From IMG/VR virus record IMGVR_UViG_3300037242_000101, positions 1 to 39,163 of that record: a DNA stretch of 39,163 nucleotides, one strand, 5' to 3'. Both the position numbers and the translations under genes were made by a program. Within the stretch, counting starts at the first letter, position 1. Each line of letters begins with the position of its first letter. The notes under the pieces are model-generated. The model searched no databases, had not been told where the DNA came from, and was given only the letters and a program-made list of their open reading frames with translations. The stretch comes from a virus. This document shows, in pieces, positions 1 to 39,163 of the stretch.

Positions 1-33
1 GCCATCGCTGATCTTCTGGAGGCAATCGAATGA
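1..33 (+). CDS. C-terminal tail of the gene that starts at 38696
   Basis: Eleven codons, ending in TGA at 31-33, encode AIADLLEAIE. They continue without a frame break from codon 156 of the gene that runs off the right edge. The stop overlaps the ATG at 30-32 as ATGA. There is no start codon here, so this only makes sense as the end of a gene split by the window boundary. Confidence 0.8.
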   Translation, partial: AIADLLEAIE

Positions 34-209
34 CCCCCGACGAACTCCAACAGCTCGCCGTGCGTCTCTACCACGAACTGATGTGCGCTCACAGGGAAGC
101 TAAGAACACATCCCGCAGCGAGCGCGCACCGATTGAAGCGCGCATAGCGCAGATAGCCGTGGACCTGAAAGACACGCTCGATAAGCACAAGAGGGTAAGG
201 CATGGATAA
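30..209 (+). CDS. Small early protein, 59 aa, unknown function
   Basis: ATG at 30 is preceded by GGAGG with a suitable gap and overlaps the upstream stop. The 59-residue product starts MTPDELQQLAVRLYHEL and is helical and charged, with no transmembrane segment. Its last codons overlap the start of the next gene at 202 by 8 bases. It belongs to the tightly packed early operon, and I do not recognise a family. Confidence 0.7.
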   Translation: MTPDELQQLAVRLYHELMCAHREAKNTSRSERAPIEARIAQIAVDLKDTLDKHKRVRHG

Positions 210-417
210 TTGCAGAGTTTGCGGCATGGACTTCAGCAGCCCGTCGATGGGCGGTCCAGGTATTTGCCCGGCGTGTGACTGTGGCATCCAGCCTGACAGC
301 ATCAATCATCCGAAGAATCTGCCTGAGTTTGGGCGCTATCGGTTCACGCCAAATGTCCCGAGCCTAGAGGATATTCGCCGCATCGTTCGTGAAGAACTTG
401 ACCGAGACAACAAGTAA
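202..417 (+). CDS. Small zinc-ribbon-like early protein, 71 aa
   Basis: The N-terminal half has CRVCGMDF followed by CPACDCG: two CxxC pairs spaced as in a zinc ribbon, with an extra Cys. The C-terminal half has YRF, then SLEDIRRIVREEL, a likely amphipathic helix. The early gene at 37154 carries a similar YRF-SLEDLRRVV stretch, so the two may share a helix module. The Cys pairs suggest a metal-bound nucleic-acid or protein contact; the target is unknown. Confidence 0.7.
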   Translation: MDNCRVCGMDFSSPSMGGPGICPACDCGIQPDSINHPKNLPEFGRYRFTPNVPSLEDIRRIVREELDRDNK

Positions 418-427
418 AGGTGAAAAC

Positions 428-571
428 ATGAACGTCAGATTTAACGTGGTTGGCGTGAGTCTGGATCGTAGAACTGTCGATCTTCACCGCCGTCACGACT
501 CCATCGTGCGCCAGCGCTTTGCGTGGAAGGTTGCACGCAACAGGAAAGAGCTTAAGAGGGTTTCCCGATGA
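428..571 (+). CDS. Small basic early protein, 47 aa
   Basis: ATG at 428 follows AAAGGTGAAAAC, a good ribosome site. The 47-residue product is Arg-rich (LDRRTVDLHRRH, then ARNRKELKRVSR) and ends at TGA 569-571 inside the next gene's ATG (ATGA overlap). There are no Cys and no membrane segment. The charge would suit nucleic-acid binding, but nothing more specific can be said. Confidence 0.6.
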   Translation: MNVRFNVVGVSLDRRTVDLHRRHDSIVRQRFAWKVARNRKELKRVSR

Positions 572-702
572 GTGGGCCGGAGGACGACGACAGAGACGAC
601 CGCCAGCTATCTGAGCAGTCAGAACTGGAACAAGGGTGGCTCGGGACTGACAAAGGTTATCTGGAGTGGCTTGACTCTCTTGATCTGGGAGAACGCGAAT
701 GA
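568..702 (+). CDS. Very acidic early mini-protein, 44 aa
   Basis: The gene is locked between neighbours by ATGA overlaps at both ends (568-571 and 699-702), which supports it despite its size. I count 15 Asp/Glu among 44 residues, clustered at the N-terminus (GPEDDDRDDR) and spaced through the rest. Small acidic early phage proteins are sometimes DNA mimics that block host nucleases or repressors. That is only an analogy here. Confidence 0.65.
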   Translation: MSGPEDDDRDDRQLSEQSELEQGWLGTDKGYLEWLDSLDLGERE

Positions 703-1169
703 GCACTGAAAAGACCGGGACCGTCACGGCTCGAGGTGTGAGTAAGAACGGCAAACCGACCATCACACTTGATGGGTCCTTGTACTACGCAGGGGGAACC
801 GATCTGACCGGACTCGCCATCGGGGACCGTATCCAGTTCTCCGCCACCTCATTCGCGGACGGCAAGCTCTGGGGAATAGACAAGGGCTGGAAGCTCATAG
901 AGCACGCTCCAGAGGCCCAGAAGTACCCCCCATCTACCCACGCCCAAGGGCCAACAGCGGCTTACCAAGGACAAGGCCCTCTAACTGCCGGGCTTGCCGT
1001 GAACGCCGCTCCTGCGACATCTGGCGCCGGCCTATTGGCGGTAACCGACGTCGAGCGCCCTTGCGTCTCAAACTGGGGGGCAGAACTCATTAAGGCTGGA
1101 GTGGTTAAGGAACCAGCCGACTTAGGAATCTGGGTCAATGCTGCCCTTCACGCTCTGCGGGGAACCTGA
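699..1169 (+). CDS. Early protein with possible OB-fold N-terminus, 156 aa
   Basis: Residues 1-75 are beta-rich with spaced glycines (GTVTARGVSKNGKPTITLDG, then a GLAIGDRIQFSA segment). This pattern is compatible with an OB fold. A Pro/Gly/Ala-rich linker covers about 76-115. The last 40 residues form a separate conserved-looking block with SNWGAELIKAG and ADLGIWVNAALHA. OB fold plus flexible linker plus C-terminal block recalls single-strand DNA-binding proteins, but the acidic SSB tail is absent. It is the only early gene that looks like a replication accessory factor. Confidence 0.65.
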   Translation: MSTEKTGTVTARGVSKNGKPTITLDGSLYYAGGTDLTGLAIGDRIQFSATSFADGKLWGIDKGWKLIEHAPEAQKYPPSTHAQGPTAAYQGQGPLTAGLAVNAAPATSGAGLLAVTDVERPCVSNWGAELIKAGVVKEPADLGIWVNAALHALRGT

Positions 1170-1306
1170 TGAAATCTTCTCACTTTGAGGACAAGCGGAA
1201 GTTTGCCCGTTGGTTGGAAAGGAACGGCCACCACGTGGCCTTGATGATTCTTCTGTTGTTCTTTCTTGTGCAGTGCGCTCATGAAGTCGCACGGACTAGC
1301 CCATGA
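1169..1306 (+). CDS. Single-pass small membrane protein, 45 aa
   Basis: ATG at 1169 overlaps the previous stop by one base, and the TGA at 1304-1306 overlaps the next ATG (ATGA). A charged N-terminus (MKSSHFEDKRKFARWLERN) precedes one hydrophobic segment, VALMILLLFFLVQC, and a short tail. The positive charges before the segment predict N-in topology. The role is unknown; early phage membrane mini-proteins can act in superinfection exclusion or host takeover. Confidence 0.65.
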   Translation: MKSSHFEDKRKFARWLERNGHHVALMILLLFFLVQCAHEVARTSP

Positions 1307-1485
1307 CCCCCGTGGCCCGAGAATACGCCGACCGAGTGCGTGAAGCGTTCTTCGGCGGCAATGACCGGGCTATCAGAGATATCTACGCAGAACTGAATGA
1401 CGATCAGGACTTGTTGCTCGAGGTGTGGGGAGTGTTCCCCGCGACCATGCGAGCGCAACTGAAAGAGATTATCTCACGTGATTGA
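1303..1485 (+). CDS. Small acidic helical early protein, 60 aa
   Basis: The gene is coupled to both neighbours (ATGA at 1303; the stop lies inside the next gene's start region). The sequence has EYADRVREAFFGGN, an acidic DLLLEVWGVFPATMRAQL middle and no Cys. It reads as a two-helix domain. No family is recognised. Confidence 0.65.
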   Translation: MTPVAREYADRVREAFFGGNDRAIRDIYAELNDDQDLLLEVWGVFPATMRAQLKEIISRD

Positions 1486-1798
1486 CGATACCAGGCTCTC
1501 GGCCGCATTGGACTTGCTGTCCTCGACCGACGAGGAAGCTGCCGAACTGAAAGTGATGGCGATGAGGAAGGAATATCTGGTTGACCTGAAGCGCAAGCAA
1601 CTGTTCCTGACCTCGGAAGGAAACATCGAGGTTCGCAAAGCCTTGGCTGAGTCATCCCGTGAGGTTCAGGATTCCATTACCGTTTATCTGGACGCGACCG
1701 TGGAGTTTGAAAAGCTCAAGGCCAGAAGAACTACTGAGGCTCTGATCGTGGAAGTCTGGCGGACCCAATCTGCTAATCAACGCATGGGTAACGTATGA
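1478..1798 (+). CDS. Coiled-coil early phage protein, 106 aa
   Basis: GTG at 1478 overlaps the previous gene by 8 bases. The protein is almost wholly helical, with heptad-like spacing (STDEEAAELKVMAMRKEYLVD, later VQDSITVYLDATVEFEKLKARR). It ends in LIVEVWRTQSANQRMGNV, a C-terminus I associate with a common family of about 100-residue phage early proteins. That family is widespread in phages but has no firm function; an association with recombination genes has been noted elsewhere and is not visible here. Confidence 0.75.
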   Translation: MIDDTRLSAALDLLSSTDEEAAELKVMAMRKEYLVDLKRKQLFLTSEGNIEVRKALAESSREVQDSITVYLDATVEFEKLKARRTTEALIVEVWRTQSANQRMGNV

Positions 1799-1992
1799 CT
1801 CTCTCCGACGCCGCTATCCGCGCCCGCGCAGGAGCGTACTGTGAATGCAAAGGGATTTGCGGTGACAAGCATCCTCGCTCACGCTGTCGTCGCGGTAACA
1901 CGACTGGGAGTACATTTCAGAATCTGCTGATCCTGAACGGCAAGCAGTACTGTCGTCTGTGCGCGCAGAAGATTAAGGAGAGAATGCTATGA
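1795..1992 (+). CDS. Cys-rich HNH-like N-terminal fragment, 65 aa
   Basis: The start is ATGA-coupled. RARAGAYCECKGICG resembles the first strand-turn of HNH endonucleases (CECxGxCG), and further Cys occur at SRCRRG and YCRLCAQ. The catalytic His-Asn-His part is absent, so this is a zinc-binding mini-protein or a shortened relative rather than an active nuclease. The frame is intact from start to stop, so it is not a pseudogene by sequence. Confidence 0.7.
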   Translation: MTLSDAAIRARAGAYCECKGICGDKHPRSRCRRGNTTGSTFQNLLILNGKQYCRLCAQKIKERML

Positions 1993-2189
1993 CTACTCCG
2001 CTGTCCACTGAACCCCTGAGCATCAGTGAGCTTGAGGCCGGCGCGACTGGCTTGTCAGCGCAGGGCTATGACATTGAGCAATGGTCCAATGGAATGTGGT
2101 TCGTGCGCACCCCTCAAGGCGAAGGTACTGAGGTACCGGAGGAAGCGGTAGCGGGCGCTATCGCCGAATTGTTTCGGAGGTTCTTCTGA
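1989..2189 (+). CDS. Small early protein, 66 aa
   Basis: The start is coupled (ATGA at 1989). The opening MTTPLSTEPLSISEL resembles the opening of the acidic gene at 38137 (MNTPLTSEPHFNEL), suggesting a shared N-terminal segment. The middle, GYDIEQWSNGMWFVRTPQGEG, looks like a small beta hairpin, followed by a helical acidic stretch and an Arg/Phe end. Function unknown. Confidence 0.65.
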   Translation: MTTPLSTEPLSISELEAGATGLSAQGYDIEQWSNGMWFVRTPQGEGTEVPEEAVAGAIAELFRRFF

Positions 2190-2818
2190 TGACCGAAGCT
2201 CACCTGCCTGCAGAGACGGTGACCATCCTGCGCGCTGTGGGTGAACGGCTACGCATTCAAGGCGAGTACGGCCCGGGCTGGTCTGACGTTGCTGACGCGA
2301 CCGCCTGCGACTTGGGTGCCGCCGAGATTGATCGGCTTCGTGCGGCGCTGGAGCGGATCGCAGCTGGAATACACCGCGCCGTAAACAATCCGAAACAATC
2401 CATTGCGGAGTCCTCAAATCCCCTCAACGGATTGTTACATAGGTTGCAGGCTGACGGGGGACGATACCTGCTATCAGTTGGCTTAACGCACGCGGAAATG
2501 GATGCCGCCGAGAAACCGACTTTTGGAGGCAAAGCCACCCAACGCTGGCTCACCGACAAGGAACGTACTGCCCTGTGCCAGTTGCTCGAAGGTGAGCATT
2601 ACATCTCATGCGAACAGCATGGTCTTGTGCCGGACCTCGCCGCGTTAGACCACAAGTGCTATGGCTGCGAGATCGAGCGCCTGCGGGCGGCGCTGGAGCG
2701 AATCCACAACCTCGCTTTCAGCATGGGCGGACCCGATAGTATCTTCGATATTTCCCGTGAAAGCCTGCGAGGCGCTGACGAGATTCAAGCAATGGCCAGA
2801 CAAGGAGACGAACAGTGA
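2189..2818 (+). CDS. Early protein with duplicated coiled-coil motif, 209 aa
   Basis: The gene has one-base coupling to the gene before it. It carries two copies of a short helix: EIDRLRAALERI near residue 47 and EIERLRAALERI near residue 163. DNA identity between the copies (about 2327-2366 and 2670-2709) shows a within-gene duplication or fusion. Between them is a segment with CEQHG and CYGCEIE, a possible metal site. Such RLRAALERI helices recur in many unrelated phage early proteins and probably mediate self-association. No catalytic motif is seen. Confidence 0.7.
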   Translation: MTEAHLPAETVTILRAVGERLRIQGEYGPGWSDVADATACDLGAAEIDRLRAALERIAAGIHRAVNNPKQSIAESSNPLNGLLHRLQADGGRYLLSVGLTHAEMDAAEKPTFGGKATQRWLTDKERTALCQLLEGEHYISCEQHGLVPDLAALDHKCYGCEIERLRAALERIHNLAFSMGGPDSIFDISRESLRGADEIQAMARQGDEQ

Positions 2819-3216
2819 GAACGATCCTACTGGCGGCCGCGCTGCTCGCGGTGGCGGCGTGCAGCGACCCGTATAGCAATACGCAAAAATGCATCATGGA
2901 CCACGACCCAACCGGGCAGCTCTTCCGCGCAACCTGCCCTGACGGCAGGGTCTACACCCGTCAAGACATTGAGGGTGCGCTGCCGCCCGCCATCGGCTCG
3001 ACGATGGGAACCAGCACCCGCATAGGGCCAGCCGTGCAGCCGGGGCTGGAGGTCTGGCCTTGCCACGCTCGCACGGACAGGGGCGCCTGCCGCCTGACGC
3101 TCTCCGACGACGCCGGCAAGCAACTCGCCCGCATCGACATGCGTACCGGCGACGCCGTCATCAATGATTCCACCGCGGTGCGCATCGTGATCCATGCCAC
3201 GGAGAAGCTGCCATGA
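2815..3216 (+). CDS. Predicted lipoprotein, 133 aa
   Basis: GTG at 2815 overlaps the previous stop (GTGA). The N-terminus MRTILLAAALLAVAAC is a short type II signal peptide with a lipobox ending AVAAC. The acylated Cys is residue 16, and the +2 residue is Ser, which predicts the outer membrane. The mature part has four more Cys (KCIMD, TCPDG, PCHAR, ACRLT), enough for two disulfides. An early phage lipoprotein could alter receptors or block superinfection, as known lipoproteins of some other phages do. This one matches none that I recognise. Confidence 0.75.
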   Translation: MRTILLAAALLAVAACSDPYSNTQKCIMDHDPTGQLFRATCPDGRVYTRQDIEGALPPAIGSTMGTSTRIGPAVQPGLEVWPCHARTDRGACRLTLSDDAGKQLARIDMRTGDAVINDSTAVRIVIHATEKLP

Positions 3217-3398
3217 CCGACCTCGCCACCAAGATCCTCTGGCGCGCGGAGACCAAGCGTCAGGCCCGAGCCAAAGAATCTCGCCGTGAGCGTTGGGAGA
3301 CGCTTGGCTGTGCTTTAGCGCTTATCGTGACGGCTGTCGCATGGGCGGTTGTGTGGTGGGTGACCATGCATCCGCATATCACGCGGCTGACATGGTGA
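3213..3398 (+). CDS. Small inner-membrane protein, 61 aa; last early gene
   Basis: ATGA coupling to the lipoprotein gene. A long basic N-terminus (AETKRQARAKESRRERW) is followed by one transmembrane helix, ALALIVTAVAWAVVWWV, and a short exported tail. The order lipoprotein-then-membrane-protein is the reverse of a usual spanin pair, and it sits in the early, not the late, unit. A partnership with the lipoprotein is plausible only because the two genes are coupled. Confidence 0.7.
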   Translation: MTDLATKILWRAETKRQARAKESRRERWETLGCALALIVTAVAWAVVWWVTMHPHITRLTW

Positions 3399-3422
3399 AG
3401 CCCCCAGGAGCCACGTATAGCC

Positions 3423-3914
3423 TCAAGGTAAGCCGAACTCCTGCCATGTGGTCTGAGCTACCGCGCTCACTAAGGTGGCCGCTGAGACCGGCGTGATCTT
3501 ATTAGCGGGGGTATAGACTATCGGCAAGAGACCGGAAACCTCATAGCATCGGATGTCCAGTTCGTCACAGAACCAGGCATCCTCATCGCGCCAGTTACGA
3601 TTGATGACGAAAGCGAAGATCGCGAGCTTGTCGTAAGGTTTACCGACCTGCGCCGAGGCAAAATCGTAGAAATCAGCCGCCTGCTTATCGGTGCAGACCG
3701 TCGTAAATCTCACTCTGAACGACCAGACTTCGTAATCGTCAGGCCTGATCTGTACCCCCGGAGGCTTGCCACCTATGGTGTCCGAGCGGGCTCCCAAAAG
3801 CGTGCCATCCGGAAGCACGATGTCGCAATGGCTGAAGTGTCCTGCCCCAAACATCTCAATCGCTTCAGCTCCCCACCCAGGACCGCGAACGTATTGAGAT
3901 ATGACCTTAGCCAT
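3423..3914 (-). CDS. YiiX/NlpC-P60-like permuted cysteine peptidase, 163 aa
   Basis: The last gene of the late operon. It shows the signature order of permuted papain-fold amidases: an early His in FSHCDIVLPDG (His29) and a later Cys in AWFCDEL (Cys116), with GKPYDKLAIF in between. Enzymes of this fold cleave amide or ester bonds in peptidoglycan or lipids. There is no signal peptide, so it would act in the cytoplasm or as a virion part. The start overlaps the upstream papain-like gene by 8 bases, so the two cysteine-peptidase folds are co-translated and may be functionally linked. Confidence 0.7.
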   Translation of the reverse strand: MAKVISQYVRGPGWGAEAIEMFGAGHFSHCDIVLPDGTLLGARSDTIGGKPPGVQIRPDDYEVWSFRVRFTTVCTDKQAADFYDFASAQVGKPYDKLAIFAFVINRNWRDEDAWFCDELDIRCYEVSGLLPIVYTPANKITPVSAATLVSAVAQTTWQEFGLP

Positions 3915-4689
3915 TGACTGATTCGTTCAGTGCCACCATTTGCGCCTGCCAATCGGCGATCGAAAGTCCCGCTGGGGTTGTGCCATTGGCTTTGACGAAA
4001 TCCCCGTCGATGAGCCCGTAGGCCTCATCCACAAAGGCTTCAAAGAACGCTGGCGTCATGGTGTAGAAGTTGCCCCAGGAGATGACGACATAGTTTCCGG
4101 CCGCATCGTAGCCCACAAGAATCACGCAATGGCCACCGATGATGCTTTGGTCGCCAGACGGCGTGAGGTCCCACACGCAGCCCGCAGCGGTGAGGCCGTC
4201 CTCGAGGAACTGTGGGACGTTGAATCCGATATAGCAGACCCCGCAATCAGCAATCGTGCGACGGATGTCCTGGGGCTTGGAGGGGTCAACCTCAACGAAC
4301 GCGGTGAGCTCGCGTCCATTGAAGCCTGTCTTCATCCAATAGGTCAGAACATTCTGTTCGATACCTCCTTGGTCAGTCCTAGGGTCCGCTGGGCTGTAGC
4401 CACACGCAGCCTCGTAGAGCATCAAGACGGCGGAATCATCGGGCGTTTGCATCGCCAGCAGCGCATTGTAGGTCCAAACCTGCTCGGCGTGTCCACACCC
4501 CGCGCAGGTACAGTCACCGAGCGCCCCGGCCCCTGCATTGAGCATGGGGCCCAAGTTTGCAGGCATCCCGGCGCCATAGTTGATAGCCGCTGGAATGGGA
4601 GGCAGCGTTACGCCTGCGATGAGGGCAGAAAGGTGGGGTACCGCAGGATTACGAGCCCGCGGTCGCCGGCCATACTTCACTCCAGTCAT
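3907..4689 (-). CDS. Papain-like (C1/C39-type) cysteine peptidase, 260 aa
   Basis: Catalytic elements are visible in order: ALGDCTCAGCGHAEQVW (Cys60, possibly Cys62), IIGGHCVILVGYD (His187) and ISWGNFYTMT (Asn207). The segment YSPADPRTDQGG and the overall 260-residue length match a papain-fold family found in phages and bacteria. No propeptide or signal peptide is present. It sits between an exported Fn3-like protein and the YiiX-like gene at the 3' end of the late unit, where tail accessory or host-wall enzymes are often found. The substrate is unknown. Confidence 0.75.
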   Translation of the reverse strand: MTGVKYGRRPRARNPAVPHLSALIAGVTLPPIPAAINYGAGMPANLGPMLNAGAGALGDCTCAGCGHAEQVWTYNALLAMQTPDDSAVLMLYEAACGYSPADPRTDQGGIEQNVLTYWMKTGFNGRELTAFVEVDPSKPQDIRRTIADCGVCYIGFNVPQFLEDGLTAAGCVWDLTPSGDQSIIGGHCVILVGYDAAGNYVVISWGNFYTMTPAFFEAFVDEAYGLIDGDFVKANGTTPAGLSIADWQAQMVALNESVNG

Positions 4690-5108
4690 CAGCTAATCGC
4701 GAAATTCGTCACTGGGTTAGGTATCGCCGGAGCCGCCGCGGGGAAAGTCTTGCAAGCCTCCGTGCTCGGCACGCTGTCCCCGTTGGCATCCACCACCACA
4801 AGATATACGTAGGCGGTCGAGCCCGCAGTCAGACCAGTATTGACCACAATAGGGGAGCCCGTGAGGCCGCTCGCTACCTGCACCTCTGATCCGGAGGTCG
4901 CTCCTTGGAACACGGTATAGGTCAGAGGCAGCGTGATCGCAGTGCCGTTGGTATTGGTCGTGGGAGCTGTGAACGTCAGCGTGATGGTGGGGGCCACCCC
5001 CTGAGCACCTTGGATGCATGTAGTAGCTGCCGTTACGCTCGCCGGTAGTCCTGCATGAACCGAGCCAGCGAACGCAAGGAGCGCGAGCAACCGGATGAAG
5101 GTCCGCAT
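4689..5108 (-). CDS. Exported fibronectin-III-like protein, 139 aa
   Basis: TAGGAGAACGAA precedes ATG 5108. Residues 1-19, MRTFIRLLALLAFAGSVHA, form a clear Sec signal peptide cut after SVHA. The mature part is one beta-sandwich-like domain (TLTFTAPTTNTNGTAITLP, then YLVVVDANGD) with two Cys that could pair (TTCIQG and EACKTF). The TAPTTxTxG motif also occurs in the next gene upstream, which lacks a signal, so these look like an exported and a cytoplasmic copy. It may be a secreted adhesion or decoration module. Confidence 0.7.
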   Translation of the reverse strand: MRTFIRLLALLAFAGSVHAGLPASVTAATTCIQGAQGVAPTITLTFTAPTTNTNGTAITLPLTYTVFQGATSGSEVQVASGLTGSPIVVNTGLTAGSTAYVYLVVVDANGDSVPSTEACKTFPAAAPAIPNPVTNFAIS

Positions 5109-5117
5109 TTCGTTCTC

Positions 5118-5459
5118 CTACGCAGTGAATACCGCGGTGACGCCCGGTGCGCTGGGCGCAGCGAGAGCGCTTGGGGGAACGGTAACGGAAGCTACTCCAG
5201 CAGCGCTCACGTTTCCCTCGATGTCAGTCACCACAGCGCTGTAGTTGTCCGTGGAGCCAAAGTCCGGGGAGCTGTCCGTGAAGGATGCAGAGGCAGCGAC
5301 TGGCGGATTGACTCCCAAGGTATCCCAGGTCGCGACTACAGCAGCTGTAGCGGTGCCGTCCGCCTTGCTAAGCACGATGGAGGCGATATCGCTAAGCGCG
5401 AGCGCCGAGCCATCGGTACGGGTAGTGGGGGCAGTTATGGTAACGAGGGTACTGGACAT
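5118..5459 (-). CDS. Fibronectin-III-like virion accessory protein, 113 aa
   Basis: I place the start at ATG 5459 because GGAG lies 8 bases upstream. An in-frame ATG at 5558 would couple to the previous stop (ATGA) and add a His-rich 33-residue leader, but it has poor ribosome-site spacing. The body (ITAPTTRTDGSALALSDIAS, then YSAVVTDIEGNVSAAG) is an Fn3/Ig-like sandwich, paralogous in motif to the exported gene just downstream. Similar modules decorate tails or capsids in many phages. Confidence 0.65.
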   Translation of the reverse strand: MSSTLVTITAPTTRTDGSALALSDIASIVLSKADGTATAAVVATWDTLGVNPPVAASASFTDSSPDFGSTDNYSAVVTDIEGNVSAAGVASVTVPPSALAAPSAPGVTAVFTA

Positions 5460-5554
5460 TTGGAAAGCTCCATGATGGTGATGTTGATGGTGAAATGCGG
5501 CCCATATCAGCGGTGCCGACGGTGGGCACCACCAGTGTGAACGATGCCGACGTC

Positions 5555-5968
5555 TCATCCCTTTGCCGTGCTCAGCTGCTGTACATAGTAGGTAGCCACA
5601 GCATCAATCTGCGTCAGGATCAGATCGCCATTCACGGCCGTGAGTTTGCCGATGATCGTGGATTCCAGTGCCGCCAGCTGTGTGGCAAAGGTGGCCAAGA
5701 GCTCATTCAGCACCAAAGCTGCGGCCGGGTCCTTGACGGTAGCGAGCAGATTCTGGATTGCGGTCTGAAGGTCCGTGACCCCGGAGGCTTCCCCGGTATT
5801 CACCTCGATCAAGGCTCCGGTGAAGCCTGCAATGGCCTTCGCACGGGCTAACTGAGCCGGTACTCCTGACTGGCCGAGAATATCCTTGGCAACGATGTAT
5901 TGGAGGAGTCCAGCACCGAGCGCCAGAAGCGGGTCCACGGTCGGCAGGACAGGAAGGGGCGTGTTCAT
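5555..5968 (-). CDS. Late protein of unknown function, 137 aa
   Basis: A good ribosome site, AAGGAGATTCC, precedes ATG 5968. The protein is rich in Ala, Leu and Thr, predicted mostly helical (LQTAIQNLLATVKDPAAALVLNEL). It has a hydrophobic N-terminal stretch (LALGAGLLQYIVA) too weak to call a signal peptide. It lies between the lysis genes and the Fn3 genes. I do not recognise a family. Confidence 0.6.
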   Translation of the reverse strand: MNTPLPVLPTVDPLLALGAGLLQYIVAKDILGQSGVPAQLARAKAIAGFTGALIEVNTGEASGVTDLQTAIQNLLATVKDPAAALVLNELLATFATQLAALESTIIGKLTAVNGDLILTQIDAVATYYVQQLSTAKG

Positions 5969-5989
5969 GGAATCTCCTTAAGGGTTGAA

Positions 5990-6130
5990 TCAATCTTCGT
6001 CATCGTCATCTGGCTCGGCAGCCGGTGTCATATAGGTCATGCAATCGCATATGCTGCAGGCGCCGGTCTGTCCTTCGTGATCGCGCTTGCCATGACCGCA
6101 AATACAAGGCTCGACGGGTTGTTTGATCAT
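5990..6130 (-). CDS. Zinc-binding mini-protein, 46 aa
   Basis: A short gene locked to the membrane-protein gene upstream by an ATGA overlap at 6127-6130. It has CICGHGKRDHEG followed by CSICDC, a compact set of Cys/His ligands, and ends in an acidic PDDDDED tail. The ligand pattern is strong for a metal knuckle. Its place in the lysis cluster does not itself imply a lysis role. Confidence 0.65.
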   Translation of the reverse strand: MIKQPVEPCICGHGKRDHEGQTGACSICDCMTYMTPAAEPDDDDED

Positions 6131-6378
6131 TTAGATTGTCCAGATGTGGTTGGGGGCAACGAAGGCGCAGTGTTACGTTTGATCTGCGCAACTACGACGA
6201 TAAAAATGAGGTTCGCGATTGAACACCAGTGAAAAGCAGTAGGCGACATGAGTGTCGGATCAAGTGTAATCGTAGCGAAAACAGCCTGCAATGTAGCGAG
6301 GATCGTAATGGCGTTCGACCACCCCAGCCATACCACATAACGGAAACTGAAATAAGCCGGCACGGGATCATCCGTCAT
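6127..6378 (-). CDS. Putative holin, two membrane segments, 83 aa
   Basis: The start codon overlaps the endolysin stop (ATGA at 6375-6378). Two hydrophobic helices are visible: NAITILATLQAVFATITL and IANLIFIVVVAQI, followed by a charged C-terminal tail. Size, two-helix topology and direct coupling to the lysozyme fit a class II holin, which would open the inner membrane for the endolysin. Holins share little sequence, so the call rests on topology and position. Confidence 0.6.
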   Translation of the reverse strand: MTDDPVPAYFSFRYVVWLGWSNAITILATLQAVFATITLDPTLMSPTAFHWCSIANLIFIVVVAQIKRNTAPSLPPTTSGQSK

Positions 6379-6788
6379 GTCGTACTCCCGGTGAGAAGCA
6401 TGTGCGCGAGCACGGCATAGCGTGGACCCAATTCAAGGTTTTTGACACGGCACTGGGCAGCAGCGTTAAACCAATCCCCGATGGATAGGTAATGGATCAT
6501 GGAAGGGAAAGCTAAGAGTCCCGAAAGCCCATCGTTGAATGCGATATCCAGACACACCCGCTGGCGCACAGGGTCCAGTTGGACGTACCAAGGGATGCGC
6601 ATAAGCGCCTGCTCAAGCTCCTGAACCTGTGCCGTAAGAAGTGCCGATGCCGCAAAGGGACTGATCCCGGCGTCAATATTCCACCCGTACCCTATGCTCG
6701 TATGCCCTTGGGTATCGGTATACTTGGTCGCCCGGAATCCTTCTTCGGTCTTGAGGGAAGGCAATAGCAGATCAAGCGCCGTGCTCAT
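6375..6788 (-). CDS. Endolysin, T4-lysozyme-like (GH24) muramidase, 137 aa
   Basis: The N-terminus carries the GH24 layout: Glu16 in KTEEGFRA, Asp25 in YTDTQGH, then TSIGYGW. Aligning on T4 lysozyme (Glu11, Asp20, Thr26) puts Ser31 where the catalytic Thr normally is, with a Thr just before it. Later, DPVRQRVCLDIAFNDGL matches the family's central helix. It would cleave the MurNAc-GlcNAc bond of peptidoglycan. There is no signal peptide or SAR segment, so release would need a holin, and candidates flank it on both sides. Confidence 0.85.
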   Translation of the reverse strand: MSTALDLLLPSLKTEEGFRATKYTDTQGHTSIGYGWNIDAGISPFAASALLTAQVQELEQALMRIPWYVQLDPVRQRVCLDIAFNDGLSGLLAFPSMIHYLSIGDWFNAAAQCRVKNLELGPRYAVLAHMLLTGSTT

Positions 6789-7141
6789 CGTCTCCAGAAC
6801 TCCAAAACCAAGAAGAACACCACCTGCAGTGTCAGTACGATTCCGACACCAGTATAGATTTTAGAGGAAAGGCCGTTGATTCTCTCTTCCGTTGCGTCCC
6901 GGTCTCTGCGCGATTCAACGCGTACGCTTTCCACCAGCGCCTTAACTTCCCGCATGCCGGAATCAAACAATTCCCGCGAGACAACAGCGGCGCGCTCTTC
7001 CAAAGCCTTTTGATGCGCATGATTGAGTGAGTTAAGCCGCCTTTCATATTCATTAGCCTGTAGTTTCCGAGCGTCATCAGCATCGTGAAGTTTGGTCTCC
7101 AGTATCGCAATGCGCACAGCATAGTCAGAAGTTTCGCTCAC
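6785..7141 (-). CDS. Coiled-coil protein with C-terminal membrane anchor, 118 aa
   Basis: GTG at 7141 overlaps the stop of the large spike gene by one base, and its own stop overlaps the endolysin ATG. Residues 1-90 are a charged coiled coil (KLHDADDARKLQANEYERRL and onward). Residues 95-115 form one membrane helix, GVGIVLTLQVVFFLVLEFW. The tail-anchored layout next to lysozyme and holin suggests a lysis regulator or holin-like protein. The topology is opposite to a normal i-spanin, whose anchor is N-terminal. Confidence 0.65.
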   Translation of the reverse strand: MSETSDYAVRIAILETKLHDADDARKLQANEYERRLNSLNHAHQKALEERAAVVSRELFDSGMREVKALVESVRVESRRDRDATEERINGLSSKIYTGVGIVLTLQVVFFLVLEFWRR

Positions 7142-10100
7142 TACTGCGAGCCCCCGCCCCCGGGGAAGCTCAGGAACACCGCATTACCATAGCCGCTCTC
7201 AGGCAAGCTCACTGAGGCACCCACAGCTAAACCGCTGTTGGTCGTGCCATCGCCACCTAAGGTCGTGGTGATATATTTGAAACCCGTGAATGTATCTGTG
7301 ACGGTCTGATTGCCGTTCCCGGGCGGGTTCCACAGAATCTCGCCATTCAAGAACCTACGGCGATAGACCCCGAGCGATCCGAGCGTTGAGTAGTACGGGG
7401 TTGATTGCGGTGGATCAATCGCAGGTCCCAGCCATCCAACGGTACCGTTCTGATACATCTCATCGCCGACAAATAATGTCGAGTTTGAATACTGCCCGGG
7501 GGCGAAGTAGTAGCCGCGCATCTGCGCCCAGGCAGCATACGAGCGCCACGCCTGCCACTCCGCCGTCGTCCAGCTCGATTGCGTGCTCGGCCAGCTCAGC
7601 GAAGCCGATGGATTCTGCACGTTCCAAATTACCGCTCCGCTTGCGTTGACCTGTTGCTCTGCGCTGATGCCTTGAGCGAAGGTCGTGGTGAACCCTCTTT
7701 CTGCAAACAGCGAATACGACTGCCCAATCACCGCCTCATCGAAAATAGCGTCGTAAAGAGCGACGCCGGTTGGATCGAGCGCCGTGCTGTGATAGTTCGA
7801 TTCCTCGAACCAGTCCGAGTTACCGATCAGCAGCAGATGGTCCACCGAACGCTGGGCGGAAATGCCTTGGGCATTGCCCTGCTGCAACCATGCGGAGGTG
7901 GTGGCGTTCGGCGGGTAGCTCGTGGTGTTCTGCGCCCACGCACCGGTCACGACCGGGTAGCTGTTCTGATTGTCGAGAAAGAAGGTGTCGCAGTGCGGGC
8001 ACGCCGCCGTGGCATGCGACTCATCGAACAGCGACGCGAAAGTCCCTTGCGTGTATCCCTGCCACCAGTAATAAGCCTCCGCTGCCCAAAATGTCATCCC
8101 AGCCGTCGGCGCAGGATTTACAGTCGGGCCGCTATTGGCGAGCGTTACACTGTTTGCCCCTAGATTAGCCTGATTAATGCTGAGCTGGAGTTGCCCGCTG
8201 GCAGTAGCCGAGTCAACAATTGAGCCGCTCGGGTAGCTTGAGAGCAGGAACCAATTGCTGGCGTTGATATTTCCGACGCGATACTCGAACGTCGGGGAGT
8301 TGCCGGTCACGCCATCGACCGATGACTCCATAGGCATGTAGTAGATGGAGCCGAGCGTCGGAAACGCGGCACCATAGCTCAACGACTTCGTTTTGATGGC
8401 GGCGAAGATGGCGTTGTGCGTCTCGCCGATTGTCTGCTCATCCCCGATGTAGCCTGAGATGGTCACGCCATTAAAGTATGCCGCCTCATTCTGCCAGGCG
8501 CTCGTCGCGTAATAAGTTCCGGGCGAGACCGAATCCAGCCAGAAGCGCGGGTAATTTTGTGCTGCTAGAGAAGGTTCAAAATAAGCGCCTATCGGGCCGC
8601 CAGCCGTGGAGGCTCCGGAGCAGGAGGCCGACGCGCAGGCTGTAGTGGTCGCGGTTATGTCGGCATTGCTTCCAGATACGGGGGGTAGGGCATTAGGAGT
8701 CCAGGCGTTGAAGCCGATGGAACCGTAGGCAATGTCCTTGAACGTGCCGGTGGGGTATGTCTCGTTGTCCAGCACCGTAAGGTTGTCGTTCCACGTGTAG
8801 TTGGTGTAGAACGCATTGAGGACTGTCGTGCCACCGTTCTCGCCGGTACCACCAATCGCGTACGTTCCATCAAAGATATTATTTGTGAACGTCCAACGAT
8901 CTGAATAAACTGTATTAGGAGATGAAACATCGTAGATGCCGGCTGTGTACAGGCCACTGTTCTGGATATTGGTTGGATCAATGATGAAAGTGTTTTGATT
9001 TATTGAGACGTCCGGTACGATGCCATCTGCCCACAGACCATAACCCTGATCCTTCGTGCCAGAGACAGGGATACCGGGGGCGATCTGCACGATATTGTTC
9101 TGGAAGTTCACGCGCCCGGTCCATGCGGTTGCGCTGTAATCTCCTGTGAATAAATATGCGCCGGAATTGACGCCATAGATTTTGTTGTCATGGATGTTGA
9201 CGTCTGACACATACAGATATGGGCATTCGCCCAGCACCGTCGTGGTGTAAGCCAGACCCCCCGCACTCCACGCGGTAAACGCCGAGCTATTAATGTTAGT
9301 AGTGGCGGTCCATGCACCAGACATTCCACCGATCGCGGTGACAGTCCCCTCAATGTTGTTGATCTGCGTCATGCCGGCGGTAATGCCAGATACGATGATC
9401 GTGCCGCCAACCGTGAACGGCTGCGTGCCGGCTGCGGCCGGATTATAGGCTGTGACCACCGCGCAAGTCGGTGAGCAATTCCCCTGCGTGATTCCAGTGA
9501 CTGTATAGCTCGTCACAGCAGATGTCTGGTCGCGGGCTCCAATCACAAACGAGCGCCCGTGCTGGCCTTCGGAGGCCAAGCCCGACCAGTTGCCCTGATG
9601 CAGGTTGCCGTAGGCAGCGATCCGCTGCCCCATCTTCAGCTCAAAGTGATTCTTCGGGCTCTCGCCAAGTGTGTTTGCCAGCCACTGGGTGGGCTTGGTG
9701 TTGTAGTTGTAGCGATAAACGATGTCGTGAACCTGCTGCGACTGCGCGATGTAGGTGCCACCAAAGAGCACGCCCTCGCTTTGACCCTCGATGTAATTTT
9801 GTTCAATAGCGATCTGGCCACCGCCAGCGTTGAAGATGGCGTTGGCGTCTCCACCAGCGCGACCGCCACCGCCTGAGTCGTTGGCGATGCCTCTGATGTA
9901 GCTCTGATGTACAAGCAGGTTATTACACACCGCACCGATCCCATGAGTCACGAAGCTCATGCCGCTGCCGTAGGTGGCAGTATCAGGACCAATCAGATCA
10001 CGGTCGAAATAAACGCCAGCGCAAGGTGTATTGGTGATATCTGGGCCAGCCAAGGCGCCGGCATATACCGCGTAGTACATCTGCGCGGTAATGCTCGGCG

Positions 10101-11262
10101 TGGGCGTGATGTTGATCCCCACAATGCGCAGCTTGTCGGTGCCTGGTGGTATCGTCAGGCCGATGCCAGCGCTGCCATATGGAAAGCTGATCGTCGCCAT
10201 CGACGGGGTGATGTCGAATGGCGTCACCCCGCTGAGGATCGCCGTATAGAGTGTGGGGCTCGCCGCATTGACTAGACCGACAGACCATGTGACTGAGGTC
10301 AAGCCTTTCGTGTATGTAACAGAGCGCGTATCTGGAACAGCCCCGGCAGTTGTCGGGATGAATAGCGTGGGATACGCACCGGAACGCCCGGTCCAAGCGG
10401 TGCTAAGCGTTGCCCCCGTAGCATTGGCGATGAGTGAAGAGGTAATCGCGGTCGCGGTGTAATCAAGGGGCGTCGCGTTGGTTGTGTACGCGGGCAGCGT
10501 GCCGGAGCCGTTGTAGCCGGGGTCCTGGCTGGAGACGATGTAGGTCCAGCTGTTCGTGCCGGTAAAGACAGGTGTCGTAAAATTGCCGGAGTAAATAGCT
10601 CCGGCCGTGAGCACGATTATGTCCCCGCCGTTTATGTTGGCGGCGTTAAGTGCGTACTGCAGTCCGCAGCCGGTAGCCACTCCAGCCGAAGGGGTGCAAG
10701 TTGCGTTATTGCTGCTGGTGTTAGTGGCTTTCCATGTCGTGCCGCCCGTAGGCAGCGAGTAGGGAACAATCCATGTGGCAGGATCAGTCGGAGGTGCAGG
10801 AGCCGTGGTGGGCGTCGTGTTGCCGGCAAGTGTCGTGAATGACCACGTGGGGGATGGATTGGTCTCTATCCCGTTTTGCTCTCCCGTCCACCAGTAGGTA
10901 TAAGCCGTGCTCGCCGTGAGAGTTTGATCTAGGTAAAAGACTTGCGGCTGAGATCCAGGCTCAGTGAGGGCCGGTACGATACCGGAAACGATTTTCGTAC
11001 CGTTGCGATATAGGTTGTAGGTATAGCCCGGACTCGGACTAGCAATAGCCGGCGGCCATGCCCCCACTTCCGCCGCAGTACTGCTAACAACTCCAGGCCA
11101 GATTGCCTGCGGGGCATTGAGTAAACCCGTCGAATCCGTACACAGCGGAGTATTCCCCGCGAGCAGGATCTGCGTGCCGACCTGAATGCAGCTTTGCGCG
11201 CTGACAAATGCTGGCGCGAAAGCAAGGAATGCGATCCCGAGGAGACGGGTGATTTTGTTCAT
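7141..11262 (-). CDS. Exported beta-helix and glycosidase-like giant protein, 1373 aa
   Basis: I start at ATG 11262 because MNKITRLLGIAFLAFAPAFVSAQ is a textbook Sec signal peptide. The frame extends 19 codons further upstream, but that extension would bury it. Mature residues to about 150 are Fn3-like (YTYNLYRNGTKI, STAYTYWWTG). About 370-860 look like a right-handed beta-helix (repeated short strands, NNLLVHQSYIRG, IEQNYIEG, NIHDNKIYG). From about 905 the sequence changes to an alpha/beta domain with TFFLDNQNSYP, ALYDAIFDEAVIG and a late LNGEILWNPPG. These features recall TIM-barrel putative glycosidases (GHL15-like). It is the best candidate for a capsule- or EPS-degrading enzyme. Confidence 0.75.
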   Translation of the reverse strand: MNKITRLLGIAFLAFAPAFVSAQSCIQVGTQILLAGNTPLCTDSTGLLNAPQAIWPGVVSSTAAEVGAWPPAIASPSPGYTYNLYRNGTKIVSGIVPALTEPGSQPQVFYLDQTLTASTAYTYWWTGEQNGIETNPSPTWSFTTLAGNTTPTTAPAPPTDPATWIVPYSLPTGGTTWKATNTSSNNATCTPSAGVATGCGLQYALNAANINGGDIIVLTAGAIYSGNFTTPVFTGTNSWTYIVSSQDPGYNGSGTLPAYTTNATPLDYTATAITSSLIANATGATLSTAWTGRSGAYPTLFIPTTAGAVPDTRSVTYTKGLTSVTWSVGLVNAASPTLYTAILSGVTPFDITPSMATISFPYGSAGIGLTIPPGTDKLRIVGINITPTPSITAQMYYAVYAGALAGPDITNTPCAGVYFDRDLIGPDTATYGSGMSFVTHGIGAVCNNLLVHQSYIRGIANDSGGGGRAGGDANAIFNAGGGQIAIEQNYIEGQSEGVLFGGTYIAQSQQVHDIVYRYNYNTKPTQWLANTLGESPKNHFELKMGQRIAAYGNLHQGNWSGLASEGQHGRSFVIGARDQTSAVTSYTVTGITQGNCSPTCAVVTAYNPAAAGTQPFTVGGTIIVSGITAGMTQINNIEGTVTAIGGMSGAWTATTNINSSAFTAWSAGGLAYTTTVLGECPYLYVSDVNIHDNKIYGVNSGAYLFTGDYSATAWTGRVNFQNNIVQIAPGIPVSGTKDQGYGLWADGIVPDVSINQNTFIIDPTNIQNSGLYTAGIYDVSSPNTVYSDRWTFTNNIFDGTYAIGGTGENGGTTVLNAFYTNYTWNDNLTVLDNETYPTGTFKDIAYGSIGFNAWTPNALPPVSGSNADITATTTACASASCSGASTAGGPIGAYFEPSLAAQNYPRFWLDSVSPGTYYATSAWQNEAAYFNGVTISGYIGDEQTIGETHNAIFAAIKTKSLSYGAAFPTLGSIYYMPMESSVDGVTGNSPTFEYRVGNINASNWFLLSSYPSGSIVDSATASGQLQLSINQANLGANSVTLANSGPTVNPAPTAGMTFWAAEAYYWWQGYTQGTFASLFDESHATAACPHCDTFFLDNQNSYPVVTGAWAQNTTSYPPNATTSAWLQQGNAQGISAQRSVDHLLLIGNSDWFEESNYHSTALDPTGVALYDAIFDEAVIGQSYSLFAERGFTTTFAQGISAEQQVNASGAVIWNVQNPSASLSWPSTQSSWTTAEWQAWRSYAAWAQMRGYYFAPGQYSNSTLFVGDEMYQNGTVGWLGPAIDPPQSTPYYSTLGSLGVYRRRFLNGEILWNPPGNGNQTVTDTFTGFKYITTTLGGDGTTNSGLAVGASVSLPESGYGNAVFLSFPGGGGSQ

Positions 11263-11272
11263 GGCCTTCACC

Positions 11273-12973
11273 CTAGAAAGGCAACCAGGTTGTCGCCGGA
11301 GCATTAGTAGGAGTACCACTCACGGAGTTATAGACCATCGCAAAACAGGGTCCTCCAGCTGAGGAGGGACCCATGGTTGTCGGGAATCCCGAAGTCGCGG
11401 TCGCGGGCGCCGTCACCGTCCATGTGATCGTGCCAGTAAGGTTCTTGAAGCAAATGCGGCGCCATTCACCATCGGCATTGGGAGCGGCAAGCGTGACTGT
11501 AAATGCTCCAGATGCGGTATTGGCTGACTCGTAAGTTGTCTGAATTTGTGCAGCGAGAGTATCTGAGGTAGTCCCGGTATTTACCGCTCTAGCAGTGCTC
11601 AAGGTATGCACAGAACTGCCGAGCGTAATGGTATTGGAGCCGCCACCGATATTAACTTGGCTGTTGGAACTGCCAGTCGCGAGACTAATGGAGGAGCCGT
11701 TATTACTGACATTCAGATTCACGGTGCCATCGTTAGTCAATGCCGTGAAGGTCCCAGGCTCTGGCGTCGTAGCCCCGATCGTCACGCCATTCATCGTGCC
11801 CGATGAGTCAGAGTTGATGACAACGGCGTTTGAACCACCTCCAATAGTCACTTGACCCGTGGTAGTGCCAATCCCAATAGTTGCCGAGTTGCCAGCGGCA
11901 TTAGCGGTTAGCTGGACACCGCCGTCCACGGTAAGCGAATTATCCAAGGTGACAACGCCAGTGGCAGTCAATGCAGCAACCGTGGCTGCCGCGGGTGTCG
12001 TCCCACCAATTACCGTGCCATTAAGGCCGGTAGAGGTGAACTCCCCAACACTCGCCCCGTTGATTGATATGTTTACCTGATTGCCCGAAACCCCATTGTA
12101 GAAGCCATTGCCAATTGCACTCTGCGAAGCATTCAACTGGACATTGTTGAAAGTGCTGGAACTGGCGAACAAGCTTGCAAGAGCAGTCCCCGTAACACTC
12201 TCTGTCTGACTCGCAGCCTGCGAATAGATCAAAAAGAGATCTGTCGAAGCCGGGGTACTGTCGGCTGTTAAATTGTTGAGCGTGATACCGGATTGCCACG
12301 AGGCGGGTGTGCCCGTGCCATTGGAGGTGTAAATCTGATTCGAGATCCCGCTTGGGGTGACACAACCCGCGCCAGCACAAGTTAAGCCGATGGCTGGGAT
12401 ATCGGCCGATACCAAAGCCCGAAAGGCAGGGGATGCCCCACCACCACTGACAGGACCTGAGAGCATGGTGTTGGCGTTCTGGATATTCGCCGTAATGGCT
12501 AGCGTGCCATTAGTCGTGATGGGGGAACCTGAGACCGTAAACCACGAAGGAGCAGTGAGTGCGATGCTCGTGACAGAACCGCCCCCACCCCCTCCACTAC
12601 CGCAACTCGTGGTCAGAGTTGGGGCCGCAGACAGACTCGACCAATTGATACAGTAGATGCCCGTCGAGCCGGGTAGTATTCCCCCGAAGAGCGCGCCATT
12701 GTTATATTGGAGTCCATAGAGACTCCCTCCAGGACTCGCCCCACCACCACCTCCGCTGCCAATGGGCACCCATCCTGAACCATTGTTTACCATTAATCCC
12801 TGATCGGTCGTGAAGGCATAGGTGTTGGCGGGGACCAAGTCGTAAGGCGGCAGTGAGGCTGAAGGAATTGGGCCACCGAATATTCCGTAGGGGCCGTTGG
12901 CACCGGCCTGCGCGAGAGCCAACCCAGGCAGGAGGAGGAAAAGCAGGATGAGTCTGCGCATGGAAGTTCTCAC
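11273..12973 (-). CDS. Fibre-like protein with Sec signal peptide, 566 aa
   Basis: GTG 12973 overlaps the previous stop (GTGA); ATG 12961 is an equal alternative four codons in. Either start gives a signal peptide, MRRLILLFLLLPGLALAQ. Next comes GPYGIFGGPIPSASLPP, then TYAFTTDQGLMVNNGSGW, a module shared with the genes starting at 26378 and 30209. The body has tail-fibre repeats of the IGGTTPAAATVAAL / IGATTPEPGTFTAL type and beta-helix-like GSSNSQVNIGGGSNTITLG runs. The C-terminus has paired Cys. Its position beside the spike gene supports a fibre; the export signal is unusual for one. Confidence 0.75.
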   Translation of the reverse strand: MRTSMRRLILLFLLLPGLALAQAGANGPYGIFGGPIPSASLPPYDLVPANTYAFTTDQGLMVNNGSGWVPIGSGGGGGASPGGSLYGLQYNNGALFGGILPGSTGIYCINWSSLSAAPTLTTSCGSGGGGGGSVTSIALTAPSWFTVSGSPITTNGTLAITANIQNANTMLSGPVSGGGASPAFRALVSADIPAIGLTCAGAGCVTPSGISNQIYTSNGTGTPASWQSGITLNNLTADSTPASTDLFLIYSQAASQTESVTGTALASLFASSSTFNNVQLNASQSAIGNGFYNGVSGNQVNISINGASVGEFTSTGLNGTVIGGTTPAAATVAALTATGVVTLDNSLTVDGGVQLTANAAGNSATIGIGTTTGQVTIGGGSNAVVINSDSSGTMNGVTIGATTPEPGTFTALTNDGTVNLNVSNNGSSISLATGSSNSQVNIGGGSNTITLGSSVHTLSTARAVNTGTTSDTLAAQIQTTYESANTASGAFTVTLAAPNADGEWRRICFKNLTGTITWTVTAPATATSGFPTTMGPSSAGGPCFAMVYNSVSGTPTNAPATTWLPF

Positions 12974-13458
12974 TGAGCGAGCGAAAAGGTGACTTGGTCC
13001 AGCGACACAAAGCCGCTCGAGGTAAAGCCGCTGGCGTCTGAGATTTCAAGATTCCCAGCCGGCGTCACATCGAGCCTCACCGGGGAATAAGCACTACCGC
13101 TGTAGGCTTGAGCGATAATCAGAAGCTCATAGGATGGTCCGACCGGCAGGCTGAGAAGCGCAGTACCGCTTGTGACTATCCCTGGCTTGATGAGGCCACG
13201 AAGAGATACGCGCCCGTTCAGATCTACCTGATACTGAGGTGGGGCAAAAAAGTCCCCATAGGGCGCCCAGCCGTTCTGCAGCGTGAGGTTTTGCCAAGCC
13301 GGAGGTTGAGGACGCCACGTCGAGAGCGCATTGAGAAACGTCTGCCATTCGGCCTGCGTCTTGGGCAGCTGCTGAGGCAGCTGGGCCGGTTGTGGGACCC
13401 CGGGCTGAGATTGTGAGACGAGCGATGCCACGGGAACCGAATATCGGTCGGCTGGCAA
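12970..13458 (-). CDS. Virion fibre/receptor-binding-type protein, 162 aa
   Basis: NGWAPYGDFFAPPQYQVDLN followed by GRVSLRGLIKPG and TALLSLPVG matches a common phage fibre-tip pattern (a beta domain with GRVxLRGLIKxG). The N-terminus is Pro/Gln-rich and linker-like. No ATG is available: the longest frame begins TTG 13458, with GTG 13431 as an alternative and no clear ribosome site for either. It is coupled by GTGA to the exported fibre gene, so the two are probably co-made. Confidence 0.65.
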   Translation of the reverse strand: MPADRYSVPVASLVSQSQPGVPQPAQLPQQLPKTQAEWQTFLNALSTWRPQPPAWQNLTLQNGWAPYGDFFAPPQYQVDLNGRVSLRGLIKPGIVTSGTALLSLPVGPSYELLIIAQAYSGSAYSPVRLDVTPAGNLEISDASGFTSSGFVSLDQVTFSLAQ

Positions 13459-13487
13459 GAAGCAGTGATGCGTTCGCGGTTAGAGCC

Positions 13488-13493
13488 TATAAT
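13488..13493 (+). promoter_or_regulatory. -10 box of a plus-strand promoter
   Basis: A perfect TATAAT lies in the only sizeable gap between minus-strand genes in this part of the late operon. Its last base is 7 bases before the ATG at 13500, so transcription would begin at or next to the start codon. No good -35 hexamer is seen 16-18 bases upstream, so an activator or extended contacts may be needed. Confidence 0.45.
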
Positions 13494-13499
13494 CCCCTC

Positions 13500-13643
13500 A
13501 TGCGAATCGCTCAGTTCCTCGGCATCTTCATCGCGATGTCCGTTCCTGCTATCTGGAATCAGGCGTGGTTCGAGCGGTACTACGAGCGCAAAGAGAAACT
13601 CAAAAAGGACAAGATCCTCGCGCGCTTACTGCGAAGTCAGTAG
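13500..13643 (+). CDS. Opposite-strand membrane mini-protein (moron-like), 47 aa
   Basis: This is the only well-supported plus-strand gene within the minus-strand late block. It fills the gap between two late genes and overlaps the end of the ejection-protein gene by 18 bases, tail to tail. The product starts MRIAQFLGIFIAMSVPAIW (one membrane segment) and continues with a charged helix, FERYYERKEKLKKDKILARLL. TATAAT 7 bases upstream and the lack of a ribosome site predict a leaderless mRNA. An independently transcribed opposite-strand gene is the usual form of a moron, which in prophages often alters the host surface or blocks other phages. Confidence 0.5.
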   Translation: MRIAQFLGIFIAMSVPAIWNQAWFERYYERKEKLKKDKILARLLRSQ

Positions 13644-15197
13644 CCCACCATATAGCGCAGGCTTTGCCAAAGGCTTCATGAGGCCCGGGGCGGCAGTAGC
13701 CGCGCGATAAGCCGGAGCTGCACCGCGCAGATATGCCCGACTCGCCATATTCATGAGCGCAGGGGCTGCGAGCATACCAGCACCACCACCCTCGAGCGCT
13801 CCATGACCTGTCAGATGTCCCGTCAGCCCACCCAATGCGCTTCCCAGAAGCGGCAAGATTCCAGATCCTAAACGTGTTGCGGTGCCCGAGTCCCCGACTA
13901 CCGGCTTGAACGCCTGGGAGAATCGCGCCGCGTTGTACAGGTCCGACTGATTACCCCCGAATGTATAACCGCCGCGATCTGTGCGCTGCAGGACATTCGC
14001 TAATACTTTACCGTTCACATCTCCAGTCGAGGGATTCACAACTCCGGGCTTCACCAGCGTCATGAGGCTGCGATACTGACCGCGTGCTGCTGCGTACGTC
14101 GCGGCATCCTCTGGTGACAACGAGGATTGCAGCAAGTCATCCGTGTGATCCTTGATCTGATAGAGCGCTTGACCTAAGTCCCGATCCCCTCCTTGGCTCG
14201 ACATCTGCTTATAGGCGGCTTTACCGAGTTTGCTCGAGAGCTGACCTACCTGCTGCCCGTTGATAGCGCCTGAATCGGTAAGGGACTGAAGCTGGGCTAC
14301 AAGCGGATGGTCCCGGATGCTCATATTTCCAGGCAGGAGTCCGCTGGAATCCGTATCGATGCCATCGATCACTGCGCGAGTCGTGGCTGGATCTGCCTGG
14401 ATGATGCGATTGGCGCTGCGGGCATTCTGAAACACATCCCCCAGCCGCTCGTTCGCACGTCCCAAGACAGAAGCATCTAATGATGTGCCGCTCTCACCGA
14501 TTGCGCGAGCGGCTTGCTGATTAAGGACCTTGGTATTGCCGGATGAGATCGCGCTGAAGGGCCCAGAAGTCCACGGCTGGGATTGCAACTTGGCCTCAAA
14601 CTGCTGCATGGGAACTGAGCCGACCGCCTGGCCGGGTGTGGCACGCATACCGATCGCTTGCCCACCAGCTAAAGCCTGTTGCTGTGCTCCCGTGAGATTG
14701 CTAGCGGCCTTTGCGGCAGCTGGCGCGAAATTGGCGGGCACATTGCCCATCGTCGGAACTGGCTGCGGCAGCTTGCCTCCTATCACGCCCGAGGTCAGAT
14801 TCTCGGCCAGATTGTTCAATCCGCCAGTCGGCGCAGGTACAGCGGCATCCAGGTTCTGATTGAACATGGATGACGGCAACTGATAGTCAGCCGTCGGCTT
14901 CTGGCCGGTCGCCTTGTAGTAAGCGTCTCCCAGAATGTTGCGCGTGCCCACACCCAGATCCATCGCCGCAAGAGGAAGGGCAGCGACCGCTTTGGCAGGG
15001 ATGCGCACCGCTTCGCGGCCTATGAAGCGACCAATACTCGCCGCAGAATTATCAGGCTGTGATGTCGTATTCTGCTGCGAAGTCCCGCTCAAAAGCGCGC
15101 CAAACTCATCGGGAGCTGCAGAAGGAGCTGCAGACGCAGCGGAAACTGGCTGAGTCGTCTGCGTCAATAGCGAATCAAATTCGTCAGGGGGTGGCAT
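13626..15197 (-). CDS. Putative DNA-ejection (internal virion) protein, 523 aa
   Basis: The N-terminus has two copies of a short motif, PDEFDSLLTQ and PDEFGALLSG, in an Ala/Ser/Gln-rich disordered region. The middle is helical and charged (DHPLVAQLQSLTDSGAINGQ, ALYQIKDHTDDLLQSSLSPEDAA). The C-terminus is Gly/Ala-rich and amphipathic (LLGSALGGLTGHLTGHGAL). This composition, and its place after head genes and before fibre genes, fits podovirus ejection proteins that leave the capsid with the DNA and line the channel. There is no lytic transglycosylase motif. Confidence 0.6.
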   Translation of the reverse strand: MPPPDEFDSLLTQTTQPVSAASAAPSAAPDEFGALLSGTSQQNTTSQPDNSAASIGRFIGREAVRIPAKAVAALPLAAMDLGVGTRNILGDAYYKATGQKPTADYQLPSSMFNQNLDAAVPAPTGGLNNLAENLTSGVIGGKLPQPVPTMGNVPANFAPAAAKAASNLTGAQQQALAGGQAIGMRATPGQAVGSVPMQQFEAKLQSQPWTSGPFSAISSGNTKVLNQQAARAIGESGTSLDASVLGRANERLGDVFQNARSANRIIQADPATTRAVIDGIDTDSSGLLPGNMSIRDHPLVAQLQSLTDSGAINGQQVGQLSSKLGKAAYKQMSSQGGDRDLGQALYQIKDHTDDLLQSSLSPEDAATYAAARGQYRSLMTLVKPGVVNPSTGDVNGKVLANVLQRTDRGGYTFGGNQSDLYNAARFSQAFKPVVGDSGTATRLGSGILPLLGSALGGLTGHLTGHGALEGGGAGMLAAPALMNMASRAYLRGAAPAYRAATAAPGLMKPLAKPALYGGLLTSQ

Positions 15198-16902
15198 TTG
15201 CGCCCCAGTACTGGCTCGGCTTTGGCGCCCAGCCGCTTCCCGCAGCCTTACGCCAGGAGTTCACGAAGGACTGCCCCTGCTGGCCCATGGATTGCACGAT
15301 CTCTTTCTGGATGGCCGGAGGCGAGCTTGCAACCACGAAGTAAAGCGGGTTCGAGTTCTGGATAAAGTCGTTGCGCACATTGTTGACGCCGTTCACATCC
15401 AAGGAAGATCCGCGCTGTTGTGCGACCTGTGCCCGAGCCATGTTGTAGCGAGCAATGCCGTCCATGTAGCCGGATACCTTGTCGAGCCCGTTCTGTGAGA
15501 GCGTGAGATTAGGCAAGCTCTTGCCCATGTACTGGAAGATCTGCGCAGCCTCTCGGCTACCGAGCTGCTTGGTCGCCGCGGCCTGCAACTGAATGGCGAT
15601 CTTCTGACCTTCCTGAGCGGAACCGAGGGACTTCATCTGATCGGGCGTGATGAGCCCGGCAGAATTAAGGTACTGCAGCGTCTTCATCCGAGTTTCAGCG
15701 AACTGGCCCGGGGAGAAATCATTCGCAGCCTGGCGCAGCTCCTGAGTCTGCGCGAGCATCTGCTGACCACCTTCAGCTTGGGTCTGATATTCCTTGTTCG
15801 CTTCGATGGCGCTCTCAGCGTTGCCGTGGAGCATCGTGGTGGTGCCCGGACCGAGCTTCGCTACACCACCGGGAACTGTAGCTGCCGGCGCTGTACCGGG
15901 TTGCGCGAAGGGACCGAGAGCCGTGGATGCCGCAGCGGGTGGCGTGGTGGGCCTAGATCCACCGGGTTTGGCCTGACCACCCAAGAGCGCGGCTTTGTTG
16001 ATGAAGTGCGTATTGCCTTGGCTGTCGGTGACTTCCTCAACCTGACCGGTAGCCTCACCCTGAGCTTCAGCCGCGGCTTTCTGCTGCAATGCCACTGACA
16101 TCCCAGGCATGAGACTTGCCTGGTTCCCTGTGCTTTCGATGCCGGAACTCGGATTCAGGGTCGAAATCACCCCACTCCCGGGATTGATACGCGTCTGGAT
16201 ACCGCCCATCGAGGAGATATGCAGAAGCCCCAAATCCTGTTGGAGCTTGCCGTTGTAGATGGCCTGAGCGAGCGCGTGGTTGCCTTGGGCTTGTGCCTGC
16301 TGGATCTGCTGCTGATCCACCGCGACAGCACTCTTGGCACTCTCCATCCGCGTCGCCATCCCGGGGTCGTATTGGAGCTGCGCCTTGCCGAGCTCGGTCA
16401 GCCCTTGGCCTCCAATGCCGCCCATATCCATGAGCGCACCCATACCCATGGTCGAAAGTCCGTTACCACCCCCCATGAGGCCTTGCTGTGGAGGCGCTGC
16501 AGAGGCCTGTGGGGGCATAGACTGGGCAGGCGCTCCCTGTGGGGCGGGTACGCCTTGGGCGCCCTGTGGGGCTCCCTGCGCTAGCGGTGGCTGTCCCTGC
16601 GCATAGCGCGAGGCAGCCTGAATGATCGGTAGCTGGGCCTGCATGCGCTGCATCTGCAGCTGCTGCATGCTGCGCTGCTGCTGGGCGGCTCGGTTCTGCT
16701 GATAGCCCTGAATGCCTTGCATGAGGCCATCACCGAGATTGCCGCCATATTTGGCCCCGGACATGAGCCCCATGCCGAGGAACTGAAGAAGCTGCGGGTC
16801 AGCAACCTTCGAGATATTCCCGAGAGCGGCCATGAGACCGCCAGAGGCGGGTGCAGGCGCCGCATTCGGCGTCGGAGGGGTATCTGCGTCAGGGTCGGCC
16901 AT
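15184..16902 (-). CDS. Large low-complexity virion protein, probably ejection type, 572 aa
   Basis: I start at ATG 16902, one base after the previous stop; nine further codons upstream would overlap that gene. The sequence has a Met/Gln-rich segment near residues 60-95 (RSMQQLQMQRMQAQLPIIQ) and Pro/Gly/Ala repeats. A helical C-terminal domain follows (LGSREAAQIFQYMGKSLPNL, RYNMARAQVAQQRGSSLD). Its stop overlaps the next ejection gene by 14 bases. Composition and neighbours suggest an internal virion protein; no enzyme motif is visible. Confidence 0.55.
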   Translation of the reverse strand: MADPDADTPPTPNAAPAPASGGLMAALGNISKVADPQLLQFLGMGLMSGAKYGGNLGDGLMQGIQGYQQNRAAQQQRSMQQLQMQRMQAQLPIIQAASRYAQGQPPLAQGAPQGAQGVPAPQGAPAQSMPPQASAAPPQQGLMGGGNGLSTMGMGALMDMGGIGGQGLTELGKAQLQYDPGMATRMESAKSAVAVDQQQIQQAQAQGNHALAQAIYNGKLQQDLGLLHISSMGGIQTRINPGSGVISTLNPSSGIESTGNQASLMPGMSVALQQKAAAEAQGEATGQVEEVTDSQGNTHFINKAALLGGQAKPGGSRPTTPPAAASTALGPFAQPGTAPAATVPGGVAKLGPGTTTMLHGNAESAIEANKEYQTQAEGGQQMLAQTQELRQAANDFSPGQFAETRMKTLQYLNSAGLITPDQMKSLGSAQEGQKIAIQLQAAATKQLGSREAAQIFQYMGKSLPNLTLSQNGLDKVSGYMDGIARYNMARAQVAQQRGSSLDVNGVNNVRNDFIQNSNPLYFVVASSPPAIQKEIVQSMGQQGQSFVNSWRKAAGSGWAPKPSQYWGANATP

Positions 16903-16903
16903 G

Positions 16904-17341
16904 CTACTGGCCGCCACCCAGGAGGCCACGCAGCATGAGCTGCTGCATCATCTGTGGGTTTACGCCCTGCCCTCCTTGCATTTGTCCTCCCATCATCCCA
17001 GCACCGGAGCCGGGAGCAACGGGGGGGCCCCCTTGCACTACAGGGGTCTGGCGTGGCAGTTGGGCCTGCGGCATGGGCTGCTGGCCGGCGCGTGCCAGTC
17101 CCATCCCTTGATTCATGAGGCCCATGGCGGGACTTTGGCCCATCTGACCACCGCCTTGTCCCATCGCAGCAAGTCTCGCGAGCATGGAGTTTTGCGGTTG
17201 CGCCGCTTGAGGATTGGGAGCACCAGCGGCTGTAGCCGCATTTGGCCCAGCAGCAGCCGAGGGGAAGTTCTGCAACCATGTTTGCAGCTGTTGGCTGTTT
17301 GCCTGACCGCCGCCTCCGCCACCTCCGCCGCCGCCTGCCAT
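16904..17341 (-). CDS. Gly/Met/Gln-rich virion-associated protein, 145 aa
   Basis: GGAGATAGGT precedes ATG 17341. The protein opens with MAG followed by a run of glycines (about ten) encoded by mixed GGC/GGA/GGT codons, so it is not a simple homopolymer. The rest is Met-, Gln- and Pro-rich (GQMGQSPAMGLMNQGMGLAR), largely disordered. It is the first of two adjacent disordered genes, probably co-packaged with the DNA. Function is inferred from position only. Confidence 0.55.
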   Translation of the reverse strand: MAGGGGGGGGGGQANSQQLQTWLQNFPSAAAGPNAATAAGAPNPQAAQPQNSMLARLAAMGQGGGQMGQSPAMGLMNQGMGLARAGQQPMPQAQLPRQTPVVQGGPPVAPGSGAGMMGGQMQGGQGVNPQMMQQLMLRGLLGGGQ

Positions 17342-17350
17342 ACCTATCTC

Positions 17351-18064
17351 CTATGCCGCGAATAGCGCGGCGAGTTCTGCCGCAGTGCCGACCCCAGCAA
17401 TACCAAGTCCAGCATCCTGCATGGCCGAATTACTGTTCTGCTGTGCCGAAGTACCGCCCATGGATGAGCCGTTGAGCCCGAGAAGCCCCGAATACCATGA
17501 GAGCGCATTATAGGGCGCGTTGATAAGGTTCTGCTGTTCGGTTTGCTCAGTGCCACCGGCCTGCATCTGAGCCTGTGCCGGAGCATATGCGCCCTGTACT
17601 ACCCCGGGAGACAGCGCCTGAGCCTGCGTCATGGCGTTAAGGCCCGACTGGTATTGCCCGCCGTAGAGCTGGGAGGCGAGATTGTTCAAGCTGCTTTCTT
17701 GCACCGGGGTTGAGTTTATGACGTTGGAACCTGCAGCTCCGAACTGCGAATCCATGGTGTTCTGGACCTGATTGGCACCCGTTTGAAACTCCCCAGCCAA
17801 ATAGGGGTTTGACGAGGCATTCATCAAAGCACCGGAAGTCTCCAGCTGATTCGCCCCAAGAGCTGAATTCGCTGCGCTCTGCGCGTAGGGACTCTCGGCA
17901 CCCGTCGCGGCGATGCCGCTTTGCTGCATGCCAGACAATGGCGCGACAAGAGAGCTTGCAGGCTGAGTAGACATGGGCGTCGCGGTTCCCAACTCCTGAG
18001 AGAGGTACGGCTGCACCCATGCCGGGAGGGTGCTCTGCGTCGTTGAGGTGCCACCGCTACTCAT
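17351..18064 (-). CDS. Disordered virion protein, 237 aa, possible ejection protein
   Basis: ATG 18064 overlaps the previous stop (ATGA), so I reject the longer frame that would add 59 residues over the preceding gene. The product is Ser/Gln/Ala-rich with regularly spaced small residues (SGALMNASSNPYLAGEFQTG, NNLASQLYGGQYQSGLNAM). It ends in an Ala-rich helix (GIAGVGTAAELAALFAA) that could enter a membrane. This fits a small ejection protein of the T7 gp14 kind by character, not by homology. Confidence 0.6.
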   Translation of the reverse strand: MSSGGTSTTQSTLPAWVQPYLSQELGTATPMSTQPASSLVAPLSGMQQSGIAATGAESPYAQSAANSALGANQLETSGALMNASSNPYLAGEFQTGANQVQNTMDSQFGAAGSNVINSTPVQESSLNNLASQLYGGQYQSGLNAMTQAQALSPGVVQGAYAPAQAQMQAGGTEQTEQQNLINAPYNALSWYSGLLGLNGSSMGGTSAQQNSNSAMQDAGLGIAGVGTAAELAALFAA

Positions 18065-18522
18065 TGCATGGTCCTCAGTTCCTGCGGCTGGCCGAGGGAC
18101 TGGGTTTGAGGAGGTTGCACTCGTGCCTGCAAAATGATCCCAACGCGCTTGGCTCCAAGGATCTTTTCCCATCCAGGTCGGCCCCACATCCTCAACATTT
18201 GAATCCCCCGACGCACGCATTCTTCTTGGGCGTAATCCCACGCACGAACGATCGCGGCGAGATCATCCCCGCCCGCATATACGATTGTGCCTACGCGCTG
18301 GCGAGGATAATTCCAAATCTGGAATACGAGCGCGAATTCCCCTTCGCTGTACCAAAGCCCGTAGTACCCACGCGCGATGCCGAGGAACACATCCGAAAGC
18401 TGCTCGTCCCCGGTCCCGTATTCGAGCGCGCGCTCGATCCAATGGCGCACCTTGGGCCAGATGTCCTGCAATTGCTCCGGCGTGACCTCGTAGTTCACCG
18501 AGGCTACTGTGGTGACTTTCAA
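18061..18522 (-). CDS. GNAT-fold-like virion-morphogenesis protein, 153 aa
   Basis: No ATG is present; TTG 18522 is the longest start and GTG 18498 an alternative. The pattern resembles the acetyltransferase-like fold found in podovirus internal-virion genes (T7 gp13 region). It has a DVFLGIARGYYGLW strand, the ALVFQIWNYPRQRVGTIVY hairpin, a long helix (LAAIVRAWDYAQEECVRRG), then LRMWGRPGWEKILGAKRVG. The acetyl-CoA-binding loop is not convincing, so it is probably not an active enzyme. It is coupled to the next late gene by ATGA. Confidence 0.5.
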   Translation of the reverse strand: MKVTTVASVNYEVTPEQLQDIWPKVRHWIERALEYGTGDEQLSDVFLGIARGYYGLWYSEGEFALVFQIWNYPRQRVGTIVYAGGDDLAAIVRAWDYAQEECVRRGIQMLRMWGRPGWEKILGAKRVGIILQARVQPPQTQSLGQPQELRTMQ

Positions 18523-18545
18523 GCCCCCAAGTTAAGCATTCTCGG

Positions 18546-19007
18546 CTAGTTGACCGTCAGCAATGCGGTCGTAGCGAGATTCGGTGGCATCGTGATCGTG
18601 AAAGTTCCGGAAGTGACCGTCTGGGCACCGAAGTTATAAGCCATGATTGCGCGATTGTTCTGACTGGAATTGTAATAAAGAAGGCAGTCAAAGAGCGCGG
18701 AAATGGTAAGCCCCGTCCATTGCAGATTGGCACTCGGAGTCCAATAGCCCGTGGTCCCGGCCGTGGTCGGCGGATTGGCATTTGTGACGGCTTCCCCGCC
18801 CGCGGTGTAGCCGGTACCAGCTACCTCTCCTGTAGCGCTATAAGCGGTCGTTGCGGCCCCTATCCCCTCATTCTGGTAGTACAGCGCGCCCTTGACCGTA
18901 TCCGCTCCAGTCCCGGCCCGGGTATTGGTAGTGCCCAAGTTGTGAAAGGCCTGAAGAATCTCGGCCTTAAACGACACACAGATGCCGGCTGTATTGGCTC
19001 CACTCAT
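18546..19007 (-). CDS. Phage head/tail structural protein, 153 aa
   Basis: The sequence follows a pattern I know from many phage structural genes: an N-terminal CVSFKAEILQAFHNLG, then GALYYQNEGIGAATTAYS, GEVAGTGYTAGG, and a C-terminal beta region (ALFDCLLYYNSSQNNRAIMA, FTITMPPN). Such proteins are usually annotated only as structural or tail-associated. The start is ATGA-coupled to the small gene upstream, between the tail hub and the ejection genes. Confidence 0.65.
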   Translation of the reverse strand: MSGANTAGICVSFKAEILQAFHNLGTTNTRAGTGADTVKGALYYQNEGIGAATTAYSATGEVAGTGYTAGGEAVTNANPPTTAGTTGYWTPSANLQWTGLTISALFDCLLYYNSSQNNRAIMAYNFGAQTVTSGTFTITMPPNLATTALLTVN

Positions 19008-19204
19008 CGCAGCTTACCCTTCGTCGGCAGAGGATTGCGCGGAGGTCCAAGAATGTTCACATGCACATCCCGGCGCACCATCTCTTCCCCCTGATACCAC
19101 TCAGTTGCAGTGACTCGGCAGTTATCCCCGTCCGTCACGATGTCCTTCACGGTGAGGGAGGTGCGATCAATGAGACCTTTGGTCGTTTGCACTTGGTCGG
19201 TCAT
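19004..19204 (-). CDS. Small late protein, 66 aa
   Basis: The gene is coupled by ATGA at both ends (19201-19204 and 19004-19007), which supports it. The product is a short beta-rich domain (LTVKDIVTDGDNCRVTATEW) with a basic tail (RNPLPTKGKLR). Position between the tail hub and a structural gene suggests a small completion factor. No family is recognised. Confidence 0.6.
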   Translation of the reverse strand: MTDQVQTTKGLIDRTSLTVKDIVTDGDNCRVTATEWYQGEEMVRRDVHVNILGPPRNPLPTKGKLR

Positions 19205-20613
19205 ATACCCCCTTCAGTTTCCATGTAGAGCGTGGCGCCCTGAAGATTAGTTGCAGCTCCCGAACTCACTCTCACCCGATTATAGATCCCGGACTGAAGG
19301 ATAGGAGCAATTCTAGAGAATGTGTCCGGGGTCCCGCTCACAGAGTACGCCACAGGATCAGTAAGTGCGTTTCTGCTTCCCACAACCACGCTCGGAGTAT
19401 CAGTCGAAGCCACATGAGGTCTAGCTCCACTGATCAGTCGTCTTTGACCATCGTTGAACCAGATATCGCAGCTCTCGATATATCCGCTCATTGTTACCCC
19501 AGTGAGCATATTGGGGGTGTTGGTCTGGTCCATGAGCCCCAGGAGCTGAAGTGTCGCGGGGTCCCCGATAGTTGCGTTATTTGAAGTCCAGAGTGTCTGG
19601 CAAGAAATTGCAGCTCGGGTCCACTGTTGGGCGAGTGTATTGTAGGTAAGAAGCGTGTCGGGGAGCGTATTAACCCCTGTCGGAATCGCAAAGAAAATGC
19701 AGCGCTTCTGAGAGTCGTAACCTGTGCGGATCGCTTCTAAAGCTGCGATATTCACGTTCTCCCAGAACCATCGATCAATGCCTGCGGAATTGTTGGAAGC
19801 CGTCCCGATCGGTACGACATTCGCTCCGTCGGTATAGAAAAAGCCCTCATCGCTTAAATAATAGACTAAAGGCCCAACCCGAATTGCAGCTCCGTGGGCG
19901 ATAACCCCGCGCTTGAATTCGTATTGTGCCCAGGAGAAAACGACATTGCCGCCGATGTAAGAGGCTTTCGTGATACCGAAACTCTGGAAGATGAGCCCAT
20001 ACAGTGGATACCCCGCGATGAACATGACCGGTCCGTAATCCACATCCAAATCATTCTGCCCAGACTGTGCAGCGTAAGCAGCTTGCGTGAGAGGTACGGG
20101 CCAGTTGGTTGGATCTCCGATCGCGCTCCACGAACACCGATAGGGTGCGACTTGATCGTACAGCGCCGTAACAATGTCCCCATTTGGAGGGGCGGTACCA
20201 AAAGTGAGCTGGATGGAGCCGGTTGCGAAGTCCACAGTTCCCGATGCGAGATATCCGGTGCCACTGACGATGCCGGTACTGTTGATGGTCCCCGTGAGAT
20301 CTCCTGATGTATCCGTGATCGTGCCCGCGGCCGTAACTGGAGTTTCAAGTGCCGTTGAGACGCTGGTAGTCGTGCCATCGCCTGTAAAAATCGTCTGTTT
20401 TTGTTGCTGGTACAGGTCCCCCAACATAAGGAACTGCCCGACGATCGCTCCCACGCGACCCCCGGGCGCTCCAGGTGGGATCTGGAACTGACTCCCCGCT
20501 CCCTGGTTACTCCATAAATAGGGACCCGTAGCGGCAGCATTCTGAGTGTAGGGGATCGCCGCGACATATTGACCCATGCCGCAAAATGACCAGAAAGTGG
20601 CTCCGATGCTCAT
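19201..20613 (-). CDS. P22 gp10-like tail hub/stabilisation protein, C-terminal part, 470 aa
   Basis: The core matches the beta-propeller hub family: YRCSWSAIGDPTNWP, IAGYPLYGLIFQ, FKRGVIAHGAAIRVG, LVYYLSDEGFFYTDG and IDRWFWENVN occur in the usual order. It starts (TFWSFCGMGQYVAAIP) about where the family is already one third of the way through. The first third is in the upstream gene ending at 20610, so the hub appears to be made from two ATGA-coupled polypeptides. An extra 60-residue Thr/Gly-rich insert (FTGDGTTTSVSTALETPVTA onward) precedes the core. This protein closes the portal and joins fibres to it. Confidence 0.75.
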   Translation of the reverse strand: MSIGATFWSFCGMGQYVAAIPYTQNAAATGPYLWSNQGAGSQFQIPPGAPGGRVGAIVGQFLMLGDLYQQQKQTIFTGDGTTTSVSTALETPVTAAGTITDTSGDLTGTINSTGIVSGTGYLASGTVDFATGSIQLTFGTAPPNGDIVTALYDQVAPYRCSWSAIGDPTNWPVPLTQAAYAAQSGQNDLDVDYGPVMFIAGYPLYGLIFQSFGITKASYIGGNVVFSWAQYEFKRGVIAHGAAIRVGPLVYYLSDEGFFYTDGANVVPIGTASNNSAGIDRWFWENVNIAALEAIRTGYDSQKRCIFFAIPTGVNTLPDTLLTYNTLAQQWTRAAISCQTLWTSNNATIGDPATLQLLGLMDQTNTPNMLTGVTMSGYIESCDIWFNDGQRRLISGARPHVASTDTPSVVVGSRNALTDPVAYSVSGTPDTFSRIAPILQSGIYNRVRVSSGAATNLQGATLYMETEGGI

Positions 20614-21314
20614 GTGATCTGTACCGTATACTCATCCCCCGAGACGATCGACAACGCATTAGCTCCCGACCATTGCCATGATGAGCCACCCGCAGAACTT
20701 GAATACGTCGCAGCCGATGCCAGCGCGCTCTGGGTGCCAATCTGAAGCTCATGGAAATAAGCGGCACCGAGCCCGGGTGGTGAAATAAGGAGAATCATGT
20801 AATTTGAGCGAGGGGGGGGCTGAGTGAACAATGTCAACTGCGTGACGATATTGCCATTCGCATCGGTCGAGGGAGTAAGCGATCCGGTAGTGCCTGCGAT
20901 ATAGCCTGATGTTTCAGAAGAAAACGAGCCCGCGACCAAAGTTGCACGAAGAATGTCGATGACAGCCGTGATGACACCTTGCGCGAGGGTGAGTCCGAAA
21001 CTGCCTCCCAAGGGAAGAGGTTGCCAGATGCCATTGATCAATGCGCTGATTTGCCCGTTGCCGGCCGCAAAGATGTATTCCTCACCCGTGGAATTGTCAT
21101 ACCAGCTAAAGGCATTCAATGCCTGAAATCCGAGCGCAGGTCCTATCGAAGCAGGAGATGGAATCGAACAATAAGCCCCGTCTGCATAGTAGACATTCAG
21201 ACAATCCGCTGCGGGTACGGGATCAGCGAGCGCGGGGTAAAACGGAATTTGTACCGGGATGTTCTGCAGATCCGGCTGCCAGGGCCCGAACTGCAACGTC
21301 AGTGGATCACTCAC
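20610..21314 (-). CDS. P22 gp10-like tail hub, N-terminal part, 234 aa
   Basis: GTG 21314 overlaps the adaptor stop (GTGA). LQFGPWQPDLQNIPVQIPF and AADCLNVYYADGAYCSIPSP are the typical beginning of gp10-like hub proteins. After about residue 90 comes an extra beta-rich region ending YTVQIT, followed by the coupled start of the C-terminal part. The frame contains a run of eight C (20812-20819 on the plus strand), but coding sense continues past it, so no sequencing error is needed. The two parts together, 704 residues, are about the size of a normal hub with inserts. Confidence 0.65.
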   Translation of the reverse strand: MSDPLTLQFGPWQPDLQNIPVQIPFYPALADPVPAADCLNVYYADGAYCSIPSPASIGPALGFQALNAFSWYDNSTGEEYIFAAGNGQISALINGIWQPLPLGGSFGLTLAQGVITAVIDILRATLVAGSFSSETSGYIAGTTGSLTPSTDANGNIVTQLTLFTQPPPRSNYMILLISPPGLGAAYFHELQIGTQSALASAATYSSSAGGSSWQWSGANALSIVSGDEYTVQIT

Positions 21315-22231
21315 GCTGTCTCGATTTGCATGACCGACGGTGCCCAGCGCTCGGCCTTGTCGCGATCAACCAGAGCCTTCAACCGCGGCTGATAGACCGC
21401 GGTCCACCTGGCAATGAGCGGGTCATTCTCGAGGAACTTCGCGACCTCGAGCATGCAGGCAGCGTGCAGCATCATCGGGGCTTGTTCGGTGAGCCAGTTC
21501 GTCGTCGCGGACGAGGAAAGCGCCGGGATGGCTTGGTAGTAGGTTCCCGACATCTGGTACGCCGAATCAGGATACGGGCCAAATACAAAGACGCTACCTC
21601 CGGCACTCATTGCCTGTGAGCCCACAGCGAGGGTGGGCGCAATGGGTGCCACACTGGACACAGGATAAGTCCCGATCCCGCCCTGAGTGCCGCTTGTAAT
21701 GCTGCCGCTGATGATTACGCCAGCTCCCGGGCCGCTTGGAATCCCGGCACCCGCAAGAATCTGACCGGTCTGAATGAGCCCGCTCGCAATCGCCGTGATG
21801 ATGGCGTTTCCGCCCGAGATTGATGCGGTGAAAGAAGCGGCCGAGAGAACGTCACGCGCAATGTACGCGGGAAGTCCCGAAGGTTGTCTGACAGGGTATC
21901 GATCCGATAGCCATGCCGGGGACTTGAAGATCAGTGGCCATTGGTCCGATGAGCCGTCGCTGATGTAGAGCACCTTGGGAGCGAGCCAGTCAGCAGGGAC
22001 TGGAAGGGTACCCCCTGCGATCAAACTCGGCGCATAGGCGTTCTCCATCCACTGGACGTAGTTGCCGAAGTTAAGATCAGGGATGTCATTCTGCACCGCT
22101 TCGATCGCGGCTTGAATGAAGTAATCGCTCGGGACTACCCCATCCCCGAGCGCTGTAATAATGTCAGCGCGATGCGCGTAGTCAGCTAAGGCATTCGTGA
22201 GAGAGGCGTAGTCAATTACGGGAGGCGCCAT
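21311..22231 (-). CDS. Head-tail adaptor, P22 gp4-like, 306 aa
   Basis: The N-terminus (YASLTNALADYAHRADI, YFIQAAIEAVQNDIPDLNF, LPVPADWLAPKVLYI) and the C-terminus (APMMLHAACMLEVAKFLEND, RWTAVYQPRLKALVDRDK) follow the gp4-like adaptor pattern of helical ends. A Ser/Gly/Ile-rich beta insert lies between them (about residues 130-210). In assembled podoviruses this protein sits below the portal and accepts the hub. Its place between the capsid genes and the hub genes supports this. Confidence 0.65.
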   Translation of the reverse strand: MAPPVIDYASLTNALADYAHRADIITALGDGVVPSDYFIQAAIEAVQNDIPDLNFGNYVQWMENAYAPSLIAGGTLPVPADWLAPKVLYISDGSSDQWPLIFKSPAWLSDRYPVRQPSGLPAYIARDVLSAASFTASISGGNAIITAIASGLIQTGQILAGAGIPSGPGAGVIISGSITSGTQGGIGTYPVSSVAPIAPTLAVGSQAMSAGGSVFVFGPYPDSAYQMSGTYYQAIPALSSSATTNWLTEQAPMMLHAACMLEVAKFLENDPLIARWTAVYQPRLKALVDRDKAERWAPSVMQIETA

Positions 22232-22234
22232 GAT

Positions 22235-22588
22235 TTAAATGCGCTTATCAATGGTAGTCCTAAAAGCCTTAAATTCTGGCCCTTTCAGCTCCTTCATTAT
22301 GCGCTTGTTGTATTGCTTATCGAAAACTTGTCCCGGTGGGATGCCCAATCTCTGGGCTATACCCAGAATCACGTTGAAGGGCACCGCCATCGTGCGCCTA
22401 AGCTCCCCGCGATTGCCGAAGGCCCCTCGGTCCTCTGCGTCAATACGCCGACATTTAGCCGCATAGTCTAAATGTGGTTCTACGTCTTGATACGTCCCAA
22501 TCTGGACATTACCGTCGGTATCTTCCTTGTACGTGGCGCGCTGCGCGCGGTCGAGGATCGCCGCGGCGCGTTCTACCGGACCGCCCAT
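22235..22588 (-). CDS. Conserved podovirus head-region protein, 117 aa
   Basis: The N-terminus (ERAAAILDRAQRATYKEDTDGNV, then YQDVEPHLDYAAKCRRID) resembles a small protein I associate with capsid-proximal genes of T7-like and related podoviruses. The basic C-terminus (NKRIMKELKGPEFKAFRT) matches as well. The function in those phages is not settled. The start is ATG 22588, in the gap after the gene ending at 22590. Confidence 0.6.
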   Translation of the reverse strand: MGGPVERAAAILDRAQRATYKEDTDGNVQIGTYQDVEPHLDYAAKCRRIDAEDRGAFGNRGELRRTMAVPFNVILGIAQRLGIPPGQVFDKQYNKRIMKELKGPEFKAFRTTIDKRI

Positions 22589-22589
22589 T

Positions 22590-22916
22590 TCAGTACGTCA
22601 TTTCGGTGACGTAGAGTTCGCCAGTGCCGGTTATTCCCCACACCGAAACTTTGTCACCCGGAGCGCATCCAACGAGTAACGGCGGATCGCTGGACTTGAT
22701 GGCAAGATCCGCAGTCGCCGTGGCGGCTGTGCCACCTTGGGAAATCGTCACCAGCGCCACATAGCCCGTGGCGGCTGGCGCAAGAGAGAGCGCGCAGAAC
22801 CGTGTCTGCGGGCCCATCGCTACTGCGTCAGTCGTGTTCGATCCTGCCGCTACCGCAACCGCCCGTCCGGTGCCCTTGATGATCTTCGCATGCGAAAGAG
22901 GAACCTGGCCGCCCAT
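22590..22916 (-). CDS. Capsid decoration or head-fibre-type protein, 108 aa
   Basis: The gene lies immediately downstream of the capsid gene. The product is a compact beta protein (ATGYVALVTISQGGTAATATAD, SDPPLLVGCAPGDKVSVWG) of the size of decoration proteins. Its small beta domain and gene order support a surface or cement role. No signature motif is present, so the call is by analogy. Confidence 0.5.
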   Translation of the reverse strand: MGGQVPLSHAKIIKGTGRAVAVAAGSNTTDAVAMGPQTRFCALSLAPAATGYVALVTISQGGTAATATADLAIKSSDPPLLVGCAPGDKVSVWGITGTGELYVTEMTY

Positions 22917-22919
22917 GGG

Positions 22920-23906
22920 CTAACCGTTCGTATCGGTCAGGAACCCATGAGCATGCTCGTTGCCAACTTCGTTGCTGTACTCGACGATCAGCATCTTCTG
23001 ATCCGAGTCACCGGTCTTGGCGAGCGGGACCGTCTGGAACGGCCGCAGATACGCCACCCGGGCATAGTTCGGATTGACGAAGATCATGTACGAGCTTGAA
23101 GCAAGGAAGATGTCCGGCACCATTTTCACTTGCCCGAAGTCGCTCTCGTACACATCGACCTTCGTCAAGAGCGTCGCATCTTCGACATCTATGAAACGAG
23201 TGCCTGGACCGGTGAAGGTCGAGACTTGCTGCTTGTTCTTGGGCGACAGCAAGCAGTACTCAGGAGACTCACCAGAGTTCTTGTACACTGACTGCAGGAC
23301 AGTCTTGACATTCGCTTCAGTGGGGGCATTTAAAGTCGTGCCGACCGTATAGGCAGCGGTGCCATTGCCGAAGGTCTCGGAACCTGCCGTGACAGTTCCA
23401 GTACTCGCGGTGCCGGGAGTCGAGGCAACGGAGAGGAAGTTCGTCACGAGAAAACAGGGTAAACCCGCAGTATTGCGCGCGGTGCTGGACGAACCGGCAG
23501 AGCGGGCGTTGTTGTAGGTGAGAATGCCTTCGATGTCGCGCTTGAGTTCTTTGCTTTTCTTGAACAGCTGGTAGCCCATCTTATTGGTGCCACCAGCTGC
23601 GATCACGCTCTGAGACGTGCCAGAAATCGCGATCGTCTTGTTGCTGATCTGAGTATAGTTGCCCATGCGCCCCGTCGCCGTGAGTGCGATGTTCGTTGGG
23701 TTGTCGCCTTCGACTGCGGCATTTAAGAGGTTCTGCGCGGCGAGCGCGTCCACATCCCACTCGTGGTAGGTCTGTTTGGCTTCCGCCTTCTTCGCCATAT
23801 TGAAATACGGCGTCTTGAAGGGGTCCACGTTGTAGACGGCGTCAATCAGATCCTCGCGGATATTGGTCTGCGTATAGACCTGGAGCGTATTGGTAGGAAC
23901 TGTCAC
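22920..23906 (-). CDS. Major capsid protein, DUF5309/SU10-type HK97 fold, 328 aa
   Basis: The start is GTG 23906 with AGGAG six bases upstream. Family features appear in order: NIREDLIDAVYNVDPFKTPY near residue 15, TYHEWDVDALAAQNLLNAAV, GRMGNYTQISNKTIAISGT, then the E-loop-like helix FKKSKELKRDIEGILTYN, AGLPCFLVTN and a C-terminal VEYSNEVGNEHAHG. It would build the procapsid on the scaffold encoded just upstream. No protease or prohead cleavage signal is apparent. Confidence 0.88.
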   Translation of the reverse strand: MTVPTNTLQVYTQTNIREDLIDAVYNVDPFKTPYFNMAKKAEAKQTYHEWDVDALAAQNLLNAAVEGDNPTNIALTATGRMGNYTQISNKTIAISGTSQSVIAAGGTNKMGYQLFKKSKELKRDIEGILTYNNARSAGSSSTARNTAGLPCFLVTNFLSVASTPGTASTGTVTAGSETFGNGTAAYTVGTTLNAPTEANVKTVLQSVYKNSGESPEYCLLSPKNKQQVSTFTGPGTRFIDVEDATLLTKVDVYESDFGQVKMVPDIFLASSSYMIFVNPNYARVAYLRPFQTVPLAKTGDSDQKMLIVEYSNEVGNEHAHGFLTDTNG

Positions 23907-23915
23907 AGAAAACTC

Positions 23916-25049
23916 CTAGACGAGCGTCTCGAAATAGGCCGCACCTGCGTTTTGATCGCGGTACTTGGAGCCTTTCCAGCGCTCTTTGGCTTGTGAAGCT
24001 GCAACCCTTTGCGGGTCGCGGACCGTGCGTGTCCCGGGGCTTGAAACCTGCGGGGCTGCTCGCACGCGTTTGACTGCCTCAGCTTTGCCTGCCTGGAGTT
24101 TCAGAAATTGACTCGCGTAATGCAGTACCTGCATGTAGCGGTGGTCAAAGACCTGATTTAACTCTGCTTCGGTAAATCCGAGCTGCCGACCGAATGTTTG
24201 CATGTCGGCAGTGTCTGCTTTGAATCGGTTCGGATCGCGCCACGCGGGCACGATATCGAGCATGCGCTCGCGCTCCTGCACAAGGGTGCGCGCTTGCTCC
24301 TGCTGGCGTTGTGCTTCCTGCTGCTGGCGCAGTTGACCCAGCTGTGCCAAATGGCCCTGCACCTGGGCCAGACGCTGCTGGAATTCCTGAGAGCGCACGG
24401 CCCAATCCAGGGGACTCGTAGCTTTCAACTGCTCCAGCCCCTGGAAGTCAGCGAAGAGTTGCTGCTGGGCGAGCTGGAACAAGCCCTGCGCCGCGGTGAG
24501 ATTCTGATTCCAGACCGTCTGCGCCTGAGTGGCCTGAGCTTCCCAGTCACGCTGCTTGTTGGCGAGCTCCTGGGAGCGACGGGTGTAGTTGCCCTCGCGC
24601 GAATACCCCTCCATCAGTTCCTTGAGCGCGATAGTCTCGCTCTTTCCATCGACCTTTACGGTGACGGGAAGGGTGAGGAAGGATTCGCGCTCGATCTTTG
24701 ACTGCGTGAGGTAGTCGTCAAGGCTTTGGTACTCAGGGCCATCGGCAATCCCCTCCGCATCAGCCTGCTCGACATCATTTGCCTGCTGCTGAGCATTGGG
24801 ATCAGCCTCTGAAGACCCTTCCGCGACCTTTGGATCAGGAACCGCCTTTAGGGCTGGTGCCTCCCCGCGAAGCGCTGCCTGGTTCGCGGTGTCCCGTGCG
24901 CGCCCCTCTTGGAGTTGCTGCGCTTCCTTTGGCTCTTGGGAATCAAATGCGCCAGCCTGCCACAGCCCCTCGAAGACTGCGGCGCCCTTGGCGTCATCCG
25001 AGCGGCCGGTGAAGTTAGAGACGCCTGTGGGGTTCGGTACGGCTGCCAT
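23916..25049 (-). CDS. Scaffolding protein, 377 aa
   Basis: The gene sits directly before the capsid gene, as scaffolds do. The N-terminal 110 residues are acidic and disordered (EADPNAQQQANDVEQADAEG). A conserved-looking block follows (LPVTVKVDGKSETIALKELM), then a long Gln/Glu-rich coiled coil (about residues 160-265). The end is basic and probably binds capsid subunits (AVKRVRAAPQVSSPG, RWKGSKYRDQNAG). This is the standard scaffold layout. Its start is preceded by a hairpin that may bring the ribosome site closer. Confidence 0.8.
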   Translation of the reverse strand: MAAVPNPTGVSNFTGRSDDAKGAAVFEGLWQAGAFDSQEPKEAQQLQEGRARDTANQAALRGEAPALKAVPDPKVAEGSSEADPNAQQQANDVEQADAEGIADGPEYQSLDDYLTQSKIERESFLTLPVTVKVDGKSETIALKELMEGYSREGNYTRRSQELANKQRDWEAQATQAQTVWNQNLTAAQGLFQLAQQQLFADFQGLEQLKATSPLDWAVRSQEFQQRLAQVQGHLAQLGQLRQQQEAQRQQEQARTLVQERERMLDIVPAWRDPNRFKADTADMQTFGRQLGFTEAELNQVFDHRYMQVLHYASQFLKLQAGKAEAVKRVRAAPQVSSPGTRTVRDPQRVAASQAKERWKGSKYRDQNAGAAYFETLV

Positions 25050-25052
25050 ATC

Positions 25053-25069
25053 GTTGCAGAATTTGCAAC
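25053..25069 (-). promoter_or_regulatory. Hairpin between ribosome site and scaffold start
   Basis: A perfect inverted repeat, GTTGCA and TGCAAC around a 5-base loop, lies 3 bases before the scaffold ATG (25049). The only Shine-Dalgarno-like GAGG is on the far side of this stem, too far away in linear sequence. Folding the hairpin would bring it near the start, as known for T4 gene 38. The stem is only 6 bp, so this is a possibility, not a certainty. Confidence 0.4.
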
Positions 25070-25103
25070 CTCATGACCCCAGCAGTGATGCATTTACGGC
25101 GTT

Positions 25104-25424
25104 TCATATCCTCTCGCGCCCAAAGAGGGAGAAAAGCCGAAGGCCCGAGGCACGCTTAGCCTCTGCTGCATCCTCTTCGGCCAGACGCTGTGCTCCAAGG
25201 CGTCCGGTGAGGAGGATCTGCTCGAAGTACTCAAAGAACATATCCGCGACTTGCTCAAGCCGCACGAGATCCATTGAGGCTTGAGGATCGGTGGAAGTCT
25301 TCAGCTTCTGCCGCGCAGCCCGAAGGTTTGAGTAAATCTCCTCCTTGGCCTTCACGAACAGAGGCTGATCCAAAATGTGACGCGCATCGCCTGCAAATCG
25401 GACTTCCTCTTGCGGTGTAGGCAT
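25104..25424 (-). CDS. Conserved small head-region protein, 106 aa
   Basis: ATG 25424 is chosen over the TTG two codons upstream because AGGAG sits 9 bases before it. The protein is helical and charged (FVKAKEEIYSNLRAARQKLKTS, RLEQVADMFFEYFEQILLTG). It lies between an exported fibre-like gene and the scaffold. It may be an assembly helper; I recognise no domain. Confidence 0.65.
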   Translation of the reverse strand: MPTPQEEVRFAGDARHILDQPLFVKAKEEIYSNLRAARQKLKTSTDPQASMDLVRLEQVADMFFEYFEQILLTGRLGAQRLAEEDAAEAKRASGLRLFSLFGRERI

Positions 25425-25445
25425 GCTCAAGTACTCCTGCGCTGA

Positions 25446-26378
25446 TTAGTTCGCAAAGCAACCTAGCTGGATGATCTCGCTCGCGGTCCAAGCAAGAGGG
25501 GTGCCAGCGGTGCGGCTGTAGTTCGTCACCGTGATCGTGGTGGTTGAGCCTGCCGTCACTTCAGTCTGCCCGGTGGGCGTCGTGCCGGTGTCAGAAGCAA
25601 AGCAGGACCATGCATCTACAGCGGCAGGAAGCCCAACCACCCCGCTCGAAGCAGTACCGCCCGTGCCGACGTTGATTGAAAACGACGCGGTGCTTGCGCC
25701 GTGCGAGATGCTCGGGCTCGTCCCGAAGCCGCTTGAAACCGTTGGAGCGGTGGTCGAGATTGTAAGATTGGCACCGCCGAGGTCGATATTTCCGGACAAA
25801 AGCTGCGTGGTGTCAGCAGTCCCGCCAAGAGTAATTAAGCCGTTAGCGGTGCCGGTATTGATGCTGACTGTCGCGCCGTTGTTGCTCGCGTTTATATTCA
25901 CCGAACCGTTAACGGTGACGAGTCCCGTAGTGATTAGCGTCGTGAACTTGCCGCTGGCAGGAGTCGTGGCCCCGATCGCTGGCGGCGTCGCATAGTTCTG
26001 AGTGGCAAAGGTGCCAAAGGCGCTGCCATTGGTGTCGTTGCAAGTTACAGCCAGCGTGCCACTGGTAGTGCAATCGCCGCTTAAATTACCGCCGGTAATT
26101 GATAAAGCGCCCGAAAAAGTTGCCAAGTTTCCGCTAGCCGGTGACCCGGTGGTAGTAACCGTCCCTGACCCTCCACTAGAAACCGCCACCCATGCACTCC
26201 CATTGTCGTAAAGCAGTCCCATGTTTGTGGTGAAGGCATAGGTATTATTGGGCACCGATGTTGCGAGTGGCAGCGAGGCCGATGGAATCGGGCCGCCAAA
26301 TACCCCATACGGGCCCATCGCTGTGGCAGCGAATGCCAATGAGGGGAGAAGCAACAACAACCATAGATAGCGTTTCAT
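25446..26378 (-). CDS. Exported fibre-like protein, paralogue 2, 310 aa
   Basis: ATG 26378 is coupled to the portal stop (ATGA). The signal peptide is MKRYLWLLLLLPSLAFAATA. Then come GPYGVFGGPIPSASLP and NTYAFTTNMGLLYDNGSAW, which align closely with the gene starting at 12973. Fibre-type repeats follow (IGATTPASGKFTTLITTG, SINTGTANGLITLGG). It has four mature Cys as two close pairs (GDCTTSGTLAVTC and SCFAS with LGCFA), suitable for disulfides after export. It is sandwiched between portal and scaffold genes, an odd place for a fibre. Confidence 0.75.
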   Translation of the reverse strand: MKRYLWLLLLLPSLAFAATAMGPYGVFGGPIPSASLPLATSVPNNTYAFTTNMGLLYDNGSAWVAVSSGGSGTVTTTGSPASGNLATFSGALSITGGNLSGDCTTSGTLAVTCNDTNGSAFGTFATQNYATPPAIGATTPASGKFTTLITTGLVTVNGSVNINASNNGATVSINTGTANGLITLGGTADTTQLLSGNIDLGGANLTISTTAPTVSSGFGTSPSISHGASTASFSINVGTGGTASSGVVGLPAAVDAWSCFASDTGTTPTGQTEVTAGSTTTITVTNYSRTAGTPLAWTASEIIQLGCFAN

Positions 26379-28600
26379 TGGATCTGTCCTGCTGCGTTGG
26401 TCACGTCGGGTCCAAGTTCCTGTGCCTGTGCTTTCTCGGCCGCCAGCACTGAGGCGATGGCCGGAATGAGTTTCAAGAGAATCTGCAGATGATTCGTATC
26501 GAGGTTAACTTCCCGCTCCTTGTGCTGCTGAAATGCCTCGTGAGTGATGTTCTGTTCCTGATTCCTGTTGTCGGCAGCGATCTGAGTCTTCTGCTGCAGA
26601 ATCTTGCCCATGAGTTCCATGGTGCGGCGCTGATCCTCGCTTTGCTCATGCGACTGCTGGGCCTTGGCGCGAATCTGCGCGGCCTGCACCTGCGGGGCCG
26701 GCGGATGGGGCTGGTTCTGCATCTGCTGCATGTGCTGAGCATATTCAGCAGATGCCGGGTCCATCGCATAACGTTCAGGGTTGGGAAAGCCCAACGCCTC
26801 GCACATCGCCTTGAAGGTCTCGTAAGCCTGTTTCGGGCCTACGAGTCCCAACTGCCCGACCGTGGCCTGAGCCTGCCCCAGCTGCATGATATTGGCGCGT
26901 AGCTGTTCCTGATTCCCGCTGCCAAGACCCACATTCGGGGTTACCTTGGTACGTCTGCGCCATTGGGTGGGATCAACCTTCATCCATTTGCCGGCGATCT
27001 CAAACTCAAGTTCCCCCTCCTCGCGACGCATGAGCTCAGAGTGGATCTTGAGGAAGATCCCCTTCACCCCTTCTGCGAGGAGTCTGGCGATCAGGTCCAG
27101 AATGAGGGATGCCGCCGACATGGCAGCCAATTGCCCGCCTTTGGTGACGTTCTGCAGCTCGTCCGCATCCAGTCCCATCGTGCCCTTGCCGATACCCGTT
27201 CTCTGGGTGCGCAGAGACTCCATGTACTGAAGGGCTGGGAGTACCTGTTCTGTGAGATTCGAGGGATGGACAATGGCCGAGATCCAGTTCGCCGGTGGTC
27301 CGTTGCCGCGCACCACTCCGCCCGGGCGCGAAGACAGAAGATCATCGAAATTGCAGTTGCGCCAATCGACAGCAACCCGCTGGTTGTTCGATATTTTGAG
27401 ATTATCGAGCCCTGATCGCAGCAAATCCGTCTCGATAATCTGCAGGTCCATCACGAGATCGTAGATGGAGATACCCGTGTGCCGATGCGGCATGCGCATG
27501 GCTTCGGATGAGACAAAGGGCGTCTCCTCAATCACCTCGTTTTCCGCAATCTTGTTACCGAGCACGATGACGCGACGAAGCTCGGCTATATCATCCCCAT
27601 CGAAATCCACCTTGATGATGACCTTGAGCTTCTCGATCTCTTGCATCGAGAAATCTGACGGATTCTCTATCGAGAGCTGATCCACCACCGCCATACGCGC
27701 CAGTGCATCGATCTCAAGCCAGTTAGGCCGTCCCGCAGGGGCTTCCAAAACGATGTCTTTGTCATAACCGGCGGTAATGAGGTCTGAGCGAGCCTCTGCG
27801 CACTCGTGCGCTGCAAAGACAACTCCCTCCAGTCCCTGACGGGCTCGTGGGGAAATCCGCATTTCCTCGGGGGGTAAGGGTTCCACACAGACATTCTCCT
27901 CAGTCCCGGTGCGACGGATCTTGATATCCCATACAGGAACTTGGGTGACTCCCATGCTGCCGTCAGGCATCTGCATCGGCATATCTTGGGTGTGCTCGTC
28001 GCGCTCGAGCACATCGACCTTGACGCCGCCCTTCTCCTCGAGGATGGGAGCGAGTTCGAGCTCCTGAAGACCGGTATAGCGCTCTTCGCGCACGAAGTGC
28101 TCTTCCTTGGTGTAAACCTCGGCGTACCCGTTTCGAAGCAATAACGCATCCCAGAAGAAGTCGTGCAGGATCAAAAGTCCATTGTTCTGCTGCATGAAGA
28201 TGTGGTTAACCACCATGGTTTCCACTTCCGCCTGCTCGGTGTCGTTCGCGTTCTCCGCGTCGAATTTGCAGACCGATTTGGCAGCAGAGAACATTCTCAT
28301 CAGCTGCGGCATGATCCAGGACATGGTGTCGCGCACGATGGGGAGTACCACCTGAGCGCGGTTCTCGATCTCATTCCCTAATGGACGGGCGAAAAAGGCA
28401 TTCAGGGCGTTGTAGCGGTCTACCTCAAGGGTCGTGAGGACATCCTTGGACGGGTAGATGGTAGTGGAGATCGTCGCGCCTGCGGCCACCTGGGAGCCCA
28501 GAGAGGCCTTCATGTACATGCTGATGAGCGACAGGAGATCCCCATCAGACATCTTCTGCCCGCGGTTGCGCTGGATGGAGTCTCCCGGGCCGCTATCCAT
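26375..28600 (-). CDS. Portal protein, P22-like, 741 aa
   Basis: I start at ATG 28600, just after the stop of the small gene before it; a frame extension by 12 codons would overlap that gene. Portal-type features include WIMPQLMRMFSAAKSVCKF, NNGLLILHDFFWDALLLRNG, YAEVYTKEEHFV, MDLQIIETDLLRSGLDNL and RTGIGKGTMGLDADELQ. The C-terminal 130 residues are a Gln/His-rich coiled coil (IRAKAQQSHEQSEDQRRTME), like the barrel of P22-family portals. The dodecamer forms the packaging and ejection channel. Confidence 0.85.
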   Translation of the reverse strand: MDSGPGDSIQRNRGQKMSDGDLLSLISMYMKASLGSQVAAGATISTTIYPSKDVLTTLEVDRYNALNAFFARPLGNEIENRAQVVLPIVRDTMSWIMPQLMRMFSAAKSVCKFDAENANDTEQAEVETMVVNHIFMQQNNGLLILHDFFWDALLLRNGYAEVYTKEEHFVREERYTGLQELELAPILEEKGGVKVDVLERDEHTQDMPMQMPDGSMGVTQVPVWDIKIRRTGTEENVCVEPLPPEEMRISPRARQGLEGVVFAAHECAEARSDLITAGYDKDIVLEAPAGRPNWLEIDALARMAVVDQLSIENPSDFSMQEIEKLKVIIKVDFDGDDIAELRRVIVLGNKIAENEVIEETPFVSSEAMRMPHRHTGISIYDLVMDLQIIETDLLRSGLDNLKISNNQRVAVDWRNCNFDDLLSSRPGGVVRGNGPPANWISAIVHPSNLTEQVLPALQYMESLRTQRTGIGKGTMGLDADELQNVTKGGQLAAMSAASLILDLIARLLAEGVKGIFLKIHSELMRREEGELEFEIAGKWMKVDPTQWRRRTKVTPNVGLGSGNQEQLRANIMQLGQAQATVGQLGLVGPKQAYETFKAMCEALGFPNPERYAMDPASAEYAQHMQQMQNQPHPPAPQVQAAQIRAKAQQSHEQSEDQRRTMELMGKILQQKTQIAADNRNQEQNITHEAFQQHKEREVNLDTNHLQILLKLIPAIASVLAAEKAQAQELGPDVTNAAGQIQ

Positions 28601-28607
28601 GGACTCG

Positions 28608-28790
28608 TTAGCCAAAGAGCTTCTCCGCGAGCGCAATCAGCTCATTCCATTCCCCATCAAGCTGAATACGGCAGTCATCGCGCAGCCCGAAGCGCTGCTC
28701 ACGATGTAGGAGCTTGATCAGTGCCGTACGGAAGGCGAGCCGCTCAGCCTGGCGCGCGGCGCCCTTCTGGGGCTTTGCTGGCTGGGGCAT
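28608..28790 (-). CDS. Small basic protein before the portal gene, 60 aa
   Basis: ATG 28790 to TAA 28608, eight bases before the portal start. It overlaps the coiled-coil gene upstream by 47 bases in another frame. The product has a basic N-terminus (QPAKPQKGAARQAERLAF) and a helical acidic end (GEWNELIALAEKLFG). The ribosome site is weak, so translation is probably by coupling. Function unknown. Confidence 0.5.
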   Translation of the reverse strand: MPQPAKPQKGAARQAERLAFRTALIKLLHREQRFGLRDDCRIQLDGEWNELIALAEKLFG

Positions 28791-28914
28791 TGAGACTCAG
28801 TGTCCTGCGTTCTTCAAGGATTTTCAGGCGCTCAAGAAGCTGATCGAGTTTCAGCTCAAGATTGGCGACGCGCACGTTGAGCGTCTTTATCTGTTGATCA
28901 GACCAGATGCTCAC
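28744..28914 (-). CDS. Coiled-coil mini-protein, 56 aa
   Basis: GTG 28914 has AGGAG eight bases upstream, a better start signal than many neighbours. The product is one clean heptad coil: IKTLNVRVANLELKLDQL, then LERLKILEERRTL, and a disordered Ala/Pro/Arg tail. It overlaps the start of the following small gene by 47 bases. A trimer-forming or adaptor role is possible. Confidence 0.6.
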   Translation of the reverse strand: MSIWSDQQIKTLNVRVANLELKLDQLLERLKILEERRTLSLNAPASKAPEGRRAPG

Positions 28915-28925
28915 GTGCAGGGCTC

Positions 28926-29207
28926 CTACTTGGCTTGGGGAACTGTTCCACGTGGAACAATTGGTGCCACTGGCACTGACTTGTCCGATTCATCCGTGGC
29001 CGAGCGCAATACGCTCTTCGCGTCAGGCGTGCGCTGCATCATCGTCCCATCAGGAGGTTGTGGGACCTGTACCCAGCCATTGCGAAGGGCAAGGGCTACA
29101 TCAGCAGGCTCTACGTCCACACACCCCGGTCCGATGACGTAAGAGATGCCTTCATACCCCGTGAAATTCGTGCCACTTTGGGTAGGGAACATCAGCATCA
29201 TGCTCAT
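28926..29207 (-). CDS. Late accessory protein, duplicate copy B, 93 aa
   Basis: ATG 29207 overlaps the stop of its neighbour (ATGA). It shares VIGPGxVDV and ALRNGWVQVPQPPDG with the next gene upstream, so the two arose by duplication. It has a Met-rich start (MSMMLMFPT) and a Pro/Val-rich end (VPVAPIVPRGTVPQAK). It lacks the coiled-coil C-terminus of copy A. Function unknown. Confidence 0.65.
   Translation of the reverse strand: MSMMLMFPTQSGTNFTGYEGISYVIGPGCVDVEPADVALALRNGWVQVPQPPDGTMMQRTPDAKSVLRSATDESDKSVPVAPIVPRGTVPQAK
29056..29084. repeat. 29-bp direct repeat, copy 1
   Basis: This stretch, containing gggacctgtacccagccatt, is identical to 29376-29404 at 320-bp spacing and in the same orientation. 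It encodes the conserved RNGWVQVPQPP core of the duplicated gene pair, so it marks a gene duplication. The coding constraint explains the protein match; identity at every base suggests a fairly recent duplication or gene conversion. Confidence 0.85.
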
Positions 29208-29518
29208 TGGGTCTTTGCCTCGACATCAGCTTGAAGAAGGTGGGCAAGTTCATCCTGAGCGGCCTTCATTTGCACTTCCAGGGCTTCGATCTGGGTCGTC
29301 AGTTCACCTTCGCGCCAGGCCCTCTTGAGCGCTTCCTGAACCGCGTTTCGTCTGACTGGAATCCTGCCATCCGGGGGTTGTGGGACCTGTACCCAGCCAT
29401 TGCGTAAGGCCAGCTGCACATCGAACCCTATGACATCCACCGCCCCCGGTCCAATGAGGTAATTGTCCCGGTTCTTGCCGAGAAAGTTACTTGCAGCCGG
29501 TCCACAATGCATCAGCAT
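29204..29518 (-). CDS. Late accessory protein, duplicate copy A, 104 aa
   Basis: I start at ATG 29518, right after the stop of the exported gene at 29523; an open frame running further upstream lies over that gene and is rejected. The N-terminal half (NYLIGPGAVDVIGFDVQLAL, RNGWVQVPQPPDG) pairs with copy B. The C-terminal half is a coiled coil (GELTTQIEALEVQMKAAQDE). Copies A and B share a 29-base identical stretch. The conserved core probably binds a common partner. Confidence 0.65.
   Translation of the reverse strand: MLMHCGPAASNFLGKNRDNYLIGPGAVDVIGFDVQLALRNGWVQVPQPPDGRIPVRRNAVQEALKRAWREGELTTQIEALEVQMKAAQDELAHLLQADVEAKTQ
29376..29404. repeat. 29-bp direct repeat, copy 2
   Basis: Second copy of the repeat at 29056-29084, inside the upstream member of the duplicated gene pair (ending at 29204). 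Identity ends abruptly on both sides, where the two genes have diverged. Confidence 0.85.
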
Positions 29519-29522
29519 GGGC

Positions 29523-30209
29523 TCAGTAAGGGGTAGCCATGAACTGGATGATATCCCCTGAAGTCGTGGTCGCCGATACCGTGCAGCTATAAGTCGTCTG
29601 AGCGGTTTCCGTGAATACCACAGGATGCGTGACATCCTCTGCCACACACATCCAGCCATTCGCCGCCGGGGGTAGCTGAATGACCGGAACACAGCTCGTG
29701 GCAGTCGTTGCGAACTGCCCTCCCAAGGCAGAGCCTTTCGTGGCACTCACCGTGGTACAGCCGGATGAAATGTTGAGCGCGGCCCCGGTGGATTGCTGAG
29801 TAGCCGTCCAAATCGTGCCGTTCGACCACACTTCACCCAGATCGGACGTATATCCGTAGGTCGGAGCCCCGGGAGGCGCGGTATACCCGTCAATGGTCGC
29901 CGTAACAGTGGGACTGCCAACGAGGCTTCCAGTCCATGTTGCCGTGGTGGCATTGTTCGTCAGGGTGACGGTGCGGCTCTCCCAGTCGCTGAAAACCACC
30001 AGATAGGACCCGGTAGTACCGGTCCAATTGCTCGCGATCGCCGTGGATGCACCGCTAGGTGCCACATTGAAGGTGAGCGGGATGTTCCCCGGAAGTTGCG
30101 CGAAGGTCCCAGCCCCTCCGAAGATGCCGTAAGGCGCCTGGCCGGCTGCATACGCGAGTACCGGGAGTGCGATCGCAACGAGTGCGATCAGTTTACGAGT
30201 TATGCCCAT
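29523..30209 (-). CDS. Exported fibre-like protein, paralogue 3, 228 aa
   Basis: Signal peptide [21 protein letters not shown], then [18 protein letters not shown], matching the PYGxFGG module of the genes starting at 12973 and 26378. A second shared piece occurs later and out of the usual place: [18 protein letters not shown]. Between them is an Ig-like stretch ([19 protein letters not shown]). Four mature Cys sit in the C-terminal domain (SGCTT, TSCVP, WMCVA, YSCTV). It lacks the long fibre repeats, so it is a short version. The start overlaps the previous gene by 10 bases. Confidence 0.7.
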
Positions 30210-30376
30210 CGCTGCGATTTCCTCTCAGGTTTCTTGCGTGCTGGGAGCTTTTTAGGCCCCCGTTCAATGTCTGCCTTGGCGAACTGTTTACCGACCTTCT
30301 CGGGGATGCCCAACGTCGAATGCCCGGAGGCTGCGCTGAACATCGCCTTCTGCTGAGCTCGAGAGACTGATGGCAT
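30200..30376 (-). CDS. Small basic phage protein, 58 aa
   Basis: ATG 30376 is coupled to the preceding stop (TGATG). [20 protein letters not shown] followed by [14 protein letters not shown] is a pattern I know from many very small phage proteins near portal genes; the rest is Lys/Arg/Pro-rich. Too short for the usual cut-offs but well supported by coupling and pattern. Role unknown; nucleic-acid contact is plausible from charge. Confidence 0.7.
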
Positions 30377-30789
30377 CAGTCACTGCCGAGCCGTTCAAAC
30401 CATTCAGACGAGGGGGATTCGGTCATCCCAGTGGGCTTTCCCTTGTACGAATCTCCCTTCCCATGGCGTCCAGAACCCCCCCTGCCAGCAGTGCCTAGAT
30501 GCGTCTGAGGCGTCCCACGAACGCCTTTACCGCCCTTACCCACCCCCGGTGGAGGGGAACCCTTGGAGTTTCCTTCGGCTCCGACTCGTTTGCGCGAATC
30601 TCCGGGCGGGATGCTGCCCGTCTGCTTACCATTTCGCCGCGCATGCGAGTCCTCATAGCCGTTTGAGTCCTTGTAGCCCGATTCGATCTTCTGCGGGACG
30701 TGGGCCCCCGCATTAAGTGCTGAGCGCTCCTTGGGGATACCCATGAGGCCATGGCGCGGATGATTGGGCATGATGCGACGCAGCCTCAC
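30376..30789 (-). CDS. Gly-rich basic protein, duplicate pair member 1, 137 aa
   Basis: GTG 30789 is the longest start; ATG 30771 ([17 protein letters not shown]) is a likely alternative. The body is disordered and rich in Gly, Lys, Ser and Pro ([20 protein letters not shown]). The C-terminus [16 protein letters not shown] and [10 protein letters not shown] aligns with GRGGSGRIGKGDDFKG and SAFEALG of the gene ending at 30866. It is probably a DNA- or capsid-lining protein by composition. Confidence 0.55.
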
Positions 30790-30865
30790 AGCGACTCGAA
30801 ATCATCAGGGGGAGAGTCGGGCGCCAAGCCGAGCGGTACAGCGACGATGAGGCTTAAGCGCAGCA

Positions 30866-31186
30866 TCACTCGTCGTCTGTAGAGGTTCCCAATGCCTCAA
30901 AGGCCGAATGGCTTTGCGGATGCTCTACGTCCTCGGAATGACCCTTGAAATCATCTCCCTTGCCGATACGCCCGCTGCCCCCGCGCCCACTCTCAGCCGA
31001 GTGAGCCGCGAGCGAATGACCCGAGGGCTTCGAGGAATGCTCGTTACGCATGTATGGGGTAGGACCCCGACCGTGCGTGCCTTCTGAGAATCCGCCCTCC
31101 GCGCGCTCAGCCTTGCCGCCACGCTTAACGCTCTCAGAGCGCGCATGCTCTTCGGGGGATTCTTTCCTGTCGCCGTGCATTGCCAT
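30866..31186 (-). CDS. Gly/Ser-rich protein, duplicate pair member 2, 106 aa
   Basis: ATG 31186 has AAGGA seven bases upstream, so I reject the longer frame reading into the next gene. It is highly charged (HGDRKESPEEHARSESVKRG), with a Gly-rich middle and the shared C-terminal block GRGGSGRIGKGDDFKG. The 76-base gap between the two members carries no gene. Function unknown. Confidence 0.6.
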   Translation of the reverse strand: MAMHGDRKESPEEHARSESVKRGGKAERAEGGFSEGTHGRGPTPYMRNEHSSKPSGHSLAAHSAESGRGGSGRIGKGDDFKGHSEDVEHPQSHSAFEALGTSTDDE

Positions 31187-31196
31187 GTGAATGTCC

Positions 31197-31835
31197 TTAC
31201 GCTGCAATCGTGAGAGAAGTGATGATGGAAGCTGACTGAGAACTCGCATCCTTCACCCCGAACGTGAGGGGGGCTGCTGCTACAGCGACCGTGGGAGTGC
31301 CAGTAATCGCCCCGGTCGCAGCGTTCAGTGAGAGTCCGGCGGGCAACGTGCCAGCGCTAACCGCCCAGCTGTACGGAAGAGTTCCGCGCGTCGCCGCCAA
31401 TGATGCGACGTATGCGACGCCAACCTTGCCCGCTGGAAGCGAAACTCCAGCCGCCGGGGAGCTGACCGCCAGACTCGCACTGTCACCCTTGGCGATCCCG
31501 AGCAGTTCCTCAATCTGGCGCTCGATAAGATCAAGCCGCCCGGCGTACTTGTGCTCGAAAGCGACCTGGTTTGTGACCTCAGCCGCGAGCGTCGCTGTCA
31601 TCGCTAGGGGACCGACCTTCTGCGAGGGAGAGACCTTCCACGACAGGCCGCTGCCAGGGCCGACCACCGTATCCGGTGCTACGCCATCCCCACTGATAAC
31701 CGCTCCCTGCACAATCTGCCCAACAGACGGCGCACCCTTAAGCGTGAGCACATTGTCCACGATTGAGCCCACGAACTGTGCGGCAGTGGGATCAGCCACG
31801 GGAGGTTGGGGAGCGAACGGGTTCTTCAGATCCAT
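31197..31835 (-). CDS. Ig-like (He_PIG-type) virion protein, 212 aa
   Basis: AGGAG lies ten bases before ATG 31835; 64 further in-frame codons upstream cover another gene and are rejected. The C-terminal 80 residues have the putative-Ig pattern LPYSWAVSAGTLPAGLSLN followed by ATGAITGTPT. Before that is a helical link (HKYAGRLDLIERQIEELLGI) and an N-terminal beta region (GDGVAPDTVVGPGSGLSW). Such Ig modules decorate capsids or tails and bind sugars weakly. No signal peptide. Confidence 0.65.
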   Translation of the reverse strand: MDLKNPFAPQPPVADPTAAQFVGSIVDNVLTLKGAPSVGQIVQGAVISGDGVAPDTVVGPGSGLSWKVSPSQKVGPLAMTATLAAEVTNQVAFEHKYAGRLDLIERQIEELLGIAKGDSASLAVSSPAAGVSLPAGKVGVAYVASLAATRGTLPYSWAVSAGTLPAGLSLNAATGAITGTPTVAVAAAPLTFGVKDASSQSASIITSLTIAA

Positions 31836-31851
31836 GGTGAAAGCTCTCCTG

Positions 31852-32070
31852 CTACGCCCAACCGCCAGCTTTGCGGCCGATGCTTGGATACTTGCGATGA
31901 ACTGCGGCCCGTACCTTACCCTCGACTGCCTTGCCCGATGCGCGCGCCAGAGCATTTCTCGCATGACTGGGGTCGTTGATCGGATAGGACCCAGAAGCCG
32001 GTGCCTTCGCTGGAACTGCGAAATCACCCTTTGGGAGGGACTTGCGATGAGCTGCGGTCAAACGTGCCAT
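31852..32070 (-). CDS. DUF6582-like small phage protein, 72 aa
   Basis: The pattern LPKGDFAVP, then YPINDPSHARNALARASG and KVRAAVHRKYPSIGRKAG matches a short protein family found in many phages. The KVRAAVxRKYP end is basic. The family has no proven role, though copies often sit near structural genes. Start at ATG 32070; a second frame over this region is an artefact. Confidence 0.75.
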   Translation of the reverse strand: MARLTAAHRKSLPKGDFAVPAKAPASGSYPINDPSHARNALARASGKAVEGKVRAAVHRKYPSIGRKAGGWA

Positions 32071-32076
32071 TGCGGG

Positions 32077-32379
32077 TTAGGTTGTAGGCGCTCGACGCTC
32101 TTTAGGAGATGCATTTACGGCGAACTTCCCCTGAAGGTTTCTCTTCGGCATGCGATGGTAAGGCCAACCGGGTAGCCGCTCGCGTAGCGCCAGGAGTGCC
32201 TCCTGGAGGCTCGCCAGCTCACATTCAGCGCGCGCGCGCCACATCGCCCTCACATGCTGAGCATGGATTCCATAGAGCAGTCCTATACGTGCAGGATGAG
32301 TCTCAAGATGCAACCGCATGAGACGCGCTACCTCTGCGCGTTCCTGTTCTGAGAGTTCTTTGTGCGTCCGAAGCGTCAT
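32077..32379 (-). CDS. Helical HTH-like protein, 100 aa
   Basis: Coupled by ATGA to the gene upstream. SEQERAEVARLMRLHLETHP with IGLLYGIHAQHVRAMWRAR looks like a helix-turn-helix of the resolvase/sigma-like kind, followed by a coiled coil (ECELASLQEALLALRERLPG) and a basic tail. Lying within the packaging and head operon, it might act in DNA recognition for packaging or in late regulation. The call is tentative. Confidence 0.5.
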   Translation of the reverse strand: MTLRTHKELSEQERAEVARLMRLHLETHPARIGLLYGIHAQHVRAMWRARAECELASLQEALLALRERLPGWPYHRMPKRNLQGKFAVNASPKERRAPTT

Positions 32380-32594
32380 GCGATAGCTGCATTGCGCAGC
32401 TGCGGGACATACAGCTCATCGGCCAGAGGCTCAAGGATGGATTTGGCAAAGCGAGCTTCCCAGGTGGTGAGCTCGGTGAGCCGATCCACTTCAGCCTGGA
32501 TCAGTTCACGTACTTCACTCGCCAGCTCGGCCGGCATTGGTGCGGTGGTCGCACGGTGAGCAAATGCGGCATCGGTGGCTTCATCGAGGGTCAT
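32376..32594 (-). CDS. Small acidic helical protein, 72 aa
   Basis: I use ATG 32594 (ATGA with the lipoprotein stop), not the extension eleven codons upstream. The product is all helix (MTLDEATDAAFAHRATTAPM, ASEVRELIQAEVDRLTELTT) with acidic faces. It is coupled to the HTH-like gene that follows. Function unknown. Confidence 0.6.
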   Translation of the reverse strand: MTLDEATDAAFAHRATTAPMPAELASEVRELIQAEVDRLTELTTWEARFAKSILEPLADELYVPQLRNAAIA

Positions 32595-32785
32595 TGCGGC
32601 TTCTTCCATCCGTAGCCTGAAGCGCAACTACTAGATGACACTGGATAGTAGCCGGCTGGGAGCTTTTCAGGCACCACGCCTGTTATCCCTGTCTGAGTGA
32701 CGGTCGCCTTGCCGCAGATCAGGTCCGGCGGGCTGTGCGAGCAGGCGCCGAGGCAAAGGAAGCCCAGGAACGCGAGGTATTTCAT
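32591..32785 (-). CDS. Small lipoprotein, 64 aa
   Basis: ATG 32785 couples to the previous stop (ATGA). MKYLAFLGFLCLGACSHSPP is a type II signal peptide with lipobox LGAC; the acylated Cys is residue 15 and Ser follows, which predicts the outer membrane. The short mature part has two Cys that can pair (LICGKA, SSCASG). Its size would suit an o-spanin, but no overlapping i-spanin is present and the Pro-rich character is weak. It may instead modify the host envelope. Confidence 0.65.
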   Translation of the reverse strand: MKYLAFLGFLCLGACSHSPPDLICGKATVTQTGITGVVPEKLPAGYYPVSSSSCASGYGWKKPQ

Positions 32786-33012
32786 GGATTCCACCCGTAC
32801 TGCAATTGAGGAAGTTGATTCACATCGTTACGCACACGGTTCAAGCGCCAATAGCTATTCCCGCTGGGACAGAAAAACACCTGGCCCTCGCGATCCATCA
32901 GCGTACGCCCGTATCTGAGCATCCCACCATGCACGCGGCAGATCGCAGTCTCCACATCCGTGACCTCTGCGGGCTGGATCGCAGGGTTAGCGAGGTCTGA
33001 GAAGTCGGTCAC
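32782..33012 (-). CDS. Small late protein, 76 aa
   Basis: GTG 33012 overlaps the stop of the membrane-protein gene (GTGA); the open frame continues upstream through that gene in a wrong phase, so I do not use it. The product (PAEVTDVETAICRVHGGMLR, YGRTLMDREGQVFFCPSGNS, YWRLNRVRNDVNQL) is a compact mixed domain with two Cys. No family is recognised. Confidence 0.55.
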   Translation of the reverse strand: MTDFSDLANPAIQPAEVTDVETAICRVHGGMLRYGRTLMDREGQVFFCPSGNSYWRLNRVRNDVNQLPQLQYGWNP

Positions 33013-33200
33013 CTGCCTAAGTTCAGATGCGCGCCGGCACCACCTACGTAGTTCAAGAGCCAAAGCAGTATCACCACAGCGACGATGACATAGACCACGA
33101 CCTTGATGATCGGCGGGATACCCGGCACCTGGTTGATGCCCCACAGGATCACCCCGACGATACAAAGTATAATAAAGGCAGTGAGTAACATCGAGATCAC
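33009..33200 (-). CDS. Thivi_2564-like two-pass membrane protein, 63 aa
   Basis: GTG 33200 has the genome's best ribosome site, AGGAGGTGA, six bases upstream; the ATG at 33191 is too far from it. Two membrane helices, LLTAFIILCIVGVILWGI and VVVYVIVAVVILLWLL, flank a short INQVPGIPPIIK loop. This matches a widespread small membrane-protein family seen in phages and bacteria. It could be an extra holin, given size and topology, although it sits far from the endolysin. The strong ribosome site suggests high expression. Confidence 0.7.
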   Translation of the reverse strand: MISMLLTAFIILCIVGVILWGINQVPGIPPIIKVVVYVIVAVVILLWLLNYVGGAGAHLNLGR

Positions 33201-33273
33201 AGGTCACCTCCTGAAATGAAACTAATAGACGTTAGCACCCGGTCAGAAGAAGGGAAATCATGGTGAGGGTTCC

Positions 33274-34551
33274 TTACATGTTTCTGGCATATTTCAACTG
33301 CGGGAGCTTCAATCCTACCCCGGCTTCAAAGCCTTGCGTATCGGTGAGCGGGGCAGCCTGAAACAGACCGCGAACTGCGTCACTCCCGTGACTGAACTCA
33401 TCGTGTAACGGTGCTGAGGGCTCCCCTGTCGTTGAGGGGATATTACGCCTGTAACGCTTCAGACACTCTACAAGGCGCGTACACGATGAATTGATGTATA
33501 GCTGCCGGAATCCCAATCTGGCCGCTCTCAAGCCTTCCTCGACGTTCTGCCGAGGCAATACCGTCACCCTCCACCGTAGATCCTCGAGCGTTCGCTGGGT
33601 GGACTGACCGGTGAGATGGTTATGAGCGCCATCGTGTGGCAGATACAGTTCCTGCACTCGGTAGGGCTTAGCTCGAAGCTCTCCTGAGTACCAGTCGATG
33701 GGTTTATGCGAGTCCTCGATGTAATCGGCGATCCGTAAGGCCGATATGTGACGCTGGAACACGATGATGGCTGTCTTGTCGTTCCAGCCCAGATCGAACA
33801 CCGCGAACACGGGTAGCTGAGGGGAGACCGGGAATAGTCCTACCCGTCCTTCAGCGAACATATTGGCGAGTTCGTCAGCGTAGATAGCTCCTGATACCGC
33901 CGGCTTGCACTTCCCTTCCCAGATCCATTCGTACTCGTAGAGCTTCAAGGTTCTGGAGTCGTGCAATCTGAGCTCATTGAGCTCGGGCGGGAACCAGGGG
34001 TTGTCTCGCCAGTTAACCTCAAAGTGCCGCGTGCCCGGAGGGGGCTTTTCGATGAAACGCACCCAGGTAGGGTCAGTGTCTAGTTCGGGATTGAAGCTGA
34101 TCCATAGCTCACACCGGCCTGTGCGAAAGAGCGTGGGCATGAGGATCGTCCAGGAACGGTCTGTGACCACCTGGCCCTCCTCGATCCAGCAAATATCCAC
34201 CCCTTCGTAGGACTTGATCGAGTCAGCGGTTTGATCCGAGAGCCCGGCAAAGATGAACTCGGACCCGTTTACCGCGCTGATCTGCACTTGCTGGATGGTG
34301 AAGTATTGAGCGAAGCCTAAGCGCGCGATCTGATCCACCAGCAGCTTGTGCACTGAATCCCTGATGGATTTCTGTGTCTCACGCGAGCACAGCACACGAA
34401 TCTTGCGTTGCAGGGCGATCAGTAATAGCGCCCGAGCGACAGACCAGCTCTTACCCCCTCCTCTACCACCTCTGAATACCTTGGTGCGTGCGGGCTCAAA
34501 GATGCCCTCAAGGGCTGGTGGGAACTGGATCTTGACTGCTGAGGCGCTCAC
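33274..34551 (-). CDS. Terminase large subunit, PBSX/Terminase_3 type, 425 aa
   Basis: Walker A GGRGGGKS at residues 28-35, a Walker B-like ICWIEE at 120-125 followed by GQ, and coupling motif SFNPELD near 152. The nuclease domain starts with the metal-binding Asp253 in VFDLGWNDKTA, then LPHDGAHNH and a late HDEFSHGSDAVRG. Length and order are typical. It packages concatemeric DNA through the portal. Start is GTG 34551 with no strong ribosome site. Headful packaging would explain a circularly closing map. Confidence 0.9.
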   Translation of the reverse strand: MSASAVKIQFPPALEGIFEPARTKVFRGGRGGGKSWSVARALLLIALQRKIRVLCSRETQKSIRDSVHKLLVDQIARLGFAQYFTIQQVQISAVNGSEFIFAGLSDQTADSIKSYEGVDICWIEEGQVVTDRSWTILMPTLFRTGRCELWISFNPELDTDPTWVRFIEKPPPGTRHFEVNWRDNPWFPPELNELRLHDSRTLKLYEYEWIWEGKCKPAVSGAIYADELANMFAEGRVGLFPVSPQLPVFAVFDLGWNDKTAIIVFQRHISALRIADYIEDSHKPIDWYSGELRAKPYRVQELYLPHDGAHNHLTGQSTQRTLEDLRWRVTVLPRQNVEEGLRAARLGFRQLYINSSCTRLVECLKRYRRNIPSTTGEPSAPLHDEFSHGSDAVRGLFQAAPLTDTQGFEAGVGLKLPQLKYARNM

Positions 34552-34574
34552 CCGAGCGGTCTACGTATAACCAG

Positions 34575-34817
34575 TCATGGCGTCTCGGGAGGCTTTGTAG
34601 GGTGAGTGGGATAGCTGACCTCCACCTCAAGTTTCGCTTGTCCTGAATGGATGTTATCGACTGGAATCAGCCGGCCATAGAGCTTATAGAACTCAGTGAG
34701 ATTGAGGCGAGCCCAATCGGCCATTCCAGCAGTTCCCCTTAAGCGAGTGAACACTGCCGCAACGTTCTCCTTGGCGGTTGCACTTACTTTGTTCTTTGCA
34801 CCCTTGGGACGCGCCAT
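34575..34817 (-). CDS. Putative small terminase-like DNA-packaging protein, 80 aa
   Basis: Directly before the large terminase. MARPKGAKNKVSATAKENVAAVF is a basic N-terminus of the kind seen in a short phage protein family adjacent to terminases; a helical region with ADWARLNLTEFYKLYGRLIP follows. Position is the main argument for a small-terminase role. It is shorter than most TerS proteins and lacks a clear HTH, so it may be a packaging accessory. Confidence 0.5.
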   Translation of the reverse strand: MARPKGAKNKVSATAKENVAAVFTRLRGTAGMADWARLNLTEFYKLYGRLIPVDNIHSGQAKLEVEVSYPTHPTKPPETP

Positions 34818-34861
34818 ATCCTACGGCTTAATACGCTGATTTCGTTATCGACTCAAGGTAC

Positions 34862-35113
34862 TTAGCTTGCCCGCCTGGCGATGGTCACGGTGGGAGCATC
34901 CACGTACCGCTTCAGAATCACGTTATTCGCGGCCAATTGCTCTTGCACTGCGGCCAGCTCTACGCGCGTCATCTTCAGCTCGTAGACGAGTCTGGTGAGG
35001 ACTGCGTTAGGCTTTCTGGCGATTGCTTCGCGTAGCTGCGTACTCAGAGCAGTTACCGACAGCTTAAGCTGTGCCAATGGCGATCGCGGCTTTCGCCTGG
35101 GCTTCGGCTTCAT
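34862..35113 (-). CDS. Basic coiled-coil protein, 83 aa
   Basis: ATG 35113 overlaps the stop of the small exported gene (ATGA), so the longer frame upstream is rejected. The N-terminus is extremely basic (MKPKPRRKPRSPLAQLKL); the rest is a coiled coil (ALSTQLREAIARKP, YELKMTRVELAAVQEQLAAN). It precedes the terminase genes. Binding to DNA during packaging or regulation is plausible but unproven. Confidence 0.6.
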   Translation of the reverse strand: MKPKPRRKPRSPLAQLKLSVTALSTQLREAIARKPNAVLTRLVYELKMTRVELAAVQEQLAANNVILKRYVDAPTVTIARRAS

Positions 35114-35262
35114 CTTCGCACCGGGCGCGGGGGCAGGCTGGGGCTGGCAACGTGCACGGGCATTCGGACTATCCGCGGTGCAGCTGTGCAACAGGCTCTA
35201 TGCACAGGAGCGGCCTGGGCGATAGGAGCGAGCAGGGCAAAGGCAAGAAGTAGTGTTTTCAT
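35110..35262 (-). CDS. Exported mini-protein, 50 aa
   Basis: MKTLLLAFALLAPIAQA is a clean Sec signal peptide predicted to be cut before APVHRACC. The mature peptide is about 33 residues, Pro/Arg/Val-rich and cationic, with a Cys-Cys pair. GGAG lies ten bases before ATG 35262. It belongs to the exported set of this phage and to no family that I know. A cationic periplasmic peptide could act on envelope or lysis. Confidence 0.6.
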   Translation of the reverse strand: MKTLLLAFALLAPIAQAAPVHRACCTAAPRIVRMPVHVASPSLPPRPVRR

Positions 35263-35268
35263 AGACAA

Positions 35269-35559
35269 TTATCTCCTACGACAGCGCGCAGGTTGAAGCC
35301 CACCTAGCACTAGTAAGGCTTCATCCACGTTCTTCACTATCGGTATAGACCACAGTTCAAGAAATTGCAGTTGCTCATGACTACGCTTCCTGTTCTTGGT
35401 GATGCCTTCGACCTCGAGCAGGTAGAGCGTATCTCGGAAGCGCACTACAAGGTCAGGGAAGTCCTGCTGGCGCACAAGGCAGCCGACTTTACGCAAAGCC
35501 TCGATGATTGGTCCCTCGGTTTCATCTCTGCGTTTGGCATGGCGCGGAAGACCAGTCAT
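35269..35559 (-). CDS. PD-(D/E)XK (VRR-NUC-like) nuclease fold, 96 aa
   Basis: ATG 35559 is ATGA-coupled. KRRDETEGPIIEALRKVG, VRQQDFPDLVVRF and TLYLLEVEG follow the small phage nuclease pattern: an early acidic helix, then Asp in FPDL, then the ExK strand. In this copy the Lys of ExK is Glu (LEVEG), so catalysis is uncertain; Lys residues downstream (TKNRKRS) might substitute. Such proteins resolve junctions or trim DNA before packaging, and it lies upstream of the terminase genes. Confidence 0.6.
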   Translation of the reverse strand: MTGLPRHAKRRDETEGPIIEALRKVGCLVRQQDFPDLVVRFRDTLYLLEVEGITKNRKRSHEQLQFLELWSIPIVKNVDEALLVLGGLQPARCRRR

Positions 35560-35888
35560 GGCAAATGATTCACAAGATTGATAGCGCCCGGCGTGTAATC
35601 CCACGGGCTGCCATCAGCCTGAGTCCTGGTAAGGGTTCGCGGCTCCTCACACTTTGAAAGCACGCGCATCAGCGTTAGGAATCGACATGTCTCCTCATGT
35701 TCAAAACTCACGAGCCAGCCTGGCCAATGGCTCTCGCCTCTTCCGGCGCATCCATCGCATGCGTAAGCCTTGGTTTGTTGCACCAAGTCGGTCGATACTT
35801 CGTACATACCAAAACAGTCATGAACGGTAGCAATGTGAGCACGTAAGTACGCTAGCGCATTAATCAAATCTAACAGATCAACTATCAT
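35556..35888 (-). CDS. Late-unit protein with Cys motif, 110 aa
   Basis: ATG 35888 to TGA 35556. A helical N-terminus (IVDLLDLINALAYLRAHIAT) leads to a Cys-rich middle, AYACDGCAGRGESHWPGW, which resembles a single zinc knuckle, and then EHEETCRF. No known family. It is coupled to the nuclease-like gene and may work with it. Confidence 0.6.
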   Translation of the reverse strand: MIVDLLDLINALAYLRAHIATVHDCFGMYEVSTDLVQQTKAYACDGCAGRGESHWPGWLVSFEHEETCRFLTLMRVLSKCEEPRTLTRTQADGSPWDYTPGAINLVNHLP

Positions 35889-36018
35889 GATCCGGCTTCG
35901 CCGTCTCCCCTACTGCTGATCCCAATCTTTGGGCTTGATCCAAGAGCCTTTCTTTGTTCCATGCACCATTGAGTGGATGTCCTACTTTACTTATCCATTC
36001 TCGCGTAGCTCTAAACAT
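35878..36018 (-). CDS. Small protein, 46 aa
   Basis: ATG 36018 with AGGA eight bases upstream. It ends 11 bases inside the following gene, as elsewhere in this operon. The product is MFRATREWISKVGHPLNGAW and onward to a QRLGSAVGETAKPD end. The overlap pattern and ribosome site support it, but a competing plus-strand frame covers the same DNA, so I keep the score low. Confidence 0.4.
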   Translation of the reverse strand: MFRATREWISKVGHPLNGAWNKERLLDQAQRLGSAVGETAKPDHDS

Positions 36019-36276
36019 CGGGAATGTCCTGGATGGCTTGAGGGTGCACCCGTCCCATCCCAGTCGAAACTAGGAGGAACGGGCGTCGGTCTGTCCTCTC
36101 AGGATGAGTCGGCGCTGGCGGGTTACTTGCTAAATCCACAGCCCTTCCCGCCTAAACCCGTGGGCTTGCCAGTGACGTGGAATCCCCCAGTCTGGCGTAC
36201 TCTTGGCGTGCTGGTGTTTGACCGTCCGCGCTTCGAGGTTACAGGCGGAGTTGAAGTGGGGCTTGGATACCCGTAG
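35977..36276 (+). CDS. Doubtful plus-strand open frame before a terminator, 99 aa
   Basis: ATG 35977 starts an open frame ending 58 bases before the strong plus-strand terminator at 36335. No good ribosome site and no clear promoter are seen, and the product (VGLPVTWNPPVWRTLGVLVF and similar) matches nothing I know. It is listed because the terminator needs a plus-strand transcript; that transcript might equally be an untranslated or antisense RNA. Confidence 0.2.
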   Translation: MSYFTYPFSRSSKHRECPGWLEGAPVPSQSKLGGTGVGLSSQDESALAGYLLNPQPFPPKPVGLPVTWNPPVWRTLGVLVFDRPRFEVTGGVEVGLGYP

Positions 36277-36307
36277 AATCACTTCCGCGGCTGTAGCAAG
36301 ACGCACG

Positions 36308-36559
36308 TTAGTCCTGTCCTTTGTGACCGTCAAGCGCCTCGGGGTCCCCCTCCGGGGCGTTTTTCGTTGGGAGACGCACGACGTTTTTCATTGGGAGAGT
36401 CACGAGGATGATGCCGTTCTTGAAGCGACTACGCATGCGCCAATAGCTAGGCGAGAACCATAAACGCATGCGACGCCAGTGCCACCAAGCTGATTGACCG
36501 ATCACAAAGCTCCTACCGCGCTGTCCGCCGATGCCCAACCAGCTATCTATCTGCGACAC
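36308..36559 (-). CDS. Possible small basic protein with duplicated octapeptide, 83 aa
   Basis: GTG 36559 has GGAG nine bases upstream. The N-terminal half is Trp/Arg-rich (SAWWHWRRMRLWFSPSYW). The middle contains two copies of an 8-residue unit, VTLPMKNV and VRLPTKNA, encoded by the 24-bp tandem repeat. A charged tail follows. It lies between the repressor region and the late genes. The plus-strand terminator hairpin falls inside its 3' end. It may be real, but evidence is limited to frame and ribosome site. Confidence 0.4.
   Translation of the reverse strand: MSQIDSWLGIGGQRGRSFVIGQSAWWHWRRMRLWFSPSYWRMRSRFKNGIILVTLPMKNVVRLPTKNAPEGDPEALDGHKGQD
36335..36364 (+). terminator. Rho-independent terminator, plus strand
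   Basis: Stem halves CGCCTCGGGG (36335-36344) and CTCCGGGGCG (36350-36359) pair over ten positions, two of them G-T, around a 5-base loop. TTTTT follows at 36360-36364. On the minus strand no U-run follows, so the direction is clear. It would stop plus-strand transcripts before they enter the repressor region. No convincing plus-strand gene lies upstream of it. Confidence 0.75.
36358..36405. repeat. 24-bp tandem repeat, two copies
   Basis: Units 36358-36381 and 36382-36405 each begin CGTTTTTC and end CACGA; they match at 21 of 24 positions. The unit length is a multiple of three, so the minus-strand frame gains a repeated octapeptide. The T-run of the terminator is part of the first unit. 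Two copies are too few to call an origin iteron set. Confidence 0.75.
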
Positions 36560-36671
36560 TTGACTTGACTCCCAACGACATTAGAATGCGTCCAAATCTG
36601 GCGAGCCCACTATGCGCGAACGCCAGTAACAAATGCCTCCGGCCTGTTAGGCCCCAGAGCCGGAGGACTTC
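36560..36671. other. Gap between regulator genes and late operon
   Basis: Apart from the hairpin at 36636-36666 I see no gene here. It is where a late minus-strand promoter would be expected, but no clear -35/-10 pair stands out on the minus strand. Late transcription may depend on read-through or an activator. Confidence 0.5.
36636..36666 (-). terminator. Hairpin downstream of the regulator genes, possible terminator
   Basis: CCTCCGGC (36636-36643) and GCCGGAGG (36659-36666) form a perfect 8-bp stem with a 15-base loop; an alternative GGCC-TGTTA-GGCC stem can form inside. Read on the minus strand it lies just after the HTH gene and is followed by CATTTGTT, a weak U-tract. It may separate the regulators from the late genes or act as an anti-termination point. 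Confidence 0.45.
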
Positions 36672-36869
36672 TCAGCCTGTCAGCTTGTACGATGCCACCA
36701 GTTTATGACGCCCTACGCGCGTCATGGTGGTCTTGATCTTTACCCCTTGGTCACGTAGCTCTCGCACCCGAGCGGCCAGCCTGAGGCACTGAAAGCGGTC
36801 TAATGCGACAAGCGGGCTGATCGCTCGCCCACGCTGTAGGTACTGCAGGATTTGTGCATTCTGTGTCAC
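36672..36869 (-). CDS. HTH_39-type phage regulator, 65 aa
   Basis: GTG 36869 overlaps the repressor stop (GTGA). MTQNAQILQYLQRGRAISPL, then ALDRFQCLRLAARVRELRDQ and KIKTTMTRVGRHKLVASYKL follow the short phage winged-HTH pattern (N-terminal helix pair, recognition helix, beta wing). It is small and basic. Co-transcribed with the XRE repressor, it may control excision-like or late functions or modulate the same operator. Confidence 0.75.
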   Translation of the reverse strand: MTQNAQILQYLQRGRAISPLVALDRFQCLRLAARVRELRDQGVKIKTTMTRVGRHKLVASYKLTG

Positions 36870-37042
36870 AGCAACTCTCCTGGCTTTACACCTAACGCCT
36901 TAGCTATGCGTGACAGGGATTCCAGGGTCGGAGCCTGACCGTTCTCCCATGCACTGATCTGCGGCTGGGCGACGTTGGCTCGCTTGGCAAGAGCCACCTG
37001 GCTTAGCCCTTTCTTCCTGCGTAGCTCTTTGAGCTTTTTCAT
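36866..37042 (-). CDS. XRE-family repressor, 58 aa
   Basis: I start at ATG 37042 because upstream codons run through the promoter. LKELRRKKGLSQVALAKRAN with VAQPQISAWENGQAPTLESL and IAKALGVKPGELL is a complete minimal Xre/Cro helix-turn-helix without a C-terminal dimer or cleavage domain. It would bind the palindrome at its own promoter and control the divergent early genes. No RecA-cleavage site is present, so SOS induction of the usual type is not expected. Confidence 0.85.
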   Translation of the reverse strand: MKKLKELRRKKGLSQVALAKRANVAQPQISAWENGQAPTLESLSRIAKALGVKPGELL

Positions 37043-37047
37043 GTGTC

Positions 37048-37065
37048 CCGATATTATATCATCGG
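37048..37065. promoter_or_regulatory. Operator-like palindrome over the repressor promoter
   Basis: CCGAT and ATCGG arms flank a TATA centre (18 bp, imperfect). The repressor's -10 box, TATAAT on the minus strand (37053-37058), lies inside it, 10 bases before the ATG at 37042. This fits autoregulation by the XRE protein. The minus-strand -35 is weak. Confidence 0.6.
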
Positions 37066-37081
37066 AAAGATAAAAGATAGC

Positions 37082-37111
37082 TTGCAGGCAATATCCATCT
37101 GTGCATATACT
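37082..37111 (+). promoter_or_regulatory. Early plus-strand promoter
   Basis: TTGCAG at 37082-37087 and TATACT at 37106-37111 are separated by 18 bases, close to a sigma70 promoter. Transcription would begin near 37118, where an in-frame ATG is found. The operator palindrome lies 17 bases upstream of the -35 box, so a repressor there could control this promoter by looping or by a second site. Confidence 0.65.
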
Positions 37112-37153
37112 CGCCACATGAACCTGAGGCCATTAAGACATCTGAGGCAGCAC

Positions 37154-37381
37154 ATGAAACCGAATATCCCTTATCCATATGCTGGTGGTTATCGCTTTCG
37201 CTCATTGGAAGATCTGCGCCGCGTCGTCTCTGATATGGAGATATGCGCCAGAGAGTTTGGCGTCCATCCTGACGAAGTGCTATTCAGCGGCGATTTTTTG
37301 CTGTCGTTACGCAGCGAAAAACTTACCGATAGCAGCCACGTCCTAAATGCCACAGTAGCACTCGCCAAACCATCCCCATGA
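37154..37381 (+). CDS. First early gene, 75 aa
   Basis: GAGG six bases before ATG 37154 marks the start. An in-frame ATG at 37118 coincides with the predicted transcription start and could give a leaderless 87-residue form. MKPNIPYPYAGGYRFRSLED is followed by an LRRVVSDMEICAREFGVHPD helix. No Cys pairs or membrane segment. As the first early gene next to the repressor it may be an anti-repressor or regulator; that is position only. Confidence 0.65.
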   Translation: MKPNIPYPYAGGYRFRSLEDLRRVVSDMEICAREFGVHPDEVLFSGDFLLSLRSEKLTDSSHVLNATVALAKPSP

Positions 37382-37479
37382 ACTTCCTACGCCATTGGCT
37401 CACCCGCAAACGCCGTCGCGCTGCGATCCTGCGGCGGCTGGCTTTGATCACTCAGGCGGCAAGAAGGAAGGCACTGTGA
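37378..37479 (+). CDS. Very basic mini-protein, 33 aa
   Basis: ATGA overlap at the start and GTGA overlap at the end tie it to both neighbours. MNFLRHWLTRKRRRAAILRR plus ITQAARRKAL has 11 Lys/Arg in 33 residues and reads as one amphipathic cationic helix. Very small, but the double coupling is good evidence that it is translated. It may bind nucleic acid or membrane. Confidence 0.5.
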   Translation: MNFLRHWLTRKRRRAAILRRLALITQAARRKAL

Positions 37480-37667
37480 CTGACTTGGTTAGATGCAACG
37501 CGCAAGTATGGACGGAGGTGTGGCATCCGCAACGGTGCAAGCATGCGGCCAAGTATATCTTGCGTATGGATAGCTGTGCTCCAGAGTGGTTGTGCGGGAT
37601 ACATGCTAAATTCTGGATAAAGCGTCACCCGGAATGCATTACACCTGTCGCGACGAAGGCATCGTGA
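37476..37667 (+). CDS. Cys-rich early mini-protein, 63 aa
   Basis: GTG 37476 is coupled to the preceding stop; the frame opens further upstream but without a better start. It contains VRCNAQVW, RCKHAAKYIL, DSCAPEWLCGIHAKFW and PECITP: five Cys and several His spread like a zinc-binding domain. The pattern WLCGIH...F is common in small phage zinc proteins. Function unknown. Confidence 0.65.
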   Translation: MTDLVRCNAQVWTEVWHPQRCKHAAKYILRMDSCAPEWLCGIHAKFWIKRHPECITPVATKAS

Positions 37668-38140
37668 CTCCGCACATTCACTCATGGGACTGTCGCGGTG
37701 GACTGTACGGGTGTCACCTTGATGGCCTGTACCCTGATGAGCTGAGGTTCGATATGAATGCTCCGAAGACTGAAGATCAGATAGTCGTCGCACGCGACTA
37801 TCACAACATCACACACGTCTCTAATGTGAACTACGAGAGGTGCCTGCGCTGGCACCCGGCCGGAATAGACTCTTGGAGTCTTGCGGATTGGGCGGTCGCG
37901 CTCGCTGGTGAGACAGGCGAATTGTGTAACGTAGTCAAGAAACTTAACCGGGTGCGCGACGGCTTGACGGGAAACAAAGAAACCAAGGAGCAGTTAATTT
38001 CCGCGCTCCGAGCCGAAGCAGCCGACATCTACCTGTATCTCGATCTGTTTTGTCAGCGTGTAGGGTTTGACTTAGCTGAGGCCGTCCGAGACAAATTCAA
38101 TTCCGTGTCAATGCGCAACGGATTCCCGGAGCGGCTATGA
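37664..38140 (+). CDS. MazG-like nucleotide pyrophosphohydrolase, 158 aa
   Basis: GTG 37664 couples to the previous stop; ATG 37754, with GAGG upstream, would remove a Cys/His-rich leader of 30 residues (PHIHSWDCRGGLYGCHLDG). The catalytic pattern is GETGE (Glu83, Glu86) and EAAD (Glu118, Asp121), on helices within WAVALAGETGELCNVVKKLN and LRAEAADIYLYLDLFC. Such enzymes hydrolyse NTPs or (p)ppGpp-like nucleotides. In phages they adjust the starvation response of the host. This is the clearest enzyme of the early unit. Confidence 0.8.
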   Translation: MTPHIHSWDCRGGLYGCHLDGLYPDELRFDMNAPKTEDQIVVARDYHNITHVSNVNYERCLRWHPAGIDSWSLADWAVALAGETGELCNVVKKLNRVRDGLTGNKETKEQLISALRAEAADIYLYLDLFCQRVGFDLAEAVRDKFNSVSMRNGFPERL

Positions 38141-38304
38141 ATACTCCGCTGACATCGGAACCGCATTTCAACGAGCTGACTCCTGACGGTCCAGCAGACG
38201 ATTTAGACGAGTCAGACGAAGATATGACCGACGTCGCAGAAGAACTGCGCTGGCAGGAGTTTGACGCTCAACTTCAAGAGGATCGACACAATGAAAGACG
38301 CTGA
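38137..38304 (+). CDS. Very acidic early mini-protein, 55 aa
   Basis: ATGA overlap with the MazG-like gene. I count 18 Asp/Glu in 55 residues (ADDLDESDEDMTDVAEELRW). The opening MNTPLTSEPHFNELTPDG echoes the gene at 1989. It ends 14 bases inside the next gene. A DNA-mimic or host-factor-binding role is conceivable but unproven. Confidence 0.6.
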   Translation: MNTPLTSEPHFNELTPDGPADDLDESDEDMTDVAEELRWQEFDAQLQEDRHNERR

Positions 38305-38695
38305 CATTCAGATTTTGAGAAATGCACGCGCCCTGATTGCTAGGGGTTGGTGTATTGGTAATCAAGGCTTGAATTGTGACGGAAACTACGTCGAACCGTG
38401 GGATACGGACGCGGTGCGATGGTGTGCGCTTGGCGCACTCAACGCGCAGCATGGAAGCTATAGGTTCATGCGCGGCCAAGATGACGCTATGAAGGCGCTC
38501 GTTATGGCATTGCCGCCGCAATATAGACCCGACCAGTTTGGCATTGCTGACTACAACAACTCGCATACTCAAGCCGACGTGCTTGCCCTCTATGACAGAG
38601 CTATCGTACGACTGGCCTCAAAGCGCACCGACGCTGCCCTTGTCGCCGACCTCATGGCTCGCGTCATGGGCGAGCGCATACCTGAGGAGGCGTAA
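38291..38695 (+). CDS. DUF6197-like early protein, 134 aa
   Basis: ATG 38291 is preceded by AGAGG nine bases upstream, so I do not extend the frame. ILRNARALIARGWCIGNQGL, then DAVRWCALGALNAQ and IADYNNSHTQADVLALYDRA match the conserved blocks of a family seen in phages and actinobacteria (RGWxxG, AVRWCALGAL, YND-like). Its role is unknown. It precedes the gene that spans the map ends. Confidence 0.75.
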   Translation: MKDADIQILRNARALIARGWCIGNQGLNCDGNYVEPWDTDAVRWCALGALNAQHGSYRFMRGQDDAMKALVMALPPQYRPDQFGIADYNNSHTQADVLALYDRAIVRLASKRTDAALVADLMARVMGERIPEEA

Positions 38696-39163
38696 ATGCC
38701 AACCGTTAAGCCACGCATCCTCGATGACCGTCTTGCCCGCATTGGAGAAATATCTCTTGGGCACGGCAACCACAAGTCCCTAGAAGATGGTGCATGCGTT
38801 ATGGAATTAGTTTCTTACGTCGCTGGCAGGCCATGGTCGGATTCGCCTCCCTGCGTCTCCAATGCTGTCGGCTCATTCATGCGTTCATGGAACGATGCAT
38901 TGCCGAGCGACGAGGATCGAAACCGCCTGCTCAAGCCTCTGATCACGACGCTGATCGGCACGCAGACTACCAAAGCTGACGAACAACACCGCGCCTTCAT
39001 GGCGATGGATTGGCTGGTGCGGGTGTGGACGCCGAAGTGGCTTGATCTGGTTCCTGCTTTGAAGTCGCATGCCTTGGCCCTGCGCGAGTGCGAGGAAATC
39101 TGTGATGCAGCAGGTCTTGTTGCTGCGACTACGAAGCTGAGTGCAGCGCGCGTAGCTTCGGTG
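38696..39163 (+). CDS. Conserved early phage protein, runs off the right end and continues at base 1
   Basis: ATG at 38696 directly follows the stop of the preceding gene (TAAATG). It stays open for 156 codons to the last base. Read on at base 1, the frame gives ten more codons ending in TGA at 31-33, so the complete protein would be 166 residues. The middle has a CVMELVSYVAG segment, a PWSD motif, an RSWNDALP motif and a DWLVRVWTP motif. These resemble a family of uncharacterised proteins that I recall from phages and actinobacterial genomes; I know no function for it. The break at the window edge is a map-linearisation effect, not a real truncation. Confidence 0.85.
   Translation, partial: MPTVKPRILDDRLARIGEISLGHGNHKSLEDGACVMELVSYVAGRPWSDSPPCVSNAVGSFMRSWNDALPSDEDRNRLLKPLITTLIGTQTTKADEQHRAFMAMDWLVRVWTPKWLDLVPALKSHALALRECEEICDAAGLVAATTKLSAARVASV

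What the first reader, a model, noticed from the sequence alone, without database searches (positions are those of the whole stretch)
11273..30209. Three paralogous fibre-like genes carry Sec signal peptides and a shared PYGxFGG module
Genes starting at 12973, 26378 and 30209 each have a signal peptide, then PYGxFGG, and a TYxxTxDxGxxxNGxxW piece. Fibre-type repeats follow in two of them. Mature Cys numbers are even (6, 4 and 4 by my count). Fibres normally fold in the cytoplasm before joining the virion, so three Sec-targeted copies in one phage, scattered among portal, scaffold and spike genes, suggest periplasmic assembly, release of soluble receptor decoys, or surface display. I know of no described phage system like this.
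Basis: partly seen in the sequence, partly recalled or inferred. Interest (0 to 1): 0.85.

Follow-up and report, generated by a model that had tools for sequence, protein, structure and literature searches.

The report
Phage fibres carrying secretion signals
This soil-type virus of bacteria makes at least five fibre- or spike-like proteins with the address label that sends proteins out of the cell interior, and unrelated phages and about a tenth of sampled Burkholderia-family genomes have similar ones, so some phage 'fibres' probably act outside the virus particle rather than as parts of it.

Summary
Genes A (12961/12973→11273), B (26378→25446) and C (30209→29523) start with Sec signal peptides (SPs), followed by PYGxFGG; mature Cys counts are 6, 4 and 4. 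Two more genes are also SP-bearing: the 1,373-aa spike next to A and a 139-aa Fn3-like protein. The SPs look functional. In four gene C orthologues the SP is only about 20% identical and the mature part 67-77%, with all four Cys kept. Mature Cys numbers are even in 33 of 39 SP-fibres against 18 of 38 unexported fibres.

The idea is not wholly new. GenBank already notes a 'possible signal peptide domain' on the tail fibres of Burkholderia phages Bcep1, Bcep43 and Bcep781. BcepC6B gp19 and PBR31 orf035 have unremarked SPs. About 10% of sampled Burkholderiaceae genomes carry gp19 homologues, mostly exported and mostly beside an ordinary fibre or spike, often near lysis genes. The window's A–spike–TM cassette recurs in a myovirus that shares nothing else detectable with it.

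Best reading: late-made, Sec-exported, disulfide-bonded accessory fibres and spikes that act outside the virion on surface polysaccharide. Export is well supported by computation. Non-virion function is inferred (about 50%). Virion proteomics would decide.

The parts
11273..12961 (-). Gene A: 562-aa SP-bearing fibre protein (GTG 12973 is an alternative start); SP about residues 1-17/19, PYGIFGG module, TTPxPGTFTALT repeats, C-terminal cap; 6 mature Cys
   Evidence: C-terminal 144 aa 72% identical to an SP-fibre in myovirus contig G309
12905..12961 (-). Signal peptide of A (MRRLILLFLLLPGLALA|QA)
25446..26378 (-). Gene B: 310-aa SP-bearing fibre protein between portal and scaffold genes; 4 mature Cys
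26319..26378 (-). Signal peptide of B (MKRYLWLLLLLPSLAFA|ATA)
25449..25745 (-). C-terminal cap domain of B: all-beta, fibre-cap-like; its two Cys lie in strands 46-52 and 91-98 and shift together in relatives
29523..30209 (-). Gene C: 228-aa SP-bearing protein between terminase and portal genes; 4 mature Cys invariant in 4 phages
30147..30209 (-). Signal peptide of C ([24 protein letters not shown])
7141..11262 (-). 1,373-aa SP-bearing spike-like protein (MNKITRLLGIAFLAFAPAFVSA|QSC), directly downstream of A; 13 mature Cys
4689..5108 (-). 139-aa SP-bearing Fn3-like protein (MRTFIRLLALLAFAGSVHA|G), 2 mature Cys
6785..7141 (-). 118-aa coiled-coil protein with C-terminal membrane segment; third gene of the mobile A-spike cassette (75% identical in G309)
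6375..6788 (-). Phage lysozyme (PF00959) directly downstream of the cassette
12970..13458 (-). 162-aa unexported minor-tail/virion protein just upstream of A; the only obvious ordinary tail-tip candidate
   Evidence: counterpart in G002 (L106 5844-6281)
26375..28636 (-). Portal protein (phrog_1216), context
22920..23906 (-). Major head protein (phrog_1328), context
23916..25049 (-). Scaffolding protein (phrog_3927), context
33274..34551 (-). Terminase large subunit, 48% to Hollowayvirus H66, context

Best explanation
A, B, C, the spike and the Fn3-like protein are made late and exported by Sec. Their signal peptides are removed and they fold in the oxidising periplasm, where their paired cysteines form disulfides. 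They are not virion parts but an accessory 'secreted fibre' set. They act outside the virion on cell-surface or matrix polysaccharide, by binding and in some relatives by hydrolysis. They are freed at lysis, or earlier if the host's type II secretion takes them. Likely benefits are clearing matrix for progeny, or covering receptors so that progeny do not stick to debris and rivals cannot enter. Shown by computation: SPs, their conservation as SPs, Cys pattern, fibre-type domains, recurrence beside ordinary fibres and in unrelated virion types. Inferred: cleavage, disulfides, absence from virions, target and benefit.
For: SP evolution: gene C orthologues in 4 phages have SPs 4-7 of ~20 residues identical against 67-77% in the mature part, with 4 invariant Cys. 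Bcep1 and Bcep781 likewise have different SPs but a shared mature start QFAPGQxLTAAQLN.

Enrichment: SPs in 11/49 fibre-like ORFs against 9/658 other ORFs; 0/1,415 internal windows (loci partly chosen by homology to the SP genes, so the 22% is not a natural rate).

Cysteines: even in 33/39 exported against 18/38 unexported proteins (Fisher p=0.0006; 0.03 if proteins with one Cys are left out). Cys 1.43 against 0.58 per 100 aa. In the B cap the two Cys move together between homologues and lie in two strands.

Not tied to one virion: window podovirus and myovirus contig G309 share no detectable homologues except A, spike and the 118-aa protein (plus paralogue B); G309 also has an ordinary S74-type fibre.

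Accessory to ordinary RBPs: 13 of 20 Burkholderiaceae loci have an unexported fibre/spike nearby, some with lysis genes beside or between. In BcepC6B and PBR31 the SP-fibre sits between the ordinary fibre/spike and the holin.

Anchor swap: the C-terminal half of phrog_11393 sits behind an SP in BcepC6B gp19, PBR31 orf035 and a Paraburkholderia prophage, but on a T7-type virion N-terminus in Dickeya phage BF25/12.

Polysaccharide enzymes: SP proteins in G003 and G004 carry GH5 cellulase domains above Pfam's cut-off.
Against: A and the spike occupy the slot where relative G001 has an ordinary unexported tailspike, and the window has no other large RBP candidate, only a 162-aa protein. Spike proteins have odd Cys numbers (13, 11), as has the GH5 protein of G004 (11). 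No enzyme domain was found in the window's own five proteins. No proteomics or expression data exist. The SP call is my heuristic, not SignalP. Single contigs cannot show timing.
Confidence: 0.5

Rival explanations
1. They are true virion receptor-binding proteins that fold in the periplasm and join the tail only after lysis has mixed periplasm and cytoplasm.
For: A and spike sit in the tailspike slot (G001 has an ordinary tailspike there). Bcep781 gp49 lies among baseplate genes and looks like a full tailspike. Tips are swapped while SP and N-terminal module stay (Bcep1 vs Bcep781), as for host-range genes.
Against: The same cassette occurs in a podovirus and a myovirus that share no virion proteins. 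Many phages have an ordinary fibre/spike besides. The unexported virion N-terminus is missing in the exported versions.
Confidence: 0.2
2. They act on the infected cell or lysogen itself: exported fibre tips occupy receptors or surface polysaccharide from inside or on the surface, giving superinfection exclusion or lysogenic conversion.
For: In several Burkholderiaceae prophages the SP-fibre lies at or beyond the lysis genes, in some near an integrase, a usual place for lysogenic-conversion genes (L208, L211, L215). B and C are inserted among head genes like extra genes.
Against: No membrane anchor or lipobox on A, B or C. No similarity to the phage's own RBP tip. Late-operon position argues against expression in lysogens.
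Confidence: 0.2
3. The N-terminal segment is not a working signal peptide but an uncleaved hydrophobic anchor that fixes the fibre to the virion or membrane.
For: None direct; some long hydrophobic starts (G003 639-aa protein) are ambiguous.
Against: Classical n-h-c regions with AxA-type sites; SP sequence diverges freely while the site is kept; Cys pairing pattern.
Confidence: 0.07
4. Artefact: wrong start codons make ordinary cytoplasmic fibres look exported.
For: A has no strong Shine-Dalgarno site.
Against: Start sites with Shine-Dalgarno or stop-start overlaps for B, C, spike and Fn3; conservation of the SP in homologues; no internal start scored as SP.
Confidence: 0.03

Closest known systems
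Bcep781 gp49 / Bcep43 gp48 / Bcep1 gp51 (Naesvirus tail fibres annotated 'possible signal peptide domain')
   Same: SP, then a conserved mature N-terminal module and a swappable fibre/spike body; even Cys number in Bcep781 and Bcep1 (14 and 4)
   Different: No sequence similarity to A, B or C detected; lies in the baseplate region of a myovirus; one copy, not five
BcepC6B gp19 and Xanthomonas phage PBR31 orf035
   Same: SP-bearing fibre after an ordinary fibre/spike and next to the holin; podoviruses
   Different: Other N-terminal module (PIQLLNPAGSTSGQ) and other C-terminal tip (ARRVR type, phrog_11393)
Contig G309 (IMGVR_UViG_3300050116_000025) cassette
   Same: SP-fibre with the same C-terminal cap (72%), SP-spike (53% overall), same 118/120-aa membrane protein, same order
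   Different: Carried by a myovirus that has its own ordinary S74 fibre; SP-fibre N-terminal module differs (no PYGxFGG)
Ordinary phage tail fibres and tailspikes
   Same: Repeat types, caps and pectate-lyase-like bodies
   Different: Ordinary ones start with a virion-attachment domain and stay in the cytoplasm

Membership tests
Sec/SPase I exported protein | Positively charged n-region, hydrophobic h-region, AxA-type cleavage site | tested here: met
   (heuristic, not SignalP)
Sec/SPase I exported protein | SP diverges faster than mature part but keeps its pattern | tested here: met
   for gene C
Sec/SPase I exported protein | Cleavage and periplasmic location of the product | not testable with these tools
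   needs cell fractionation or N-terminal sequencing
Phage tail fibre/spike (virion receptor-binding protein) | Fibre-type repeats and C-terminal cap | tested here: met
   A and B repeats; B cap model most like an uncultured-phage protein, with weak matches to tail fibres
Phage tail fibre/spike (virion receptor-binding protein) | N-terminal virion-attachment domain | tested here: not met
   no PHROG/Pfam match in A, B, C or spike; SP at that end instead
Phage tail fibre/spike (virion receptor-binding protein) | Present in the virion | not testable with these tools
   no proteomics for this contig
Naesvirus SP-bearing tail fibre (Bcep781 gp49 type) | Sequence homology to gp49/gp51 | tested here: not met
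   no similarity to A, B or C detected; resemblance is of design only
Naesvirus SP-bearing tail fibre (Bcep781 gp49 type) | SP plus fibre body with even Cys number | tested here: met
   (not met by the spike, 13 Cys)
Soluble phage polysaccharide depolymerase | Recognisable catalytic domain | tested here: not met
   none in the window proteins; GH5 met only in SP proteins of G003 and G004

The most novel reading that the evidence does not exclude
Many tailed phages of Gram-negative soil bacteria carry a second, Sec-exported set of fibre/spike proteins that never enters the virion. It is passed as cassettes between unrelated phages and acts on surface or matrix polysaccharide around the lysing cell. 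This would be a general 'phage secretome' made of fibre parts.
Probability: 0.4. Interest if true: 0.8.

Novelty: new variant of a known kind. Interest (0 to 1): 0.62.

Why it matters
Fibre-like genes in phage genomes are routinely labelled tail fibres and used to predict host range. If a sizeable class is exported and not on the virion, those predictions and annotations are wrong for it. These proteins would instead be natural secreted polysaccharide binders or depolymerases. The question is testable in isolated phages (BcepC6B, PBR31, Bcep781).

Tried and rejected
AlphaFold of mature C with 4 sequences gave pLDDT 52 and was not used. The B cap model (pLDDT 71) gave no significant PDB match. 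The spike gave no Pfam, PHROG or PDB match. A degenerate DNA search for PYGxFGG gave 37 stretches; only the C orthologues in related phages were true hits, the rest were WhiB-like and other chance matches. Search of reference genomes with the B cap found nothing. The own-receptor decoy idea was tested by comparing SP-fibres with their neighbouring ordinary fibres: no homology. Literature searches for phage tail fibres with signal peptides found no functional account; the original Bcep781 genome paper is not in the library. The PBR31 paper mentions an SP on its esterase gp40 but gave no signal-peptide passage for orf035.
Full report
WHAT IS THERE. The window is a complete IMG/VR record of 39,163 bases. 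It is a podovirus-like phage: terminase 48% to Hollowayvirus H66, portal phrog_1216, head protein phrog_1328, scaffold phrog_3927. A and B share 58% of their first 91 residues (E 3e-23). C shares only the PYGxFGG string and, by profile comparison, the TYxxTxDxGxxxNGxxW stretch (hhalign 87%). The same test finds two more exported proteins: the 1,373-aa spike directly downstream of A, and a 139-aa Fn3-like protein.

ARE THE SIGNALS REAL? Four lines agree. (1) Gene C has orthologues between terminase and portal in three further phages (G001, G002, G003). The SP part is 4-7 of ~20 residues identical, yet each remains a clean SP; the mature part is 67-77% identical and keeps four Cys. (2) Across ~100 fetched loci, SP calls fall on 11/49 fibre-like and 9/658 other ORFs, and on none of 1,415 internal windows. 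Loci were partly chosen by homology to the SP genes, so the 22% is not a natural frequency. (3) Mature Cys numbers are even in 33/39 SP-fibres against 18/38 unexported fibres; Cys density is 1.43 against 0.58 per 100 aa. Some entries are homologues of each other, and the p-value weakens to 0.03 when one-Cys proteins are left out. (4) In the C-terminal cap of B and its homologues the two Cys shift together and lie in strands 46-52 and 91-98 of a moderate-confidence model.

RELATIVES. The same design recurs with unrelated sequences. G003 has three SP-bearing proteins in the tail slot, one with a GH5 cellulase match above Pfam's cut-off; G004 has an 819-aa SP protein with a strong GH5 match. Contig G309, a myovirus with its own ordinary S74-type fibre, carries SP-fibre, SP-spike and a 120-aa membrane protein homologous and syntenic to the window's A, spike and 118-aa protein. 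Apart from paralogue B, these are the only detectable homologues between the two phages. Among isolates, BcepC6B gp19 and PBR31 orf035 are unremarked SP-fibres placed between the ordinary fibre/spike and the holin. Bcep1 gp51, Bcep43 gp48 and Bcep781 gp49 are annotated 'possible tail fiber; possible signal peptide domain'; Bcep1 and Bcep781 share the mature N-terminal module behind different SPs. In 398 Burkholderiaceae genomes, 39 have a gp19 homologue. Of 34 distinct proteins examined, 22 score as SP-bearing, and a few more look so by eye. In 13 of 20 loci an ordinary unexported fibre or spike lies nearby, in some with lysis genes beside or between.

MODULAR LOGIC. The C-terminal half of phrog_11393 appears behind an SP in BcepC6B, PBR31 and a Paraburkholderia prophage, but on a T7-type virion N-terminus in Dickeya phage BF25/12. 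The virion anchor has been exchanged for an export signal. In gene A versus its G309 homologue the N-terminal module behind the SP is replaced while an SP is kept.

HOW IT MOST LIKELY WORKS. Best reading (0.5): a late-made, exported, disulfide-bonded accessory fibre/spike set that acts outside the virion on polysaccharide and is released at lysis. The strongest argument for 'outside the virion' is that one cassette serves a podovirus and a myovirus with no virion proteins in common, and that SP-fibres usually sit beside an ordinary fibre. The strongest argument against is that in the window itself A and the spike fill the slot of the ordinary tailspike of G001, leaving only a 162-aa unexported tail protein. 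Post-lysis attachment to virions (0.2) and action on the infected cell or lysogen (0.2) remain open. A simple decoy made from the phage's own tip is unlikely, as no homology was found between SP-fibres and neighbouring ordinary fibres.

NOVELTY. SP-bearing tail fibres are noted in GenBank annotation of one Burkholderia phage group; no functional account was found in the open-access library. New here: five such genes in one phage, the evidence that the signals are under selection, the Cys statistics, the mobile cassette, the anchor-for-signal exchange and the wide spread in Burkholderiaceae. I therefore rate it a new variant of a known kind. No prediction by SignalP and no experiment stands behind it yet.

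Noticed in passing
window 2815-3216 (+): 133-aa ORF on the opposite strand with a lipobox-like start (LLAVAAC), a possible phage lipoprotein.
   Followed up: no
L109 8312-10231 and L110 16365-18824: SP-bearing phage proteins with GH5 cellulase domains; the second keeps the NEP motif of the family and an ITEF motif that may hold the nucleophile.
   Followed up: partly
L107 3851-8125: 1,424-aa unexported protein right behind the gene C orthologue, with chitobiase C-terminal, Fn3-associated and legume-lectin domains.
   Followed up: partly
L014 5902-7740: Unexported 612-aa protein carrying the TYxxTxDxGxxxNGxxW piece in front of what looks like a polysaccharide deacetylase.
   Followed up: no
L123 (JAGWGN010000027.1): Contig labelled Micrarchaeota MAG carries a portal gene of this bacterial phage group, probably a binning error.
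   Followed up: no
L111 18473-18862 and L004 4518-6992: SP-bearing 129-aa ORF followed in the same frame, after one stop codon, by a spike-like ORF; may be a split gene.
   Followed up: no
window 31197-32027 (-): 276-aa protein with a C-terminal He_PIG (putative Ig) domain between terminase and gene C.
   Followed up: no
L185, L187, L188, L192: SP-fibres in Burkholderiaceae sharing the N-terminal module of gp19 but ending in another tip (IVxEYN/Q), suggesting tip swapping on exported fibres.
   Followed up: partly
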